Under the pieces are notes generated by a model. That model saw only the letters and a list, made by a program, of their open reading frames with translations. It ran no database searches and had not been told where the DNA came from. The position numbers and the translations under genes were made by a program. A DNA stretch of 64,000 nucleotides from Bifidobacterium lemurum (GTDB lineage Bacteria > Actinomycetota > Actinomycetes > Actinomycetales > Bifidobacteriaceae), in assembly GCF_014898175.1 (NCBI RefSeq), contig NZ_CP062948.1:2170001-2234000 (forward strand). Direction: 5' to 3'. Of the stretch, positions 1 to 64,000 are shown piece by piece (the first letter of the stretch is position 1; every line of letters starts with the position of its first letter).

Positions 1-764
1 ACGTGATGGTCCGCGGCCAGCCGTTCGCGCCGCCGCAGTTCCGCCTCCAACGCCTCGAGCGCGCGCACGGCGTGTTTGAGGTCGAGGTCGCATACGCCGC
101 CCACGGTGTGGGGCAGTCCCTCAAGCGGCCGGAAGGCCGACCCGCCTTTGAAGTCCAACAGCACGAAGTTGAGACGCGTCGGATCGTTGGCCGCGGCCAA
201 TGCCAGGCACCAGCTTTGCAGCAGCACGGATTTGCCCGAGCCGGTGGTGCCCGCCACCAACGCGTGCGGCCCTTGCGCCCGCAGATCGATGCGGAAGACC
301 CCGGACGCGCCGATGCCGACGCATACGCGCATGGTGGGCGGATTCAGCCATGCGCGAACAACATCGCGCCAGGGAAGCCGCCCCCATTCCAGAAGACGTT
401 CCAGCGAGACGGTGCCGAGCGCTCGCATGACGGCTTCTCCTCCGGCGTCGCCTTTTGGGGAATTGATATGCTCCGGCCGTCGCGAGTCGGGCGCGGCATG
501 GCGCGTTGGGGAACCGCTCCGTCCGTCGTCGCCGGCGGAGCTCCACGCGTACAGCGCGGAGGCCGCGCAGGCGATGATGCCGGGCGTCACCATGGTGGCG
601 AGCAGCCATTGGCGTTGCGCGAGCGACGCCGCGAGCATGACGGTCTGCGCCAGCAGGGGCGCGCCCACCGTCGCGAAGGTCAGCAGCCGCCGATGCCGTG
701 CGATGCTCCGCACGCCCTGCCGTCGCGCGACGCGCCTCGTATGGGATCGATGTGTTCCGGACAT
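1..764 (-). CDS. FtsK/SpoIIIE-domain ATPase, 3' end beyond window
   Basis: This leftward gene runs off the left edge, so it has no stop in the window. Reading from the ATG at 764, the protein has two hydrophobic segments within its first 80 residues, a polar Gly/Pro/Ser linker, then an FtsK-type ATPase core with Walker A GTTGSGKS and the following LLDFKGGSAF segment typical of FtsK/SpoIIIE and EccC proteins. Such ATPases move DNA or proteins at the membrane. GGAGGA abuts the ATG directly, so the start is uncertain; an in-frame stop near 835 limits extension. It follows two cell-wall ligase genes on the same strand. It is shorter at the N-terminus than the main division FtsK and is more likely an accessory FtsK-like protein. 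Confidence 0.8.
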   Translation of the reverse strand, partial: MSGTHRSHTRRVARRQGVRSIARHRRLLTFATVGAPLLAQTVMLAASLAQRQWLLATMVTPGIIACAASALYAWSSAGDDGRSGSPTRHAAPDSRRPEHINSPKGDAGGEAVMRALGTVSLERLLEWGRLPWRDVVRAWLNPPTMRVCVGIGASGVFRIDLRAQGPHALVAGTTGSGKSVLLQSWCLALAAANDPTRLNFVLLDFKGGSAFRPLEGLPHTVGGVCDLDLKHAVRALEALEAELRRRERLAADHH

Positions 765-1007
765 TCCTCCAGCGTGAACGATGGGAGTGCGTGAGCGCAA
801 GCGGAACGGGGTGATGTGGTTCCAGCCTCGGGGTTATCCACCATATGAGGAGCGGACCGATTGGCCGGATCGCGGGAAGTCGCTGATTCCGATCCGTCCG
901 CGTCCATCCGCAATACCGGGCGGACGGACCGCATATGGCTGTCCGACGGCCGGCGGCCGCCACTGGCGACCGTATGGGAATGGGACCCGCGTCCCAACGG
1001 GTGGAGA

Positions 1008-2396
1008 TCAGCCCTGGCTTTCCGCCAACGTGCCGACGGTCCCGGCGGCATGCGTGCCGTCGGCGAGCTGGGAGAACAGTTCCAGGTTCTTGGCGTCGTC
1101 GAGCAGCACGGAGGAACCGACTCCGTCGACGTAGTAGTCGGGATCCGTCCAATACACGCTGCCGGACACGCCCTCGTCGCCGGTGGCGCTTTTGAACGCC
1201 AGCGCCATCATCAGCATGCTGTAGGGGTTGGTGTCCTCATCCACGGTGATCGAATCCAGACCGGCCTGCGCCACGGACATCACCGTGCTGGGATTCGTCA
1301 GGGTCTGCCTGCTGGAGGCCTTGGAGACAATGGCCGAGATCACCTGGCGCTGCCGGGCGTTGCGGCCGAAATCGCCTGTGGCGTCGGCGTATCGCATACG
1401 GGAGAACGCCAATGCGGTGCCGCCGTCGGCGGTATGGCATCCGGCCTGCCATTCCAGTCCGGAATACGGGTCGCTGACATCCTCGTCGTAGCACAGCTCG
1501 ATGCCTCCCAGCGCGTCCACCACCTGGGTGAGCCCGCCGAATTGGATCTGGGCCACATGGTCGATCTTCTGCCCGGTGATCTGCTCGACCTCGCTCACAA
1601 GCGCCTGCGAGCCGAAGATCTCGGCGACGGCGTTGATCTTCATATACGTGTCGTCCACGGCGACCAGCGAGTCGCGTGGGATGGAGATCAACGAACTGGC
1701 CCCGCTTTTCGGCTTGGTGAGCACAAGGATCGTGTCGGTGCGGAATCCCTGCACATCCGACTCGTCGGGAGTGGTGCCGTCGCGCTCGTCGGAGCCGAGG
1801 ATCAGCCACGTCGAGGCGGGGGTGTCGGCGGCGTCGGTGAGCCAGGAGGTCTTGTTCAGCCGTCCGTCGACCCAATTCCACGCGCCGAACACCGAAAGCG
1901 CCATGGCGACGACCAGCAGCAGCAATACGGTCGCGACGATGGTCGTCGCTTTGGGGCCGCGCCTACGGGGTGCGGACGCGACGTTGGCCATGGATCCCGA
2001 GCCCGGGGCGGCCGCCATGGAGGGCGTCGGCCTGGATGCGGGCTGCACGTGGGCCGACGAGGCGCGCGAGGTGCGCGCCGCGCGAGGGGCGATCGATTCC
2101 GGAACCGCCGCTGCGGCGGGTCGCTGCGCGGAGGCGGCGGAGCCCGACGACGTCGAAGCCCGTGAGGTGCGTGGCGCGGCGTTGGCTCCGCGCGTCCTGG
2201 AGGCGGCCGGCGGAATGCTTTGGGGAGTCTGCCCGCCGCGCGAGGCGCGCGGAGTGAAGCTGGGGGGAACCGGGGCCGATCCCGACTGGGCCGCGCCCGC
2301 GGAACCGGCCGAGACGGAACGCTGACGTCGGGACGCCGAGGGGACGAAGCTCGGCGGAATGCTCCGCGGATCGGCGCCGCCTGCGTCCTGTGTCAT
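1008..2396 (-). CDS. LytR-CpsA-Psr (LCP) family protein
   Basis: LCP enzymes attach undecaprenyl-linked glycopolymers to peptidoglycan on the outer face of the membrane. The protein has a long disordered Ser/Ala/Pro/Arg-rich cytoplasmic N-terminus of about 150 residues, one membrane segment, then an LCP domain with the expected landmarks: LILGSDERDG, FRTDTILVL, LISIPRDSLV, INAVAEIFG and the RMRYAD and RNARQRQV arginines that bind pyrophosphate. GGAGG lies four bases before the ATG at 2396; another ATG immediately upstream at 2399 is only one base from it. It lies 70 bp downstream of a second LCP gene and may be co-transcribed with it. A short GC hairpin at 981-996 follows the stop but has no T tract. 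Confidence 0.88.
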   Translation of the reverse strand: MTQDAGGADPRSIPPSFVPSASRRQRSVSAGSAGAAQSGSAPVPPSFTPRASRGGQTPQSIPPAASRTRGANAAPRTSRASTSSGSAASAQRPAAAAVPESIAPRAARTSRASSAHVQPASRPTPSMAAAPGSGSMANVASAPRRRGPKATTIVATVLLLLVVAMALSVFGAWNWVDGRLNKTSWLTDAADTPASTWLILGSDERDGTTPDESDVQGFRTDTILVLTKPKSGASSLISIPRDSLVAVDDTYMKINAVAEIFGSQALVSEVEQITGQKIDHVAQIQFGGLTQVVDALGGIELCYDEDVSDPYSGLEWQAGCHTADGGTALAFSRMRYADATGDFGRNARQRQVISAIVSKASSRQTLTNPSTVMSVAQAGLDSITVDEDTNPYSMLMMALAFKSATGDEGVSGSVYWTDPDYYVDGVGSSVLLDDAKNLELFSQLADGTHAAGTVGTLAESQG

Positions 2397-2465
2397 CATG
2401 CCTCCATATGTCCGTCTGTCTGCCCCACTTTTACACGGTCGCGCCACCGCGTCGGCTGCGCTCGG

Positions 2466-3902
2466 TTATTCCTGCGCAGTAACGGCACATACGGTCACGT
2501 TCAGGTAACGGTCGGCGATGCCTATGTATTCGCCGGTGGTCGCGTCGGTGATGGACCCGTTCTCGGGATCGACGATGCCGCCGGTGTCCGGATCGATGAG
2601 CGTGCCGTCCTCCAAGGTGATCAGGCCGGTGGTCGGATCGACCTGCGGGGTGGTGTCGGTGGCGCCGGAATCGCCCGTGCCATCCGTTCCGTCCGTGCCG
2701 GTGGAGGCGTCGGCGCCGTCGGAGGTGCCGGTGTCGCCCGTCCCGTCATCGGTGGTGGACGAATCGGCGGTGTCGTCCGCGATGGTGATCGGCTTGCCTT
2801 CGCGCATCTTCGCCCACAGCGTCTCCGCGTCGGAGGTCCACACGCGGCGGTTGGTGTCCAGCGCCCACTCCTGGACGGGCACGGTCTGCGCGTAGAGATG
2901 GGTCATGTCGAAGTCGGCCAGGCTCATGGCCAGACCGGCGAGCGTGGTGGTGTTGGCCAGGCCGCGGCTGATGTTCAGCGACTGCAGCGCGGATTTCGCC
3001 AGCTGGTAGAGCTGGCTGGTCTGGGTGAACAGGTTCTTGGACATGGCCTCGCTCAACAGCTGTTTGATGAGGTACTGCTGCCTGGTGGTGCGCATGATGT
3101 CGGTGCCGTCGGTGCCGGTGCCGTGGCGCATGCGCGCGTACTGGGTGGCCGTGGTGCCGTCGAGATGGTGCAGGCCGCGGGTGAGCGACAGACCGGTGTA
3201 CGCGTCCTCGGTGTCCACGGGGATGCAGATGTCCACGCCGCCGAGCGCGTCGATCATGGAGCTCAGTCCCTGGAAGTCCACGACGATGAAGTTCTGGATG
3301 TCCAATCCGGTCAGCGAGTTGATCGCGCTCACCGTGCAGCTGGCCGCCGAGGCGAGGTCGCCGCCGACGGAGTAGGCGTTGGGGAAGATCGAGTTGAACA
3401 TCACGTCGTACTGCGCGGGGATGGTGCCGTTGGAGGTCTCGCAGCTGGGCACGTCCACGATGGAGTCGCGGGGGATGGAGACCAGATTGATCCACGAGCG
3501 GTCGGCGGCCACCTGCACCACCATCGTGGTGTCGGCGTTATGCAGATCGGCGGTGTCGTCGGCGGAGCCGCCGATGGCCGCGTTGCCGTCGCCCTCGCGC
3601 GTGTCCTGGCCGAGCACCACGAATTCGATGCTCTGGCCGGCGTTCGGATCGATGATCTGCGAACTGGCGCTGTCCCCGTCTTGGGCCAGCATGTCGACGG
3701 CCCGGTCCTGGATCGTGCTGTCGAGATCGAGCAGCGTCGCCGCCGTGGCGGTTCCCGCGCAGCAGAGCAGCGCGACGATGACGCAGGCGATGACGGTGCG
3801 CACGCGATGACTGACCCGGTATCCCGTGCTGTGCCGCGGACGGGTGGCGTCCAGTTGGTTCAGGTTGGGGATTTCGGCGTCGTCGTTGCTATACGGTGTC
3901 AC
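2466..3902 (-). CDS. LytR-CpsA-Psr (LCP) family protein
   Basis: A second LCP-type glycopolymer ligase. A short cytoplasmic N-terminus is followed by one membrane segment (IACVIVALLCC) and an extracellular LCP domain with VVLGQDTREGDG, VSIPRDSIVDVP, INSLTGLDI, RMRHGTGTDG and RTTRQQYLI. The last 100 residues are Thr/Asp/Gly-rich and low complexity, probably a flexible wall-spanning tail. I chose the GTG at 3902 because AGGAAGG sits about eight bases upstream; the frame stays open further upstream to 4007 but without a ribosome site. It is divergent from whiB and heads a leftward group of envelope genes. Confidence 0.88.
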   Translation of the reverse strand: MTPYSNDDAEIPNLNQLDATRPRHSTGYRVSHRVRTVIACVIVALLCCAGTATAATLLDLDSTIQDRAVDMLAQDGDSASSQIIDPNAGQSIEFVVLGQDTREGDGNAAIGGSADDTADLHNADTTMVVQVAADRSWINLVSIPRDSIVDVPSCETSNGTIPAQYDVMFNSIFPNAYSVGGDLASAASCTVSAINSLTGLDIQNFIVVDFQGLSSMIDALGGVDICIPVDTEDAYTGLSLTRGLHHLDGTTATQYARMRHGTGTDGTDIMRTTRQQYLIKQLLSEAMSKNLFTQTSQLYQLAKSALQSLNISRGLANTTTLAGLAMSLADFDMTHLYAQTVPVQEWALDTNRRVWTSDAETLWAKMREGKPITIADDTADSSTTDDGTGDTGTSDGADASTGTDGTDGTGDSGATDTTPQVDPTTGLITLEDGTLIDPDTGGIVDPENGSITDATTGEYIGIADRYLNVTVCAVTAQE

Positions 3903-4089
3903 GCTGCTTGCCTTCCTTGTATGGGGATGCACGTCGGCCGGGCCGGTGCCCTGTAAACCATTGAATTGTAAGGCATCCACATGAGAACGGCGTTCAGAAT
4001 GAGGCAAACTGCGCAGATATTCGCGAAATATTCGCGTGCCCTATATACCACAGTATGCCCGAAAGGGGTGCATCGACACAGGGCGTTAT

Positions 4090-4119
4090 TTGACAAATTC
4101 GAACTCACATGTGTGTAAT
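4090..4119 (+). promoter_or_regulatory. Sigma-70-type promoter of whiB
   Basis: A perfect -35 box TTGACA at 4090-4095 is separated by 18 bases from TGTAAT at 4114-4119. It lies 40 bases before the whiB start in the AT-richer divergent gap between the LCP gene and whiB. Confidence 0.6.
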
Positions 4120-4158
4120 TTAACCGACGAAAAACACGCTCAAGGCAAGGAGGATCGC

Positions 4159-4458
4159 ATGTGGGGTGTGATCGATGAGCCGGGCGACGAGCCGTTGGGC
4201 GATCTGTGGGGGTTGTTCGCACCTGAGGGGGATGTGTTTTGGCAGCATAAGGCCTTGTGCTCGCAGACCGATCCGGAGGCGTTCTTCCCCGAAAAGGGCG
4301 GATCGACGCGCGACGCGAAACGCGTGTGCGCCAAATGCGAGGTGCGTGAGCAATGCCTGCAATGGGCCATCGAGCATGACGAACGCTTCGGCATCTGGGG
4401 CGGCATGAGCGAGCGCGAACGCCGCCGTTACAAAAGAGAACGCAAGGAGCGGGCATAG
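4159..4458 (+). CDS. WhiB-family iron-sulfur transcriptional regulator
   Basis: WhiB proteins are actinobacterial regulators that hold a [4Fe-4S] cluster and bind the primary sigma factor. This 99-residue protein has the four cluster cysteines (one in ALCSQTDPEAFFP, then CAKCEVREQC), followed by the GIWGGMS turn and a basic tail ERRRYKRERKERA that contacts DNA. The start is the ATG at 4159, six bases after AAGGAGG; the frame extends upstream to 4036 without a ribosome site. A glycosyltransferase and a DUF5719 protein follow. Such a neighbourhood is typical of the WhiB2 (WhmD) branch involved in septation, but assigning that branch here rests on context. Confidence 0.92.
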   Translation: MWGVIDEPGDEPLGDLWGLFAPEGDVFWQHKALCSQTDPEAFFPEKGGSTRDAKRVCAKCEVREQCLQWAIEHDERFGIWGGMSERERRRYKRERKERA

Positions 4459-4488
4459 CGTTCGCCCGGGTGCGTACACTTAAGGGTT

Positions 4489-7400
4489 ATGAATCCGACA
4501 GGCAACAGCGATATCCAGCAGGCACTGGCCGACGCCATGGCAAGCCGTCCGTACACGCATCGTCAGGACGTCGACGCGTCGGTGGCGGCCGTCATCACCG
4601 TGGAGGAGGACACGCGTTTCCTCACCGCCACGCTCCGCGCGCTGCTGACCCAGACCATGCTGCCCGGCGTGATCGTCGTCGCGGACGCGACCGGCGAGAC
4701 CTCGCAGCCGGTGCAGGCGAGCTTCGAGGTCATCCACTCTCCCTCGGGTCCCGTGTTGGAGATTCCGGAGAGCAAGCATGTGACGATTCGTATCGTTCGG
4801 GCCAAGGGCGCCCGTTCGTTCTCGGACGCCGTCGCCAAGGCGCTGACCCACGCGCGTCTGGAATCCTCGATCAAAGCCTTGTGGCTGCTGCACGACGATT
4901 CGAGACCGGCCGATGACCGGTGTCTGGAGAACCTGCTGGAGGCGTGGCACAACGCGCCGGGCGCCAGCGTGCTGGGCGCCAAGCAGCTCGATTGGGAGGG
5001 CGAACGTCTGCATGATGTGGGCTTCTATGCCTCACGCCATGGCGTGGAGAGCCTCGTGGTCGAGGGCGAGCCCGATCAGGAGCAATACGACGGCCGGCAG
5101 GACGTGTTCGCCGTCTCGCTCGCCGGCGCGTTGGTATCGATGGAGCAGTACCGCGCTTTGGAGGGCGTCAACCCATGGTTCACCACCTTCGGCGAGTCGC
5201 GTGATTTCTGCCGTCGGGTGTGTGTGAGCGGTGGACGCGTGGTGGTGGTGCCGCAGGCGCGCATCGCGCACGCCCGCGCGCGCTATGAGGGCCTGCGTTC
5301 CCGCGACGGAGAGCCGTTGGACGCCGGGCATGAGACGAACGCCGCGATGTCGGTGAAGCGCGCCGCCCAACGATACCGGTACACGGACGTTCCCAAAGGC
5401 CACTGGATCTGGATGTGGCTGTGGAGCGTGTTGCGCGGACTGGGCATGGCGGTCGCCTGTCTGTTCGGCAAGAAGCCTTGGGAGGCCTGGTGCGAGCTGT
5501 GTCTGCCATGGCTGGCGTTGACGTCGATCCCCTCCGCGCGCCGCGCCCGGCGTATGGTGGCCAGGCAGTCCAAAGTGGCGATGTCGAATCTGCGCATGCT
5601 CACCGTCGACAAGGAGCAGCGCAGGCTGTGGCGCGACCGCAGACAGGCGTTTGAGGACCAAAGCCATGTCGTGCTGCTCAGCCCGCTGGCCAAGGCGCAT
5701 CTGCGCGCGCGCGTCGTCCGCCGGTGGTCGCTGGCGTTGGCGATGGCGGCCCTGTGCCTGTTGACGGTGGCCGTGATGCATTGGGACGTGCTGCGCGCGG
5801 CGTTCTCCGACGGTTCGCTGTACTCGGAGTCTCTGCTTTCCACCGACGCCACGTTCGGCCAGTTGGTGGACGCCGCGACCACGCCGTGGGTGTTCGGCGC
5901 GGGCGCGGGCATCCCCGCGCCGCCCACGCCGTGGCTGCTGGTGCTGATGGTCGCCTCCATATTCACCGTGGGGCATGTGAACGTCGCCCTGACGATGATC
6001 TTCTTCTTCGCCGCCCCGTTGAGCGCGTTGTCGTTCTGGGCGCTGGCCGGCGTGTTCACCCGTTCGGATGTGGTGCGCACGCTTGGCGGGCTGATGTGGT
6101 TCTCGCTGGGGCTGAGCATGGGCCTGTACGCCGAGGCCAACCTCGCGATGCTCACCGTGATGGTGTTCCTGCCCGCCGCGTTCGCGTTCGTGTTCCGCGC
6201 GGTCGGCATGTACCACACCGAGGATATGGTCAAGCCTCGCCCCTCCGTGCAGGCGGCTGCGATATCGGCGTTGTGCTTCATGCCGGTGGTGGCCGCCGAA
6301 CCGCAGCTGCTGCTGCCGTTGGTCGTCTCCTTCCTGGTGTTCCTCGTCTTCGTGCCCGCCCGCCGCGTGCGGCTGCTGCTGATTCCCATCCCCGCGGCCT
6401 TCGTGGTGGCGCCGACTCTGACCAATGCGGTCCGATACGCCGACGAGGGCGCGTGGCGTCAGATCTTCGGCGACATCATGGATCCGTCCGTGGCGCTCAA
6501 CGGTTCGCCGTCCGCCTTGTCGTTGGCCGACGTCGTGCAGCGCGCCTTGGGGTGGAACATCGCCTCGCTCTCGCCTTTGGATGTGATGTTCACCGCGGTG
6601 GCCGCGGTGGTGGGACTGCTGGCGGTCGCCTCGCTGGTGCTGCCGTTCGCGTTGCGCGCCTCTCGTCTGATGTGGGTGGTGACCGTGACAGGAGCGGCGT
6701 TGTGTCTGGTGTCGACGCGCGTGACCATTCAGGTCGATGCGGACGGTTCCGTGGCCGGCTCCGCCTTGCCGGGAATGGCATTGGCCGCGTTGGGATTGTT
6801 CTCCTGCGTGTGTTTGGTCGCGGGCGGCGCGGTGAAGCGTTTCTACGCCCTGCACGCGCGTTCGTCGCGGATCGAGCCCTCCGGCGCCGCGTCCGCGACG
6901 GCCATCCGTGTGGGACGCGCCGTGCTGGCGGTGGTGCTGGCCGCATGCGTGGCCGTGCAATGCGCGTTCGCCGTCGGGCGTCTTGACGACGCCACCGTCG
7001 GCTTCTCCACCACGTCGCTGCCCATGGTCGCGGTGGACTATCTGGACAGCGGGTCCGATCATCGTGTGCTGGCGTTGCGCGCCCAGGAGACGAACGCCGT
7101 CGATTACACGGTGATGCGCACGGGTCGGGGCGATCTGATCGACAGCTCCCCGGCGCAACGCGTGCGTGAGATCTCCGGAACGAGCGACCAGGCCAGTCTG
7201 ACGTTGGCGCAGGCGTGCGCCAGTCTGTTGGCCGACGTCGACTCCGACGCCATCGAGCAGATCAGCGCATTGGGCATCGGCGGTGTTTTCGTCGTGGCCT
7301 CGGACGACGACGGCCGAGACGCCTACGACCAGCTCGTCTCGCATCTGACCGCCTCCGAAGGCACCCAATCGCTGGTGAGTTCCGAAACCGGCACGTATTA

Positions 7401-7575
7401 CCGTCTGACGTTGAACGACAGCGCGACGCAGAACATCGACACATCCTGGCAGACACGCACCCAATCCAGTCCGTGGCGGCTCGCATGGCTGATCTGCCTG
7501 GGTCTGGTGAGCGCGCTGTACTGTCTGGTGGCCCTGCCCAGAAGCCGTCGCATCCGTCTGGAGGAGGAAGCATGA
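4489..7575 (+). CDS. Family 2 glycosyltransferase with large membrane domain
   Basis: This is a 1028-residue integral membrane protein. The first 330 residues form a GT-A type glycosyltransferase: VAAVITVEEDTRFL near the start, the LWLLHDDSRPADD segment carrying the acidic nucleotide-sugar/metal site, and FGESRDFCRRV and HARARYEG further on. From about residue 315 onward there are many hydrophobic helices, roughly a dozen, interrupted by loops. This matches the glycosyltransferase that lies next to whiB2 and a DUF5719 gene in many actinobacteria, where it probably works on a cell-envelope polysaccharide. Its sugar and acceptor cannot be read from the sequence. Its stop overlaps the next start by four bases (ATGA), which suggests translational coupling. 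Confidence 0.85.
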   Translation: MNPTGNSDIQQALADAMASRPYTHRQDVDASVAAVITVEEDTRFLTATLRALLTQTMLPGVIVVADATGETSQPVQASFEVIHSPSGPVLEIPESKHVTIRIVRAKGARSFSDAVAKALTHARLESSIKALWLLHDDSRPADDRCLENLLEAWHNAPGASVLGAKQLDWEGERLHDVGFYASRHGVESLVVEGEPDQEQYDGRQDVFAVSLAGALVSMEQYRALEGVNPWFTTFGESRDFCRRVCVSGGRVVVVPQARIAHARARYEGLRSRDGEPLDAGHETNAAMSVKRAAQRYRYTDVPKGHWIWMWLWSVLRGLGMAVACLFGKKPWEAWCELCLPWLALTSIPSARRARRMVARQSKVAMSNLRMLTVDKEQRRLWRDRRQAFEDQSHVVLLSPLAKAHLRARVVRRWSLALAMAALCLLTVAVMHWDVLRAAFSDGSLYSESLLSTDATFGQLVDAATTPWVFGAGAGIPAPPTPWLLVLMVASIFTVGHVNVALTMIFFFAAPLSALSFWALAGVFTRSDVVRTLGGLMWFSLGLSMGLYAEANLAMLTVMVFLPAAFAFVFRAVGMYHTEDMVKPRPSVQAAAISALCFMPVVAAEPQLLLPLVVSFLVFLVFVPARRVRLLLIPIPAAFVVAPTLTNAVRYADEGAWRQIFGDIMDPSVALNGSPSALSLADVVQRALGWNIASLSPLDVMFTAVAAVVGLLAVASLVLPFALRASRLMWVVTVTGAALCLVSTRVTIQVDADGSVAGSALPGMALAALGLFSCVCLVAGGAVKRFYALHARSSRIEPSGAASATAIRVGRAVLAVVLAACVAVQCAFAVGRLDDATVGFSTTSLPMVAVDYLDSGSDHRVLALRAQETNAVDYTVMRTGRGDLIDSSPAQRVREISGTSDQASLTLAQACASLLADVDSDAIEQISALGIGGVFVVASDDDGRDAYDQLVSHLTASEGTQSLVSSETGTYYRLTLNDSATQNIDTSWQTRTQSSPWRLAWLICLGLVSALYCLVALPRSRRIRLEEEA

Positions 7576-9104
7576 GAAAAGCGGCACGTATCGGTTTCGG
7601 TCTGCTGACCATGCTGGTGATCCTCGCCGTCGCCGCGGCGTTGGTGCTTCTGCCGGGACCGTCCTCCTGGGTGGACGACACCAGCTCGGCGAACGGCGCC
7701 GCCGTGTCGCACACCGTCAGCCCCACGCAGTTCTCCTCGTACTGCCCGTCCCCGATGAATCTGTCGGATACGGAATCCTACGGCGACAGCGCCTACCAGG
7801 CCTCCGTGGGCAACCAATCCTCAACCGCCCGATACGCGGCGTTCGGTTCGGTGTACCGTTCCACCATCTCGCCGTTCGCGACCGATGACGACGAGGCGGA
7901 TTCGCTGTCGTTGGAGAGCGCCGATCTGGCCGACTCCGACACGGTGCTGGTGGACGGCGAGGAGCTCGCGCAGAACGCGGCGAGCCGACTGATGGACACG
8001 CGTCTGCTGGAATCCGGACAAGGCGTGGGCGTGGCCGGCGCGCTGGCCTCCCAAGCCACCGAAGGCGATCTGAAAGGCGTCTCCGCCGCCAGCTGCGTCT
8101 CGACCGACCTGAGCCACTCATTCCTGCTGACGGGCACCGTCACCGGCACCACCCAACAGCTGATCGTCGCCAACCCCTCGTCGAAGGCGACCACCGTGGA
8201 CGTCCAGGCGTGGGGGAGCGACTCCAGCGGCGCGCTGACCCTGGCCACCTCGTCCACGTTGACCGTGCCGGCATACGGCGAAAGCTCCATGGATCTCGCC
8301 GCCGCCGCGAGCGGACAGGACGGCCTGTACGTGACCGTCTCCAGCGAGCTCACGCCGGTGGCGGCGGTGGTGCGTACGGTGTCGATGGACGGCTTGGATT
8401 CCAAAGGCTCCGATTTCGCGATGCCGCTGGGCGAGGCGAGCGCCGTCTCGGTGGTGCCGTCGATCACCCAAGGGGACGAGACCACCGCCTACCTGTTCTC
8501 CTCCGAAGACACCGACGTGACGCTGTCGTGGGTGGATGAGGACGGTTCGGAACAGGCCGAGGAAGTGGCGTTGGAGGCACAGCGCGTCACGGTCGTCGAT
8601 CTGGGCGAGGCGCCCCAAGGCGCGTTGGCGTTGGCAGCCGACGCCGAGACCGAGGTGAACCTCGCCGTCGCCACCACACGTTCGGGCGCGGACAACCAGG
8701 CCGATTTCGCGTTGACCAACGCCGCCCATCCCGTGGAAAGCTCCGCCGTGGCGCTGCCCGACGGCATGGCCGCGCGCGTGACGTTGGCGAACACCTCGGA
8801 TGAGGCGCATACGGTGACGCTGCACATCTACGACGCCTCGGGCGCGAGTTTGGGCGACCTCGACATCGAAGTGGGCGCGAACGCCGCGGAGTCGCTCACC
8901 GTCGATGATCTGACCGATGGCGACGGGACGGCGGCCGTGCTGGTGCTGGACGACGAGTCGCATGAGGTCGGCTGGGGCGTGCTCCTGTCGAACCCGGCCG
9001 TGGACGATGCGGATATGGCCGGACTGGCCACGTTGGAGGCCACTTCGCTGATGCCCCAGCAAACGCAGGTGTGGGCCCGCTCCCAGAGCGGAATCGTCCA
9101 CTAA
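7572..9104 (+). CDS. DUF5719-family secreted/membrane-anchored protein
   Basis: A 510-residue protein with an N-terminal uncleaved signal anchor (IGFGLLTMLVILAVAAALVLL) followed by an extracytoplasmic domain made of beta-rich, Ser/Thr/Ala/Asp-rich repeats such as TLTVPAYGESSMDLAAA and ALEAQRVTVVDLGEAPQGAL. The only two cysteines I noted, in SSYCPSPMNL and AASCVSTDL, could form a disulfide. The pattern and its position right after the membrane glycosyltransferase match the DUF5719 family, whose function is unknown. It starts inside the glycosyltransferase stop codon, so the two are probably translated together. Confidence 0.75.
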   Translation: MRKAARIGFGLLTMLVILAVAAALVLLPGPSSWVDDTSSANGAAVSHTVSPTQFSSYCPSPMNLSDTESYGDSAYQASVGNQSSTARYAAFGSVYRSTISPFATDDDEADSLSLESADLADSDTVLVDGEELAQNAASRLMDTRLLESGQGVGVAGALASQATEGDLKGVSAASCVSTDLSHSFLLTGTVTGTTQQLIVANPSSKATTVDVQAWGSDSSGALTLATSSTLTVPAYGESSMDLAAAASGQDGLYVTVSSELTPVAAVVRTVSMDGLDSKGSDFAMPLGEASAVSVVPSITQGDETTAYLFSSEDTDVTLSWVDEDGSEQAEEVALEAQRVTVVDLGEAPQGALALAADAETEVNLAVATTRSGADNQADFALTNAAHPVESSAVALPDGMAARVTLANTSDEAHTVTLHIYDASGASLGDLDIEVGANAAESLTVDDLTDGDGTAAVLVLDDESHEVGWGVLLSNPAVDDADMAGLATLEATSLMPQQTQVWARSQSGIVH

Positions 9105-9161
9105 CAGAAGCGAATCATCCGCCGGCGCGTTCGTCGAACGGCGGCGCCGTGCCGTCGCGGC

Positions 9162-9590
9162 TCACATCCCCCAGTCGGGATCGATCTCCTCGGGGCGGCG
9201 TCCGTACAGCTGGGCCAGGCGGCCCACCAGCTCGTCGCGGATCGCCCACTGCAGTTCCATACGGGAAAGCGCGTGCGTCTGCAAAGGCAGACGGTAGAGC
9301 ACGATGCGCGCGGGGATGCCGTGCGAGGCTGCGAAACACTGCGAGGTGGGGCGCGGCTCGATCTCCCAAGGCGCGGGATCGGACGGCGGCACATCCTCCA
9401 CGGCGAACTGCACGGGACGCACCAGCTGCGGCCATGCGCCGTTCAAACGGCGTATCTGCGCCGCCACCATATCGTCGAACATACCCGATCTGGTGCGGTA
9501 GCGCGGCAGACGGGTGCCGAACATCGGGGTGCGGGTGCCCCGTCCATGGCGGTTGCGATACACACGTGCGTTCCAAGGCGGCTCAAACAT
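9162..9590 (-). CDS. Degenerate zincin-like (metallopeptidase-family) protein
   Basis: A 142-residue protein resembling the small actinobacterial metallopeptidase family (Zincin_1) near whiB2. Shared features are the basic RNRHGRGTR N-terminus, DDMVAAQIRRL, VEDVPP and IVLYRLPL. Active members carry HExxH followed by H near the C-terminus; here the equivalent stretch reads AIRDELVGRLAQLYG, keeping the glutamate but lacking all the histidines. It is therefore unlikely to be a zinc protease. The start is unclear: ATG at 9590 has GGAAGG only one base away, and in-frame ATGs at 9602 and 9620 have no ribosome site. It is convergent with the DUF5719 gene and divergent from the HAD gene. Confidence 0.7.
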   Translation of the reverse strand: MFEPPWNARVYRNRHGRGTRTPMFGTRLPRYRTRSGMFDDMVAAQIRRLNGAWPQLVRPVQFAVEDVPPSDPAPWEIEPRPTSQCFAASHGIPARIVLYRLPLQTHALSRMELQWAIRDELVGRLAQLYGRRPEEIDPDWGM

Positions 9591-9673
9591 GCCTTCCACC
9601 ATAGGACAAGGCGGCGGCATTGCGTTACGATACTGTCATTGGCCGTTGCATGACGACTCAGGAGGAGAGACCT

Positions 9674-10477
9674 ATGGCGGTGGTTGTCTCATCGTGGAGA
9701 GACTGCGATCTGGATGCCGTCTGCGCTCGTGCGAAGGTGTTCGGATTCGATCTGGACAACACGCTCGCCACATCCAAGCAGCCGATGTCGCCGGCGATGG
9801 CGCGGCGTTTCGCGGCGCTCACCCATCTGACCCCCATCGCGCTGATCTCCGGCGGCAGCTACGGCGTGGTCCGCCATCAGGTGCTCGACGCGTTGGACGC
9901 GACCGCCGAACGCGCGGACCTGCATGTGATGCCCACCAGCGGCACGCGCTACTACCGTTGGAACGGCGAGGAATGGACGCTGGTGTACGACCATGACCTG
10001 GGCGAGGCCGACCGCGCCGCCATCATCGCCAGTCTGGAGCGTCGGGCCCGCGAGCAGGGCGCGTGGGAGAGCCGGGTATGGGGAGAGCGCATCGAGGACC
10101 GCGGCAGCCAGATCACGTTTTCCGCGTTGGGCCAGTGGGCGCCCGTGGAAGCCAAACGCGAATGGGATCCCGACGACACGCGCAAACGTCGTCTGGCGCG
10201 GGCCGTGCAGGCGGACCTGCCCCATATGCTGGTGCGCACCGGCGGCATGACCAGCGTGGATGTGAGCGAGCCCGGCACGGACAAATCCTATGCGATCGCC
10301 TCGCTGGCCGACAGACTCGGCATCGAACCCGGGCAGATCGCGTTCATCGGCGACCGTATGGATCCGGGCGGCAACGACTATCCGACGGCGCTGGCCGGAG
10401 CGATGGCGCTGCGCGTGAGCGATCCGGAGGATACGCTGCTGTTGTGCGACGAGCTGATCAGCCGGCTCGGTGGCTGA
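9674..10477 (+). CDS. HAD-superfamily hydrolase (Cof/phosphomannomutase-like)
   Basis: A 267-residue HAD hydrolase. Motif I is FGFDLDNTLA with both aspartates, motif II is ALISGGS, the conserved lysine lies in PGTDKSYAI, and motif IV is FIGDRMDPGGNDYP, which holds the metal-binding acidic residues. The C2-type cap inserted between motifs II and III (residues about 90-190) and the overall order resemble the eukaryotic phosphomannomutase-like HAD branch, so a sugar phosphatase or mutase role is possible; the substrate is not readable. AGGAGGAGAG lies just before the ATG at 9674. The stop overlaps the start of the ComF-like gene by one base. Confidence 0.85.
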   Translation: MAVVVSSWRDCDLDAVCARAKVFGFDLDNTLATSKQPMSPAMARRFAALTHLTPIALISGGSYGVVRHQVLDALDATAERADLHVMPTSGTRYYRWNGEEWTLVYDHDLGEADRAAIIASLERRAREQGAWESRVWGERIEDRGSQITFSALGQWAPVEAKREWDPDDTRKRRLARAVQADLPHMLVRTGGMTSVDVSEPGTDKSYAIASLADRLGIEPGQIAFIGDRMDPGGNDYPTALAGAMALRVSDPEDTLLLCDELISRLGG

Positions 10478-11196
10478 TGACGGGCCTGGGGGAGGCGGTG
10501 CGGCGTTCGGCCGCCGCGGCGCGCGATCTGATGCTGCCGCGCGGATGCGCCGGATGCGACCGCCCCGACCAGGTGCTCTGCGACGACTGCCGCGCAGTAT
10601 TCCAGGGATGCGAGCCGCGGGTCCTGACGGGTTGCGCGATGGGTGGGGCCATGGCCTGCGCGCCGTATCGCGGCGAGACCCGCCACGCGATCCTCGGATG
10701 GAAGGACCACGGCGACGAGGAACTCGACGGTGTGTTCGGCGAGCTGCTGGCCGATCTGGCGCAGCGCGGCGGTCTGATCGCATGGTGCCGTGGACTGCCG
10801 GCGTCGGACCTGCCGGTGTGGGTGGTGCCGCTGCCGTCCTCGTCCCGTTCGATGCGTCGGCGTGGGCGGCACCATACCATGCCGTTGGCCAAAGCCGTGG
10901 CCGCCCGTATGCGAGCGCAGGGCGTTGACGCGGTGGCGGTGGCGGCGCTGCTCAGCACCGCCACGGGAGGCCGGAGCGTGGAGCAGGGCAACGCCGCCGA
11001 TCGGGGACGGCGCATCGGCGGCCATATCGTGTGCGACGACTCCTATGGGATGCGCGGCCGCGTGGTGGTGCTGGTGGACGACATCATCACCACCGGCGCC
11101 ACCATGCGCCAATGCGCGGCCGTGGCGGGCGACGCCGGCGCGTGTGTGGCGACCCTGCTGGCGTTGGCGCAGACGCCGTCCGCCGCTACTCGCTGA
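10477..11196 (+). CDS. ComF-family phosphoribosyltransferase-like protein
   Basis: A 239-residue ComF/GntX-type protein. The N-terminus has a four-cysteine zinc-binding knuckle (GCAGCDRP and LCDDC) and the C-terminus has the PRPP-binding loop VVVLVDDIITTGATM of type I phosphoribosyltransferases. ComF assists DNA uptake in naturally competent bacteria, but most actinobacteria keep it for an unknown, perhaps DNA-related, purpose. The ATG at 10477 shares one base with the HAD stop, so translation is probably coupled. Its 3' end overlaps the convergent sensor kinase gene by 11 bases. Confidence 0.88.
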   Translation: MTGLGEAVRRSAAAARDLMLPRGCAGCDRPDQVLCDDCRAVFQGCEPRVLTGCAMGGAMACAPYRGETRHAILGWKDHGDEELDGVFGELLADLAQRGGLIAWCRGLPASDLPVWVVPLPSSSRSMRRRGRHHTMPLAKAVAARMRAQGVDAVAVAALLSTATGGRSVEQGNAADRGRRIGGHIVCDDSYGMRGRVVVLVDDIITTGATMRQCAAVAGDAGACVATLLALAQTPSAATR

Positions 11197-12259
11197 TGTG
11201 GTATTTCGGCAGTGTGATCTCGAAATCGGCGCCGCGCGCGTCATCGACCACTTTGACGGTGCCTCCGTGCAACTGGGCGGCCCACCGGGCGATGGACAGG
11301 CCCAGTCCGGTGCCTCCCGATTCGGTGCCGGGACCGGTTTTGCCTTTGACGAAGCGGCGGAAGATATCCGAACGGTCGGAGACGGGGATCTGCGAACCGA
11401 AGTTGATGACGTTCACCACCACGGTGCCGTGCGTCTCGTCCTCGCGGGCTTCGACGAGCACCGTGGTGCCGTCCGCGGAGTGCTTGAGCGCGTTGGCGAT
11501 GATATTGGTGAACAGCTGGCGCAGACGGTCCTGATCGCCCTCCATCATGATGTCGCCGTCCACGCGCATGCGGATGTCGTGGGCGTGCCCCGCGTCGGCG
11601 ATCTCCAACGGCTCCACCGTCTCGTCGAGGAACTCGCCCACATCGAAGCGCTCGATGTTCAGACTGGCCGCGCCCGCCTCCATACGGCTCAGATCAAGCA
11701 GGAAGGCGATGAGGTCGGACAGGCGGCGGGTCTGGTTGAGGATGCTTTCCATATTGGCCGGCGTCGGTTCCACCACGCCGTCGGCCATATTCTCGACCAT
11801 CGCCTGCAGGGCCGAGACGGGGGTGCGCAGCTCGTGGCTCACATTGGCCACCATATCGCGGCGCATCTGGTCGGCGTGCTCCAGCTCCTCGGCCATCTCG
11901 TTGAAGGAGCGGGCCAACTGGCCGACCTCGTCGTGCCGTGTCGAATCGAGGTCGACGCGCACGGAATAGTCGCCTTCGGCCATGGCCTCGGCGGCGTCGC
12001 GCATCTGGCGCAGGGGAGCGGTGAGGCCGCGCGAGAAGTAGTAGGTGAACGACAATGCGACCACCAGCGTCAACGGCATGGCGATCCATCCGCTCCAGCC
12101 GAATTTCAGCAGGAACCAGCACATCGCGAAGGCGATGGCCGTGGCGGTGACGATGATGGTGGCGAGCTCGAGCTTGAGCGAGGAGAACAGCCCGAGCGGG
12201 CGCACGGGCTTCATCCGTGCGCCCGCTCGGGGAACGCGCATATGTGGCTGCTTGGTCAT
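11186..12259 (-). CDS. Two-component sensor histidine kinase
   Basis: A 357-residue membrane kinase. Two hydrophobic helices at about residues 33-70 are separated by only a few residues, so there is almost no extracellular sensor loop. They are followed by a HAMP linker (SRGLTAPLRQMRDAAEAMAEG), a HisKA box with the phosphorylated histidine in VANVSHELRTPVSAL, and a HATPase domain with N box (FTNIIANALKHS), F region (DIFRRFVKG) and G box (GGTGLGLSI). A compact membrane part of this kind fits kinases that sense the membrane itself or a partner protein. It lies five bases after the response regulator and is its evident partner. Confidence 0.93.
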   Translation of the reverse strand: MTKQPHMRVPRAGARMKPVRPLGLFSSLKLELATIIVTATAIAFAMCWFLLKFGWSGWIAMPLTLVVALSFTYYFSRGLTAPLRQMRDAAEAMAEGDYSVRVDLDSTRHDEVGQLARSFNEMAEELEHADQMRRDMVANVSHELRTPVSALQAMVENMADGVVEPTPANMESILNQTRRLSDLIAFLLDLSRMEAGAASLNIERFDVGEFLDETVEPLEIADAGHAHDIRMRVDGDIMMEGDQDRLRQLFTNIIANALKHSADGTTVLVEAREDETHGTVVVNVINFGSQIPVSDRSDIFRRFVKGKTGPGTESGGTGLGLSIARWAAQLHGGTVKVVDDARGADFEITLPKYHISE

Positions 12260-12264
12260 GGACT

Positions 12265-12996
12265 TCAGTCGGCCACCGGCGGCTCGAAGGCGTAGCCCAC
12301 ACCGTGCACGGTGCGGATCGTGTCGGCGCCGAGCTTATGGCGCAACGCCTTCACATGCGAATCGACCGTGCGGGTTCCGGAGGCGTCGACCCAATCCCAG
12401 ACCTCCTCCAGCAGCTTTTCGCGGGTGAGCACCGACTTCGGCTTGCGGGCGAGCGTGGCCAGCAGGTCGAACTCGGTGGGGGTCAGATGCACCTGCTCCC
12501 CGTCCACCGTCACGATGCGCTGCGCGGGATCGATCACCAGAGAACCGAAATCGAGCAGCTTCTCGTTTTCGGAGTTCTTGGCGATCACCTTCGCGCGCTC
12601 GACACGACGCAACAGCGCCTTGCACCGGGCGATCAGCTCGCGCATGGAGAACGGCTTGGTCATGTAGTCGTCCGCTCCCGCGCCCAAGCCGATCACCTTA
12701 TCCGCCTCATCGTCACGCGCGGTGAGGATGAGCACGGGAACGGGCCGATCCGCGACGATGCGCTTCGTGGCCTCCAATCCGTCCATCACCGGCAGCATGA
12801 TGTCCATGATCACCAGATCGGGGCGGAGCTGGGACGCCGCCTGCACGGCGCTGGCGCCATCGCCGGCGACGCGGGCCGTCCAGCCCTCGGCGGTGATGCG
12901 CTGCGCGATGGCCGTGGCGAGCGTGGGCTCGTCCTCGACCACCAGCACCGTGCGTGGGGTCATGTTCTGATGCGCTGTCGTGTTGAGCATATTCAT
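12265..12996 (-). CDS. OmpR/PhoB-family response regulator
   Basis: A 243-residue response regulator. The receiver has the acidic pocket VVEDEP, the phosphoacceptor aspartate in LVIMDIMLPVMDG, and the conserved Thr/Lys (LTAR and TKPFSMREL). The C-terminal winged helix shows HLTPTEFDLLATLARKP, REKLLEEVW, and RTVDSHVKALRHKLG. GAAAGG precedes the ATG at 12996. It is transcribed leftward with the sensor kinase downstream; the broken glgB gene ends only eight bases upstream, so the pair may be read from the glgB promoter. The layout recalls MtrA-MtrB, but I cannot confirm that orthology. Confidence 0.93.
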   Translation of the reverse strand: MNMLNTTAHQNMTPRTVLVVEDEPTLATAIAQRITAEGWTARVAGDGASAVQAASQLRPDLVIMDIMLPVMDGLEATKRIVADRPVPVLILTARDDEADKVIGLGAGADDYMTKPFSMRELIARCKALLRRVERAKVIAKNSENEKLLDFGSLVIDPAQRIVTVDGEQVHLTPTEFDLLATLARKPKSVLTREKLLEEVWDWVDASGTRTVDSHVKALRHKLGADTIRTVHGVGYAFEPPVAD

Positions 12997-13004
12997 GTCG
13001 CCTT

Positions 13005-15259
13005 TCAGTCTACTGGCTTCAAGAATACCGTTCCCAACGCCGGAATCGTGAGACGTGCCGAAGCGGGTCGCGCGTGGTACTCGCCGGCGGTGGCCTCGAA
13101 TGTGCCGTTATGGATGTCGGAGCCGCCGTATTTCAGGTCGTCCGTGGTGAAGGCCTCCGTCCAACGTCCGCCGTGGGGCAGTGGGACCTGATAGTTCTGC
13201 CATGCCTCGCCGGAGAAGTTGGTGACCACGACGACCTCCTCGCCCTGACTGCCCAGACGCAGGAAGCTCAGCGTGTTGTGGTCGGCGTCGTCGCTGGTGA
13301 GCCACTGGAATCCGTCCGAGGTGAAATCCTGGCTCCACAGCGCCGGTGTGTCCTTATAGAAGGCGTTGAGGTCGGCGACCATCTCCTGGATTCCCTGATG
13401 CTCGCGCCAGTTGAGGCAATCCCAGTCGATGGACGTGTTGTGGTTCCACTCGCCGTACTGGGCGAACTCGTTGCCCATGAAGGTGAGCTTCTTGCCCGGA
13501 TGCGCCCACTGGTAGGAGAACAGCGCGCGCACGCCGGCGTAGCGCTGCCAGTCGTTGCCCGGCATCTTGCCGAACAGCGCGCCCTTGCCGTACACGACCT
13601 CGTCGTGGCTGATCGGCAGCACGTAGTGCTCGGAGTAGGCGTACACCATCGAGAAGGTGATTTCGTTGTGGTGCCACTTGCGGTTGATCGGCTCCTCGTG
13701 CAGATAGGCGAGGGTGTCGTGCATCCAGCCCATATTCCACTTGAGGCCGAATCCGATGCCTCCCGCGTTCGTCGGCGCGGTGATGCCCGGATAGGCGGTG
13801 GACTCCTCGGCGATCATCATCACGCCGGGGTTGTTCTTGTAGGCCGTGGCGTTCGCCTCCTTGAGGAAGTCGATCGCCTCGAGGTTCTCGCGCCCGCCGT
13901 AGATGTTCGGATGCCACTGGCCGTCCTCGCGGCTGTAGTCGAGGTAGAGCATGGAGCTCACCGCGTCCACGCGCAGCGCGTCCACATGGTATTCGCCCAG
14001 CCAGAAGCAGGCGTTGGCCACCAGGAAGTTGCGCACCTCGCGGCGGCCGAAGTTGAAGATGTAGGTGCCCCAGTCGGGATGCTCGCCGCGGGTCGGGTCC
14101 GGATCCTCGTACAGCGGGGTGCCGTCGAAACGGCCCAGCGCGAAGGCGTCCTTCGGGAAGTGCGCGGGCACCCAGTCCATGATCACGCCGATTCCCGCCT
14201 CGTGCAGCTTGTCGACGAGGTACTTGAAGTCGTCGGGGAGCCCAAGCGCGAGTCGACCGCGTAGTAGCCGGTCACCTGATAGCCCCACGAACCGGAGAAC
14301 GGGTGTTCGGCCAGCGGCATGAACTCCACATGGGTGAAGCCCATCTTCTCGATGTACGGCACCAGCTTGTCGGCCAGCTCGCGGTAGTTGGACACGTCGG
14401 TGCGCCAGCTGTTGGCGTGCATCTCGTAGATCGAGACGGGGCCGTTGTGCGGGTCGGTGGTGCGGCGGCGCTCCATCCACGCGTCGTCTCCCCATTCGTG
14501 CGTCGACTCGGCCACGACGGAGCCGGTCGCCGGCGGGATCTCGTGGCTGCGCTCCATCGGGTCGGCCTTCTGGATCCACTCGTAGTTGGCGTTGAGGATC
14601 TCGTATTTGTAGACCTCGCCAGCGCCGACGCCGGGAATGAAGATCTCCCACACGCCGGAGGAGCCGAGCGCGCGCATGGCGTGGCGGCGGCCGTCCCACG
14701 AGTTGAAGTTGCCGATCACACGCACGGCGTGGGCGTTCGGCGCCCACACGCTGAACGACGTGCCGACGACGGGCTCGCCGGGCGTGCCGTCCGCGCCGCC
14801 CATCGGATCGTCGTAGCGGATGACGCGCGCGCCCAACGCCTCCCAGAGACGCTCGTGGCGGCCCTCGCCGAACAGGTAGGTGTCCATCTCGCCAAGCGTG
14901 GGCAGGTAGCGGTACGGATCGTCCTGGGTGAGGGTGGTGCCGTCCTCGTAGGAGACGCGAACACGGTAGTCGGGCACGCCGAATCCGTATTCGTTGGAGA
15001 CGGAGGGCACGACGGCCATGAACACGCCGTTGTATTCATGGCTGGCCTCGTATTCCCCGTCCTGGGTCACGATGGTGACGGTTTTCGCCAGAGGACGCAG
15101 CACGCGCACCGTGGTCTGGTTCGCATGCCTGCCCTCGGCGAGGTGGCCGCCGAGAATCGCGTGGGGGTTGTAGTACTCGGCGTTGCTGACCGCATCCAGA
15201 TTGCTCTGGTTGACTGGCACTGCAACGGTATCTTCATTGATCTTCGTGTTTTTTGCCAT
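13005..15259 (-). pseudogene. glgB: 1,4-alpha-glucan branching enzyme, frameshifted
   Basis: GlgB makes the alpha-1,6 branches of glycogen. Residues 1-341 are read in one frame from the ATG at 15259 (an N-terminal carbohydrate-binding/E-set domain, [18 protein letters not shown], and [20 protein letters not shown]). The rest is read in another frame from [11 protein letters not shown], with the catalytic aspartate in RVDAVSSM, the glutamate in AEESTAYPG, and the HDE triad member in SHDEVVYG. The shift is in the run ctcccc at 14235-14240, which is one base short. With that base restored the protein would be 751 residues, a normal GlgB length with all catalytic residues. It is either a recent pseudogene, a phase-variable tract, or a sequencing error. 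Confidence 0.88.
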
Positions 15260-15409
15260 GCCCCAAAGTCTACGTGGGCGTGGGCGGAACACGCGACATT
15301 GGCGCGTCGCAACCCTCGTGTTTTTCGGTTTTTCCCGGATATAAAGGAGAGGTCCATACCGTCTGGCAGAATTGTTCGAGTTTTGTGTGTTCTGCGAACC
15401 GGAGGATTC

Positions 15410-16003
15410 ATGGGTTACAAGGTCGGCGATATGGTCGTCTATCCGCGTCACGGCGCGGCAAGGGTCGAGGACATCACCGAGCGGACGGTTAAGGGCGTGA
15501 CCCGCGAGTATCTGCAGCTGTCGGTCCTCTCGTCCGACGGTCTGGTCATCAACGTTCCCGTCGACAACGCCAAGAAGGTTGGCGTGCGCGACATCGTCTC
15601 CGCCTCCGAGGTGGCCAAGGTGTTCGAGATCCTGCGCACCCCGATCATCGAGAAGGAGATGAACTGGTCGCGTCGCTACAAGCTGAACGTCGAGAAGATC
15701 GCCACCGGCGACGTCAACAAGATCGCCGAAGTGGTGCGCGACCTCGCCCAGCGCGATGTCGACGAGCACGGTCTGTCCGCCGGAGAGAAGCGCATGCTGA
15801 CCAAGGCCCGTTCGATCCTCACCTCCGAGATCGCGCTCTCGGAGAAACTCGACGAGCCGCAGGCGCAGCGCCTGCTCGATGTGAACCTCGGCTACGCGCC
15901 GGCCGAACCCGGCGACGACAAGCACCACACCAAGGAGCCCGAGGAGGCCGCCGCCGATACGCTGGCCCGCGTCGAGGCCGAAAAGAAATCCCGGAAGAAG
16001 TGA
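15410..16003 (+). CDS. carD: CarD-family RNA polymerase-binding regulator
   Basis: CarD binds the RNA polymerase beta subunit and stabilises open promoter complexes, notably at rRNA promoters. This 197-residue protein starts with the Tudor-like RNAP-interaction domain ([22 protein letters not shown]) followed by the helical DNA-binding domain ([12 protein letters not shown] through [18 protein letters not shown]). It ends in a Lys/Glu-rich tail somewhat longer than usual. GGAGG lies four bases before the ATG at 15410. It is divergent from glgB, leaving a 150-bp gap that must hold both promoters, and is followed by a good terminator. Confidence 0.95.
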
Positions 16004-16010
16004 CGTTCCG

Positions 16011-16041
16011 ACCGCACGCAGGCCACGCCTCGTGCGGTTTT
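16011..16041 (+). terminator. Rho-independent terminator of carD
   Basis: CCGCACG at 16012-16018 pairs with CGTGCGG at 16031-16037 and is followed by TTTT, seven bases after the carD stop. Confidence 0.75.
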
Positions 16042-16071
16042 CCATATCATCTCATCGCTCCTGGCGGAGAG

Positions 16072-16124
16072 CCCATCCTCTCCGTCATCCTTAAGTGACG
16101 CGGACCCATCCTCTCCGTCATCCT
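16072..16124 (+). repeat. Two direct copies of a 20-bp sequence before ispF
   Basis: CCCATCCTCTCCGTCATCCT occurs at 16072-16091 and again at 16105-16124, with a 33-bp period. The second copy continues into a sequence resembling widely dispersed intergenic repeats and ends in the GAAGGA that serves as the ribosome site of ispF. Confidence 0.8.
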
Positions 16125-16156
16125 GAGCGAGGCGGAGCCGAGTCGAAGGATCTCAT

Positions 16157-16648
16157 ATGCGCATAGGCCAAGGATTCGACGCCCACCGTTTCGCCGAGCC
16201 GGGTTCCGGCCGGGAGCTGTGGCTGGCCGGTCTGCTCTGGGACGGCGAAGGCATCGAAGGGGACTCCGACGGCGACGTCGCCGCCCACGCGCTGATCGAC
16301 GCGCTGCTCTCCGCGGCCGGCCTGGGGGATATCGGCTCCTTGTTCGGCGTGGGGTCATCCTCGCGGGGCGTCGGCATGCATGGCGTTCCCATGTTGCGAG
16401 AAACCGTCGCCCATCTGCGTGAGTCGGGATATACGCCGGTCAGCGCCTCCGTGGTGGTCGTCGGCAACCGTCCGAAAGTGGGGGCGCGGCGGGCCGAGGC
16501 CGAAGCCGCGCTTTCCGACGCCATCGGATGCGCGGTGTCCCTCACCGCCACCACCACCGACCATATGGGTTTCACCGGTTCGGGCGAGGGCATCGCCGCC
16601 ATCGCCAACGCCTTGGTGACGTCGCCGGACGAAGACAATCCGCGTTAG
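16157..16648 (+). CDS. ispF: 2-C-methyl-D-erythritol 2,4-cyclodiphosphate synthase
   Basis: IspF cyclises CDP-methylerythritol phosphate in the non-mevalonate isoprenoid pathway. The 163-residue protein has the metal site GFDAHRF (Asp and His), the second histidine in DVAAHALIDALL, and the substrate pocket TTTDHMGFTGSGEGI. The loop that is usually FPDTDP reads FGVGSSSRG here, an odd variant next to otherwise conserved residues. IspD is not adjacent. GAAGGA five bases before the ATG comes from an intergenic repeat, and the last codons of the gene lie inside a second repeat, so both ends of the gene touch repeats. Confidence 0.93.
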   Translation: MRIGQGFDAHRFAEPGSGRELWLAGLLWDGEGIEGDSDGDVAAHALIDALLSAAGLGDIGSLFGVGSSSRGVGMHGVPMLRETVAHLRESGYTPVSASVVVVGNRPKVGARRAEAEAALSDAIGCAVSLTATTTDHMGFTGSGEGIAAIANALVTSPDEDNPR

Positions 16649-16825
16649 CGGTAGTGGATTTATGGCTTTGCAGAGGTCAATCCGCGTTAGCGGTAGTGGC
16701 CTTATGCGCCAACGGCGTATATGAGGCGCGGAATACCGGGCCTGTTAGATGAAGCAAGGTCTGTAGGGCACTACCACTAGCGTAGATCGATGTTCGCAAA
16801 GCCATAAATCCACTACCGCTAACGC
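16636..16825. repeat. Nested inverted and direct repeats between convergent genes
   Basis: A perfect 30-bp inverted repeat pairs 16642-16671 with 16796-16825. Inside it, 16684-16699 repeats the outer arm start and faces an imperfect partner at about 16768-16786. A 22-bp stretch is also directly repeated at 16636-16657 and 16678-16699. The last codons and stop of ispF lie in the first copy, and the right arm ends three bases before the stop of the importer permease. It probably acts as a two-way terminator, or is a miniature mobile element. Confidence 0.85.
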
Positions 16826-16827
16826 AG

Positions 16828-17664
16828 TTACCTGTTGGTGAATGAGCGCACGGCTTTGATGACCGCCCAAATCAGCGTGGACAATGTCACGATGATGAAG
16901 CTCGGGGGAGCTGGGAACATCGCGGAAAGCACCAGACCTCCCCAGATGGAGGCCAGACAGATCACGCTGGCTCCGATCATGGCGCCCAGCGGCGAGGACG
17001 CGACCATATTCGCGCTGGCCGCCGGCGTGATCACCAGCGCGAAAATCAGCAGCGTGCCCACGGCCGGCACGGCGATGGTGATCACGCCGGCCATGATCGC
17101 CATGAACGCCACGTTCATCAGACCGATCGGCACGCCTTTGGCCTGCGCCACCTGCTCGTCCAGCGAACTGAACAGCAGCGGCCGGTAGATCACCGCCAGC
17201 ACCAGCACCAGCACCACGTCGAAGATGGCGAATCCGATGATCTGCCCGGTGGTGATGGTCAGAATCGATCCGAACAGAATCGACTGCATCTGCGAGGACG
17301 CCGAGCTCGACAGCCTCGCGAAGAACAGGCCCAAGCCGGTGGCGAAGGCGAGCACGGTGCCCGTGGCGATCTCACGTTCGGAGACGCGTCGGCCAAGCGC
17401 GCCGATCACCAGCGCGCCTCCTAGCGCGAACGCGCCAAGACCCAGCGATACCGGCAGTCCCAGCAGCACCGCGCCGGTGGCGCCGGGAAGACCGATATGC
17501 GCCAGCGCGTGCGCCGCGAAGGTGGAGCGGCGGGCGATGGTGAAATATCCCATCACTCCGGCCGCAACGGCGATGGCCAAGCCGGCCAGGAACGCGTTGG
17601 TCATGAACGGGGCGCTCAGCGTGTCCATCCAGTCGGGGTCGAATGAGAAATCGATGGCGCTCAT
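16828..17664 (-). CDS. Zinc/manganese-type ABC importer permease (ZnuB family)
   Basis: A 278-residue ABC-3 family permease with eight or nine hydrophobic helices. Family landmarks are GYFTIARRSTFAAHALAHIGLPGA near the N-terminus, RRVSEREIATGTVLAFATGLGL, and VGTLLIFALVITPAASA in the last third. It would form the membrane channel for a divalent metal captured by the binding lipoprotein encoded upstream. Its start overlaps the ATPase stop by four bases, so the two are translated together. The metal (zinc or manganese) cannot be settled from the permease alone. Confidence 0.9.
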   Translation of the reverse strand: MSAIDFSFDPDWMDTLSAPFMTNAFLAGLAIAVAAGVMGYFTIARRSTFAAHALAHIGLPGATGAVLLGLPVSLGLGAFALGGALVIGALGRRVSEREIATGTVLAFATGLGLFFARLSSSASSQMQSILFGSILTITTGQIIGFAIFDVVLVLVLAVIYRPLLFSSLDEQVAQAKGVPIGLMNVAFMAIMAGVITIAVPAVGTLLIFALVITPAASANMVASSPLGAMIGASVICLASIWGGLVLSAMFPAPPSFIIVTLSTLIWAVIKAVRSFTNR

Positions 17665-18584
17665 GCCTGCTTCCCTCCTGCCGTGGAATCCGTGAGGTTT
17701 TCGATCGTCGAAGAGTCGGGTGATCCGTCCGCGTCGGCGTGCGTGTGGTCGTGCAGTCCGACCAGTTCGTGCGCCTCATGCATGTCGGCGGAGACGGTCG
17801 CGCCGCCCTCCGGCGAGGGGGTGACGAACATATCGCCCTGCGGGGTGGTGACCACCTGCACCTGCGTGCCGTAGAGATGCGTGAGCAGGTCGGAGTCGAG
17901 CACCTCGTTCATCGCGGCGTAGTGGGGATGCCCGTCGAGCAGGTAGACCGCGCCGGTGAGGATCGGCAGCAGCATATTGAGGTCATGCGCCACCACTTGG
18001 ATCGTCATGCCGAGCTCGCGGTTGAGCTTGGTGAGCACCTGCACGGTCGCCTGCTGCGAGGCCAGATCGAGATTGGCGAGCGGCTCGTCGAGCATCAGCA
18101 GCTCCGGGTCGCATACCAGGGCCTGGGCGATGGCGACGCGCTGGCGCAATCCTCCCGAGAGTTGGGAGAGCCGCAGCCGCGCCTTGTCGGACAGGCCGAC
18201 GAAATCCAAGGCCTCCATGGCTTTGGCGCGTTGGGCTTTGGTCACCGGATGGATGCCGAAACGGGTGCCGGTGAGTCCCAGCAGCACGGATTGGATCGCG
18301 GTGAGGTTCGAATCGACGTCGGAGGTGTAGCTTTGCGGCACGTAGCCGATGCGATGGTTCATCTCGCCGGCCGGTTTTCCCAGCACGGTGAGGGATCCGG
18401 CCGCGAGCGGCAACAGGCCGAGCTCGGCGCGCATCATCGTGGTTTTGCCCGCGCCGTTCGTGCCGACGATGGCCGTGACGGAGCCGGAGGGAATCGAGAA
18501 GGTGCCGTGTTGCCAGATCGTGGTGCCGCCGCGTCGTATGGCGGCGTCGTGGAACACGATGCAATCGCTGGAGGTGTGGGTCAT
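17661..18584 (-). CDS. Metal ABC importer ATP-binding protein with His-rich tail
   Basis: A 307-residue ABC ATPase: Walker A GTNGAGKTT, signature LSQLSGGLRQRV, Walker B LLMLDEPLANLD, and the H-loop in VVAHDLNML. After residue 230 it carries an extra C-terminal region with clustered histidines (MHEAHELVGLHDHTHADADG) that could bind or sense metal. This is unusual for the ATPase subunit. The ATG at 18584 lacks a clear ribosome site; the frame stays open upstream to 18665. A palindrome resembling a metal-regulator box lies just upstream. It forms an operon with the permease and probably the lipoprotein gene. Confidence 0.9.
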   Translation of the reverse strand: MTHTSSDCIVFHDAAIRRGGTTIWQHGTFSIPSGSVTAIVGTNGAGKTTMMRAELGLLPLAAGSLTVLGKPAGEMNHRIGYVPQSYTSDVDSNLTAIQSVLLGLTGTRFGIHPVTKAQRAKAMEALDFVGLSDKARLRLSQLSGGLRQRVAIAQALVCDPELLMLDEPLANLDLASQQATVQVLTKLNRELGMTIQVVAHDLNMLLPILTGAVYLLDGHPHYAAMNEVLDSDLLTHLYGTQVQVVTTPQGDMFVTPSPEGGATVSADMHEAHELVGLHDHTHADADGSPDSSTIENLTDSTAGGKQA

Positions 18585-18606
18585 GGGGCGATTATCGCAA
18601 ATGATG

Positions 18607-18623
18607 TTGACAATCGTTCTCAA
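18607..18623 (-). promoter_or_regulatory. Possible metal-regulator (Zur/Fur-like) box
   Basis: On the leftward strand TTGAGAACGATTGTCAA is an imperfect palindrome with TTGA/TCAA ends and an AT-rich core, 23 bases before the ATPase start. The layout recalls Fur/Zur boxes, but the match is loose. Confidence 0.35.
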
Positions 18624-18709
18624 TAGCAGTGTTGCCTGTACGTCTCTTCGACGGGCATGGCGCAAGGAGCGTCACACGGACGGTTTTCCAAGGATTCCCG
18701 TCCGGGGGA

Positions 18710-19864
18710 TCACTTGCCCGGGTCGGTCTGTCCCTCGGTCGACGAATCGTCACTGGAATCACCGGCGTCGGCATCGTCGCCGGACGAGCCGTCCGTGCCG
18801 CAAACGGATGACGAATCGCCGGAGCCGTCGGACTCGGTGCCGTCGCCGTCCTGCGTGTCGGTGCCGTCGGTGCCATCAGCGTCGGCGACGCATTCCAGCA
18901 GCCCCTCATACTCGGGATCCACCGCCGAGGCGATCTGCTTGACCAGCGAGAAGATCCAATCGGTCAGCGTTTCGGCGTCCTCGGGCATCTGCTCGCTGAT
19001 GTCGACCACCGGCACCTCGGAACGGCCCGCCGTACCGGTGAGCATATTCGTCGCATCCGAGGCCGACTGCGTGTTGTTGATCAGCAGATCGATGCCGCGG
19101 CTTTCGATCAGCTCCTGAAAATCCTGCAGATCGGCCGCGGCCACCTCGCCCTCGGCCGCCGTGGCCTGCGCGTATCCCTCGGGCGTCAGATCCTCGAATC
19201 CCAGATCCGACATGAGATAGTAGGCCACCGCTTCGGTGGCGGCATACGTGGGTTTCGCCGATCCGCCCGTATAGCTGGACATCCAATCCGACATCCAATC
19301 GGAGAGCTCCTGCTCCTGGGCCTTGAACTCCTTGAGCCGGGCCGCGAACTCATCCTTCTGTTCGGGGCGCTGCTTGGAGAACTCATTGGCCAGCTCCTCG
19401 GCCATGGCGATGCGCGCGTCCCTCGAGAACCACAGATGGGGATTGTCCCCCTCCATGGCCCCCACCATCTGCGCCGCCGAAACCAGCGTCGTGCTCTTGC
19501 CGAGGTTCTTCGCGGCCCACGAGTCATAGCCGGCGCCGTTGGCCACCACCACGTCCGCCGTGGACAGCGCCGCCATATCGGCGGTCTGCGGCTCGAAATC
19601 ATGCGCGTCCACCGCGGTCGACGAGAGGATCGAAGTGACCTGCACGTCGTCGCCGCCGATCTGCGCGGCCAGCGCGCCCCACTGGTTGACGGACGCCACC
19701 ACCTGGATCGGAGCGTTGGGCGTGGGCACCGCGGAGGCGTTGCGGTCGCCCGACGACGGATCGGCGGCCGTCGTGCCGCACGCCGCGCCGCCCGCCAGCA
19801 TGGCGGTGGCCGCGACCACGGCCATCACGCGGGTGAATCCGTTCCTGAACGCTTTCGTCATCAT
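18710..19864 (-). CDS. Metal ABC importer substrate-binding lipoprotein (ZnuA family)
   Basis: A 384-residue lipoprotein: signal peptide with lipobox LAGGAAC, then a ZnuA/TroA fold (VVASVNQWGALAAQIGG, DAHDFEPQTADMAALSTADVVVANGAGYDSW, NPHLWFSRD). The histidines in DAHDFEP and NPHLWF are likely metal ligands. The usual His-rich loop of ZnuA is missing; instead residues 315-384 form a Gly/Ser/Asp-rich acidic tail with two cysteines. The ATG at 19864 follows GAAGG; a second ATG follows directly. It is upstream of the ATPase and permease genes on the same strand with a 125-bp gap. Confidence 0.9.
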   Translation of the reverse strand: MMTKAFRNGFTRVMAVVAATAMLAGGAACGTTAADPSSGDRNASAVPTPNAPIQVVASVNQWGALAAQIGGDDVQVTSILSSTAVDAHDFEPQTADMAALSTADVVVANGAGYDSWAAKNLGKSTTLVSAAQMVGAMEGDNPHLWFSRDARIAMAEELANEFSKQRPEQKDEFAARLKEFKAQEQELSDWMSDWMSSYTGGSAKPTYAATEAVAYYLMSDLGFEDLTPEGYAQATAAEGEVAAADLQDFQELIESRGIDLLINNTQSASDATNMLTGTAGRSEVPVVDISEQMPEDAETLTDWIFSLVKQIASAVDPEYEGLLECVADADGTDGTDTQDGDGTESDGSGDSSSVCGTDGSSGDDADAGDSSDDSSTEGQTDPGK

Positions 19865-19955
19865 GATGCCTTCTTGTCCATGGGGAAACATCGTTGACTC
19901 CACTTAACGATAGCCTATCGAGCGGAAGGAAGCGTCCGCATCGAAAGGAATGAGC

Positions 19956-20828
19956 ATGTCCATCACACTTGACGGCAAGGCGGTGTCCGCGACCATCAAA
20001 GGCGATCTGGCCGCGCGCGTCGAACGGCTGAAAGCCCGCGGCATCGAACCGGGACTGGGCACGCTGCTGGTGGGCGAGGATCCCGGCTCGGTCAAATACG
20101 TGGCCGGCAAGCACGCCGACTGCGCCGAAGTGGGCATCCGCTCGATCAAACGCGAACTGCCCGCCGACGCTAGCTTCGACGACATCGCCGCCGCCGTGCG
20201 CGAACTCAACGAGGATCCCGCCTGCACCGGCTTCATCGTGCAGCTGCCGTTGCCCAAAGGCATCGACGAGAACGCGATCATCGACCTCATCGACCCGGCC
20301 AAGGACGCCGACGGCATGCATCCGTACAATCTCGGCGAACTCGTGCTGCATGTGCGGGGCGGCATCGCCACTCCGCTGCCCTGCACGCCGCGCGGCGTCA
20401 TCGAACTGCTCGCCGCCTACGACATCGACCTCGACGGCAAGGAGGTGTGCGTGCTCGGCCGCGGTATCACCATCGGCCGCACCATCGGACTGATGCTCAC
20501 CCGCAACGCCGTCAACGCCACCGTCACCCTGTGCCATACCGGCACCCGAGACGTGCGTGAGCACATGCGCCGCGCCGACGTGATCGTGGCCGCCATGGGC
20601 AACGCGGGCTTCGTCAAACCCGAAGACATCAAGGAGGGCGCGATCCTGATGGATGTGGGCGTCTCGCGCGTCTTCGACGAGGAAGCCGGACGCTACCGCA
20701 TCAAGGGCGACATCGATAAGGCCTGCTATGCCAGGGCGGCGGCCTATTCGCCCAATCCCGGCGGCGTCGGGCCCATGACGCGTGCGATGCTGCTGGCGAA
20801 CGTCGTAGAAATGGCGGAACGTCAGTAA
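19956..20828 (+). CDS. folD: Methylenetetrahydrofolate dehydrogenase/cyclohydrolase
   Basis: FolD interconverts methylene-, methenyl- and formyl-tetrahydrofolate. The 290-residue protein shows the catalytic [15 protein letters not shown] segment (Tyr and Lys), [22 protein letters not shown], the nucleotide site [15 protein letters not shown], and the final [14 protein letters not shown]. The GRG in place of GRS at the nucleotide site is, as far as I know, usual in actinobacteria. AAAGGA lies six bases before the ATG at 19956, which I prefer to the ATG at 19950 that touches it. The large interleaved palindrome follows 14 bases after the stop. Confidence 0.95.
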
Positions 20829-20842
20829 GACGGTGCGTGGTC

Positions 20843-21056
20843 GTGGGAGGGGCGGGTATCCTCTTCTCGACACGCTCCGGGCCGCTCAGGCCAAGTCTTT
20901 ACGGTCGAGAAGAGGATACCCGCCCCTCCCACTTCCTTGCGTCTCTACCTGCGTTCCGCTGGAAGCGGAGCAGGGGTCGGGGTTTTCTCTATGAGACCGT
21001 AAAGACTTGGCCTGAGCGGCCCGGAGCGTGTCCAGAGAGAAAACCCCGACCCCTGC
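20843..21056. repeat. Interleaved double palindrome with complementary loops
   Basis: Three perfect inverted repeats interlock. A 20843-20870 pairs with A' 20905-20932 (28 bp). C 20970-20990 pairs with C' 21036-21056 (21 bp). B 20869-20906 pairs with B' 20995-21032 (38 bp). B is the loop of hairpin A and B' is the loop of hairpin C, so the order is A-B-A'-C-B'-C'. It occupies most of the folD-rpsA gap and holds no convincing gene. Confidence 0.93.
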
Positions 21057-21223
21057 GACCAACGCTGGAACCGGTGTCGAACACTATGCGACACGCCCGA
21101 AATTTTTGAGGGTTTTTGGGCAGTGATGGCTGTATCGTTGGTATTTGCGTGTCCGCTAGGGCGCGCTCATGATAACTGAACATCGATTAGTATCCATCCA
21201 ACTATTAGAAACCATATATTTAC

Positions 21224-22702
21224 ATGGCAGAGAACAACACTGAAGTCACCAAGGTCGCGATCAACGATATCGGCACCGAAGAGGACTTCATCAAGGCAGT
21301 CGATTCCACCATCAAGAACTTCGATGATGGTGATCTGGTTGAGGGCACGGTCGTCAAGATCGATCACGACGAGGTCCTCCTGGACATCGGCTACAAGACC
21401 GAGGGTGTGATCCCCTCCCGTGAGCTTTCCATCAAGAAGGACGTCGATCCTGACGAGGTCGTCGAGGTCGGCGACACCATCGAGGCCCTTGTCGTCACCA
21501 AGGAAGACAAGGAAGGCCGTCTGATCCTGTCGAAGAAGCGCGCCCAGTACGAGCGCGCCTGGGGCGACATCGAGAAGATCAAGGAAGCCGACGGCATCGT
21601 CGAAGGCACCGTCATCGAAGCCGTCAAGGGCGGCCTCATCGTGGACATCGGTCTGCGTGGCTTCCTGCCGGCGTCCTTGGTCGAGATGCGTCGCGTCCGC
21701 GACCTCTCCCCGTACATCGGCCAGAAGATCAAGGCCAAGATCCTCGAGCTCGACAAGAACCGCAACAACGTGGTTCTGTCCCGTCGCCAGTACCTCGAGG
21801 AGACCCAGTCCGAAGTGCGCGAGACCTTCCTCTCGCAGCTCAAGAAGGGCCAGATCCGCGAAGGCGTCGTGTCCTCCATCGTCAACTTCGGTGCGTTCGT
21901 GGACCTCGGCGGCGTCGACGGTCTCATCCACGTCTCCGAGCTGTCCTGGAAGCACATCGACCACCCGTCCGAGGTCGTCAAGGTCGGCGACAAGGTCACC
22001 GTCGAGGTGCTGGACGTCGATCTCGATCGCGAGCGCATCTCCCTGTCCCTCAAGGCGACCCAGGAGGATCCGTGGCAGCGCTTCGCCCGCACCCACGTTC
22101 CCGGCCAGATCGTCAAGGGCAAGGTCACCAAGATCGTGCAGTTCGGCGTGTTCATCTCCGTCGAGGACGGCATCGAGGGCCTGGTGCACATCTCCGAGCT
22201 CGCCAACCGTCACGTTGAGAACCCGGAGACTGTGGTCAAGCCGGGCGAGGCCGTGTTCGTCAAGGTGATCGACGTCGATCTCGATCGTCGCCGCATCTCC
22301 CTGTCCCTCAAGCAGGCCAACGACTCCGTCGACCCGGCTTCCGAGGACTTCGATCCGGCTCTGTACGGCATGCCGGCCGAGTACGACGAGCAGGGCAACT
22401 ACAAGTACCCCGAAGGCTTCGACCCGGAGACCAACGAGTGGATCGCCGGTTACGAGAAGCAGCGCGAGGAGTGGGAAGCCCAGTACGCCGCCGCCCACGA
22501 TCTGTGGGAGGAGCACAAGGAGTTCGTGGCCAAGGAGCTGGAGAACGCTGCCGAATCCGCAGCCGCCGACGGCCAGGGCCCGAAGGAAGAGAAGGTCGAG
22601 GAAGTGTCCAACTACTCCTCCGAGACTTCTTCCACCGGCACGCTTGCCGACTCCGACCAGCTGGCCGCCCTGCGCGATCAGCTCCTCGGCGAGAACAAGT
22701 GA
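21224..22702 (+). CDS. rpsA: 30S ribosomal protein S1
   Basis: S1 brings mRNAs to the 30S subunit. The 492-residue protein carries four S1 RNA-binding repeats (for example EGTVVKIDHDEVLLDIGYKT, EGTVIEAVKGGLIVDIGLRG, EGVVSSIVNFGAFVDLGGVD and KGKVTKIVQFGVFISVEDG), followed by an acidic, Glu/Ala-rich tail of about 120 residues. Four rather than six repeats is normal for actinobacteria. No Shine-Dalgarno sequence is visible before the ATG at 21224; the leader is AT-rich, as is common for S1 genes. Codon use is very biased, as expected for high expression. Confidence 0.97.
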   Translation: MAENNTEVTKVAINDIGTEEDFIKAVDSTIKNFDDGDLVEGTVVKIDHDEVLLDIGYKTEGVIPSRELSIKKDVDPDEVVEVGDTIEALVVTKEDKEGRLILSKKRAQYERAWGDIEKIKEADGIVEGTVIEAVKGGLIVDIGLRGFLPASLVEMRRVRDLSPYIGQKIKAKILELDKNRNNVVLSRRQYLEETQSEVRETFLSQLKKGQIREGVVSSIVNFGAFVDLGGVDGLIHVSELSWKHIDHPSEVVKVGDKVTVEVLDVDLDRERISLSLKATQEDPWQRFARTHVPGQIVKGKVTKIVQFGVFISVEDGIEGLVHISELANRHVENPETVVKPGEAVFVKVIDVDLDRRRISLSLKQANDSVDPASEDFDPALYGMPAEYDEQGNYKYPEGFDPETNEWIAGYEKQREEWEAQYAAAHDLWEEHKEFVAKELENAAESAAADGQGPKEEKVEEVSNYSSETSSTGTLADSDQLAALRDQLLGENK

Positions 22703-22743
22703 GCCCAAGGCGCGTTCAACGCGTCTGATGGCGTGAATCGCTG

Positions 22744-22775
22744 AAGAAACCCGGCCCGTAAGGGTCGGGTTTCTT
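22744..22775 (+). terminator. Rho-independent terminator of rpsA
   Basis: AAGAAACCCGGCCC pairs with GGGTCGGGTTTCTT around a short GTAA loop (one imperfect position), 40 bases after the rpsA stop. Confidence 0.85.
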
Positions 22776-22790
22776 GTATGTTGGGAAGCT

Positions 22791-23438
22791 ATGACGGTAC
22801 GGGTCGGATTGACGGGCGGCATCGCCGCCGGCAAAAGCACGGTGGCCGCACGGCTGCGCCAGTTGGGGGCGTTCGTCATCGATGATGACGCGCTGGCGCG
22901 CAAGGTGGTGGAGCCGGGCAGTGTGGGACTGGCCCGCATCGCGCGCGAATTCGGACCTGAATCCATCGCCCCGGACGGCACGTTGGATCGCGCGTGGATG
23001 GCCGACCATGTGTTCGGCGCGCATGCCGAGCCGGGCGCGCGGGAGCGGTTGGACGCGATCGAGCATCCGCTGATCTACGCCGAATCGCAGCGATTGGAAC
23101 GCGAGGCCATCGCCGCACATGAGTCCAAAGGCGGCGTGGGCCGGCTGGTGATCGTGCATGACGTGCCGTTGCTGGCCGAGGTGATCGGCACCATGCCGTT
23201 CGATTTCGACCATGTCGTCACGGTGGAGGCGCCCGAGGAGTTGCGGATCGCCCGCATGATGGGGGAGCGCGGCATGACCCGCGAACAGGCCGAGGCTCGC
23301 ATCCGCCACCAGTCGAGCCGGGAGGAGCGCGAGGCCATCGCCGACGTGGTGATCGACTCCACCCAGCCGCTGGAACGGATGCTCGAACAGGTTGACGGTC
23401 TGTACGCGCGATGGCGCGTGCAGACTACAGCTCGATAA
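22791..23438 (+). CDS. coaE: Dephospho-CoA kinase
   Basis: CoaE phosphorylates dephospho-CoA in the last step of coenzyme A synthesis. The 215-residue protein has the P-loop GLTGGIAAGKST, the substrate segment FVIDDDALARKVVEPG, and the lid/core region VHDVPLLAEV followed by VTVEAPEELRIARM. It ends in RHQSSREEREAIADVVIDS, which is typical of the family. The start lies in the leader right after the rpsA terminator and has a weak ribosome site. Its last 14 bases overlap the convergent ABC ATPase gene. Confidence 0.95.
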   Translation: MTVRVGLTGGIAAGKSTVAARLRQLGAFVIDDDALARKVVEPGSVGLARIAREFGPESIAPDGTLDRAWMADHVFGAHAEPGARERLDAIEHPLIYAESQRLEREAIAAHESKGGVGRLVIVHDVPLLAEVIGTMPFDFDHVVTVEAPEELRIARMMGERGMTREQAEARIRHQSSREEREAIADVVIDSTQPLERMLEQVDGLYARWRVQTTAR

Positions 23439-24108
23439 TGCGATCGGCGATATGCGCGTCCTCCTGATTATGGGTCGTGTATATCACGATCGCGCCGTCA
23501 TCGGCGAACGCGCGCAGATGATGCATGACCATGGCGCGGTTGTCCGCGTCAAGCGATGAGGTCGGCTCATCGGCGAGAATAATGCGCGGGGATCGGATGA
23601 GCAGCCGTGCGATGGCTATCCGTTGCTGTTCTCCTCCGCTGAGCGTGTAGACGAGCCGGTCGCCATACCCCTCCATATGCACTTTGCGCAGGGCCCTGCG
23701 GATACGCTGGGATCGGCTTCCCATCGCAATGCCCATACTGCGCAGCGCCAGCGTCAGATTCCTGTTGACGGTCCATTGTTCCACCAAGGCGTAGTTCTGA
23801 AACATGAACCCCATGGTGTGGCGGTGCATGAGACGCGCCGTTCTTGGAGAGTCGCCGGTGAGGGATCGGCCTCCATAGGTGATCGTTCCGGAGCTTGGAG
23901 GCTCCAGCAATCCCAGAATATTGAGCAATGTGGTTTTGCCGCAGCCGCTTTCGCCGGTGAGGGCGGTCAGCTCTCCCGGCAGGAACCGGAGGTTCAGATT
24001 CGACCATAGCGTTCGTCCGCCCATGCTTTTGCCAAGGTCATGGGTGTCCAACGATGGGGCGACGTTGTGATCGGTTGCCGTGGCGTCAAGAGTTGTTGAT
24101 GAGGTCAT
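23425..24108 (-). CDS. ABC transporter ATP-binding protein (MacB/bacteriocin-export type)
   Basis: A 227-residue ABC ATPase of the LolD/MacB class: Walker A GESGCGKTT, Q-loop FMFQNYALVEQWTV, signature YTLSGGEQQRIAIA, Walker B IILADEPTSSLD, H-loop YTTHNQEDA. AAAGGAG lies six bases before the ATG at 24108. It is 45 bp downstream of a large permease on the same strand and, with it, is divergent from a two-component system. Pairs of this kind export or detoxify peptides such as bacteriocins, or strip compounds from the membrane; the substrate is not readable. Confidence 0.92.
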   Translation of the reverse strand: MTSSTTLDATATDHNVAPSLDTHDLGKSMGGRTLWSNLNLRFLPGELTALTGESGCGKTTLLNILGLLEPPSSGTITYGGRSLTGDSPRTARLMHRHTMGFMFQNYALVEQWTVNRNLTLALRSMGIAMGSRSQRIRRALRKVHMEGYGDRLVYTLSGGEQQRIAIARLLIRSPRIILADEPTSSLDADNRAMVMHHLRAFADDGAIVIYTTHNQEDAHIADRIIEL

Positions 24109-24153
24109 TGGATGCTCCTTTGTGAATTGGAACGGGACGGATTCTGTGTTGGT

Positions 24154-26112
24154 TTACGGATGCTTGATGCTGTCCGCGCGAAGCCGTGAATCGTAGGCGA
24201 CGGTCGTGGCCAACAAGGCGAGGTCGAACATCACGGCGATGGATAACGAAAGCGCGCTGTTGGTACCGACAAACGGCGATATCAGACATGCCGGCGCAAA
24301 CAGCGCCACAGCCAACGTCATCGCCGGTCCGAATCGCAGACGCAGTGACGCCCCGTGTATGTATTCCACGAACATGGATTGCCGTCGAAGCGTGCATAAG
24401 GTCAAAGCCACCATGATTCCGCTCCCGATCGCGCAGGTGAAGGATATGACGGCGGTTGTGGCGAAAAACGCGATTTCCTGAAGGTTTCTGGCCAGGCGCG
24501 TTTGAATTTCGTCGCTTCGGTTCACCACCGAAGCCACCAAAGGCCGTGCTCCGCTGTCGTCAAGATCGGTGATGATCTGCTGGCGTGTGGCATTGTCGAA
24601 TATCATCGCGCCGGTGGAGACCATGGCCGAGGTCGCATCTCCGCTCAGCAGCGAGGCATTCATAATAATGACCGGTGCGTGCGGATAATCGGCATCCGCG
24701 TTGAAGGGCGTCGGAACTCCGTCTCGCGAGCAGACATCGACCACAACGTCTCGCGCGTCCAGCGATGGCAGGGCCAAGCCCTCGCGCATCGCCTGGCTCT
24801 GCTGAAATGCGTACGTGGCGAGCACATTGTCGGTCAGCGTGCCGGTGTCCCATTGGCCGTCGCTGGGCAAAAGAACGGTGATTGAGCCGCCTGATGATGC
24901 CGACGTCATGAGATGTTGTTGGACGGCCGTCTGGGAATCCATGATGATGCACGCGGACTCTCCTGAGGCATCCACCCATGTGCATGTCTCATCCAATGAG
25001 GAGAACCGTATGCGTTCCGCGTCGGTGGATTGTTTGATGAAACCATTCCAATTGGGCATGTAGGTCGTTCGTGTCTGATCGCTGACGTACCACAATTGCA
25101 ATTGGAGGCCGCGTGATGAGGATTGCGCCTGCTTCAAGGATTTGGCTGAAGCCCGAGCCTGCTCCAATTTGGAGAGGGACGTCCCGGCACTGGCGTTGAC
25201 GAGACAGAGCAGCGTGACGGCTCCGATGCAGCTGACGGCCATAAGGAACCTCATGGGGCGGCGACCTTTCAGCAAGGCAAGGGCGTGAGGAACCATGATA
25301 CGTACCATGGCGATGGCCAGTGAGGTCAGTATCAGGCAAATACCGGCGGATATCGCCATAATGGACAATAGCATCCGACCGGCAAAACCGAGGGGAGAGG
25401 CGGAAGGCCAGAATATCAAGCCGAGAACGGCCCAAGCGAACCAGCCGGTGAGCGCGCATCCGAAGAAAAACGCCGCATGTCTGAGCGACTGGCGTATGAC
25501 GATATTCGGCTGATTCATACCATGAAGCGACTGGATCGCGCACATCCGTGAGGAGACGGAAGCCGATAACGCCGCCGAAACGAAGACGACAATGAAACCC
25601 ACGAAGACGATGGACGCGAGTGAATTGGAGAAGAAACGGCTGACCAGCACAGGAAAATCGACGCCATCGCATATGGCGAGCTCGAAGCCCGCGGCGCGCA
25701 CGTCATTGACCATGGCCTCGGCATCGCTCTTGCCGCCGTATACCAGCCAGCGGCCAAGAGGGGCGGTCATGTCGTCCCCCTGCCGCACGCGTGTGCGGAT
25801 GGAGAAACCGTAATCGGGATATGGCTGGTCGGCGGCGAAATCCGCACCATCATCCGTTGAACCGAATACGGAGATCACACGTTCGTTGCCGCCATGCCCG
25901 TTGGGTTCGAATGTGTAACGGGCGATCATGGTGTGATGGGAGGCGGCGATGTTCAGCAACTGCGACAACGTTCCGTTGTGAGTGTTCGAGATGATGATGT
26001 CCTGCTGAGGCCCTGACGGATAGGTCTCCTCGCAATTCTGCGCGTAGAGTCCGCCGGTGACGACAATAAGCGCCAGAGCCAATATGCTCGCGATTTTGTA
26101 AGTCCAATGCAT
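24154..26112 (-). CDS. ABC transporter permease, bacteriocin-associated type
   Basis: A 652-residue membrane protein with one N-terminal helix, an extracytoplasmic domain of about 140 residues, three or four helices (residues about 165-310), a second extracytoplasmic domain of about 240 residues, and three final helices. This 1+3+3 layout resembles the permeases called bacteriocin-associated integral membrane proteins and other MacB-like exporters. The external domains contain scattered cysteines (QNCEETYP, LAICDGVD, DETCTWVDASGESAC, VDVCSRDG) that could pair. GGGAGG precedes the ATG at 26112. Its partner ATPase lies directly downstream. Confidence 0.8.
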   Translation of the reverse strand: MHWTYKIASILALALIVVTGGLYAQNCEETYPSGPQQDIIISNTHNGTLSQLLNIAASHHTMIARYTFEPNGHGGNERVISVFGSTDDGADFAADQPYPDYGFSIRTRVRQGDDMTAPLGRWLVYGGKSDAEAMVNDVRAAGFELAICDGVDFPVLVSRFFSNSLASIVFVGFIVVFVSAALSASVSSRMCAIQSLHGMNQPNIVIRQSLRHAAFFFGCALTGWFAWAVLGLIFWPSASPLGFAGRMLLSIMAISAGICLILTSLAIAMVRIMVPHALALLKGRRPMRFLMAVSCIGAVTLLCLVNASAGTSLSKLEQARASAKSLKQAQSSSRGLQLQLWYVSDQTRTTYMPNWNGFIKQSTDAERIRFSSLDETCTWVDASGESACIIMDSQTAVQQHLMTSASSGGSITVLLPSDGQWDTGTLTDNVLATYAFQQSQAMREGLALPSLDARDVVVDVCSRDGVPTPFNADADYPHAPVIIMNASLLSGDATSAMVSTGAMIFDNATRQQIITDLDDSGARPLVASVVNRSDEIQTRLARNLQEIAFFATTAVISFTCAIGSGIMVALTLCTLRRQSMFVEYIHGASLRLRFGPAMTLAVALFAPACLISPFVGTNSALSLSIAVMFDLALLATTVAYDSRLRADSIKHP

Positions 26113-26273
26113 CGGATGATGCCTCCCTGTTTATCGGCGCGTTGCGCGCCGCGGTACCGATGGTGGACACCACGATAGGGGCGGGGCTTTTCGATCGGGA
26201 ACTTGGTGTGACGGAAAACGTCATGGTAGTGTGACAGCCGTCGACAGGTCGTGGGAATGGGGGGGGGAGTCGC

Positions 26274-26945
26274 ATGGCGAGGAATCAGACCATGGGTTCG
26301 GTCGGGATCGCGGTGGTGGATAATGATCGCTGTTCTGCGGATATGATGACGTTGCTCATAGGCAGGCAGGTGCCTGGATCCAAGGTGTTGTGGAACACGG
26401 ATAACCCGAGTCTGGCGTTGGAAAGGTGCCTGTTCGATTCGAACAAGCCGGATGTTCTTGTCTGCGATCTTATGATGGACGGGTTGAATGGATTGCAACT
26501 GTCGGAACGTCTTCGGCGTCGCGACTCGTCGATGGGAATCATCATCGTCACCTCATATGATGCGAAGACGTATCGCGACGACGTCGTGCGTTGCGGAGCT
26601 CAGGCAATGGTGTCCAAAAGGGATTTCGCCTCAACGATCGGCTCTGCGGTCAAAGCGGTGGCCGCTGGAGGGGTATACCCCGCGGATTGGGGATTTTGTA
26701 CCGCTGCCGATGCCTGCCGGTTGATGCGTATCGATGTGAATGCCGGCGGTCAGGCGTCGTTCTCCGATCGGGAACTGGCCGTTTTGCGTCTCTATGAGCA
26801 TCATGCGTCCACCGTCCAGATAGCCCGGCATCTGGGAGTTAATGTCGAGACGGTATACAGCCACGTGAAACGCGCCATGCGCAAGGTCGGCGTGACGAGA
26901 CGAAGCGAACTTCTTGAATACTGCGACCGGTACCATCTCCTGTGA
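26274..26945 (+). CDS. NarL/LuxR-type response regulator
   Basis: A 223-residue response regulator. The receiver has VVDNDR, the phosphoacceptor aspartate in [13 protein letters not shown], and the switch residues in IVTSYDAKT and VSKRDFAS; the first acidic pocket residue is Asp-Asn-Asp rather than the usual Asp-Asp. The C-terminal LuxR helix-turn-helix reads [25 protein letters not shown] followed by [19 protein letters not shown] strong G-rich ribosome site precedes the ATG. It is followed directly by its sensor kinase and is divergent from the ABC exporter, its probable target. Confidence 0.92.
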
Positions 26946-26974
26946 TCGCAGGTGTTTGTGTGGGAGGAGCATCA

Positions 26975-28159
26975 ATGGAGGCTGAATCCGGCTTGGTGCG
27001 GAAGGCCGCGGTGATCGCATGCTCCTCGCTGGTGTTTGTTGACGCGGCTTTGGAATCGTTCGCCGATCCGGTTGGAGGTATGCGGACGCTGCCTATAGCG
27101 CTTGTTTTCGTCGTCGTGCTGCTGGTTTGCGCGGTGAGGCCGATTGGTGGAAGCGTAGCTCTGGGAATTGTCTGGTGCGTCGTCTTTCCGATGCCGGTGA
27201 ATCTCTCCATGGGGCTTAGCCTGCTCGTCGTATTGCCGTTGGTCACGCTTTCCTATCACCGTGCATGGTGGGGGATGGCGCTGGCGGCGGCGGTGACGGT
27301 GTCCCGTATCGCACAGCTGGCATGGCAAGGTGGGATGACGGGACGTTCCTTGTCGTCGGATCTTGTGCGTTCGTTGCCTTGGATCATCATGCCGAGCGTC
27401 GCGTGCGTGGGGATCGGCGTCGCGCTGAAATGGCTGCATCGCGAACGGCAGCGGGCCGCGGACGATCGCCGCCGCTTGGAATCATTGGATCTGGCGGCCC
27501 ATCTGCATGATTCGACGACCAATGACCTGTCCTATCTGATCATGTGCATCGACAAGCTTCTGGCCGAGCGACATACGGATATGGGGATTTCCGACTTATC
27601 GCTGATGCGTGAGGTCGCGCAACGGGCATTGGACCAGACGCATGAGGTCATTGCGGTGCTCGCGGCCGATGACGTCTCTCGTTTGGATTCGGATCGGCCT
27701 AAGACGGAGCCTGCCAAGGAGCAGGCCTCATGCGATGCCCTCGCATGGGTGAACGACGAACTCGACCGGCATCGAAAAGAATTGTCCGCACTGGGTTTTC
27801 ACGGTGAAACCATCATGATGGATTCACCTGTTGACCTGAATCGTGTGGATGAGGCGACGATGCGATTGCTGCATACGCTGTTGCGGGAGATTTTCGCGAA
27901 TATCTCGAAACATGCGGATCCAGAACGGGGGTATGTGGTCGCGGTGTCCGCGAACGGCGATTACGCGCATGTGTCCGTCGCCGATGCTCCGGCGGCGAAA
28001 CGATGCCCGTCCTCGGAGCCAACGGCTTTGGGCATGGGATTCGGCTTGCCCCACTTGCGTCAGCTCATCGAGGAACAAGGCGGAACGGTGCGTATCCGCG
28101 ATGAGGAGGGGTATTGGAGCTTCTCGGCGAAAATCCCCTTATCTCACACCGTGCCGTAG
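26975..28159 (+). CDS. Sensor histidine kinase, NarX/DesK-like class
   Basis: A 394-residue kinase with about five membrane helices in the first 150 residues and little extracellular sequence. A coiled linker leads to a HisKA_3-like dimerisation helix with the histidine in [16 protein letters not shown]. The HATPase part has an N box ([14 protein letters not shown]) and a G box ([20 protein letters not shown]). Catalytic Asp is in SVADAP. GGGAGGAG lies seven bases before the ATG at 26975; a GTG at 26942 in the same frame would overlap the regulator but has no ribosome site. It forms an operon with the response regulator and may extend into uvrB 22 bases on. Confidence 0.88.
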
Positions 28160-28181
28160 GATGAGACAGGAGGTCACGCCT

Positions 28182-30293
28182 ATGGGATTCAATATCGAGC
28201 GCACGAACAAGCCGTTCGTCGTCAAATCGCCCTATAAGCCGTCCGGCGACCAGCCGGCCGCCATCGAGGAGCTCGCCGAACGTCTGGAGAACGGCGAGAA
28301 CGACGTGGTGCTGATGGGCGCCACCGGCACCGGAAAAACCGCCACCACCGCATGGCTGATCGAGAAACTCCAGCGCCCGACCCTGATCATCGAACCGAAC
28401 AAGACGTTGGCCGCGCAGCTGTGCGCCGAATTCCGCGAGCTCATGCCCGACAACGCGGTGAGCTACTTCGTGTCCTACTACGACTACTACCAGCCCGAAG
28501 CGTATATTCCCCAGACCGACACCTATATCGAAAAAGACTCCAATATCAACGACGACGTGGAGCGTCTGCGCCACGCCGCCACCGCGAATCTGCTCACCCG
28601 GCGCGACTGCGTGGTCGTGGCCACCGTCAGTTGCATCTACGGCCTCGGCACGCCCGAGGAATACGCCGGACGTATGCTGTTCCTGCGCGAGGGCCAGCAG
28701 ATCGACCGCGACCAGCTGCTGCGGCAATTCGTCGCCATGCAGTACAAGCGCAACGACATCGCCTTCACCCGCGGCACCTTCCGCGTGCGCGGCGACACCG
28801 TCGAGATCATCCCCGTCTACGAGGAGCTCGCCGTGCGCATCGAATTCTTCGGTGACGAGATCGACCGCATCTCCACCCTGCATCCGCTCACCGGCGACGA
28901 GATCGCGCATGTGGACGAGGTGCATATCTTCCCCGCCTCGCATTACGTGGCAGGTCCCGCCCGCATGGAACGCGCGCTCGGCACCATCCGCGAGGAGCTC
29001 GACGAGCGTGTGGCCGAGCTGAAGAAACAGGGCAAGGAGTTGGAGGCGCAGCGTCTGAGCATGCGCACCACCTACGATCTGGAGATGCTCACCCAGGTGG
29101 GCGTGTGCTCCGGCGTGGAGAACTACTCGCGGCATTTCGACGGGCGTGAGCCGGGCACGCCGCCGCACACGCTGCTCGACTTCTTTCCCGACGATTTTCT
29201 GCTCGTCATCGACGAATCGCATGTGACGGTGCCGCAGATCGGCGCGATGTACGAGGGTGACGCCTCACGAAAGCGGACTCTGGTCGAGCACGGCTTCCGT
29301 CTGCCCTCCGCGATGGACAACCGGCCTTTGAAATGGCCCGAATTCCTCGAGCGCGTCGGCCAGACCGTGTACCTGTCGGCCACGCCGGGCGATTATGAGA
29401 TGGGATTGAGCGACGGTGTGGTCGAGCAGATCATCCGCCCCACCGGCCTGGTTGACCCGCAGATCGACGTGCGTCCGGTGGAGGGGCAGATCGACGACCT
29501 GCTAGCCGAGATCAAGGAGCGCGTGGCGAGGAACGAACGCGCGCTGGTGACCACGCTGACCAAGAAGATGGCCGAGGATCTGACCGACTATCTGCTCGAA
29601 CGCGGCATCAAGGTCGAATACCTGCACTCCGACGTGGACACCCTGCGGCGCGTGGAGCTGCTGCGCGAGCTGCGCGAGGGCGTGATCGACGTGATCGTGG
29701 GCATCAACCTGCTGCGCGAGGGCCTCGACCTGCCCGAAGTGTCGCTGGTGGCGATCCTCGACGCGGACAAGGAAGGCTTCCTGCGCTCCTACCGTTCCCT
29801 GATCCAGACGATCGGCCGCGCGGCCCGCAACGTGGACGGCACGGTGATCATGTACGCCGACGATGTGACCGACGCCATGCGCAAGGCCATCGACGAGACG
29901 AACCGCCGCCGAGACAAGCAGATCGCCTACAATACGGAGCACGGCATCGACCCCAAGCCGCTGATCAAGAAGATCAGCGACGTCAACGACATGCTCGCCA
30001 AAGAGGATGTGGACACCCAGACCCTGCTGGAGGGCGGCTACCGCAACGCGGGCAAGGCCGGCAACACGCATCTGGGCGTGCCCACGCTCGACAAGGACGA
30101 GGCCGGCAAACGCCACGAGGAGATCCTCAAGGCGGGGCTTCCCGCGCAGGCTCTCGCCAACCTCATCCGCCAGCTCAGCGAGCAGATGCACACGGCCGCC
30201 GAACAATTGCAGTTCGAGCTCGCCGCGCGCCTACGCGACGAGATCCGCGATCTGAAGAAGGAGCTGCGCCAGCTCACCGAAGCCCAGAAGTAG
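28182..30293 (+). CDS. uvrB: Excinuclease ABC subunit B
   Basis: UvrB is the damage-verifying helicase-like subunit of nucleotide excision repair. The 703-residue protein has Walker [16 protein letters not shown], the beta-hairpin region [12 protein letters not shown], Walker [16 protein letters not shown], helicase motifs V and VI ([20 protein letters not shown] and QTIGRAARN), and a C-terminal UVR coiled coil ([22 protein letters not shown]) that binds UvrC. CAGGAGG precedes the ATG at 28182. It follows the sensor kinase closely but has no functional link to it that I can see. Confidence 0.97.
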
Positions 30294-30421
30294 CCGCGGT
30301 TCGCCGTGCGCCGATTTTCTGCGCGGATTCCGCGGTGCGGCCGATACCGACGATGGTTGTATGCGACGGCATATGGCCGCGGTTTCCCGTCCGTCACATG
30401 CTTTCCTTACACTGGTGTCTC

Positions 30422-31408
30422 ATGGCTGAAACCCCTCTTGCATTTGAAATCGTCACCTTCGTGGTGCTCGCGCTGTTCTTCATCGTCGATCTGTTCGTGA
30501 TCGGACGCAGGCCGCATGTGCCCTCCACCAAGGAATGCGTGCAGCATATCGCCTTCTTCGTGGCGATGGCTTTGATCTTCGGCGGCTGCATCTGGTTCTT
30601 CGCCGGCTCCAAGCCTGCCATCGAGTTCTATTCCGGATGGCTGACCGAATACAGTCTGTCCATCGACAACCTGTTCGTGTTCGTCATCATCATGTCGAAT
30701 TTCGCGGTGCCCAAGCATCTGCAGAAGTACGTGCTCAGCGTCGGCATCGCCATCGCGCTGGTGTTCCGCGGCATCTTCATCCTGATCGGCGCCGCGCTGA
30801 TCTCCCGGTTCACGTGGGTGTTCTTCCTGTTCGGCGCGTTCCTCATCTACACGGCCATCAGCCTGGTCACCGGCAAGGACGAGGATGAGGAATACCACGA
30901 GAACGGCGTGATCCGCACGCTGCGCAAGGTGATCAAGATCTCCGACGAATACGACGGCGAGAAGCTGCGCACCACCAAGAACGGCGTGCGCTACTGGACC
31001 CCGATGCTGATCGTGTTCCTCACCATCGGCACCACCGACGTGATGTTCGCCTTCGATTCGATCCCCGCCATCTTCGGCCTGACCAAGGACCCCTTCCTCG
31101 TGTTCACCTCGAACGTATTCGCCCTGCTGGGTCTGCAGCAGCTGTACTTCCTGCTCGGCGCGCTGCTCGACAAACTCGTCTATCTGCCCGTCGGCCTGTC
31201 GATCGTGCTGGGCTTCATCGGCGTCAAGCTCATTATGGAGGCGCTGCACGGCAACACCCTGCCGTTCATCAACGGCGGCGAAGGCGTCCACTGGGTGCCC
31301 GAGGTGCCGACGTGGCTGTCGCTGGGCGTGATCGTCGTCGCCATCGGCGGCGCGGCCCTGGCCAGCGTGGTCAAGATGAAGTCGCTCGAATCGTCGTCCA
31401 AGGCCTGA
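30422..31408 (+). CDS. TerC-family integral membrane protein
   Basis: A 328-residue TerC protein with nine hydrophobic helices. Family landmarks are TEYSLSIDNLFVFVII, with the conserved acidic Asp in a helix, and FLTIGTTDVMFAFDSIPAIFGLTKDPFLVFTSNVFALLGLQQLYF in the second half, each carrying membrane-embedded aspartates proposed to bind metal ions. TerC/Alx proteins export manganese or help metal loading of secreted proteins. A short cytoplasmic loop GKDEDEEYHENGV follows helix 5. No clear ribosome site precedes the ATG at 30422; an upstream ATG at 30398 is possible. Confidence 0.93.
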   Translation: MAETPLAFEIVTFVVLALFFIVDLFVIGRRPHVPSTKECVQHIAFFVAMALIFGGCIWFFAGSKPAIEFYSGWLTEYSLSIDNLFVFVIIMSNFAVPKHLQKYVLSVGIAIALVFRGIFILIGAALISRFTWVFFLFGAFLIYTAISLVTGKDEDEEYHENGVIRTLRKVIKISDEYDGEKLRTTKNGVRYWTPMLIVFLTIGTTDVMFAFDSIPAIFGLTKDPFLVFTSNVFALLGLQQLYFLLGALLDKLVYLPVGLSIVLGFIGVKLIMEALHGNTLPFINGGEGVHWVPEVPTWLSLGVIVVAIGGAALASVVKMKSLESSSKA

Positions 31409-31452
31409 GCGCATACCCCGTGAGACGGCCTCAATATCGCCGTTCCATGCGA

Positions 31453-31468
31453 TTGTGAGCGCTCACAA
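31453..31468 (+). promoter_or_regulatory. LacI-family operator-like palindrome before pyk
   Basis: TTGTGAGCGCTCACAA is a perfect 16-bp palindrome identical to the core of the ideal lac operator, 107 bases before the pyk start. LacI-family sugar regulators recognise such sites, so pyk is probably under carbon-source control. Confidence 0.7.
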
Positions 31469-31575
31469 CACACCCGGTCGAAAGCGTTGTCTCACCGGAA
31501 CGCAACGAGTAGACTGGGGACTTGGCAAGTGGGGCGGCCCCGCCCCGGAACCAATTCAAGAATAGGCAGGCATGC

Positions 31576-33018
31576 ATGCGTAAAGCCAAGATTGTAGATA
31601 CCATCGGTCCCGCTACCGAATCCCTCGAGAACCTCACCAAGCTCGTCGAAGCCGGTATGGACGTCGCTCGTCTGAACCGCTCCCACGGCACCCCCGAGGA
31701 CCACCTCCGCGTCTACAACAACATCCGTGAGGCCTCCAAGTCCACCGGCCGCAACGTGGCCGCCCTGGTCGACCTGCAGGGCCCGAAGATCCGCTGCGGA
31801 TGGTTCAAGAAGAACGCCGAGGGCGAGGACAAGATCCAGCTGACCGAAGGCCAGGAGTTCGTCATCACCACCGACGACGTCGAGGGCGATGAGACCATCA
31901 CCTCCACCACCTTCAAGGGACTGCCGGGCGACTGCCATCCGGGCGACCCGATCCTCATCGACGACGGCAAGGTCCGCCTCGAGGTCACCAAGGTCGAGGG
32001 CAACAACGTGCACACCAAGGTCATCGTGGCCGGCCCCGTCTCCTCCCACAAGGGCATCAACCTGCCTGGCGTCGCCGTCTCCCTGCCGGCGCTGACCGAG
32101 AAGGACGAGGAGGACCTGCGCTGGGCCATCCAGACCGGCGCCGACATCATCGCCATGTCCTTCGTGCGTTTCGCCACCGACATCGACCGCGCCCACGAGA
32201 TCATGGACGAGGAAGGCCGCCGCATCCCGATCGTCGCCAAGATCGAGAAGCCGCAGGCCCTCGAGAACCTCGAGGAGATCGTCAAGGCCTTCGACGGCAT
32301 CATGGTCGCCCGTGGCGATATGGCCGTCGAGTGCCCGCTCGAAGAGGTGCCGCTGGCCACCAAGCGCTGCATCGAGCTGGCCCGCCAGTACGCCAAGCCC
32401 GTGATCGTCGCCACCGAGGTGCTCGGCTCCATGGTCAACTCCCCGGTGCCGACCCGCGCCGAGGCCTCCGACTGCGCCAACGCCGTGCTTGACGGCGCCG
32501 ACGCCACCATGACCTCCAACGAGACCGCCGTCGGCAAGTATCCGGCCGTGACCGTCGACACGATGGGCCGCATCTCCGGCTACGCCACCGAGCACGGCTT
32601 CGACCGCATCCCGGAGCTCAAGAACCTCGACATGTCGTCCACCGGCGCCGTGTCCTCCGCCGCCGTCGACCTGGCCGACAAGCTCAACGCCAAGGCCATC
32701 GTCGCCTACACCCAGACCGGCGCCACCGTGCACCGCGTCTCCCGCGAGCGTCCGGCCACCCCGATCTACGGTCTGACCAACCTGGAGCACACCTACCACT
32801 GGCTGGCTCTGAGCTGGGGCACCGAGGCCTTCCTGGTCGAGGAGGACTACCACGACAAGTCCCGCAAGGAACTCATGATCTTCACCGACAAGATCCTGCG
32901 CGCCGCCGGCAAGGTGTCCGATGGCGACAAGATCGTCGTGCTGAGCTCCGCCCAGGGCGACCACAAGCCGGGCAGCACCGACTCCATCTACGTGCACACC
33001 GTCGGCGCCTGCGACTGA
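31576..33018 (+). CDS. pyk: Pyruvate kinase
   Basis: Pyruvate kinase makes ATP and pyruvate from phosphoenolpyruvate, the last step of glycolysis and of the bifid shunt. The 480-residue protein has the substrate sites RLNRSHGTPEDH, ALVDLQGPKIRCG, the catalytic lysine in IVAKIEKPQAL, the metal ligand in MVARGDMAVE, and ATEVLGSM plus SNETAVGKYPAVTVDTM, where most family members have ATQMLESM and SGETA. The C-terminal regulatory domain is complete (residues about 350-480). Start ATG at 31576 after AGGCAGG; a lac-like operator lies upstream. Codon use fits a highly expressed gene. Confidence 0.97.
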   Translation: MRKAKIVDTIGPATESLENLTKLVEAGMDVARLNRSHGTPEDHLRVYNNIREASKSTGRNVAALVDLQGPKIRCGWFKKNAEGEDKIQLTEGQEFVITTDDVEGDETITSTTFKGLPGDCHPGDPILIDDGKVRLEVTKVEGNNVHTKVIVAGPVSSHKGINLPGVAVSLPALTEKDEEDLRWAIQTGADIIAMSFVRFATDIDRAHEIMDEEGRRIPIVAKIEKPQALENLEEIVKAFDGIMVARGDMAVECPLEEVPLATKRCIELARQYAKPVIVATEVLGSMVNSPVPTRAEASDCANAVLDGADATMTSNETAVGKYPAVTVDTMGRISGYATEHGFDRIPELKNLDMSSTGAVSSAAVDLADKLNAKAIVAYTQTGATVHRVSRERPATPIYGLTNLEHTYHWLALSWGTEAFLVEEDYHDKSRKELMIFTDKILRAAGKVSDGDKIVVLSSAQGDHKPGSTDSIYVHTVGACD

Positions 33019-33055
33019 TCGCGAACGCCGTCTGACGTGATACGTCCATAACCGT

Positions 33056-33089
33056 GTGGGCCCCGTCCGATTCGTCGGACGGGGCCCAC
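33056..33089 (+). terminator. GC-rich hairpin after pyk
   Basis: A perfect 15-bp stem (33056-33070 with 33075-33089) and four-base loop lies 38 bases after the pyk stop. It lacks a T tract but is strong enough to end transcription in actinobacteria. Confidence 0.65.
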
Positions 33090-33120
33090 TACGTATCCGG
33101 CGAATGCCGGTCCCGGCCAG

Positions 33121-33233
33121 ACGTCGTGGATTTCGCACTTCGACGGATGGTGTGCGAAATCCACGACGTTTCGGAAAAGAAAAACGTCGTGGATTTCGCA
33201 CATGGTTCGTTGAACTGCGAAATCGACGACGTT
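33121..33233. repeat. Two short palindromic repeat units at the element boundary
   Basis: ACGTCGTGGATTTCGCAC occurs at 33121-33138 and 33184-33201. Each copy faces an inverse copy, exact at 33152-33169 and with two mismatches at about 33216-33233, giving two hairpins. The arrangement looks like a REP/REPIN pair. It sits between the last chromosomal gene and the integrase, so the element's left end probably lies in or just right of it. Confidence 0.85.
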
Positions 33234-33365
33234 CAAGTGGTGCCCCCGGTGGGGAATAGCCAAAGCATGGAAAAAGAAGAGGTGTTGGTACCTCTTCCCG
33301 GTATTACGCCCGTTATGGTCGCTGCGATTGCAGGCATTCTTTTGTGTGCCTCATCTGCAAGCGAA

Positions 33366-33427
33366 GATGCACAGATAAGTGCATCATTCCAAAATTAATC
33401 TGCCTTCAACGCACAACAACGTGCGTT
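33366..33427 (+). promoter_or_regulatory. Two short palindromes in the integrase leader
   Basis: GATGCAC-6-GTGCATC at 33366-33385 and AACGCAC-6-GTGCGTT at 33408-33427 are two inverted repeats with six-base loops. The second is followed by TTA and the integrase ribosome site, so it could be an operator, a leader hairpin, or an integrase arm site. Confidence 0.5.
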
Positions 33428-33445
33428 TTACAAGGAGGCATAGCT

Positions 33446-34777
33446 ATGGCAGCTCTCAACCAAACACAGTCGCGACGCAGCAAATTTGGCACCATCATTG
33501 CCAGATACGACAAGCAAGGCGATCTGATCGGATGGCAGGCGCGCTACACCAGTCCGATTGATAGCCGAAAAGTCCAGAGACAGTTCAAACCAGAGCTTCG
33601 CGCCGAGGCACAGCGATGGCTAGACCAGGAACACTGGTTGGTCACCATGCATCGCAAAGGCATCGAGACCTGGGTACATCCGACGGAAAGAGAACAAATA
33701 GAGAAGCGCCGACGAATCAAGTTCGGCGATTACGTTGAGATATGGTTCCAAAACTATCGCCTTTCCAATGGGCAGCCGATAGCGGGAAGCACGCGCAGAA
33801 ACATCCGCGCCGACATCGGGCACTTTCTTCCAGTCTTTCAGGACAAACTGCTTAAAGACATCACGCCGGCGGATATCAAGAAATGGCTTGACTCACCGCA
33901 CCCGGAGGGGCCCTGGGCATTCCACCGCTCATGCCAGAGACTGAAATCAATTTTCCGATCCGCGACGATGGAGCAGCTGGACGGGACCGCGCCCCTGAGA
34001 GAGGATAATCCCTTCATCTTTCCCGTGCCTCCTGCACCGGAATCAAGCAGAGAAGGCATCCCACCTGTCACTCCGCAGGAGTTGCAGGCGCTCTACGACG
34101 CCATGCCGGACTATACGCAGCTATCCGTGCTTCTGGCCGCTCTTGTGGGAGGCCTGCGATGGGGCGAGGTCTGCGCTTTGCGAGTCAAAGACATCGATCT
34201 CGTCAATCGCAAACTAAATGTTCGACATTCCGTTAACAGAGGGCCTGACGATCTCGGATCGATGCGGCTATCCCCGGCCAAAACAAAATCCAGCGTCAGG
34301 ACAGTGCCTATCCCCGATAGCCTGGTTTGGGTCATCGAACGGCATCTAAAGACCTTTTGCAATCTCGATAATCCGGATTCCCAGGTGTTCGTGCCGAAGC
34401 GGACAAGAGTTCTCGGGCCGAACACTCTACGGAAGCAATTCGATAAAGCGAAAGAGGTTGCCGGCAGGCCGGACATCACTCCGCATACGCTTCGCGCCTC
34501 GCATGCCACGATGCTGATGCTCAAAGGGGCGACCTTGCGGGAGGTGATGGAGCAGCTGGGGCATACCAGCGAAAGAGTCGCGATTAAGCATTATCAGCGC
34601 CTGGTGGCCGAGCATCGTGATGAGATGGTTAATCTGCTCGCGGCCGATTATATGCGGCCCGCGCAGAATGCCGAGGGCAATCCCTATGAGGATCTGATAA
34701 AGAGCACCGAAATCGAAATGCGGAGGCTCCAGACGTTCCTGGTCAAGGTGCGCCATGAAATGAGCATCAGCGCCTGA
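33446..34777 (+). CDS. int: Tyrosine site-specific recombinase (integrase)
   Basis: This 443-residue integrase inserts and excises the element. It has an N-terminal arm-type DNA-binding region, a core-binding SAM-like domain (GSTRRNIRADIGHFLPVF, about residues 110-200) and a catalytic domain with all the expected residues: Arg in GGLRWGEVCAL, a lysine in the following beta turn, His-x-x-Arg in HTLRASHATM, His in LGHTSERV, and the tyrosine in KHYQRLV. It appears intact and functional. AAGGAGG lies before the ATG at 33446; the frame extends upstream to 33344 without support. Its position beside pyk marks the left end of the element. Confidence 0.95.
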   Translation: MAALNQTQSRRSKFGTIIARYDKQGDLIGWQARYTSPIDSRKVQRQFKPELRAEAQRWLDQEHWLVTMHRKGIETWVHPTEREQIEKRRRIKFGDYVEIWFQNYRLSNGQPIAGSTRRNIRADIGHFLPVFQDKLLKDITPADIKKWLDSPHPEGPWAFHRSCQRLKSIFRSATMEQLDGTAPLREDNPFIFPVPPAPESSREGIPPVTPQELQALYDAMPDYTQLSVLLAALVGGLRWGEVCALRVKDIDLVNRKLNVRHSVNRGPDDLGSMRLSPAKTKSSVRTVPIPDSLVWVIERHLKTFCNLDNPDSQVFVPKRTRVLGPNTLRKQFDKAKEVAGRPDITPHTLRASHATMLMLKGATLREVMEQLGHTSERVAIKHYQRLVAEHRDEMVNLLAADYMRPAQNAEGNPYEDLIKSTEIEMRRLQTFLVKVRHEMSISA

Positions 34778-34780
34778 TTT

Positions 34781-34806
34781 CATAATGCATGATTTCACGC
34801 ATTATG
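34781..34806 (+). promoter_or_regulatory. Inverted repeat, probable AbiEi operator
   Basis: CATAATGC at 34781-34788 pairs with GCATTATG at 34799-34806. It lies 65 bases before abiEi, right after the integrase stop. AbiEi antitoxins repress their own operon by binding inverted repeats upstream, so this is the expected place. Confidence 0.55.
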
Positions 34807-34871
34807 GATTGCATGAAAGATACGAACAGATTGAAAAATGTACCAAAACGTGACAAAATAGAGGTATGAAG

Positions 34872-35420
34872 ATGGAAAATGCTGTATTAGATGTCGCTAA
34901 GAAAAATAACGGTATCGTGACAGTAAAAGATATTAAGGCTTTAGGCTATTCCGAATCGGCCTTACGGCAGTTCGCGCGTCGCAATGATGACATCATTGGC
35001 AAACAGGGCGGCGGCGTATACATGGTTTATGATGCCGACGGCGTCGATCCTCGGGATGCGTCGTATGCAGCCGCGCTGGCGATGACGGGAGACGAGTCAT
35101 ATTTGTCCGGATCATCGGTACTTGATTTCTATAATCTTGCGAATGCCAATCCGCGATGGACGACAGTGCGCACGCCGCACCATATATCGCGCAAATTACC
35201 GGGATGGCTACGCGTCATCCATGATCGTAGACAGTCGAGGAATGTGGATGTCATTCGAGGAATCAGATTGCAGAACCTTTCTGATGCGTTTTTGGAAGCA
35301 AAAGACACGCGTCTGGATTACCGTTTAGAGGCCGTCGATGAAGCGGAACAGCGTAATCTGCTGTCACCGATACAGGCAGACATGTTACGAGACGTGCTTA
35401 AGAAAGGTGTGATCGTATGA
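34872..35420 (+). CDS. AbiEi-type antitoxin/transcriptional regulator
   Basis: A 182-residue AbiEi-like protein, the antitoxin and autorepressor of type IV AbiE systems. The N-terminal winged helix (ENAVLDVAKKNNGIVTVKDIKALGYSESALRQFARRNDDI) is followed by GGGVYMVYDADGVDPRDASYAAALAMTGDESYLSGSSVL and a smaller C-terminal domain, both typical of the family. AGAGG lies seven bases before the ATG at 34872; an ATG at 34866 is too close to it. Base composition is much lower in GC than the chromosome. The stop overlaps the toxin start by four bases (ATGA). Confidence 0.82.
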   Translation: MENAVLDVAKKNNGIVTVKDIKALGYSESALRQFARRNDDIIGKQGGGVYMVYDADGVDPRDASYAAALAMTGDESYLSGSSVLDFYNLANANPRWTTVRTPHHISRKLPGWLRVIHDRRQSRNVDVIRGIRLQNLSDAFLEAKDTRLDYRLEAVDEAEQRNLLSPIQADMLRDVLKKGVIV

Positions 35421-36385
35421 ACCAGGAAAAGAAACTGCCAAGTTCCGGAGGCATCACGGCCAAACTCAACCATCATGCGAATAAGACGGGGATTCCTTTT
35501 GCACGACTTCAAAAGATGATCGCCGTCATTATCGTCTCGCAGCTCGTGCCCGAAGGAACCGTCATCAAGGGAGGCAATGCGTTAGGCCTGCGTTTCCCCC
35601 TGGAGGATTCTCGAATGTCGAAGGATCTCGATCTGGTCTTCGGTGACAGCTACTTGGAATGGGAGACCGAATTTCGTGCTCGATTGGCAAAAGGAACCAA
35701 TGGCTTTGACGGTTCCCTGGAAGACCGGGGCAAAGGAGAAACGCAAAAAAACGAGCGTGATCCAGGTCGTCCCAACGTGATCTATAAGAACATCAAACTT
35801 CGTTATCTAGGGAAGTCGTTCTCTACTCTTCCGTTGGACATCACCCCTGCTCAAGGCTACGAACGGTCATCATCGTCCTACCGTATCTCCGACGACTCCG
35901 TAGCTTTGATGAAGTACCTGGGATTCGAAGAACCGGCAGGAGCCAGGCTATTGGATGTTGAAGCACAATTGGCACAGAAGACCGCAGCGTTGTACTCATC
36001 CAAAGATCCTCGGCCGAGCGATCTTACCGACATGGTTCGCTTATTCCCCGTCCTAGACGGCGAGGGAAATCTTGAACTATACCGATCCCTGCTGGCGTTC
36101 GAAATGGAAATACGCGAAATCAAACAACCGTATGACATCCCCAATAAGTCCACGCTACAGCAGCTCTTCCGCAATCAGGAAGGGGGCGATGACGAAACCT
36201 TCACTCATATCACGGAACGAGCGGAAAAAGAGATATGCGAGGCAAGTCGGAGGACTCCATGGAAACCAGAAGTCAGTCAGAAGAAAACCATACTGGCACA
36301 GATAAAATCTCGTGCTCAAAACAGAATCGATGAGCAATCACACACGTCAGACCAAGTACGGAAGAACCGTAACCGAGGAATCTGA
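35417..36385 (+). CDS. AbiEii-type nucleotidyltransferase toxin
   Basis: A 322-residue nucleotidyltransferase of the AbiEii family, the toxin half of type IV AbiE phage-defence/toxin-antitoxin systems. Motif I reads VIKGGNALGLRFP with SKDLDLVF, giving the two active-site acids; later acidic residues lie in LPLDITPAQGY, and DVEAQLAQKTAALYSSKDPRPSDLTDMVRL matches the family's C-terminal helical part. The last 30 residues carry QIKSRAQNRIDEQ and a basic end, a tail shared with three unrelated conjugation genes of this element. Translation is coupled to abiEi. A role in stabilising the element or blocking phages is inferred from the family. Confidence 0.82.
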   Translation: MNQEKKLPSSGGITAKLNHHANKTGIPFARLQKMIAVIIVSQLVPEGTVIKGGNALGLRFPLEDSRMSKDLDLVFGDSYLEWETEFRARLAKGTNGFDGSLEDRGKGETQKNERDPGRPNVIYKNIKLRYLGKSFSTLPLDITPAQGYERSSSSYRISDDSVALMKYLGFEEPAGARLLDVEAQLAQKTAALYSSKDPRPSDLTDMVRLFPVLDGEGNLELYRSLLAFEMEIREIKQPYDIPNKSTLQQLFRNQEGGDDETFTHITERAEKEICEASRRTPWKPEVSQKKTILAQIKSRAQNRIDEQSHTSDQVRKNRNRGI

Positions 36386-36682
36386 TTGACATTTCCGCCG
36401 GCCCTCAGGTCATGCGCTTCGCGCATGGCCTCTTCTTTTGCCGCTCGCAAGCTCGCGCGGGACGGGCCGAAGCACAAGGGCACTGTCTCGGGCACCACCA
36501 GCATGCCACGTCTCCGCTACGGTTCCTCGCCGTGTCTCACGCCGCTCCCGCTCTCCATTCCGATGGCATGAATGATGCCATCTCCATTCCGATCGCAGCG
36601 TCGCGATCCACGCCTTCGTCGCCTTCGCTACGACATGGCAGGCGGGTGGTGTCCGAAAAACCGAGACAAGAAAGGAAATCTC
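36386..36682. other. Intergenic stretch with short palindromes
   Basis: No convincing gene. CATGCG-CTTCG-CGCATG forms a hairpin at about 36412-36428 and may end the abiE transcript. GATGGCAT-5-ATGCCATC at 36562-36582 lies within two direct copies of CTCCATTCCGAT. This may be the control region of the following gene. Confidence 0.5.
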
Positions 36683-37270
36683 ATGGACACCAGAAGAACC
36701 AGCCCCGATATCGACACCCTCACCATCGAATACCGCAGAGAATGCCGTGAAAACGGCATCAGGAAAACCGACCGCGAATGGATGCACCCAGTCCTCACGC
36801 AATGGGCGAGAACACTGGAAACCGGCCATCCGCTCGATGACCACACATCGACCCTGACCGTCATGCTCATGGCCCATTCCCTCCCATTCCGGGACGCGAT
36901 AATCCTCTCATCCCTCAAACGATTCACCCCGACGCAACTGCTCGACATCGCCACCCGCCAACACAGAAAACAAACGGTGGCGCTCATCACCAAAACACTC
37001 GAAGAGGCTTTCGAATCCGCGGACTACCGACTGGACACACCCCGTGTGGAACGAGCAAGCTCCCAACTCTCACGCTTCGCCGCCGACTACGCCGGAGAAC
37101 AATGGTCCGCGCAACCGATAGCCTCACGAGCCTACCTGTCATGGATACAAGGACACACGCAAGCGGCCTCGGCTGGAGCCTTGGCCGCCCTCAGCGTAGA
37201 CCCCGAATGCGCCCTAGCGAGCATCGTGTTCTTCGCCGTCGAAGGCAACATCCGACCGATGTACCTCTAA
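36683..37270 (+). CDS. DUF4192-like protein
   Basis: A 195-residue cytoplasmic protein without membrane segments. The last third (RAYLSWIQGHTQAASAGALAALSVDPECALASIVFFAVEGNIRPMY) resembles the end of the actinobacterial DUF4192 family, where a tryptophan-containing helix pair and DPxxxLA are conserved; the N-terminal half is not recognisable. Function is unknown. AAAGGA lies seven bases before the ATG at 36683. It sits among cargo genes between the AbiE pair and a structured region and has element-like codon use with many CA/AC-rich codons. Confidence 0.6.
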   Translation: MDTRRTSPDIDTLTIEYRRECRENGIRKTDREWMHPVLTQWARTLETGHPLDDHTSTLTVMLMAHSLPFRDAIILSSLKRFTPTQLLDIATRQHRKQTVALITKTLEEAFESADYRLDTPRVERASSQLSRFAADYAGEQWSAQPIASRAYLSWIQGHTQAASAGALAALSVDPECALASIVFFAVEGNIRPMYL

Positions 37271-37327
37271 CCACCAACCGCCGGCCCTCCCACGGAGGGC
37301 CGGCCCCACAACCATCAAGGAGCAACA

Positions 37328-37750
37328 ATGAGCAAGCACTATTTCGATGACTTCCGCACGCAGACCATCGAGAAGATGGCCGGAGCGATGGAGGATATGA
37401 CCTACGCCTACCAGCAAACCAGAGTGCCGAAAAAACACTACAAAGACTGTCTGAGCAAACCAATCGAAGAAATGATGGAAGCCAGCGTGGAAGTCAATCT
37501 AATACAGCCATACATCAACATGATTAAAACGATGCTCGACGAAAACCCGAAGAGCTTCTACAAAGCTCTGCTATGCGTGGACGCGAAAATCAGCATGAGT
37601 TCCGTGCGCACAAGCGAGTGGGAGGCCTTGGAAATCATGTGGCATGAAAAACAAAACGATTCGACAAGGAAAACCATCCTACCGAAAACCGAACTCGACC
37701 GCTTTCATGACCTCGTGGAACACAGCTACGACGAACTGCCGCCGCTGTGA
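37328..37750 (+). CDS. Hypothetical protein
   Basis: A 140-residue, mainly helical and soluble protein that I do not recognise. It begins MSKHYFDDFRTQTIEKM and contains stretches such as EEMMEASVEVNLIQPYINMIKTML; there is no signal peptide, membrane helix or metal motif. AAGGAG lies six bases before the ATG at 37328. It follows the DUF4192-like gene by 57 bases and may be co-transcribed with it. It ends just before a region of stacked hairpins. Confidence 0.6.
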   Translation: MSKHYFDDFRTQTIEKMAGAMEDMTYAYQQTRVPKKHYKDCLSKPIEEMMEASVEVNLIQPYINMIKTMLDENPKSFYKALLCVDAKISMSSVRTSEWEALEIMWHEKQNDSTRKTILPKTELDRFHDLVEHSYDELPPL

Positions 37751-37770
37751 CGACCACCTTCCGTCACCGT

Positions 37771-37988
37771 CGCGCCCATAGGGCGCGGCGGACGAAACCA
37801 CCACACGGACCGTGTCCGGCGCGGCGACGGAGGCCGCGCCGAACACGGAGCAAAGCACTTTTGCAAACGGTGCCGGGTATGGCGAATCCGCCGCGCGCGA
37901 ACAAGTTCGGCGCGTCGGATCTGCGTCGTCGGGGCAGAAAATTATGCCCCTCCTCCTGGCATGCGCAAGCTGAAAACACTTGCGCATG
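37771..37988. repeat. Cluster of four hairpins in a 277-bp gap
   Basis: Four stems lie in series: CGCGCCC/GGGCGCG at 37771-37787; a 16-bp stem with one mismatch joining 37810-37825 to 37833-37848; GGGGCA/TGCCCC at 37931-37950; and CATGCGCAAG/CTTGCGCATG at 37960-37988. The first could end the rightward genes and the last the leftward ones, but four together suggest a structured RNA or a replication origin. Confidence 0.6.
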
Positions 37989-38027
37989 TCGCCATACCCG
38001 GCACCGACGGAAACCACACCACGACCG

Positions 38028-38393
38028 TTAATCGGCATCGGAATAATTCAGCCGCCGCATCTGACGCTCATACGCGCGCCGCTCCAACACGAGATCCAGT
38101 TCCATCAAGCCACGATTGGCGAGACCACCGACGAACAAAGCGGCGACGGCCACCCAAAACGTCTCATCGAGCCGCCAGTCAGGCGTCGAGGCGAACCAGA
38201 CATTGTACGCGTAGACCGCCACGACGATGAGCGCGATCGTCGCGATGACGATGCACAAAGTCGCGACCAATCGGACCACGGCGCGAATCGGATGGGTCAC
38301 CGCGAACACAAGCGCGTTGACACCGGACACGGCCAAACCGATCAGCCAAAACACCAGGCTTATGCCAAGCAGCATCAATCCAATAATAGGCAT
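38028..38393 (-). CDS. Small membrane protein
   Basis: A 121-residue protein with three hydrophobic helices: residues about 3-25 (IIGLMLLGISLVFWLIGLA), 40-62 (VVRLVATLCIVIATIALIVV) and 77-95 (WVAVAALFVGGLANRGL). It ends in a charged tail ERRAYERQMRRLNYSD. I do not recognise the family. GGAGG lies ten bases before the ATG at 38393; a GTG nine bases earlier is too close to it. It lies 46 bases downstream of another leftward gene and both are probably transcribed from the motif-bearing promoter at 38885. Confidence 0.6.
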   Translation of the reverse strand: MPIIGLMLLGISLVFWLIGLAVSGVNALVFAVTHPIRAVVRLVATLCIVIATIALIVVAVYAYNVWFASTPDWRLDETFWVAVAALFVGGLANRGLMELDLVLERRAYERQMRRLNYSDAD

Positions 38394-38439
38394 CGCTATC
38401 ACGCCTCCAATCGGAATCCGTCACACCATCACACGGTGA

Positions 38440-38826
38440 TTATCCCGCATAGCCAGGAACAAAACCAGACTCTCCAGACACGGAATAATCAGACTGGCCG
38501 TGATCCTGACTCTCCACCTGGTCCGCCGGCGGCTGAGGCTCATCGGAGGCTTCATTCTTCCGTTTTCCCGTCGGAGGCCACACGATATTCATCTCACGTT
38601 TATCGATCTTCAACGTGTCCTGCAAATACCTCCGCGTCGAACCGCTCGTTGCGATGAAGTCATCAGCGGCGACACGAAACTGCTCGATCGCCCAACGCAG
38701 ATCATCCAGCTTCACACCGACCGCGCGCAACGAATCACGCTTGGCGCGCAACGCCTCAATCTCGGCATCCACAGACTCATCGGCAAGCTCACGCATCGCC
38801 CTGTTACGTTCACTCGGCTTCGCCAT
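38440..38826 (-). CDS. Hypothetical protein with N-terminal coiled coil
   Basis: A 128-residue soluble protein. Residues 1-60 are charged and helical (DESVDAEIEALRAKRDSLRA), likely a coiled coil; the C-terminal 50 residues are disordered and rich in Pro, Gln and Ser. I do not recognise it. AAAGGA lies seven bases before the ATG. A copy of the element-wide TGTCCGCCCAA motif stands 59 bases upstream in the same orientation, in the divergent gap shared with the candidate nuclease gene. Confidence 0.6.
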   Translation of the reverse strand: MAKPSERNRAMRELADESVDAEIEALRAKRDSLRAVGVKLDDLRWAIEQFRVAADDFIATSGSTRRYLQDTLKIDKREMNIVWPPTGKRKNEASDEPQPPADQVESQDHGQSDYSVSGESGFVPGYAG

Positions 38827-38884
38827 TTTCCAATCCTTTCATTCGAATATCGGTAAATCCACCATATGTCCGATGACTCTTTAG

Positions 38885-38898
38885 ATTGGGCGGACAAT
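38885..38898 (-). promoter_or_regulatory. Element-wide TGTCCGCCCAA motif, copy 1
   Basis: Read leftward the sequence is ATTGTCCGCCCAAT, pointing toward the gene starting at 38826. It matches five other copies in the element except that the A run after CCC is shorter. Confidence 0.6.
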
Positions 38899-38957
38899 GT
38901 GCGCGAATATAGAATGAACCTAGTCAACGATGATTACCACATGAGGAGATCTACGTT

Positions 38958-40100
38958 ATGGAAAAAGAAATCGACTCCGATGCAGCGTTCTATGCAGAAT
39001 TGTCCGATAACCCCGACACCTCACTGTATATCTATCGTGTGGAAGAAGTGGAGGACATTCTGCCTCAACTGGACCAAGGAGCCTTGCGGGGACTTTTGGC
39101 AGGTGGACTGTCCGTGACGCACCGAATCAATGGAGTGCGGGACATGGGCGTCACCTATGTCCCATATGTGAAGCAACCGTACGGCGGGTACTTCCGACTT
39201 AAAGAGATGGATGTTGAGTCTTTCGAGGACGGAAAGGATCTGACTGACATCAAAGCCGAAAACAGAAGTCCCGCGTTGGTTGGAATTACGGTGGACTACC
39301 TCACACGCTACATGCAAGGAACATCGAAAGAGCAAGCCTTTTCAATACCGATAATTGGTGGAGAGAAGGCAAGGAAAAGTGCTGAAAAACTGGGCCTCAA
39401 GCCGGAGACCGTCGGAGGAATAGCGGCGCGTGAATCCGAAAAAATACCCGACTATCTGGATCAAATCACGGGATTGGATGACACCTCAATAAAGGCGGCG
39501 ATGAATCTGGCATCGTTCGACTGCATATACAGAAGAGGCATTGGCGCTTATTTCCCCTTGGACCATCTGCCTGAGATGGACAGTATTACAATCGGGAATA
39601 TTCGAACTATGATCGAACGCAGCCAACGATTCATGAATCGATACGGGTCAGCGTTCACAGGAATGAACACATTTCACGGCGGATACACAGAAGTCATTGC
39701 CTTCGGCGACTGCGATACCGTGATGCAAAACGGCTTATGGGATTTCAAATGCAGCAAAGGGTCTCCCACGGCAAAGCATCGTTTGCAGCTGCTGATGTAT
39801 TGGCAGTTGGGATTACATTCCAAACATCTCGAATACAAAAACATCGAACTATTAGGAGTGTGGAATCCACGGCTGGGCAAAGCGTGGACATATCCAATCA
39901 GCAAGCTCAAGGAGGAAGACATTCTCGATCTACAAAACAGGGTGCTTGTCTTCCAACTACCGCTAAAAACAGATAAAGATGGCAACTCCTTAAACAGGTT
40001 CGCACGTGCTCGCGTATGGCGGCATCTAATTCAGCAATGGGAAATGACACATCCGAAAACCCCGTTGTTGGACGGGCCACTGGATCCGTTTATCTTCTAA
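38958..40100 (+). CDS. Candidate PD-(D/E)XK nuclease-fold protein
   Basis: A 380-residue soluble protein of no family I can name with certainty. Its last third contains FGDCDTVMQNGLWDFKCS followed by HRLQLLMYWQLGL. An acidic residue, then hydrophobic-Asp-x-Lys, then a helix with Q-x-x-x-Y matches the active site of Cas4/RecB-type PD-(D/E)XK nucleases. The N-terminal 200 residues (with a YRVEEVEDILPQL start and several aromatic turns) are unrecognised. Lower GC than its neighbours suggests transfer. GAGGAG precedes the ATG at 38958. It is divergent from two small leftward genes and is followed by topoisomerase III. A defence or DNA-processing role is possible but unproven. Confidence 0.6.
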   Translation: MEKEIDSDAAFYAELSDNPDTSLYIYRVEEVEDILPQLDQGALRGLLAGGLSVTHRINGVRDMGVTYVPYVKQPYGGYFRLKEMDVESFEDGKDLTDIKAENRSPALVGITVDYLTRYMQGTSKEQAFSIPIIGGEKARKSAEKLGLKPETVGGIAARESEKIPDYLDQITGLDDTSIKAAMNLASFDCIYRRGIGAYFPLDHLPEMDSITIGNIRTMIERSQRFMNRYGSAFTGMNTFHGGYTEVIAFGDCDTVMQNGLWDFKCSKGSPTAKHRLQLLMYWQLGLHSKHLEYKNIELLGVWNPRLGKAWTYPISKLKEEDILDLQNRVLVFQLPLKTDKDGNSLNRFARARVWRHLIQQWEMTHPKTPLLDGPLDPFIF

Positions 40101-40124
40101 AACATTGATTCCGAGCCTTTAATT

Positions 40125-40138
40125 GTCCGCCCAAAAAT
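40125..40138 (+). promoter_or_regulatory. Element-wide TGTCCGCCCAAAAA motif, copy 2
   Basis: TGTCCGCCCAAAAA, preceded by AAT, lies 61 bases before the topoisomerase start and points toward it. Confidence 0.65.
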
Positions 40139-40199
40139 CCGTCAGTTGGGCGTGAGGATGGATACGGAATGTACTCCATCACTGAAAGGAACGGAACCA

Positions 40200-42353
40200 A
40201 TGAGGCTCGTCATCGCGGAGAAAAAATCAGTCGCCGTGGCAATCGCGCAGGCACTGGAAAGCAGCCCAATACCATCCGACGGATATATACAAGCCGGAGA
40301 TGTCATCGTGTCATGGGCGCAGGGGCATCTCGTGGAACTCGCCACCCCTGACCAATACGACGGTATGCCGTGGGCGGCGGAACGATGGAGCATGGAACAG
40401 TTGCCCATCGACCCGCAGCAATGGCTTTGGCAGGTCAGCACCGACAAAGGCGCAAGCCGCAGATACCGAGACCTGGCCGACCTCATCCGACGCCCTGACA
40501 TCACCGAAATCGTCAACGCCTGCGATCCCGACCGCGAAGGCGAAGCGATATTCCGACGCATCATCGACCGCGCGCAGACCGCCAAACCATCATCAAGGCT
40601 ATGGGTCGCGAGCCTGGAAGAACAAGCCATCCGCGACGCATGGAACAACATGCTCCCCAGCAGCCAATACAACGGTCTGGCGGCAGCAGCCGATGCCAGG
40701 GCGAAGGCCGACTGGCTTGTGGGCATGAACGCCACACGCGCCAACACCATCGCCTACCACCGGCGTCTATCGGTGGGCCGCGTGCAGACGCCGACACTGG
40801 CGATGGTGGTGGAACGGGACCGCGCCATCGCCGAGCACAAGCCGACCCCGTTCTGGCGAATCGCCATCGACATGGGCGGATGGAAGCTGCGAAGCAAAGA
40901 CAAAATCAACATCCGCAGCGAGGCCGAAAGCCTGCTCGCGGAAGCGCAAGGGCGATCGGTCAACATGCTGTCAGTGGAACGCAAACGAGTGAAGACCCAC
41001 GCACCCACCCTCTATGATCTGACCGGCCTGCAAAAGGATATGTCGCGCTTGCACGGGCTGACGGCGGCGCAGACGCTGGAGGCGTTGGAACGTCTGTATC
41101 TCGCCAAGCTGACCACCTATCCACGCACCGACTCATGCCACATCACGCACGACGACCTCGCCGAACTGGAGGCCCTGACGCGCTCTGAATCGTTGGATGA
41201 ACTGATGCCGGTGACGGTCGCCGAAGCCGTCCGGGAATACCGGAACACAGACAGGCTCAATCCCTCGGCATGCGTCGCGGACGACAAGGTCTCGGGCCAC
41301 ACCGCGATCCTACCGACCAAGCGTCTCACACAGGCAAGCCTGGCATCGATGGGCGAGCATGAACGACTGGTTGCATGCCGTATCGTGCAACGCATGTGGG
41401 CGGCCTGCTCGCCGGAATACACACACGACACCACCAGCGTCACGGCATGCTTCGACCACATCACCGAGCACCTGCTGACCGCATCGAGCGATATGCCGGT
41501 GGATCCGGGATGGCGTCTCATCGACGGACCGCAAACCGACGAACAAGCCGCCCCCTCCATCCCATCATCCCTGATGGAAGGGCAGAGCATACCGGTGGGC
41601 GCGCACGCGATCTCATTGGAGGAAGGCGTCAGCGCGCCGCCGAAACCCTACACCGAAGCTACGTTGCTGGCGGCGATGGAGCACGCCAGCCGCTTCGTCG
41701 CAGATAAGGACATGAAGGCCGCGCTCGATGATGACGCATCGCATTCCGGCGGCATCGGCACGCCTGCGACAAGGGCTGAAATCATCGAAAAACTCGTGCG
41801 AAACCAGTACCTCCAGCGCAAAGGCAAGCAGCTTGTATCGACGGATGAGGGACGCCTGCTCATCGATGTGGTTTCGCCGGAACTCAAAAGCGTCGAACTC
41901 ACCGCCAGCATGGAAGCGCAGCTCTCCGACATCGAGCACGGCCGCATACAATCAGCGGTTTTCCTTGATGGAATTCGCGCCATGTGCGCGAGGATACCGC
42001 ACGACGTGCAAGCCTCGATGCGCACCGAATCCATCAGCACGGGACCACGCCGCGCGAGCCTCGGCGCATGCCCTCGATGCGGAGAAGACGTGATTAAAAC
42101 CGGCAGTGTCTGGCAATGCTCCAGCAACAAAAGCGAGAAGACCGAAAGCGGACAATGGCAGCAGACCGGCGGATGCGGATTCAAAATCTACTCCACACTC
42201 AGCGGCAAGAAACTTACCGATTCCGTCATCGGCAAACTCCTCGCGGGAAAAGCGGTGAAGCTGTCAGGATTCGTCAGCAAACGAACCGGCAAAGCCTTCG
42301 CCGCGACGCTCGTCATCGATGAGGAACGCGGCGTACGCATGCAGTTCGACTGA
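40200..42353 (+). CDS. topB: DNA topoisomerase III (type IA)
   Basis: Type IA topoisomerases pass single strands through transient breaks; conjugative elements often encode one to resolve transfer or replication intermediates. The 717-residue enzyme has a Toprim domain (MRLVIAEKKSVAVAIA, then NACDPDREGEAIF), the GRVQTPTLAMVVERD segment, the catalytic tyrosine in LTTYPRTDSCHI, and HTAILPT. A C-terminal CxxC zinc motif (ACPRCGEDV) leads to TopB tail elements (GFKIYSTLSGKKLTDSVIGKLL and FVSKRTGKAFAATLVID). The ATG at 40200 follows AAAGGA; the upstream extension to 40146 overlaps the regulatory motif region. A terminator follows. Confidence 0.95.
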   Translation: MRLVIAEKKSVAVAIAQALESSPIPSDGYIQAGDVIVSWAQGHLVELATPDQYDGMPWAAERWSMEQLPIDPQQWLWQVSTDKGASRRYRDLADLIRRPDITEIVNACDPDREGEAIFRRIIDRAQTAKPSSRLWVASLEEQAIRDAWNNMLPSSQYNGLAAAADARAKADWLVGMNATRANTIAYHRRLSVGRVQTPTLAMVVERDRAIAEHKPTPFWRIAIDMGGWKLRSKDKINIRSEAESLLAEAQGRSVNMLSVERKRVKTHAPTLYDLTGLQKDMSRLHGLTAAQTLEALERLYLAKLTTYPRTDSCHITHDDLAELEALTRSESLDELMPVTVAEAVREYRNTDRLNPSACVADDKVSGHTAILPTKRLTQASLASMGEHERLVACRIVQRMWAACSPEYTHDTTSVTACFDHITEHLLTASSDMPVDPGWRLIDGPQTDEQAAPSIPSSLMEGQSIPVGAHAISLEEGVSAPPKPYTEATLLAAMEHASRFVADKDMKAALDDDASHSGGIGTPATRAEIIEKLVRNQYLQRKGKQLVSTDEGRLLIDVVSPELKSVELTASMEAQLSDIEHGRIQSAVFLDGIRAMCARIPHDVQASMRTESISTGPRRASLGACPRCGEDVIKTGSVWQCSSNKSEKTESGQWQQTGGCGFKIYSTLSGKKLTDSVIGKLLAGKAVKLSGFVSKRTGKAFAATLVIDEERGVRMQFD

Positions 42354-42380
42354 TCTCCGCGACGCGTGGAACAACATTTC

Positions 42381-42403
42381 GGCCGGCCTTCGCCGGCCTT
42401 TCT
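42381..42403 (+). terminator. Rho-independent terminator of topB
   Basis: GGCCGGC and GCCGGCC pair around CTTC and are followed by TTTCT, 28 bases after the topB stop. Confidence 0.8.
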
Positions 42404-42423
42404 CATATCCAAAACCGTGAAAA

Positions 42424-42437
42424 TGTCCGCCCAAAAA
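42424..42437 (+). promoter_or_regulatory. Element-wide TGTCCGCCCAAAAA motif, copy 3
   Basis: A full copy 274 bases before mobC, upstream of the candidate oriT, pointing rightward. The bases after it (CAGC) are the same as in copy 6. Confidence 0.65.
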
Positions 42438-42529
42438 CAGCATTGCACGCACGCAAAATCATAACGGGCCATCACACGGACATGCAGGAGGGTCATGACG
42501 AAAACCACACCGAACCCATACCCTAATCG

Positions 42530-42660
42530 CTGCTCGAATCAACGAAAAAACCGTGGATTTCAAACCCCTCCCAGAGGGGAGGTTTTGTCGTAGCGAGCAT
42601 AGCAGGTGTACGTACACCTGCGCGACCTGACGGACCTGACGGGTCGCCCGGCACGGCCTC
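42530..42660 (+). other. Candidate origin of transfer (oriT)
   Basis: The region right before mobC and the relaxase contains CCTCCC-AGAG-GGGAGG, then TTTTGTCG and a perfect 20-bp palindrome GCAGGTGTACGTACACCTGC at 42602-42621. These are followed by GCGACC...GGGTCGC enclosing GACCTGACG direct repeats. Hairpins beside relaxase genes are the usual form of oriT. The nick site is not identified. Confidence 0.55.
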
Positions 42661-42710
42661 GCGGCCATGAGCGGGACACCCGCACCCGATACAAACGAAA
42701 GGACATACAG

Positions 42711-43112
42711 ATGGCATCTTGGAAAGGAAACAGAAGCCGTCCTCATCGCAGGTCGGTGACATTCACCGACGAAGAGCTTCGCTGGCTTGAGGACTCACGA
42801 AAAATCGAGAACCAACAACGTGCGGCGACGGGACTGCCGACGGTCGGCTGGATGCAGTTCGCCCGACAAAGACTCATAACATCGCGACGCCTATGGATCG
42901 CAGCACCACCCGGTGCCAAGGATTTATCCAGCCAGATCTCACGCATCGGCAACAACATCAATCAGATAGCACACAAGGTCAACCTCAAGAACCAAGCGGA
43001 CAGCGCAGACCTACGCGAATTGCAGGCGGAGCTTGAGGAAATCAAGGGATGCCTCAAGCGTATGGAACGCGACATGCGTATCGGGAATGAGGAGTTGTCG
43101 TGGCGTACGTAA
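42711..43112 (+). CDS. MobC-family relaxosome accessory protein
   Basis: A 133-residue protein that would help the relaxase open oriT. The N-terminus is basic with VTFTDEELRWLEDSR, resembling a ribbon-helix-helix. The centre has the MobC signature LSSQISRIGNNINQIAHKVN, and the C-terminus forms a coiled coil (LRELQAELEEIKGCLKRMERDM). GAAAGG lies before the ATG at 42711. It overlaps the relaxase start by 13 bases, a usual arrangement for relaxosome genes, and follows the candidate oriT directly. Confidence 0.85.
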   Translation: MASWKGNRSRPHRRSVTFTDEELRWLEDSRKIENQQRAATGLPTVGWMQFARQRLITSRRLWIAAPPGAKDLSSQISRIGNNINQIAHKVNLKNQADSADLRELQAELEEIKGCLKRMERDMRIGNEELSWRT

Positions 43113-44536
43113 AAGTCAAACAAATCAAAACCACGCTGCAAAAAACGATGGCATACATCACCAATCCCGCCAAGACGGAAAACTACCGCCTAGTGAGCAC
43201 GACGACAGGGGAGCGCGTAAAAAATCCCGACGCGATGGCGCAAGCGTTTCTGATGGCGCTTGACCGTGCCAAAGGCGGAGCCAAAAGGGAGAACGCGGTG
43301 TTGGCACATCACATCATCCAAAGTTTTGATCCAAACGATCCCATCACCGCCGACGAAGCGCACAGCCTCGGCGTCCGATTCATCGAGGAGCTGAGCGGCG
43401 GCGCGCACGACTACGTGATCGCGACGCATGTGGACAAAGACCACTTGCACAACCACATCCTGCTATGTCCGAACAACAACATCACGCACAAAAACATCAG
43501 AGTCCAAAAAGGCTCCCTCAAGCAATGGCGGGAAATCAGCGACAAGCTATGCGCGGAAATCGGGTTGAACGTCATTCCCGCGACCACAAAGGAACGCGCC
43601 GAGCCAAGCATGGAGGAAGTGCAGCTAACCGCCAGAGGCGAAAGCTTTAAAGACGCATTGTGCGTGATGATCGACCGTGCATGCGCAACAGCTGGAACGT
43701 TCGATGAATTCAAACGAGAACTCGCCGTGAAAGGCATCGAGGTGAACGTTCGCGGCAGCCACCTCACTTACATACTCGCGGACTCGAACCGTCGCATCCG
43801 AGACATCCGGTTAGGCATCGGATACAACGAGCTGGGCGTTATGGGCAAAATCGGCAGGGACACATTCAACGTGATTGGCTTCGACCAAAGCATGATCGCC
43901 AAACGCGGTGACGGCAAAGTGCGGGTCTGGTTGCCGGGATCGCACCGCAAACTGCTGCTGACCATCCCCATCGACCGCATCGTGCGAGACGGACGCACCT
44001 GGCGCGCGTATCTCCCCGAAGACACACGCCAAGTGATTACCGACCCCGAAGGCGGATACAAGCGGACGGTGGAATGCGACGACCTCTACAAGTGGTTCGC
44101 GCGCCCCAGTTTCCGCATCGAGGACTACGCGCGGCGGCGTCTCGACCCGTCCGACCTCAGAGGCTTGGGAAGACGCGCCATCGCCCAAGCCATCGCATGC
44201 GACCAAATCGAATCCAGCCTGGACGAACTGCGTGCGATCAGCCGCACCTTGCGTGCCGGAGACACACGACAGCAGGCATATGACAAACTCTCCGCGCAAG
44301 TCGAATCAGACGGCATCCAGATGCGCGCGCTGATCGCCGCGATCGCGGAAGCGCGGGACCACGGCGACGACACGACACAGCTCGAACTCCAGCTCGTGCA
44401 GATCGAGACCCATAGCGCCGAAACCGCGCGCAACGCGATCGCGCTGCGACGCCTCATGCGACGCAGCGACAACGAGCAGCAGCGGAAACAACAGGAAATG
44501 TCCGCCCAAAAACACCGGCATCGAGGACGAAGCTAA
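43100..44536 (+). CDS. Relaxase, MobP/VirD2-like
   Basis: This 478-residue relaxase would nick oriT and pilot the strand into the recipient. It has a tyrosine near the N-terminus (KTMAYITNPAK), the HHIIQSF motif and the metal triad HVDKDHLHNHILL. The catalytic half covers about 200 residues; the rest is a DNA-binding/accessory region with a charged helical tail. The start is the GTG at 43100 with GAGGAG five bases upstream, inside the end of mobC. The last codons, MSAQKH, are encoded by a copy of the TGTCCGCCCAAAAA motif, so coding and regulation overlap there. Confidence 0.92.
   Translation: MAYVKVKQIKTTLQKTMAYITNPAKTENYRLVSTTTGERVKNPDAMAQAFLMALDRAKGGAKRENAVLAHHIIQSFDPNDPITADEAHSLGVRFIEELSGGAHDYVIATHVDKDHLHNHILLCPNNNITHKNIRVQKGSLKQWREISDKLCAEIGLNVIPATTKERAEPSMEEVQLTARGESFKDALCVMIDRACATAGTFDEFKRELAVKGIEVNVRGSHLTYILADSNRRIRDIRLGIGYNELGVMGKIGRDTFNVIGFDQSMIAKRGDGKVRVWLPGSHRKLLLTIPIDRIVRDGRTWRAYLPEDTRQVITDPEGGYKRTVECDDLYKWFARPSFRIEDYARRRLDPSDLRGLGRRAIAQAIACDQIESSLDELRAISRTLRAGDTRQQAYDKLSAQVESDGIQMRALIAAIAEARDHGDDTTQLELQLVQIETHSAETARNAIALRRLMRRSDNEQQRKQQEMSAQKHRHRGRS
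44499..44512 (+). promoter_or_regulatory. Element-wide TGTCCGCCCAAAAA motif, copy 4
   Basis: A full copy lies inside the last codons of the relaxase, 68 bases before the next gene. A second, partial copy (GCGGAC-AAAA-GTCCGC palindrome, then CGAA) lies at about 44543-44558. Confidence 0.6.
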
Positions 44537-44580
44537 AAGTAGCGGACAAAAGTCCGCCGAACCGACAGAAAGGAGCATAC

Positions 44581-45483
44581 ATGCCGGTGGAAGACCAAGC
44601 ACAGGAATACGTCATCCGCATCGCGGAAAACGGCACAAAAGCCGTCATGGAACTCGGCAAATGGGGCACGTCAACGCTGTTCCGTTCGCTGGGCCTTTGC
44701 GCGAAGACCGCCAAAGACAAAATCGAGGAGCTACGCCGCAGCGGAGGCTTCGCCTTCCTCCGTGACCTGCAACGCGACAGCGGCACACTCAAGGTCGTGG
44801 AGATCGAAGCGGACGAATCCCGCAACATCGTCAAGCAGCTCAAGAAAAGCGGCGTCGCGTTCCACATCGAACGCGACCGCGAGACAGGCAAGACGTATCT
44901 GCACTTCGCGGCCAAAGACGCCGACGAGGTAAAGCACGCGGTCGATAAAGTGGTCGCCCTGCTCAACCAAAACGCGGAAGAGATCGAACGGTCCACGCCC
45001 CTAGGAATTTTTGAGGACACTCCGACGGGTCCCCAGTACACCATCCCCAACGGGCAGGTGCCGTTCAATCCGGACAGTCCGGACAACGGAACGTTCGACT
45101 TCGAGACCGTGGAATGGGATCGCGACGCCACAATCGTCTCATCCAACCTCACGGAACTCGGATGCCCATTCAAACAGGAGCAGATCAGCGAAACCACCCA
45201 ACGATTCACGTATCCCAGGGAATGCTCCAACGCCGTGGCGGAAATGCTCAACGACTTCAACGAATACGTGCCGGGACTTGATTGGAGCCGCATCAACATG
45301 CATCCGACGCAGGAACACGACACCGCAAGCCGTGACATGCCCGCGCCCGAACAGGCAGAGGAAAAGCCACGGCATGTGAAAACCAAATCGGAGACCATCA
45401 AGGCCATCAAACAGCGCGCGAGGGAGCGCGTCGAAGGCCAGAAGACCTCCGTGCCCAAGAAAACCCACGCCAAAACACGATAA
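44581..45483 (+). CDS. PcfB/DUF3801-like conjugation protein
   Basis: A 300-residue soluble protein. The N-terminal half (NGTKAVMELGKWGTSTLF, then GFAFLRDLQRDSGTLKVVEIEADESRNIVKQLKKSGVAFHIERD) resembles DUF3801/PcfB proteins, which lie next to VirD4-type coupling proteins and are thought to help link the relaxosome to the channel. The middle is an acidic, less ordered segment. The C-terminus holds AIKQRARERVEGQ and a basic end (KKTHAKTR), shared with two neighbours and AbiEii. GAAAGGAG precedes the ATG at 44581. It heads an operon running to the coupling protein. Confidence 0.72.
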   Translation: MPVEDQAQEYVIRIAENGTKAVMELGKWGTSTLFRSLGLCAKTAKDKIEELRRSGGFAFLRDLQRDSGTLKVVEIEADESRNIVKQLKKSGVAFHIERDRETGKTYLHFAAKDADEVKHAVDKVVALLNQNAEEIERSTPLGIFEDTPTGPQYTIPNGQVPFNPDSPDNGTFDFETVEWDRDATIVSSNLTELGCPFKQEQISETTQRFTYPRECSNAVAEMLNDFNEYVPGLDWSRINMHPTQEHDTASRDMPAPEQAEEKPRHVKTKSETIKAIKQRARERVEGQKTSVPKKTHAKTR

Positions 45484-45501
45484 GGAGAAACCATCATGGA
45501 A
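45460..45501 (+). repeat. 42-bp direct repeat, copy 1
   Basis: Covers the last codons, the stop, the ribosome site and the first codons at the junction of 44581-45483 and 45496-46653. The second copy at 46630-46671 differs by one base. It would allow deletion or amplification of the gene between them. Confidence 0.9.
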
Positions 45502-46653
45502 CAGACACCCAACATCACGGCGGCCCAACTCTCCGAAGCCGGACTGGCCGACGTGCCCACGACGACGCTGGCCTTCGACACCGTGACGGGAGACACGGTG
45601 ACCGTCATCATCGGACAAGTGCCGGGCGAGGACCGGTGGCGTCTCTACTCAAGCGTCAACGCGGGCGCGCTCGTCGCGATGGGCGCGGTCACGCCGGTCG
45701 AGAACGGCTACCACGCCAGCATCATGCGATCCAACACATTGACCGACCTCGCGACGGTGACAAGCATGAACTTCGCCGTGCAAACCATCGTCAAACAGAC
45801 ATGGAGCGACGCCAATTGGGACGCGCAGACGGCGGAAAAAGTCAACTCGCTCCAACTCTCCCAGGACACCTCGAAGAAACCCAAACGGGAGATCTGGCCC
45901 CGCGTCAATTTCCCCAACAGCTTCGTGCATCCGTTCACCCGCACCGCGAGGGACGGACGCGAATGGGAGATGATGCGCGTGAGCATCCCGAAGGGCACGT
46001 TCGTCAACGGCATCGACATGGGCGGATGGCAAATCGACCGTTTCATGGGCCGATCATCCAAGGAAGACAAACTCAACGGTAGGCCCGTGACCGTGAGCTT
46101 CAAGCCGGGCGAAGCCGTCACCCTATGGCGCGGCGCTGGCGAACAACGCGAGACGCTGACCATCGACGACCCCTGGACCCTATGCCGCGCCGTCAAAGCT
46201 CAGCGGGACGAATACATCGCGCACGCCAAGCAAAACAACCAGCAGAAAACGGAGCCGACACCGGAAACGACGCACGAAGCACCGCAGCAGGAGCAGCCAA
46301 CATCCTCCACGCCTGAACAACAATCATCGGAGCCGGCATTGCAGGCATCTGCCACTGCCATCGATACGCAAGACGATCCCTGGAGCATTGACCCGCTGGA
46401 TTGGGAATTGAATTCCGACCGAGGCGAATATAGAGGCGACGGTATTCCCAGAACATTCGGTGGGCAACCATACGATCCGCTGGACGGCTATCCCCAGCCG
46501 ACGACGCAACAGCAGCAGTCGCCGGCGGAGACCGAACCGCACAAGGACAAAGCAAGCGTGCTCGACGGCATCAAGCAACGCGCGGACGCGCGGGTCGAAG
46601 GACAATCCGCCACACGCGACAATCCCTCGAAAACCCACACCAAAACACGATAA
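45496..46653 (+). CDS. Hypothetical protein with shared C-terminal tail
   Basis: A 385-residue soluble protein. Residues 1-240 form an ordered domain I do not recognise, with IGQVPGEDRWRLYSSVNAGALVAM and a WEMMRVSIPKGTFVNGIDMGGWQIDRF segment that suggests a beta-rich fold. Residues 250-350 are Pro/Gln/Thr-rich and disordered. The end reads GIKQRADARVEGQ plus a basic stretch, nearly identical to the tail of the preceding protein, also at the DNA level. AAGGAG lies before the ATG at 45496. The 42-bp repeats at both ends make it look like a duplicated or exchangeable cassette within the operon. Confidence 0.68.
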   Translation: MEQTPNITAAQLSEAGLADVPTTTLAFDTVTGDTVTVIIGQVPGEDRWRLYSSVNAGALVAMGAVTPVENGYHASIMRSNTLTDLATVTSMNFAVQTIVKQTWSDANWDAQTAEKVNSLQLSQDTSKKPKREIWPRVNFPNSFVHPFTRTARDGREWEMMRVSIPKGTFVNGIDMGGWQIDRFMGRSSKEDKLNGRPVTVSFKPGEAVTLWRGAGEQRETLTIDDPWTLCRAVKAQRDEYIAHAKQNNQQKTEPTPETTHEAPQQEQPTSSTPEQQSSEPALQASATAIDTQDDPWSIDPLDWELNSDRGEYRGDGIPRTFGGQPYDPLDGYPQPTTQQQQSPAETEPHKDKASVLDGIKQRADARVEGQSATRDNPSKTHTKTR

Positions 46654-46671
46654 GGAGAAACCATCATGGAA
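46630..46671 (+). repeat. 42-bp direct repeat, copy 2
   Basis: Second copy of the repeat at 45460-45501, with one mismatch, spanning the stop of 45496-46653, the ribosome site and the first codons of the next gene. Confidence 0.9.
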
Positions 46672-46950
46672 ACGCAGACAAGCCTCGCGGCCGATGAGGC
46701 ACGAACGTATGCGGACAACGTGGGCGCGATGCTCGCGACGGGCATCGTGTCCGCCACGACCGCGATCAGCGCGACATACTACGCCGCCCGCACCACCGCA
46801 CCAACCGAAACTGAAATCGAAGCGGCCGCGAAAATCTACGCGGAAGCGGAATACGGCTCTGACCTGGACGACCTACCGGTCGGAAGCAGAAAAACCTGTC
46901 TCACAACGGCCAAGAGGATGCTCGAAGCGGCGAACAAGGCGGTGAAGTGA
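46666..46950 (+). CDS. Small hypothetical protein
   Basis: A 94-residue acidic, Ala/Thr-rich protein. Residues 17-42 (DNVGAMLATGIVSATTAISATYYAA) are weakly hydrophobic; the rest is helical (EIEAAAKIYAEAEYG, CLTTAKRMLEAANKAVK). I do not recognise it. Its ribosome site AAGGAG and first codons come from the 42-bp repeat. It is followed one base later by the next gene, within the operon leading to the coupling protein. Confidence 0.55.
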   Translation: METQTSLAADEARTYADNVGAMLATGIVSATTAISATYYAARTTAPTETEIEAAAKIYAEAEYGSDLDDLPVGSRKTCLTTAKRMLEAANKAVK

Positions 46951-46951
46951 C

Positions 46952-47221
46952 ATGGGTGGAAAACACTCGCTGACCGACCTGAAGCGTCGGGCCGCGCGCG
47001 TGTCCAAGCATATAGGCGGCGAACTGCTCGTATCCAGAATCGAGACCGGTGAATACCAGATTGCGCTCTCTCCCAAAAACACCTCATCGACGCTCATATG
47101 CACGACAAACCGCGACCAAGAGGACATCTGGAAATTTCTAGGGGCTTTCGAGCTGGGCGCGGTTTTCGGCGCTGCACACAGTCCAAACGCCATCGATGAA
47201 AGGAAGGAGGTGCCGGCGTGA
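46952..47221 (+). CDS. Small hypothetical protein
   Basis: An 89-residue soluble protein with a basic N-terminus (GGKHSLTDLKRRAARVSKHIGGELL) followed by short beta strands (VSRIETGEYQIALSPKN) and FLGAFELGAVFGAAH. It is not recognised. It begins one base after the previous stop and overlaps the next gene by four bases, so translational coupling is likely. There is no separate strong ribosome site. Confidence 0.55.
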   Translation: MGGKHSLTDLKRRAARVSKHIGGELLVSRIETGEYQIALSPKNTSSTLICTTNRDQEDIWKFLGAFELGAVFGAAHSPNAIDERKEVPA

Positions 47222-47523
47222 CAGCAAGTCCGATCGAGACCGGTGTGTGGGTCAAGGGCACTCTCAGCAGGGACATCAGAACCGTGACCTACGAGGACGG
47301 CAACGAAGTCGCCTACATGTCACTGATCGTCGCGCAGCAGGCCGAAGGCAGCCTCGCCGTCAAAGCCGAAGCGCGCGGCATGGTCAAGGGCTACCTCATG
47401 GCGGCGCAAGTGCGTCAAGGCGACAAGCTCGTGCTGTTCGGAGTGCTGCGCAGCAACAAGCACGGCGACTACGTGGCCGTGCGCATCGCCTGCGCCCACA
47501 CATCCCTCGACGGAGCCGCCTGA
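47218..47523 (+). CDS. Small OB-fold (SSB-like) protein
   Basis: A 101-residue protein whose strand pattern resembles single-stranded-DNA-binding proteins: GVWVKGTLSRDIRTVTYEDGNEVAYMSLIVAQQ matches the SSB opening, and GDKLVLFGVLRSNKHGDYVAVRIA matches the later SSB strands. It lacks the acidic C-terminal tail of true SSB. A role in protecting the transferred strand would fit the neighbourhood but is an inference. AAGGAGG precedes the GTG at 47218. It shares one base with the next start. Confidence 0.6.
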   Translation: MTASPIETGVWVKGTLSRDIRTVTYEDGNEVAYMSLIVAQQAEGSLAVKAEARGMVKGYLMAAQVRQGDKLVLFGVLRSNKHGDYVAVRIACAHTSLDGAA

Positions 47524-48056
47524 TGATCCGACTCACCGATCTGCAAGGCATGACGATTCTGGCCGCAGCCGACGGACGCCAGGCGCAGCTGGTCCGCGCA
47601 GCCGACTGCCTCGACTCCACAGTGGTGGATCCGGCGACGCCGGCCGGCCGAATCATCTCAGCGATGTGCGGAGGCACGGGCATGATGGCGGCCACGCAAG
47701 GAGACCTCACCTGGCTGCTGCCAATCCGCATGCTCGACACCACACGCGACCCGATCCGCGTGATCGGAGAGGACCGGCTGCTGCCGGACAAGGCGGAAGC
47801 CATGCCAATCGAACCACCGGCACCCCAATATCCTCCTCAAGCGGAAGAGGAGGAACGGACAGCGGCGGCAACGCAGGCGGCTGAAACCGGCAGACGAATG
47901 GCATCGAAACGCCAGGTGCTCGAACTCATCCGCCAGCGCGCGGAAAACCGTGTGGCACGACAGGAAGACGCCCAGCAATCCGGCGAGGAGACCGCACGCG
48001 CGGCGGTGCGGGACCGCCGGACAAGGGACGCCATGATGATGGAAAGGAACCACTGA
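47523..48056 (+). CDS. Hypothetical protein with shared C-terminal tail
   Basis: A 177-residue protein. Residues 1-90 form a small ordered domain (LTDLQGMTILAAADGRQAQLVRAADC) that I do not recognise. A Pro/Glu-rich linker follows, then LELIRQRAENRVARQ and a charged end (VRDRRTRDAMMMERNH). The tail is the same motif seen in AbiEii and in the two larger proteins upstream. The ATG overlaps the previous stop, and the coupling protein starts inside its own stop, so it is probably made together with VirD4. Confidence 0.65.
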   Translation: MIRLTDLQGMTILAAADGRQAQLVRAADCLDSTVVDPATPAGRIISAMCGGTGMMAATQGDLTWLLPIRMLDTTRDPIRVIGEDRLLPDKAEAMPIEPPAPQYPPQAEEEERTAAATQAAETGRRMASKRQVLELIRQRAENRVARQEDAQQSGEETARAAVRDRRTRDAMMMERNH

Positions 48057-49786
48057 TGACCAGGGAACGAATACGGGCCGCATTATGCGCGATCGTCGCG
48101 GCGATGCTGCTCTTCTGGCTGGGAGACAAGATCTCCTGGCAGATCCGCACCGACCTCACCGCAGGCATGCAATGGGGAGACCTCGCTGACCGATTCTGGC
48201 TCGACCTCATGAATCCCCTGCATCTCAGTCTCGACCGCACCGACATGCTATGGGGGCTAGGCATGGTGGGCGTCGGCTGCTTCGCCTGGATGTACCACAT
48301 CACCTCGAAGCTCAACACGCGCGCCGGCGAGGAACACGGATCGGCCCGTTGGGGCAACAGAGCCGACATCATGCCGTTCGAGGCAGAGATGGCCGACGCC
48401 AACCTGCACTTCACCCAAACCGAGAGGATCGCGCTCGACACGCGCAAAACAATGCGCAACCTCAACGTGCTGCTGCTCGGATCATCCGGATCCGGCAAAA
48501 CCCGCTACTACGTCAAGCCGAACATCCTATGCGCCGACATGAACTTCTCATGCACGGACCCCAAAGGCGAACTCAAACGCGACACCGAGGAAGGGATGCG
48601 CGCGCGTGGATACGAGGTCAGCACGCTCGATCTGATCCATTTGGACCAGTCCGACGGCTTCAATCCGATGCGCTACCTCGATCCGGGTGAACCGGAACCG
48701 GCGATACTCCGCCTGGTTGACAACATCGTCACGAACACCACCGGAAATCAGAAAAACTCCGACGACTTTTGGGAAAAAGCCGAAAAAGCCCTGCTCACCG
48801 CGCTCATCGATTGGGTCTACTGGACCGAAGAAGGCGAAAGCGACGGGCCTAACGGGCGCAGGATCGACAACCGCAGCCTGAACAAAGTCACCGATATGGT
48901 CAGCCTCATGAACGCCAGCGAACAGGACGAGGATAAGGAATTCATCGTTGACGCCTACTTCGCCGAAGCCGCCATCGAGGTCGAAAACGCCGCGCTGAAC
49001 CCCGACGACTACGACGCCGAAACGAGGCGCATGCTTGACGGACTCCGCTTCGCATGCACCCAGTACAGGACCTTTCTGCAGGGCGCGGGGGAGACCAAGA
49101 AAAGCATCATCATCTCGCTCGGCGTGCGCCTGGCACCCATGCAGGTCAGCAACGTGCGCCGCATCCTGGAAACGGACGGCTTCGACCTTGACCGGCTCGA
49201 TGAAGGCAAGCGCATCATCTATCTGGAACTGTCCGACACGGATTCCACGTTCAGCTTCCTCGCCGCCATGTTCTACCAATCGCTCTTCGAGACGCTGGTG
49301 CGCAAAGCGGACATCAACGGGGGAGTGCTGAAACGCGAGGTCCATCTTATGCTGGACGAGTTCGCCAACATCGGCAAAATCCCCAACTTCGTCCGGCTCA
49401 TCGCCACCATCCGATCCAGACGCATCAGCACGAGCATCATCCTGCAGAACGACAGCCAAGGCAAAGCCCTGTACAAAGACGACTGGGAGACCATCAAGGG
49501 AAACTGCGACTCGCAGCTCTTCCTCGGAGGCAACGAACAATCCACCACAGAATACATTTCGAAACGTCTCGGCAACGAGACGATCGACGTGATCGAGACC
49601 AGCGAAAGCCGTGGCAGCTCGGGCAGCTGGACCAAAAGCGTCAGAAAAAACGAACGCGCGCTGCTCAACCCCGACGAACTCGGCCGAATCCCCACCGACA
49701 TGTGCGTGTACATGCTGCGAGGAGTCCCGCCGTTCTACTCGCGCAAACTCCATCCGGATCCAAACCGTCTCGCAGGAAAACACTGA
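48056..49786 (+). CDS. VirD4/TraG-type coupling protein
   Basis: The coupling ATPase recruits the relaxosome to the secretion channel and pumps DNA. The 576-residue protein has two N-terminal membrane helices (residues about 8-28 and 62-82), then the TraG/VirD4 core with Walker A LLLGSSGSGKTR, SCTDPKGELKRDT, Walker B HLMLDEFANIGKIPNF and the ILQNDSQ segment that follows. It has TTEYISKRLGNETIDV near the C-terminus, as in Gram-positive TcpA/PcfC-like members. It is the last gene of the rightward block and ends at a two-way terminator. Confidence 0.94.
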   Translation: MTRERIRAALCAIVAAMLLFWLGDKISWQIRTDLTAGMQWGDLADRFWLDLMNPLHLSLDRTDMLWGLGMVGVGCFAWMYHITSKLNTRAGEEHGSARWGNRADIMPFEAEMADANLHFTQTERIALDTRKTMRNLNVLLLGSSGSGKTRYYVKPNILCADMNFSCTDPKGELKRDTEEGMRARGYEVSTLDLIHLDQSDGFNPMRYLDPGEPEPAILRLVDNIVTNTTGNQKNSDDFWEKAEKALLTALIDWVYWTEEGESDGPNGRRIDNRSLNKVTDMVSLMNASEQDEDKEFIVDAYFAEAAIEVENAALNPDDYDAETRRMLDGLRFACTQYRTFLQGAGETKKSIIISLGVRLAPMQVSNVRRILETDGFDLDRLDEGKRIIYLELSDTDSTFSFLAAMFYQSLFETLVRKADINGGVLKREVHLMLDEFANIGKIPNFVRLIATIRSRRISTSIILQNDSQGKALYKDDWETIKGNCDSQLFLGGNEQSTTEYISKRLGNETIDVIETSESRGSSGSWTKSVRKNERALLNPDELGRIPTDMCVYMLRGVPPFYSRKLHPDPNRLAGKH

Positions 49787-49789
49787 GCT

Positions 49790-49812
49790 AAGGCCCGCTC
49801 ATGGCGGGCCTT
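49790..49812. terminator. Two-way terminator between convergent blocks
   Basis: AAGGCCCGC at 49790-49798 pairs with GCGGGCCTT at 49804-49812, between the coupling protein stop and the end of the leftward operon. Confidence 0.75.
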
Positions 49813-49814
49813 AC

Positions 49815-51062
49815 TCATAGGTGGTCGGGGAACAGTTCTGGATCCGAAGGCGCGGGCACCTCCCATCCGCTGCTACCACCACCGCTGCTACCACCGCTGT
49901 TGGAGCCGCCTGTGGACGCTCCACTGCCGCTGCCACCACCACTATTTCCGCCGCCTGTATAGGCGGGTGTGTAGCTGGGAGTGTAGGACTGTTGCGCTTG
50001 CGCGGCGTCCGCCGCTTCGGCGGCCTCTTCCTCGGCTTTTCGCCGGTCCTCCTCGCTCTTCTTGGCGATGGAGGCGTTCACCGCCTCCACGGCCTTTCCC
50101 AAGCTGTCCTCGGCGTCCTTGAGGTCCGTTGCATCGCTTGCATCGGCAAGCGTGGCGTCAGCGGCGTCGATCGCGTCCGACAGATCGTCTCTGACCGACC
50201 CATCGGCCACTTTACCGTCGCTATCGGCAAGCAATTGGCGTGCGGACGCCAACGCGGCGGACAAAGCGGATTCGGCCGACTCCAGTTCCTTCGCCTGCTG
50301 TGAGGCGAGCACAGAGTCGGCGGCCTTACGGATCCGCTTCGCCGCCGTCTCGGTCGATTTGGTGGCGGACGCCGCGCGACTGGCCGTATCGGTCAGGTCT
50401 GACACGGTATCGGCGTCGCACTGCCACACCGTCTTTTCCGGTTGGGTGTCCATCGCCTCGGCCAAAGCGTCCACCGTATCCGGGTCGGCCACCATGTCGG
50501 CGGTAATCGCGGCCGCGTCCTTCGCGTCGGAAACCGCCTGCTCCCAATCCTCACGAGCGGTTTCGGCATCCGCGACAGCAGAAGCGCAATCCTCGACGGC
50601 GACGCCGATCGCGTGGCGACGATACAGCGCCGCTCCTCCCACGGCCATCGACGCGACGGCGATGAGGCAAACCAGGACAATCGCCATAAGACGAACCGGC
50701 ATCCTATGCGCAGCGGTGGAAACGGCTATGTCGGGAACTTCGGAGACGTTCTGCAGCTCTTCGATCGGATCCGTCGGCAGTCCATCAGAAATCGAATCTT
50801 CGGACGGTTCGATGGGCTGATCTCCGTCATCGGCGATCAACGGTTCGTGCCGGCGTCGCGGCAGCAGCCGCCGCTGCTGCTGTTCGGGAGGTTCGGGCGG
50901 AGGTCCGGCGGCGAACGGATCCTCCTGGGCCTTCAACGCCCATGCCGTCAGTTCGGGCCATGCCGACGGGTGGTCGGCGATCTGGCCCAGATATTCCCAA
51001 TTGTCGGATTCGGCCGAGAACGCGGCCAGTTCGGTCGAATCGAGTTTCGGATTCAACCTCAC
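49815..51062 (-). CDS. Membrane-anchored coiled-coil protein with LRV-like N-terminus
   Basis: A 415-residue protein. Residues 1-50 (LDSTELAAFSAESDNWEYLGQIADHPSAWPELTAWAL) resemble variant leucine-rich repeats; residues 55-115 are disordered and cytoplasmic. One membrane helix (residues about 124-146) leads to a 200-residue extracellular helical region with two cysteines, then QAQQSYTPSY and a Gly/Ser-rich tail. The second half is paralogous to the protein at 62040-63089. It has no sortase motif. Function is unknown; its place at the end of the secretion operon suggests a part in the channel or cell contact. Start overlaps the upstream gene by four bases. Confidence 0.7.
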   Translation of the reverse strand: MRLNPKLDSTELAAFSAESDNWEYLGQIADHPSAWPELTAWALKAQEDPFAAGPPPEPPEQQQRRLLPRRRHEPLIADDGDQPIEPSEDSISDGLPTDPIEELQNVSEVPDIAVSTAAHRMPVRLMAIVLVCLIAVASMAVGGAALYRRHAIGVAVEDCASAVADAETAREDWEQAVSDAKDAAAITADMVADPDTVDALAEAMDTQPEKTVWQCDADTVSDLTDTASRAASATKSTETAAKRIRKAADSVLASQQAKELESAESALSAALASARQLLADSDGKVADGSVRDDLSDAIDAADATLADASDATDLKDAEDSLGKAVEAVNASIAKKSEEDRRKAEEEAAEAADAAQAQQSYTPSYTPAYTGGGNSGGGSGSGASTGGSNSGGSSGGGSSGWEVPAPSDPELFPDHL

Positions 51063-51448
51063 TGCTCCGCCTCCGCACCGGACGGAGACGACACGGCACC
51101 ATCCAATTCAACGACGCCCTTCGAACGCCATTCGCCATCCTCGCACACGAACGACACAGACCATGCCTCGGAACCATTCTTGACCACACACGTCGCATCC
51201 AGGCCGTCATGGCCGGAAGCGAGATAGCCTTGCGCGTCGGCCGACGCCGATCCCACCGCATCGACGGCCAAGATCGAGCACACTTCATCCAACGGCATCA
51301 CCGACAACGACTCACCCGCACTTGCGGCGCTCCCATCAGATTGCCATGTGCGGGTTTCCGACAGCCAGGCGGACACGACCAACACCGCAGCCACGAACAC
51401 GATCGCGAACGCCAGAATGACGCGATCTCGCAAACCCAGACTCCTCAT
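51059..51448 (-). CDS. Small secreted/membrane-anchored protein
   Basis: A 129-residue protein with an N-terminal membrane helix (VILAFAIVFVAAVLVVSAWL) and a small extracellular domain with three cysteines (DEVCSIL, DATCVV, VSFVCEDG). I do not recognise it. The topology would suit a small envelope component of the secretion system, but nothing in the sequence proves that. AAGGAG precedes the ATG at 51448. It is between the wall hydrolase and the coiled-coil protein and overlaps the latter by four bases. Confidence 0.6.
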   Translation of the reverse strand: MRSLGLRDRVILAFAIVFVAAVLVVSAWLSETRTWQSDGSAASAGESLSVMPLDEVCSILAVDAVGSASADAQGYLASGHDGLDATCVVKNGSEAWSVSFVCEDGEWRSKGVVELDGAVSSPSGAEAEQ

Positions 51449-51465
51449 ATCCGCTCCTTCGCTCC

Positions 51466-53094
51466 TTAATGGATGAAATCGATGCCCGACAGCGCCGCGT
51501 CAAGCTGCGTCTTGGTGAACGTGCGCACGGAGACCACGCCCAGGCCGACGGCGTTCGACTCGCTGATTTCGATGGAACCGTCCGAGTTCACCTTCTCCAC
51601 CACGGCCACATGCCCGTAATAGCCGTCAGCGCCGAGTATTCCAGCCTGGAACACGATCACATCACCGACCTTGGCGGTCTTGTCCACGCTCATGCCGGCC
51701 GCTTTCGCCTGGTCGCGCCAATCCTTCGCGTTGCCCCAACCGGGGATAGGATTGCCGATCTGGGCGCGCCGCGACGCCACCCACCAAGTGCATTGACCCC
51801 ACGGATACCGGGTGTCGCTGACGGTGCCGGTGGCCTCCATATCTGCCAGCAGATCGGTCTTCATCCGCAGCGCGGGGGAGAGCGTGCCGACGCTCATGCC
51901 GGCGGAACAACCGGAGGTGGAGAGCCGCCATCGCGTCGTCATTCCGTCGGGCTGCGACTGGTATACCGCGATCTCGTCACCGGTCTGGTCGCCGCTCTGA
52001 GCGCCGGTGATGCCGCCGGTCTCGTCATGCCGAGCGCCGATCCACTCGCCATCGCCAGCGTAGAACTCCACATGGCCGGACGATGAGACGATATCGCCTG
52101 CCTCCAGATCGGCCACGGAACCATCCCAATCGGCAGCCGTGAAACCGGCGGCCTGCAAGGGATCCCGCATCGAAGCCGTCGAGAACGGCAATAACGTATC
52201 TCCGACCTCAAACCCAGCCGCCCGCAACGCCGTCCACACGAACGAGGAGCAATCGTAATCCGGTCCGGTGCGATGGGTCTGCGAATAGCCATGCGTGTCA
52301 TCCTCGGCGGTCTCGCGCGCCCAAGCCAGATAGGATTCCACCCGCGCGTCATCACAACCGGTCTCGGTGGAACCGGCGGCCGGAATGAACAGACTCACCA
52401 ACACCACGACCACGATCGCGACCCCACCGCCGATCAAAAGCATCGGCAGCGACGCCATAGCCGTGGTGCCCGCGACAATCGCAGCCTTGACCTGGGTGAC
52501 GGCAGCGGCCGTATACCGCGCCGCAGCGGCGGCGGTCCGCGCCACGGCGCGGCCGCCATTGGCGGCCGACTTTCCGGCCGTGCGACCGGCCGTGCGACCG
52601 GCCGTGCGACCGGCCGTGCGACCGCCGCGCCGGACCGTACCATGCCCGCCCATATGCGCGGCGGCGCGCCCGCCAGTCGGCCGGACACGCGTGGACGATG
52701 CCGAACCGGTTCCTTTGAACCTGATCCGGCTCGAAGCCTTCTCGCCCGAAGACGAAGATGCGGGGGCGTCGCCGGCCTTGGCCGGCGTGGCCTTCCCCGT
52801 CTTGGTCTTTCGTCGGGTCACGGCGGGTTTCGCGTGTTTTTGGGCGAAATCCGCCGCCGCGGCATCCACCTGGTCGGCGTCGGAAACACCCTGACGGGCA
52901 TCCTCGGCGCGCGACATGGACACCAGCCCTTTGCCTCCGCTCAGGGCCTTGTGTCCGACGAAGCCCAAGCCACGCCCCGCCACAAGGGACACGCGCCGCG
53001 CCCTGCCTGCGAAATTCGCAATACGTGTCTTCGTGTGGAATTCCTTCGCGGTGGCGTGGGAGTGGTATTCGGACAACGGTCTCGCTTTGCGCAT
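51466..53094 (-). CDS. Bifunctional wall hydrolase: NlpC/P60-like plus CHAP
   Basis: A 542-residue membrane-anchored hydrolase that would open peptidoglycan for the secretion channel (VirB1-like role). A long basic, Ala/Gly/Arg-rich cytoplasmic region (about 210 residues, with a TAGR repeat) precedes one membrane helix (PMLLIGGGVAIVVVVLVSLFI). Outside are an NlpC/P60-like domain with the catalytic cysteine in DYDCSSFVWTALRAAGF and histidine in SSSGHVEFY, and a C-terminal CHAP domain with cysteine in PWGQCTWWVA and histidine in GYYGHVAVVEKV. Two cysteine peptidase domains in one chain are less common than a lytic transglycosylase plus NlpC pair. GAGGA precedes the ATG. Confidence 0.87.
   Translation of the reverse strand: MRKARPLSEYHSHATAKEFHTKTRIANFAGRARRVSLVAGRGLGFVGHKALSGGKGLVSMSRAEDARQGVSDADQVDAAAADFAQKHAKPAVTRRKTKTGKATPAKAGDAPASSSSGEKASSRIRFKGTGSASSTRVRPTGGRAAAHMGGHGTVRRGGRTAGRTAGRTAGRTAGKSAANGGRAVARTAAAAARYTAAAVTQVKAAIVAGTTAMASLPMLLIGGGVAIVVVVLVSLFIPAAGSTETGCDDARVESYLAWARETAEDDTHGYSQTHRTGPDYDCSSFVWTALRAAGFEVGDTLLPFSTASMRDPLQAAGFTAADWDGSVADLEAGDIVSSSGHVEFYAGDGEWIGARHDETGGITGAQSGDQTGDEIAVYQSQPDGMTTRWRLSTSGCSAGMSVGTLSPALRMKTDLLADMEATGTVSDTRYPWGQCTWWVASRRAQIGNPIPGWGNAKDWRDQAKAAGMSVDKTAKVGDVIVFQAGILGADGYYGHVAVVEKVNSDGSIEISESNAVGLGVVSVRTFTKTQLDAALSGIDFIH
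52574..52621 (-). repeat. Four tandem copies of a 12-bp unit
   Basis: CCGGCCGTGCGA is repeated four times without change inside the wall-hydrolase gene and encodes a TAGR repeat in its cytoplasmic region. Copy number could vary without shifting the frame. Confidence 0.9.
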
Positions 53095-53096
53095 TC

Positions 53097-55442
53097 TTAT
53101 TCCTCGCCGAACTTGGTGGAGAACAGGCGATACAGCCTGCTGGACGTGTCGATACGCCCGTCGAACGGGATGTATGATTCAGCGGACTTGAGCATGCCCT
53201 GGCCGGGCTGGACGCCGGTGAAGAACTCGCGCTGCTCATCGGACAGCTTCAGCAGCTCGCACAAGGCGGCCGCGTCGGTCGCGGTCTGGTTCATCAATAG
53301 CAGGAACGAACTGTTGGACAGCATCAGCCGCGCCTCGTCGTTCAGCAGCAACTCCTCGATGTTCTGCGTGATGCCGGTGACGCCCAATCCCCATTTGCGA
53401 CCGCGTTTGTACAGGCGCAGGAAGTAGTCGGCCGCGAACGGATTCGAGAACAGCATGTGGAACTCGTCAACCCACAGCCATGTCCTTCGTCCCTGGGCGC
53501 GGTTGCGCACCACACGATTCCAGACTTGATCCAACACGACCATCATGCCGAACGTCTTCAACTCCGCGCCCAGGCCGGACACGTCGTAGACGACCATGCG
53601 ATTGCGCACATCGACATCCGTGGGATGCGCGAAGGCGTTGAGGCTTCCGGCGGTGTAGATCTCCAACGCTTGGGCCGCCTCGTGCGCGCGTTCCTCGTCC
53701 AGGGACTCCAGCATGTCGCGCAGGTCGGCCAGGGTCGGCATCAGGAGGCGTTTGCCGTCGCGCAGGTCACGGTACAGCGTCATCAGGCATCGGTCGATCA
53801 GCGCGCGGGCCACCTTGTCCATCCCCTCATCGCCGCCGATCAGCGCGCCGATCATGTTCAACGCGGCCGCGCACTTGGAACGGATCGGGTCACCCTCGGA
53901 ATCGTCCAGCAGTTCGATGTCCAAAGCGTTGATATGGGACGGGCTTGACTCGCCTATTTCGATGCGCTCACCGCCAAGCTGCATGCACAACGGAGTGAAC
54001 TCGTGTTCGGGATCGATGACGACCAGATCATCGTCGGGACGGGTCAGAAAGATCTGCGTGATCTCGTTCTTCGCCGCCTGGCTCTTGCCGCTACCGGCCG
54101 TGCCAAGGATGAAGCCGTTGGCGTTCATGTTTTGTGCGCGATCATAGACGACCGCATTGCCGCTCCGCGCGTTCGTGCCGGCCATCACGCCACCCGCCTG
54201 GAACAGCTCCTGCGTGGTGAACGGCAATAGGATGGCCGCGCCGCTCGTCGTCAGGGTCCGCCGCATCGGCAGCGGGTTGACCCCGAGCGGCAGCACCGCG
54301 TTGAGAGCGTCGCCCTGCATGTAGGTGAGCGTGTCCGCGACGCACGATTGCGCGTCGATCACGGCGATCACATCACGCACCAGACGATCCAACCGCTCCT
54401 CGGTCTCGGCGCACACATCGATCACGACCAAAGAGGACACCAGACGCTCGCCCTGATGTTTGAGATCGTCGCGCATCTCGGCCGCCTCATCCATCGACTC
54501 GGACAAATCATGAGGCAGATAATCGTCCGGCTGATGCCTTTTCCTATTCTTCGACCGCTCGTCGGCCGCCTGCATCTCCATCTCCGCGATCTTGCGGTTC
54601 ACCAGCTTCAACCCCTCGGCCTTGCCCTCGGGAGTCAGATGCACCGACACGGTGATATCCGCCTTGATATCGGTCAGATCCGCGATCAGCTGGTCGGACA
54701 GATAATCGGGAAAATCGCTCACATACAACACCTGATGCAGCATCGACACATCGCCGTCATCAATGGTCAGACGACGCTTGTCCCGCATATCCACCGCCCA
54801 CGGACACGCGTAATCCTTCGTGCTCGCATGCCGCCGTGCGGCGAAATCATCCTCATCAAACGTGAAGCGGGTGCCCCGGCGCAGCAGCGAATGCAGCACG
54901 CGCAGCCGTTCCCGACGGTTCAGCTTCACAGCCTCGCAGCCATACAGGCTGCGCAGTTGCGATTGAACGGACAACGCCTGACGATTCAGCAAATTAATGG
55001 CCCGCTCGTGATCGGAATTGGACAGGCTGAACGTCAGGTATTTGTCCGTCACCGTGCTCTTTGACGAACCGGACAGCTGACGGCGCACGTTGCGGTTGAA
55101 ATCCTCACGCAAATCATCATGCCCGTCACCGGCCGGAGCCATCGTGATCTGGGCGCTCACCCGCTCGGGATCGAGCGTGCGGGTCATGATCGTCTCCTCG
55201 ACGCTCACCCCGTTGCCCACGGAATTAAGGATCTGACCCCAACGGTCCACGATATCCAACTGCTGATCCTGCGTCGCGATTGCGTAATTGATATCGCCAA
55301 GACGCAGCGACACACTCCAGACATCACCGCCGAGATACATCTGACCGCCCGGCAGGAGCGCGTCATAGGCCACAAGCTCCTTGACGGACCTGGGCGCGCC
55401 CTGACGGGATGCTTCTTTCTCTGACTTTTCCTTCTTACGCAT
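53097..55442 (-). CDS. VirB4-type conjugation ATPase
   Basis: VirB4 is the universal ATPase of type IV secretion channels. The 781-residue protein has an N-terminal VirB4 region (DVWSVSLRLGDIN; ADTLTYMQGDALNAVLPLG), Walker A FILGTAGSGKSQAAKNEI, Walker B RRTWLWVDEFHMLF, and the following GLGVTGITQNIEELL typical of the TraC/TraE branch in Gram-positive elements. AAGGAGG lies four bases before the ATG at 55442. The frame is open to 55556, but that would overlap most of the C-terminus of the PrgI-like gene, whose stop overlaps this start by eight bases. Confidence 0.94.
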   Translation of the reverse strand: MRKKEKSEKEASRQGAPRSVKELVAYDALLPGGQMYLGGDVWSVSLRLGDINYAIATQDQQLDIVDRWGQILNSVGNGVSVEETIMTRTLDPERVSAQITMAPAGDGHDDLREDFNRNVRRQLSGSSKSTVTDKYLTFSLSNSDHERAINLLNRQALSVQSQLRSLYGCEAVKLNRRERLRVLHSLLRRGTRFTFDEDDFAARRHASTKDYACPWAVDMRDKRRLTIDDGDVSMLHQVLYVSDFPDYLSDQLIADLTDIKADITVSVHLTPEGKAEGLKLVNRKIAEMEMQAADERSKNRKRHQPDDYLPHDLSESMDEAAEMRDDLKHQGERLVSSLVVIDVCAETEERLDRLVRDVIAVIDAQSCVADTLTYMQGDALNAVLPLGVNPLPMRRTLTTSGAAILLPFTTQELFQAGGVMAGTNARSGNAVVYDRAQNMNANGFILGTAGSGKSQAAKNEITQIFLTRPDDDLVVIDPEHEFTPLCMQLGGERIEIGESSPSHINALDIELLDDSEGDPIRSKCAAALNMIGALIGGDEGMDKVARALIDRCLMTLYRDLRDGKRLLMPTLADLRDMLESLDEERAHEAAQALEIYTAGSLNAFAHPTDVDVRNRMVVYDVSGLGAELKTFGMMVVLDQVWNRVVRNRAQGRRTWLWVDEFHMLFSNPFAADYFLRLYKRGRKWGLGVTGITQNIEELLLNDEARLMLSNSSFLLLMNQTATDAAALCELLKLSDEQREFFTGVQPGQGMLKSAESYIPFDGRIDTSSRLYRLFSTKFGEE

Positions 55443-55806
55443 GTCGCCTCCTTGATTGTGATTGGTGCTCATTAACTGATGGTTTGGCCGATGAGTGATG
55501 GCTGGCCGGACCGTCGCGAAACAGCAGATTCGACCCGAACTTGTGCCGCAGCACATAGACGGCGTATTTTTCAGGCATCAGACCTTTCGGCCTCCACCAG
55601 CCCCACGCCGCAAGAGGCGCGCACACCACGAACAACAAGGCCGCGCCCAAATTCGTCTGATGCAGGAGCCAGAAGAACACGAACGTCTCCCCGCCACCAA
55701 CAACGAGCATCAACGCGCCGGCCAGCATCTGCCTCCAGCTCATGCCCCACTGGACCTTCGCCTCGACCCCGTGGATCTCCTTATAGACCCTCATCTGCAA
55801 AGCCAT
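55435..55806 (-). CDS. PrgI-like conjugation membrane protein
   Basis: A 123-residue protein beginning MRVYKEIHGVEAKVQWGMSWRQ, followed by two hydrophobic helices (LAGALMLVVGGGETFVFFWLL and AALLFVVCAPLAAWGWW) and a basic cytoplasmic tail. The order, KE-x(8) start and the RPKGLMPEKYAVYVLRHKF segment after the second helix match the PrgI family (VirB3-like), which always lies directly upstream of VirB4. It overlaps VirB4 by eight bases. Confidence 0.85.
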   Translation of the reverse strand: MALQMRVYKEIHGVEAKVQWGMSWRQMLAGALMLVVGGGETFVFFWLLHQTNLGAALLFVVCAPLAAWGWWRPKGLMPEKYAVYVLRHKFGSNLLFRDGPASHHSSAKPSVNEHQSQSRRRHA

Positions 55807-55815
55807 AAAACCTCC

Positions 55816-56658
55816 TCACTCGCCGGCCACCGCGCGGCTCACACGCTGGGAAAGCTGGATAACGAAGAACAACAGCACCGAAGCCATCAACAGTTGGGCG
55901 AAATGCCCGGTCACCCAACCGACCATGTCTCCCTCCGCAGCGGACAAACCAACAGCGTCCGCAACGATCGCCTGATAGATCGCCAGACAGATCAACAACG
56001 TGACCGCATTAATGCAGGTCCGCGCATACGCCTTGAAATAACCAATCGCGATTGGTTTGGTGTCGTCATGGATCAGCAATGCGAACGGCAGCGACTGGAA
56101 GGCCGTCAGCGCGTAGATCTCGATGAAGCGCACGTACATGACCACGGTCGCGATCACACTCGCCAACTGCGACAACAGGAACGGAATAAGCAGCAGAATC
56201 AGCAACGCCGCCTGGCCCATGACACCCGCATCCGATATCTGGTCACGCATCTGATCGCCAAGCTCATTGCCGGTCGCGGTGGTGTCGGCGCTCATCTGGT
56301 CCGAAACGCCGGTGACAAGCCAGCTGGAAATCGAATTGAAGGCCCGGAGGAACAGATCGGCGTTTTGAGCGGCCAAAAGCACCAATGCCACCTTGAACAA
56401 CGTTCCGGCCACGATCTTCACTCCAAGTTCGCGATCGGACTCGATACGGGTCGAGTTACGAGAAAGCTCCAGAGTGAACATGATTGCGAGGATCACGCTC
56501 GTCAACGGCTTGACCACCACCGAATGCACGCTCAAAGCCAACTGATACAGCGTCGGATTCCATGAGTCCGGCGACGCGGTGAGCAGATTGGTCACGTTCG
56601 ATCCCAGCCCACCGCCGCCGATCATGTTCAGCATGTTGACGCACCAGTCCTCAAGCAC
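55816..56658 (-). CDS. VirB6/TrbL-like conjugation membrane protein
   Basis: A 280-residue integral membrane protein with six or seven hydrophobic helices, separated by one larger loop (residues about 120-155). The arrangement, with an N-terminal amphipathic stretch, conserved VMYVRFIEIYALTAFQSLPFALL and IGYFKAYARTCI, is typical of the TrbL/VirB6-type channel proteins of Gram-positive conjugative elements (CD0411-like). The start is a GTG at 56658 with AGGG nine bases upstream. It lies between the PrgI-like and Maff2-like genes in the channel operon. Confidence 0.82.
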   Translation of the reverse strand: MLEDWCVNMLNMIGGGGLGSNVTNLLTASPDSWNPTLYQLALSVHSVVVKPLTSVILAIMFTLELSRNSTRIESDRELGVKIVAGTLFKVALVLLAAQNADLFLRAFNSISSWLVTGVSDQMSADTTATGNELGDQMRDQISDAGVMGQAALLILLLIPFLLSQLASVIATVVMYVRFIEIYALTAFQSLPFALLIHDDTKPIAIGYFKAYARTCINAVTLLICLAIYQAIVADAVGLSAAEGDMVGWVTGHFAQLLMASVLLFFVIQLSQRVSRAVAGE

Positions 56659-56670
56659 AATGATGCCCTA

Positions 56671-56877
56671 CTAGCTAAGAGCGATGCTGGAGAACAAAGT
56701 GCCAGCGGCCAGAATCAGGCCGCCGCCGACAATCTGCCACATGCCGGATTTCATGTCGGGACCATTCTGGTCCTTGAGCGCGCCGCCGAACGACACCACG
56801 CCCCACACAAGCCACAGACCACCGCCGATCTGCACGAACCGCACGAACAATTCGAGCACCTGGTTAAGGAAATCCAT
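56671..56877 (-). CDS. Maff2-like small membrane protein
   Basis: A 68-residue protein with two hydrophobic helices, VLELFVRFVQIGGGLWLVWGVVSFGGAL and SGMWQIVGGGLILAAGTLFSSI, separated by a KDQNGPDMK loop. It matches the Maff2 family, small proteins found at the head of conjugation operons and possibly equivalent to the VirB2 pilin. AAGGAG lies before the ATG at 56877; the ATG at 56892 overlaps that site. It is the first gene of the channel operon, with motif copy 5 upstream. Confidence 0.82.
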   Translation of the reverse strand: MDFLNQVLELFVRFVQIGGGLWLVWGVVSFGGALKDQNGPDMKSGMWQIVGGGLILAAGTLFSSIALS

Positions 56878-56955
56878 CCCAACTCCTTGCATATCATCAG
56901 GGTCACGCCCGATGCGCGAACCTCATACAACAATGTTCAGGCCAAACCCGCGCGG

Positions 56956-56968
56956 TTTTGGGCGGACA
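56956..56968 (-). promoter_or_regulatory. Element-wide TGTCCGCCCAAAA motif, copy 5
   Basis: Read leftward it is AATTGTCCGCCCAAAA, 79 bases before the Maff2-like gene and pointing toward it. This would be the control site for the whole channel operon. Confidence 0.65.
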
Positions 56969-56978
56969 ATTACAAAAC

Positions 56979-57010
56979 AGTCCCTCACAGCTATAAGGCC
57001 GTGAGGGACT
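56979..57010 (-). terminator. Rho-independent terminator of the adhesin gene
   Basis: AGTCCCTCAC and GTGAGGGACT pair around a 12-base loop. Read leftward the hairpin is followed by TGTTTTGT. It lies 27 bases after the adhesin stop. Confidence 0.8.
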
Positions 57011-57036
57011 TGTCATTTATCCGTCAAACCGTCGGA

Positions 57037-60000
57037 TCAGCCCGCGTGACGCGCGGAGTGCGCGCGCTGGCGGCGGACCAGGATCAGGCTGACGCCCGCG
57101 CCCGCGATGGCGACGGCGGCGACGATCATGCCGCCGATGGCGACGCCGGTCGAAGCCAGGGGCTTGTCTCGGTAGCCGGACCAGTCGTCGGTGTTGGACG
57201 TGACCTGGGTGTCGGCGCACAGCTGCCTGCCGTCGATCTCGACCCTTTCGCCGGTGACGGTGAAGCCGGGATCGACCTCGTCGCCGAACGGGTCGGACGT
57301 GTCGGCCGCACATTCGACCAGCGGGGTGCCGGTGACGATCGCGCGGTCGGTGTGATTCGACCCCTCCGAGACGCCCTTGAGCGTGCCCCTGACATCGACG
57401 CTCTCACCCGGCTTGAGCACCAGATCATCCCAGCCGTCCGGGTAGACCAAGGAGTCCATATCGATCTGGGCGTCGCCCACGATCGTGGAATCACTCAAAT
57501 CAAGGTCACTGGCCTTGAACCACGCGCCGTCGCCCGTGTCCGGATCGACACCGCTCGTGTTTGTGATGGTGAAGGTGATCTCCGTGGAGTCGCCGTCCAT
57601 CTTGAGGGCCTGGTCGGTGGAGTCGCGGTCGCCGGTCTCGATGCCGCTGGCCGTGTCCCACTTCTCGATCGACAGGCTCGGGGTCATGTCGGGCGTGCGG
57701 GTCCACACGGTGTTGGACTCGCGCGGCTGGCCGTTGAGCGTTTCGGTCCACACGTTCTCGACCTTGTCCACGACGTTGAGGCGCTTGCACTGGATGTACA
57801 GGGTCCAGCCGGCCTCGTGCTCGTTGTCGGCGCTCACCAGATCCAGGTAGGCCTGGGTCGCGTTGACGGTCACCAGGCCGTTGTCGTCGGTCTCGACGGT
57901 GAACAGCGCGCCGCCGAACTTCGAGGAGTCGAAGTTGCTTCCGGCGATGCGTTCGCCCGCCTGGGCGATCACCTCACCGTCACGGTAGAGGTCGCGGCTG
58001 GCGTAGATGGCCCATTGGCCGGTGTACTCGTCGTTGGCGGTGTCGAGCTGGTCCGTGCCGCCCCAGTCCGTGATGACCGGGTAGGCGCGATCCGTGGGCA
58101 GAATCGAGCTGTCGAGCTTGTACAAAAACAGACGATCCTTGTAGACCGAGTGGCCGTTCACGCTGTCGCCGCCCACGCTCACGGTCACGTCCTTGGAGGG
58201 GTTGATCTCCTTCAGCGGATTGGTGACGGTGTTCGTCTCGACGCGCGTGTCGTTGGCGATCTGCGTGGCGGTGTTGGAGACCACGTAGCCGTCGGTGACC
58301 TTGATGACCGTCATCGGCAGGACCACGGTGTAGGTGTGGCCCAGCAGCGACTGGTCGATCGCGGGATCCGCGAGCGGGTCATAGTCCGCGTCGGTCAACT
58401 CGCTGTAGGCCTTGAGGTCCGTGGGCTGGGGGTCGCCCGGCACGGTCTCGCCCGTCGCGTCGATGTACGTGTCCACGAGCTTTGCGAAGGCATAGACCAC
58501 GCCGTCCTGCACCTGGATGTTGAAATCGGCGGTGTGGTCCACACCGGACTCGTCCAGCACCTCGATGCCGGTCTCGTCCAGGCTCAGATACTCCTCGTCC
58601 CAGTCATCGACCATGCCCAAGCGCCACACCTTGTATGCGGCGTTGGAAAGGTCGGTGGCGTCGATGCTGACGCGGTAGTAGACCTTGTCGCCCAGGAGCG
58701 CGGTCTTGCCGTCGATGCTGATCGTCGGATCCTTCTGGGTGTCCTGCTTCTTCGGCGTGATGACCGGCGGGTTGTTCGTCACCTCGTTGGACTCGGTGAC
58801 GCCGTTGTTGACCGTCAAAGCCGCCTTGTTGTCGATGGTCTTGTCGGTCGGGGCGTCGTCGTGCACCTTGGCCTCGAAGCGCAGCAGGAGGCGCGGATTC
58901 GAGCCGGCCTGCCAGTTCGCGGCCACCCAATCCTTGCTGAAGGTCACCACGAAGCTGTGAGCATCGTCATCCCACGAGACGGTGTAGCCGGTCTTCTTCG
59001 GAATCACCGAGCCGGTGTTGAGGTCCGTGATCTCAAGCGTCTGCTTGTTCGCGGTGGTGTACTCCGAATACGTGTCCGAGAGCTTCAACACAGTCACCTC
59101 GTAGGCCTGGTCGGCCGGGATCTGGGGATCGACCCTCACCGTGTACTCCACGGTCTGGCCGGGGAACACGACCTGCTCGTCGATGTCGGACTGGTCGCCG
59201 CCCTGGGAGGACTCGGCGATGACCTGCTTGTGGATCGGGGGCACGGTCACGCAGATCTTCGGGCTGTTGGTGTCCACGGTGGAGCCGCCCACGGTCTGGG
59301 AGCCGACATTGTCGAGATCCGCGCCGCTCGGGTCAACGCAGGTATTCAGCTCGTCACCCTGCTCCTTGCCGTAGCTTTCGAGCAGTTCGGTGGTGTCGAA
59401 CTGCACGTCGAAGGTCACCAGCACGGTGATCTGCTTCGCAACCGCGAGATCCTTCTGTTCGGCCTCGTAGTCGTCGTGCGCGTTGACGGTCACCTTGGTA
59501 CCATCCGTCGTGATGTCGAAGCGGTCGGTGACATCCGTGCCGGTCTTGTTGATGCCGTCGATGCTGGAGGTCTCCGAGGTGGAGGCGTCCTGCTCATAGA
59601 CACGGATGTTGTCGGCGTCCAGATCGAGGATCGAATCGACGGCCGAATAGTCGTCCGAGAAGCTGATCTCGGGGACACGGCCCAAGCCGGTCGGCAGCGT
59701 GCCGTTGATGACCGCCGCCACTCGGTCGCCCAAGCGGAAGTAGTCGTTATCGGCACCAACCATGTCGCTCTTCGTCGGATCGGTCACCGTCACCCAGTCG
59801 CCGTCGGAGTCGAGCTTGACCCACGCCTTGTCCGGGTTCGGCGTCCACACGAACACGGGAGGTTCGTTGGTCTCGATGGTTTCGTTGTTCCAGGTCTCGG
59901 AGGCGACGTTCGTGAGCTGGATCTTCTTGCCCGCCGTCGCGCCGGCCTTGATGACGCCCTCAAGATAGAACTTCACCTCGGATTCCGAGGTCTTGAACAT

Positions 60001-61800
60001 CGTCGCGGCGATGTAGGAGGCCTTCGCCGTGGCGGTAGCGGTCCTCGCGCCCTGATCGATCACGATGTCGAACTGATCGGTCACGTCCTCGCCGTCCACG
60101 AACACCTTGCCGGACTGCCAATCGATCCACTCGGTCGAACCCGTCAGATCATCCGTGATGGAATAGGAAGCGAGAGGATTGAGCAGGTGCGCGGGCAACG
60201 TGCCGTTGACCACGACCGCGATCTTGTCACCCACAAGGAACGTCTTCGTATCGACGCCCTCCTGGTTGGTGTGGTCTGGGTCGGCGGCCTCAAGCGCGCC
60301 TTCCTCGTCCAGAACCCACACCTTGTCGGGCTGAGGGGTGACCTTGCCCACCTCGTCGCTGTTGCCGGTCTGGCAATCGGCCAGCGAACCCATGCCATTG
60401 TCACCCGTCCAGCACGCGATCGAACCATCGGAGATGGTGTAGTCCGAACCGGTCGGCTTCGCGCTCTGAGGAATATTCAACGTGTAGACGCCGGAATGCG
60501 GGTTGGTGACGTGGGCCTTGACCACACGCTTGCCCTCCTGGCTGTCATCGATGCTGATGTCGGCGGCGACCACATTGCCGGAGGCGTCGGTCACGGTGAC
60601 CTTGCTCAGATCATCCGCATCGATGCCGCCGATCACCACGTCCTTGGTCTCGATGGTGTCGTAAATCCAGAACTGCGACGAAGCAGAGGAATGCGCGCTG
60701 ATGTGCGCGGTGTACAACGAGCCGGACACAATCGAATCATTATCGTCGGTCACGGTCTCGCCCGCAGCGTTCGTCAGAGTCTTGGTCGGCGGCTCGTTCG
60801 ACGCGCTCCAGGACTCCTTTGCGTCCTGCTCGCCCGCATGGCTCGCAGCGGCGGCCATGTTGCCCTGCTTCGGCACATCGACATCGAACCAGAACGATCC
60901 CGCCGGCCACGATTCCCACGACGAATCCACATCACGATAACCGAAAGACACTTGGGTACTGCCGGTGTTCGACGCGGTGAAGCTCTTCGACGCGGTGCGT
61001 GTGGACCCGTCGACGCCACGCCAATGCAGCGTCGCGGTGCCGCTCACGTTCTCCACGGTGTTGGCCCCGCCGTTGGAAAGGCTGATCGTGTCCGACACAT
61101 CACCGGTGTCACCGGCCTTAGTCGTCGTCCCCGACGCCTGCGTCGAAATGCTCAAATCATAGGACGGATCCGCAGGCTCGTACTGATTCAGGGCAATGAC
61201 GACAAGGGAACCAGTTGATGCGCCGTTGACAAAGTCAGGTGCATATTGGTCTGCAATGATATCAACGCTCATGCCTGGCTGATCGGTAAAGATGTCACTC
61301 GTGCTGTACGATTTCCCATTGTTGTAGTAGGGGCCGCCCTGCACGGTCTGATTCCAAGCGTCCATCCAGATGCTATGAGATGCGCCAGCCACATATCCGA
61401 ACTGGCGAGATGACGTGCCAATCGCTCCGACTGCCACGACACGACAGTTCGCTGTTTCTCCTGGATGGGCTTCATTGAAACGGGCGACACAATTAGAGTT
61501 CGCTTCGTTCAGGGCTTCGTTGATCCAAGCGTCGGCACTGCCTTCGATGCGAGTCCAGTCCATTTCGAGGGCTTTGCGCACACTGTTGGTGTCCGTAGCT
61601 GATCCGAATCCGCCGTCGTTATTGTCTTGATATCGCCATGACAGGAAAAAACCGCCACCGCCGGTCGGGATTCCTCCGCCTGCGTTGCCGCCGCCTCCTG
61701 ATGCATAGGCTGTCGCGGTGCCTGCTGCCAGTCCGCCAGCCAGGACCGCAATGGATGCGATCGTAGCGCACGCCTTACGGCACTTGTTCAAAAAAGTCAT
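57037..61800 (-). CDS. Giant sortase-anchored adhesin with repeated stalk domains
   Basis: A 1587-residue surface protein. After a signal peptide (ACATIASIAVLAGGLAAGTATAYA) comes a Gly-rich segment, a unique N-terminal domain (about residues 45-200), then five or six domains of about 150-170 residues. Each begins with P-x-K or KxxDP-type starts and contains GD/V-x-Y and DxTDxFDI-like turns, resembling the antigen I/II (SspB-C2) isopeptide-forming stalk domains. The C-terminus is LASTG, a hydrophobic helix and a basic end (RRQRAHSARHAG), an LPXTG-like sortase signal. It probably mediates mating-pair or host contact. AAAAAGG precedes the ATG at 61800; the upstream extension is unsupported. Confidence 0.88.
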   Translation of the reverse strand: MTFLNKCRKACATIASIAVLAGGLAAGTATAYASGGGGNAGGGIPTGGGGFFLSWRYQDNNDGGFGSATDTNSVRKALEMDWTRIEGSADAWINEALNEANSNCVARFNEAHPGETANCRVVAVGAIGTSSRQFGYVAGASHSIWMDAWNQTVQGGPYYNNGKSYSTSDIFTDQPGMSVDIIADQYAPDFVNGASTGSLVVIALNQYEPADPSYDLSISTQASGTTTKAGDTGDVSDTISLSNGGANTVENVSGTATLHWRGVDGSTRTASKSFTASNTGSTQVSFGYRDVDSSWESWPAGSFWFDVDVPKQGNMAAAASHAGEQDAKESWSASNEPPTKTLTNAAGETVTDDNDSIVSGSLYTAHISAHSSASSQFWIYDTIETKDVVIGGIDADDLSKVTVTDASGNVVAADISIDDSQEGKRVVKAHVTNPHSGVYTLNIPQSAKPTGSDYTISDGSIACWTGDNGMGSLADCQTGNSDEVGKVTPQPDKVWVLDEEGALEAADPDHTNQEGVDTKTFLVGDKIAVVVNGTLPAHLLNPLASYSITDDLTGSTEWIDWQSGKVFVDGEDVTDQFDIVIDQGARTATATAKASYIAATMFKTSESEVKFYLEGVIKAGATAGKKIQLTNVASETWNNETIETNEPPVFVWTPNPDKAWVKLDSDGDWVTVTDPTKSDMVGADNDYFRLGDRVAAVINGTLPTGLGRVPEISFSDDYSAVDSILDLDADNIRVYEQDASTSETSSIDGINKTGTDVTDRFDITTDGTKVTVNAHDDYEAEQKDLAVAKQITVLVTFDVQFDTTELLESYGKEQGDELNTCVDPSGADLDNVGSQTVGGSTVDTNSPKICVTVPPIHKQVIAESSQGGDQSDIDEQVVFPGQTVEYTVRVDPQIPADQAYEVTVLKLSDTYSEYTTANKQTLEITDLNTGSVIPKKTGYTVSWDDDAHSFVVTFSKDWVAANWQAGSNPRLLLRFEAKVHDDAPTDKTIDNKAALTVNNGVTESNEVTNNPPVITPKKQDTQKDPTISIDGKTALLGDKVYYRVSIDATDLSNAAYKVWRLGMVDDWDEEYLSLDETGIEVLDESGVDHTADFNIQVQDGVVYAFAKLVDTYIDATGETVPGDPQPTDLKAYSELTDADYDPLADPAIDQSLLGHTYTVVLPMTVIKVTDGYVVSNTATQIANDTRVETNTVTNPLKEINPSKDVTVSVGGDSVNGHSVYKDRLFLYKLDSSILPTDRAYPVITDWGGTDQLDTANDEYTGQWAIYASRDLYRDGEVIAQAGERIAGSNFDSSKFGGALFTVETDDNGLVTVNATQAYLDLVSADNEHEAGWTLYIQCKRLNVVDKVENVWTETLNGQPRESNTVWTRTPDMTPSLSIEKWDTASGIETGDRDSTDQALKMDGDSTEITFTITNTSGVDPDTGDGAWFKASDLDLSDSTIVGDAQIDMDSLVYPDGWDDLVLKPGESVDVRGTLKGVSEGSNHTDRAIVTGTPLVECAADTSDPFGDEVDPGFTVTGERVEIDGRQLCADTQVTSNTDDWSGYRDKPLASTGVAIGGMIVAAVAIAGAGVSLILVRRQRAHSARHAG

Positions 61801-61974
61801 ATCAACCTTTTTCGCTAATTCCAGCCTCCTCGCTTCATCTGTACAGGACTGGCCGGAATCGAGATGAAACCGGCCGTCCCATACATGGTATGAGCGAAAA
61901 GGCGCGAGTCGTTTTTTCCCCGAAGGCGTCCCACGGGCGACCCGCAATATCCAGTCTCAGTGATAGGTCAGCTG

Positions 61975-61988
61975 TTTTTGGGCGGACA
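61975..61988 (-). promoter_or_regulatory. Element-wide TGTCCGCCCAAAAA motif, copy 6
   Basis: Read leftward it is ATGTCCGCCCAAAAACAGC, 175 bases before the adhesin start and pointing toward it; the flank matches copy 3. Confidence 0.65.
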
Positions 61989-61997
61989 TGTGCAAAA

Positions 61998-62032
61998 AAT
62001 AATGCTCACGTCAAGGTGACATGAGCATTATT
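61998..62032 (-). terminator. Rho-independent terminator of the second coiled-coil gene
   Basis: AATAATGCTCA at 61998-62008 pairs with TGAGCATTATT at 62022-62032, the stem continuing inward with one mismatch. Read leftward it is followed by a T run, eight bases after the stop of 62040-63089. Confidence 0.82.
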
Positions 62033-62039
62033 CGTTGAG

Positions 62040-63089
62040 TCAGCCGGCCACGTCAGGAGAGACGGTGCCGGTGCCTTGCCAGCCGGGAACTCTGGTGCTG
62101 GAACCACCACCGAAAGAACTTCCTGATGATGATCCGCTGCTCGAACTGGAACTGGATCCTCCGCTGGAGCCGGTACCGGTGTATCCGTAAGTGCCGGTAC
62201 CGCCTGAATACGAATACGAGGGCGTGTAGGACTGTTGCGCTTGAGCGGCGGCCGCTGCTTCGGCGGCGGCTTGGGCGTCGGCCTCGCTCTTTGCCGTGAC
62301 GGAATCGTTCACCGTCTGCATCGCGGCCTCCAGCTTCGCGCGCGACTCGTCGTATATGGTCGGATCGTCGCCGTCGATGGCGGATGCCTCGTCGATGGCC
62401 GTGGTCAACGATTCGCGGGTCGCATTGTCGGCCACGTTGCCGTCACTCGACGTGAGCAGCGCCCGCGCCTCATTGATTTTTGAATTGAGCGCGTCCTTCG
62501 CGGTCTGGAGCGTCTTCGTATCTCGTGAATCGGTGACGGACTTTATGACGGCGGTCAGACTCTTGGTATGCGTCCGATACCAGGTCGTCGCCTCGTCCAT
62601 ATCGTCGGTTGCGGCGGTCAGACCCGCCGTGTCTTCGGCCTCGCATTCCGCGTGGTCGGGAGCCTGTTCGTCCATCGCTTCGGTCAGTGCGTCCAGCGTG
62701 TCCGGGTCAGCCACCATGTCAGTGGTGATCGCGGCCGCGTCCGCCGCGTCGCCTTCCAGCAAAGCGGCATATGACTGTTTCGCCTCGCTCACGGTTTCGC
62801 TCGCGGTCGCACACGCGGTTTTGGCCGCGTCCAATCGTGCGTTCGACCACGCCAGCCATCCGATCGCGCCGCCGACGGCGAGGACGATGACCGCCACAAT
62901 CACAGCGAACGCGATCATCCTTTTGCGCTTCCGCTTCGAGTGTTCCGATTTGTCCGCGTCAGCGTTGGCCAACGCCTCGGCCTCGGCTGTGACCTCATCA
63001 ACCTGATCGTGCGCGATGAGGCCGGCGGTCATATCCTCAACCGTCGATTCGGGCCTATCGTTCGTGCTCTTGTTCGTGTTCTCCGACAT
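62040..63089 (-). CDS. Membrane-anchored coiled-coil protein, paralogue of 49815-51062
   Basis: A 349-residue protein with a cytoplasmic acidic N-terminus, a basic stop (SKRKRKR), one membrane helix (MIAFAVIVAVIVLAVGGAIGWLAW) and a helical extracellular region. Two cysteines (KTACATAS, HAECEAED) match the positions in the paralogue. AAAITTDMVADPDTLDALTEAMD, QAQQSYTPSY and the Ser/Gly-rich tail are shared with it. There is no sortase motif. AAGGAG precedes the ATG at 63089. The two paralogues lie at the two ends of the leftward block. Function is unknown. Confidence 0.72.
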   Translation of the reverse strand: MSENTNKSTNDRPESTVEDMTAGLIAHDQVDEVTAEAEALANADADKSEHSKRKRKRMIAFAVIVAVIVLAVGGAIGWLAWSNARLDAAKTACATASETVSEAKQSYAALLEGDAADAAAITTDMVADPDTLDALTEAMDEQAPDHAECEAEDTAGLTAATDDMDEATTWYRTHTKSLTAVIKSVTDSRDTKTLQTAKDALNSKINEARALLTSSDGNVADNATRESLTTAIDEASAIDGDDPTIYDESRAKLEAAMQTVNDSVTAKSEADAQAAAEAAAAAQAQQSYTPSYSYSGGTGTYGYTGTGSSGGSSSSSSSGSSSGSSFGGGSSTRVPGWQGTGTVSPDVAG

Positions 63090-63210
63090 GATTCACTCCT
63101 TATATATATGCACCTTATCCATATGGACGGAGATGCGGGCTTCGACTTCCTGATTTCTTGAAATAATGACCGCTGGATTTCAAGCATTCATTAATGACTG
63201 CCTGCGTCCT

Positions 63211-64000
63211 CTATGCGTGGATCTCATACCTGCTCCTTTCCGCTTCCGTTTCGGCCAAACCGATACTGGTCATATCGGCATCCTCGCGTCCCGCGCGCAC
63301 CCCGTCATGGCTGACCGTCAACGCCGGGCACTGCATGGTTTTGAGATCATGGCCGGCCATATAGTCCGAGATGGCGTTGCGGTGGGAAAGCATGAGATCG
63401 CTGCCCACGGATTCCATATCTCGGCCGAGCGCGGCGAAACGGGCTTCGATGCGCTGGCAGAAACCGAGGTAGAAGCCGTTGCGGAACGGGGCTTCGGCGC
63501 AGCGCTCCCGAGCGTAACGTGCGGGAGACGCCCCCATGCGTTCCATAAGCGCCAAATGGGATGGAGACAGCTCCTTCTCGATGTTCGCCGCGATGCGCGC
63601 GCGTTCCCGGCTGAGCGCGATACGCCAATGCGCCGCACGGCGCAGCTCCATGCTCTGCCAGAGCAGCACGGACTTCTCGATGTTCCCGGGCGTCCCGACG
63701 AACGTGACGCTCGTGATCACATCGCGATGATTACGCGACGTGTAGGCCGAACAGAACGCATCGCATTGGTTCGCCTCCGCGATGATCTTCGCCAAAGCGG
63801 CCTTGTACCGATTGACCGGACTCGCATCGACCGGCACGCACTTCTCGCTGATCCGCTCCACCGGCTCACCGACATGCCGCAGACGCCACGACTCGATGGC
63901 ATGCTCCTGCATCAGCTTCTGAGCGCGCTCGTAGGCCACTTCGGCCTCGCTGTCACTGCTGGCGGGATCCTCCGCCAAAGCAAGCAAACGACGCACGCGC
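63211..64000 (-). CDS. DUF2786-domain protein, 5' end beyond window
   Basis: At least 263 residues, beginning beyond the right edge. The visible N-terminus RRLLALAEDPASSDSEAEVAYERAQKLMQEHAI is the DUF2786 helical hairpin, found in many phage and mobile-element proteins of unknown role. The following domain (VNRYKAALAKIIAEANQCDAF, then SVTFVGTPGNIEKSVLLWQSM) is also typical of longer DUF2786 proteins. A GTG at 63996 could serve as start, but the family usually has a few more residues upstream. It is the last visible gene of the element, on the same strand as the adhesin block. Confidence 0.8.
   Translation of the reverse strand, partial: RVRRLLALAEDPASSDSEAEVAYERAQKLMQEHAIESWRLRHVGEPVERISEKCVPVDASPVNRYKAALAKIIAEANQCDAFCSAYTSRNHRDVITSVTFVGTPGNIEKSVLLWQSMELRRAAHWRIALSRERARIAANIEKELSPSHLALMERMGASPARYARERCAEAPFRNGFYLGFCQRIEARFAALGRDMESVGSDLMLSHRNAISDYMAGHDLKTMQCPALTVSHDGVRAGREDADMTSIGLAETEAERSRYEIHA

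Follow-up and report, generated by a model that had tools for sequence, protein, structure and literature searches.

In the sigma appropriation carried out by MotA and AsiA of phage T4, an activator box replaces the -35 element while the sigma70 -10 element is kept. Among mobile elements, AcaCD of the IncA/C plasmids is similar to SetCD of the SXT/R391 ICEs. SetCD is an element-encoded master activator that binds one box located at the -35 position or directly 5' of it, and its targets lack a recognisable TTGACA (PMC4344509). In the actinobacterial literature, WhiB7 is reported to act with an AT-rich site that precedes a genuine -35 hexamer (PMC3905903, PMC10245118), and WhiA-WhiB co-activation in Streptomyces provides a case in which a WhiB protein depends on a partner with sequence specificity (PMC4850268). 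We found no description of how bifidobacterial ICEs switch on in the open literature searched, including PMC3218068 and PMC10832533.

The DNA analysed here, a 64,000-nucleotide stretch from Bifidobacterium lemurum (the window), contains the left part of a 35.6-kb ICE inserted in a tRNA-Leu gene (33237-68859 in window numbering). A 17-bp direct repeat pairs window position 33237 with L019:5843; attL is GTGGTGCCCCCGGTGGG at 33237-33253, with the 3' end of tRNA-Leu(CAA) serving as attR. Pfam matches in the ICE are to an integrase, a relaxase, VirD4, PrgI, TrbL and a TraG-type ATPase. The Pfam scan covered 39 ORFs in and beside the ICE, a set with three ORFs from outside the element, one gene present twice and part of the small ORFs. 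A 14-base motif, hereafter the box, occurs seven times, with all copies inside this ICE (Table 1 gives the six in the window).

A preliminary description of this DNA had listed six near-identical copies of the motif. Their positions were correct to within 2 bases, and a motif search of the window finds TGTCCGCCCAAAAA exactly at four of them (40124+, 42424+, 44499+ and 61975-) and with one mismatch at 56955-; the copy at 38883-, reading TGTCCGCCCAATCT, has three mismatches, for which "near-identical" was generous. A loose search allowing three mismatches, compared with 100 shuffles, returned 11 matches in the window against a shuffle mean of 4.36 and a maximum of 9, and therefore chance alone accounts for the five additional weak matches. 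Within the ICE, the 10-mer GTCCGCCCAA is present in 7 copies against a shuffle mean of 0.10 (maximum 2 in 300 shuffles), and TGTCCGCCCAAAA in 6 copies against a shuffle expectation of 0.003. All six window copies precede a co-directional gene, as had been proposed, and one of them does lie within the end of the relaxase ORF. The seventh copy is found beyond the window end, at window-equivalent 67812+, and no trustworthy co-directional gene was seen there near the right end of the ICE. Across regions, the box lies 64-110 nt from the start codon in 29 of 34 cases, with starts chosen by script; the 42424+ box is 182 nt from the mobC start, and the start codon of the adhesin gene behind the 61975- copy could not be fixed. 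The oriT is presumed to lie downstream of the mobC/relaxase promoter. In the rest of the genome just one exact 13-mer occurs, adjoining a tRNA-Ser and a 39-codon stub that resembles the start of an ICE integrase; any exact 13-mer is present in 6 of 112 genomes of the genus. Searching for the spaced pattern gave 8 matches in this genome (seven in the ICE plus this relic), 7 in G003, 9 in G031 and 0-3 in each remaining genome, with 0-3 matches in a reversed control.

Table 1. Predicted promoters and associated features of the ICE, in window coordinates.
Feature	Position	Strand	Details
ICE, left part	33237..64000	.	right end at window-equivalent 68859; based on 17-bp direct repeat, tRNA-Leu and Pfam hits
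Coiled-coil/helix-turn-helix (CC-HTH) protein, 128 aa	38440..38826	-	candidate box-binding activator; own promoter carries box
CC-HTH gene promoter	38861..38896	-	box 38896-38883; -10 TATGGT 38866-38861; start codon +70
topB promoter	40124..40159	+	box 40124-40137; -10 GAGGAT 40154-40159; ATG 40200
mobC/relaxase promoter	42424..42459	+	box 42424-42437; -10 CAAAAT 42454-42459
MobA/VirD2-type relaxase	43100..44536	+	Pfam PF03432
pcfB-VirD4 operon promoter, in relaxase 3' end	44499..44534	+	box 44499-44512; -10 GAAGCT 44529-44534; ATG 44581
Mating-channel operon promoter	56933..56968	-	box 56968-56955; -10 GAACAT 56938-56933; ATG 56877
AgI/II-type cell-surface adhesin	57037..61947	-	Pfam PF17998, PF16364; start codon uncertain
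Adhesin promoter	61953..61988	-	box 61988-61975; -10 GAGACT 61958-61953

In this ICE a -10 hexamer with its two signature bases (NANNNT) starts 29 or 30 nt after the first T of the motif in all seven copies. The same spacing is seen in 42 of 46 box copies from eight ICE regions, counting every copy of each region's box consensus, against an expectation of about 7.5%; the -10 hexamers are weak, and four of the 46 boxes have no NANNNT. By region the counts are 7/7 here, 9/10 in G003, 8/9 in G051, 4/5 in G060, 4/4 in G020, 4/5 in G000b, 4/4 in G047a and 2/2 in L145, to which sites picked at orthologous promoters add 2/3 in G091, 2/3 in G084 and 3/3 in G050. When offsets were compared, NANNNT stood at 29/30 in 34 of 39 sites from eight regions, and the best offset pair not sharing 29 or 30 accounted for 8. 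A -10 weight-matrix scan of 16 sites from this ICE and G003 scored 2.54, where the null distribution has a mean of -0.22 and an sd of 0.45; this value was reached by 0 of 500 shuffles. An earlier placement of the -10 at 35-38 nt, made by eye on a first alignment, was dropped; the shuffle test and the printed hexamers place it at 29/30. The boxes of this ICE, G003 and G051 were found by word counts before the spacing was known, and recognition of those in G000b, G047a and L145 drew in part on the spacing. When words were scanned against spacing, the top rank went to the box, whole or in part, in 6 of 21 regions (this ICE, G003, G051, G020, G000b and G047a) and in none of the other 15, including G060. 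Grouping 9-mers by fixed offset gave no information, with GC-rich coding-type words dominating every offset. None of the 42 spaced promoters has a -35 element with at least four of six matches to TTGACA at spacers of 15-19; the best matches comprise three bases in 11 promoters, two in 28 and one in 3. The motif makes up the upstream half of a predicted promoter.

We consider it probable that the box is the recognition site for an ICE-encoded activator of a class of promoters, with box/activator pairs private to each lineage. The box would lie at about -42 to -29 (setting the first base of the -10 hexamer at -12), substituting for the missing -35, and the degenerate -10 (NANNNT, often GANNNT) would be read by the host primary sigma factor. 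By binding the box, the activator would recruit RNA polymerase to a single regulon that, besides its own gene, comprises topB, mobC/relaxase, PcfB-VirD4, the channel operon and the adhesin, together with a transcript running rightward close to the right end, and each ICE lineage would own a separate pair. This arrangement is like that of SetCD in that the same box precedes several transfer operons and is oriented with them (6/6 window copies, the seventh excepted), and in its fixed class II position by a missing -35. Unlike SetCD, it belongs to an actinobacterial host, its candidate activator comes from an uncharacterised family (CC-HTH), and its box word shifts from one related ICE to another with spacing and targets unchanged; the 39 scanned ORFs contain no Pfam match to FlhCD-type SetC/SetD. 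Box position and proteins also differ from those of T4 MotA/AsiA, and we know of no homology.

Overlap with the -35 position could also mean that the box is the operator of an ICE repressor, which would cover the -35 region and hold transfer off. Autoregulation of the CC-HTH gene would fit this as well, and an inverted CGGACA is enriched downstream (3 of 16 sites against 0.34 expected). A palindromic or dimeric operator was considered on the strength of this inverted CGGACA, but it stands at no fixed distance. However, promoters with no -35 and weak -10s would leave little to repress absent an activator, and the box has a direction and a fixed position, as for RNA polymerase contact, so that we regard repression as improbable. 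The preliminary description had proposed one regulator or a special sigma factor for the transfer genes. A regulon-wide directional site is strongly supported by spacing, orientation, orthologous conservation and element specificity, but a special sigma factor is not, because the A2/T6 signature of the -10 belongs to the primary sigma type, Pfam finds no sigma domain in the scanned set of 39 ORFs from the ICE and its flanks (part of the small ORFs among them), and two ICEs in one genome use different boxes. The -35-like position and fixed spacing of the box, and the presence of one promoter set per element, would suit an ICE-encoded alternative sigma factor, but the CC-HTH protein as modelled is too small for a -10-reading region, and we judge this explanation very unlikely. 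An activator substituting for the -35 would fit the sequence better than a special sigma factor.

The box word varies by ICE lineage, yet it precedes equivalent operons, and in related elements the fixed spacing is accompanied by lineage-specific words. A second ICE in the same genome carries the box TTCCCCKC at the promoters of its CC-HTH, mobC, channel and adhesin-like genes; a host factor is therefore unlikely to be the reader. The box is kept at orthologous promoters of this ICE, G003, G091, G084 and the G050 group; relative to this ICE, the pcfB-VirD4 promoter is in the same place in G003, G091, G084 and G050, and the mating-channel promoter in G003, G091, G084 and the G050 group. Proteins encoded behind these orthologous promoters have identities to those of this ICE of 69-82% (channel gene o56671), 37-51% (CC-HTH) and 33-43% (PcfB). 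At the channel operon of 18 G050-type loci, conserved DNA starts at TGTCCG, and the 40 nt 5' of it form 7 groups, at least 5 of which are unrelated as judged by eye. This abrupt switch between species in the sequence 5' of the box could point to sites of recombination or cargo exchange, but the exact NANNNT spacing across lineages with differing words, the position before start codons and the shuffle controls stand against both this and chance, and we give such explanations almost no credence. The box, its fixed spacing and orientation, its orthologous positions and its lineage-specific words are established at the sequence level. A box was sought and not found in G053, G024, G010 and G047b, though all have a CC-HTH gene; a WhiB-like hit is present in all of these except G010.

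Of the proteins that might read the box, the CC-HTH protein is our best candidate, an assignment that we make tentatively. Its homologues are found in 21 of 21 ICE regions looked at, and its gene has the lineage's box at the exact spacing in this ICE, G003, G050, G051, G060, G020, G000b, G047a, G015 and G041; in G091 and G084 the box precedes the gene without a spaced NANNNT. A CC-HTH test in seven new regions gave two clear successes, one plausible case and four failures. The AlphaFold2 model consists of a long helix (residues 4-61) followed by short helices at 65-71 and 76-82, with block means of pLDDT of 94-97 over residues 11-80. Sequence searches of the PDB returned no significant match (best E 0.096), Foldseek found no structural relative of the model (best E 8.6), and comparison with Pfam gave no convincing family (best E among 9 members 0.0026). 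A single-protein query recovered only itself, and an alignment query recovered 272 proteins of 7996 scored candidates. The annotation names seen in this family are only "hypothetical protein" or "gas vesicle protein". It is conceivable, and we advance it with reserve, that the CC-HTH family stands in for the primary sigma factor in -35 reading, with recognition helix and box co-diverging to give each lineage a private, mutually insulated promoter code. The recognition helix of G047b has an R-E pair as in the TGTCCG lineages, and a G047b box was not found. Rep (HTH_36) was set aside as the regulator, since its relationships do not follow the box: the Rep of this ICE has its closest counterparts in G000b, G051 and G060, which carry different boxes. 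HTH_Tnp2 is present only in this ICE and G003.

The ICE also encodes a WhiB-like protein (L019:1897-2412; PF02467, E 8.7e-7, 29.8 bits against a cut-off of 23.6), which might aid the CC-HTH protein by linking it to sigma region 4. Alternatively, the WhiB-like protein alone could read the box while bound to region 4. It has the four cluster-ligand cysteines (C27, C61, C64 and C70, invariant in 8 rows), its model matches best, by Foldseek, structures of WhiB3 (E 0.42) and WhiB1 (E 0.56) in complex with SigA region 4, both weakly, and 15 of 21 ICE regions have a WhiB-like hit, with the sequence used for several of the remaining regions ending short of that place. As in WhiB7/SigA promoters of Actinobacteria, an activator site would lie by the -35 position of a predicted primary-sigma promoter. 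However, WhiB7 promoters retain a SigA-like -35 and none is seen at the box promoters, where a lineage-specific box with a C/G-rich core occupies that position; the C-terminus of the WhiB-like protein has no conserved AT-hook, as judged by eye; no box was found before the rep-whiB-parA operon of this ICE; and several WhiB-like orthologues have a QxxLF ending that suggests another role. We therefore think it unlikely that this protein acts alone. Cooperation with the CC-HTH protein would differ from WhiA-WhiB co-activation, as no WhiA-like protein was found among the scanned ORFs and the partner proposed here, hypothetically, is CC-HTH.

The rule of a box followed after about 20 bases by NANNNT maps the transfer regulon at the sequence level in at least seven ICE lineages, and points to a family of proteins lacking a Pfam domain as the likely activator. 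Evolving transcription-factor/promoter pairs of this kind, open to testing, could insulate related mobile elements in one cell; if this is true, two ICEs could share a cell without cross-activation. Understanding this system would help to forecast when bifidobacteria exchange DNA.

The preliminary description had reported six near-identical motif copies in the window and read them as one directional site governing one regulon; both the positions and this core reading hold, with four exact copies, one copy with a single mismatch and one with three. The 13-mer TGTCCGCCCAAAA occurs seven times in the Bifidobacterium lemurum genome: five times in the window, once past its end and once elsewhere in the chromosome. 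Within the ICE, six copies of TGTCCGCCCAAAA were observed vs. a mean of 0.003 after shuffling, and seven of GTCCGCCCAA vs. 0.10 (300 shuffles). Only six of 112 genomes of the genus contain the exact 13-mer, with seven copies each in our genome and in G031, whose VirD4 is identical to that of our ICE, and one apiece in four others; a reversed control yielded three matches in total. By Pfam, the window part of the ICE encodes an integrase, an AbiE pair, topoisomerase, MobC, MobA/VirD2 relaxase, DUF3801 (PcfB), VirD4, CHAP hydrolase, TraG-type (VirB4-like) ATPase, PrgI, TrbL and an AgI/II-type adhesin, and the remainder ParA, a WhiB-like protein, an HTH_36 (replication-initiator-like) protein and a weak match to HTH_Tnp_2.

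Coordinates of features, with positions past the window end as window-equivalents (the same numbering continued); L019 continues the ICE beyond the window
Feature	Position	Remark
ICE, 35.6 kb	33237 to 68859	in tRNA-Leu
17-bp end repeats	33237; 68843-68859	second at 3' end of tRNA-Leu(CAA)
Box, three mismatches	38883	minus strand
Box, one mismatch	56955	minus strand
CC-HTH gene	38440-38826	128 aa; diverges from topB and mobC
WhiB-like gene	L019:1897-2412 (64897-65412)	
Seventh promoter	L019:4812-5030 (67812-68030)	box at 67812, plus strand
Small predicted protein	L019:~4725-4902	minus strand
Box outside the ICE	L020:8883-9310	with tRNA-Ser(GCT) and integrase-like stub
Second same-family ICE, own genome (G000b)	G000:C1 around 1381058-1388758	
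CC-HTH start, two adjoining copies (G051)	L090:8578-8733, 9818-10252	one just 51 codons; both 3' of a box
Boxes in L145	L145:2673 and 8613	

The box is followed at a nearly fixed distance by a -10-type hexamer. At 16 sites of our ICE and that of genome G003, the -10 matrix score 3' of the box was 2.54, vs. -0.22 (sd 0.45) for dinucleotide shuffles, none of 500 of which reached it, and the hexamers there have A2 and T6 and begin 29 or 30 nt past the first T of the box. Such a NANNNT was found at this offset at 34 of 39 sites in eight ICE regions, the best pair of offsets sharing neither giving eight; the five misses fall one apiece in G003, G051, G060, G091 and G084. Counting all box-consensus occurrences per region gives 42/46, a count in which sites of related ICEs are non-independent and the words of G000b, G047a and L145 were recognised partly through the spacing, those of our ICE, G003 and G051 having come first from repeat counting. 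Chance occurrence is about 7.5% per site (0.033-0.049 per offset, two offsets). In an open scan of word against spacing, a box word led the ranking for 6 of the 21 regions and did not for the remaining 15. Channel-region TGTCCG sites in named genomes keep the rule in 20 of 27 cases, and the seven others (L132-L136, L138, L139), some 500 bases further in, look like coding matches. Canonical bifidobacterial promoters read TTGACA-N17-TATAAT, the best-conserved bases of the -10 being A2 and T6 (PMC10832533). A TTGACA-like -35 sought at spacers of 15-19 in the 42 rule-keeping sites never matched at more than three of six bases. The single exact 13-mer outside the ICE also has a NANNNT (GATACT) at offset 29; it adjoins tRNA-Ser(GCT), and after it comes a 39-codon stub similar to the start of the ICE G047a integrase (E 7e-4). 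We read the locus as an ICE relic.

A search for VirD4 across the 112 genomes showed that 44 have relatives, and 20 regions of 40 kb, a subset of those found, were fetched for comparison, 10 of them being extended. The core GTCCG(C/T)C lies at orthologous sites in our ICE, G003, G091, G084 and the G050 group: 5' of the channel operon, 5' of the leftward gene by mobC, and at the relaxase 3' end 5' of pcfB, this last copy reading CGTCCGTCC in G003, G091 and G084. At 18 G050-type loci in named genomes the conserved block 5' of the channel operon starts at TGTCCG, and the 40 nt preceding it form seven groups, at least five of them unrelated by eye.

Box words by ICE region, with sites keeping the 29/30 spacing
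Region	Word	Spacing kept	Remark
Own	TGTCCGCCCAAAA	7/7	
G003	TGTCCGTCCAAAA	9/10	word at most of 10 sites
G050 group	TGTCCGCCG		
G051, G060, G020	(T/C)GTCCAAACC	8/9, 4/5, 4/4	
G000b	TTCCCC(G/T)C	4/5	5' of CC-HTH, mobC, channel operon, adhesin-like gene
G047a	ACACGCACG	4/4	5' of CC-HTH, mobC side, channel operon, one further gene
L145 (Bifidobacteriaceae MAG)	TGCCGGACGG	2/2	5' of channel operon and adhesin
G015, G041	TGTCCAAACC		offset 29; more copies present
G010 contig 40	(T)CACGCACG		resembles G047a word

The last two rows come from seven additional CC-HTH matches inspected for a box, of which four distant ones (G005 contig 20, G010 contig 8, G111, G079) gave no convincing box; none was found in G053, G024, G010 contig 13 or G047b. 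The two ICEs of our genome have different words, which argues for an element-encoded reader of the word.

One candidate reader is the coiled-coil/helix-turn-helix (CC-HTH) protein, predicted to form a long helix (residues 4-61) followed by short helices at 65-71 and 76-82 (block means of 94-97 pLDDT over residues 11-80); we infer that its last part would bind DNA. Homologues occur in 21 of 21 ICE regions, some distant (17-25% identity), and more widely in 272 proteins, the 120 matches listed having no Pfam domain and few names, either "hypothetical" or "gas vesicle protein". The gene lies immediately 3' of its lineage's box, with exact spacing, in our ICE, G003, G050, G051, G060, G020, G000b, G047a, G015 and G041; G091 and G084 have a box at this place but lack the spaced NANNNT. 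In the second short helix, R77-E78 is common to the four TGTCCG lineages, with T-E at this place in G051, G060 and G020 (TGTCCA), A-E in G047a and Q-E in G000b; G047b, in which no box was found, likewise has R-E. Variation of these residues with the box word is suggestive only.

The WhiB-like protein of the ICE is another candidate. Its C-terminus and those of its orthologues in L091, L096, L089 and L110 read QSALF, QQPLF, QGVLF or QGSLF, which resembles a beta-clamp-binding peptide; three G067-type orthologues in the alignment are without a QxxLF-type C-terminus. The gene shares an operon with the replication-initiator-like gene and parA. WhiB proteins bind sigma region 4 and the WhiB7 site lies just upstream of the -35 (PMC3905903, PMC10245118), and in Streptomyces target binding by WhiA and WhiB requires the two together (PMC4850268); by analogy, the CC-HTH and WhiB-like proteins could therefore act as a pair.

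The seventh promoter is directed rightward, and no trusted co-directional gene was found downstream of it; its path crosses a small ORF in antisense before reaching a hairpin. Similar rightward boxes lie at roughly equal positions in G003 and G051, and the promoter might give an antisense RNA or read through into int in the excised circle. The small predicted protein here has a similar C-terminus (CMxxHPxxG) in our ICE, G003 and G091.

In the SetCD system, promoters of the element itself have a box where the -35 is missing (PMC4344509), and the ICE box would likewise stand in for a missing -35; unlike that system, a SetCD-like protein was not seen in this ICE. Activation of the box promoters, the sigma factor and the identity of the activator are proposed from sequence. 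A more fitting description of the motif is as the -35-substituting half of a promoter class that many bifidobacterial ICEs use with private words.
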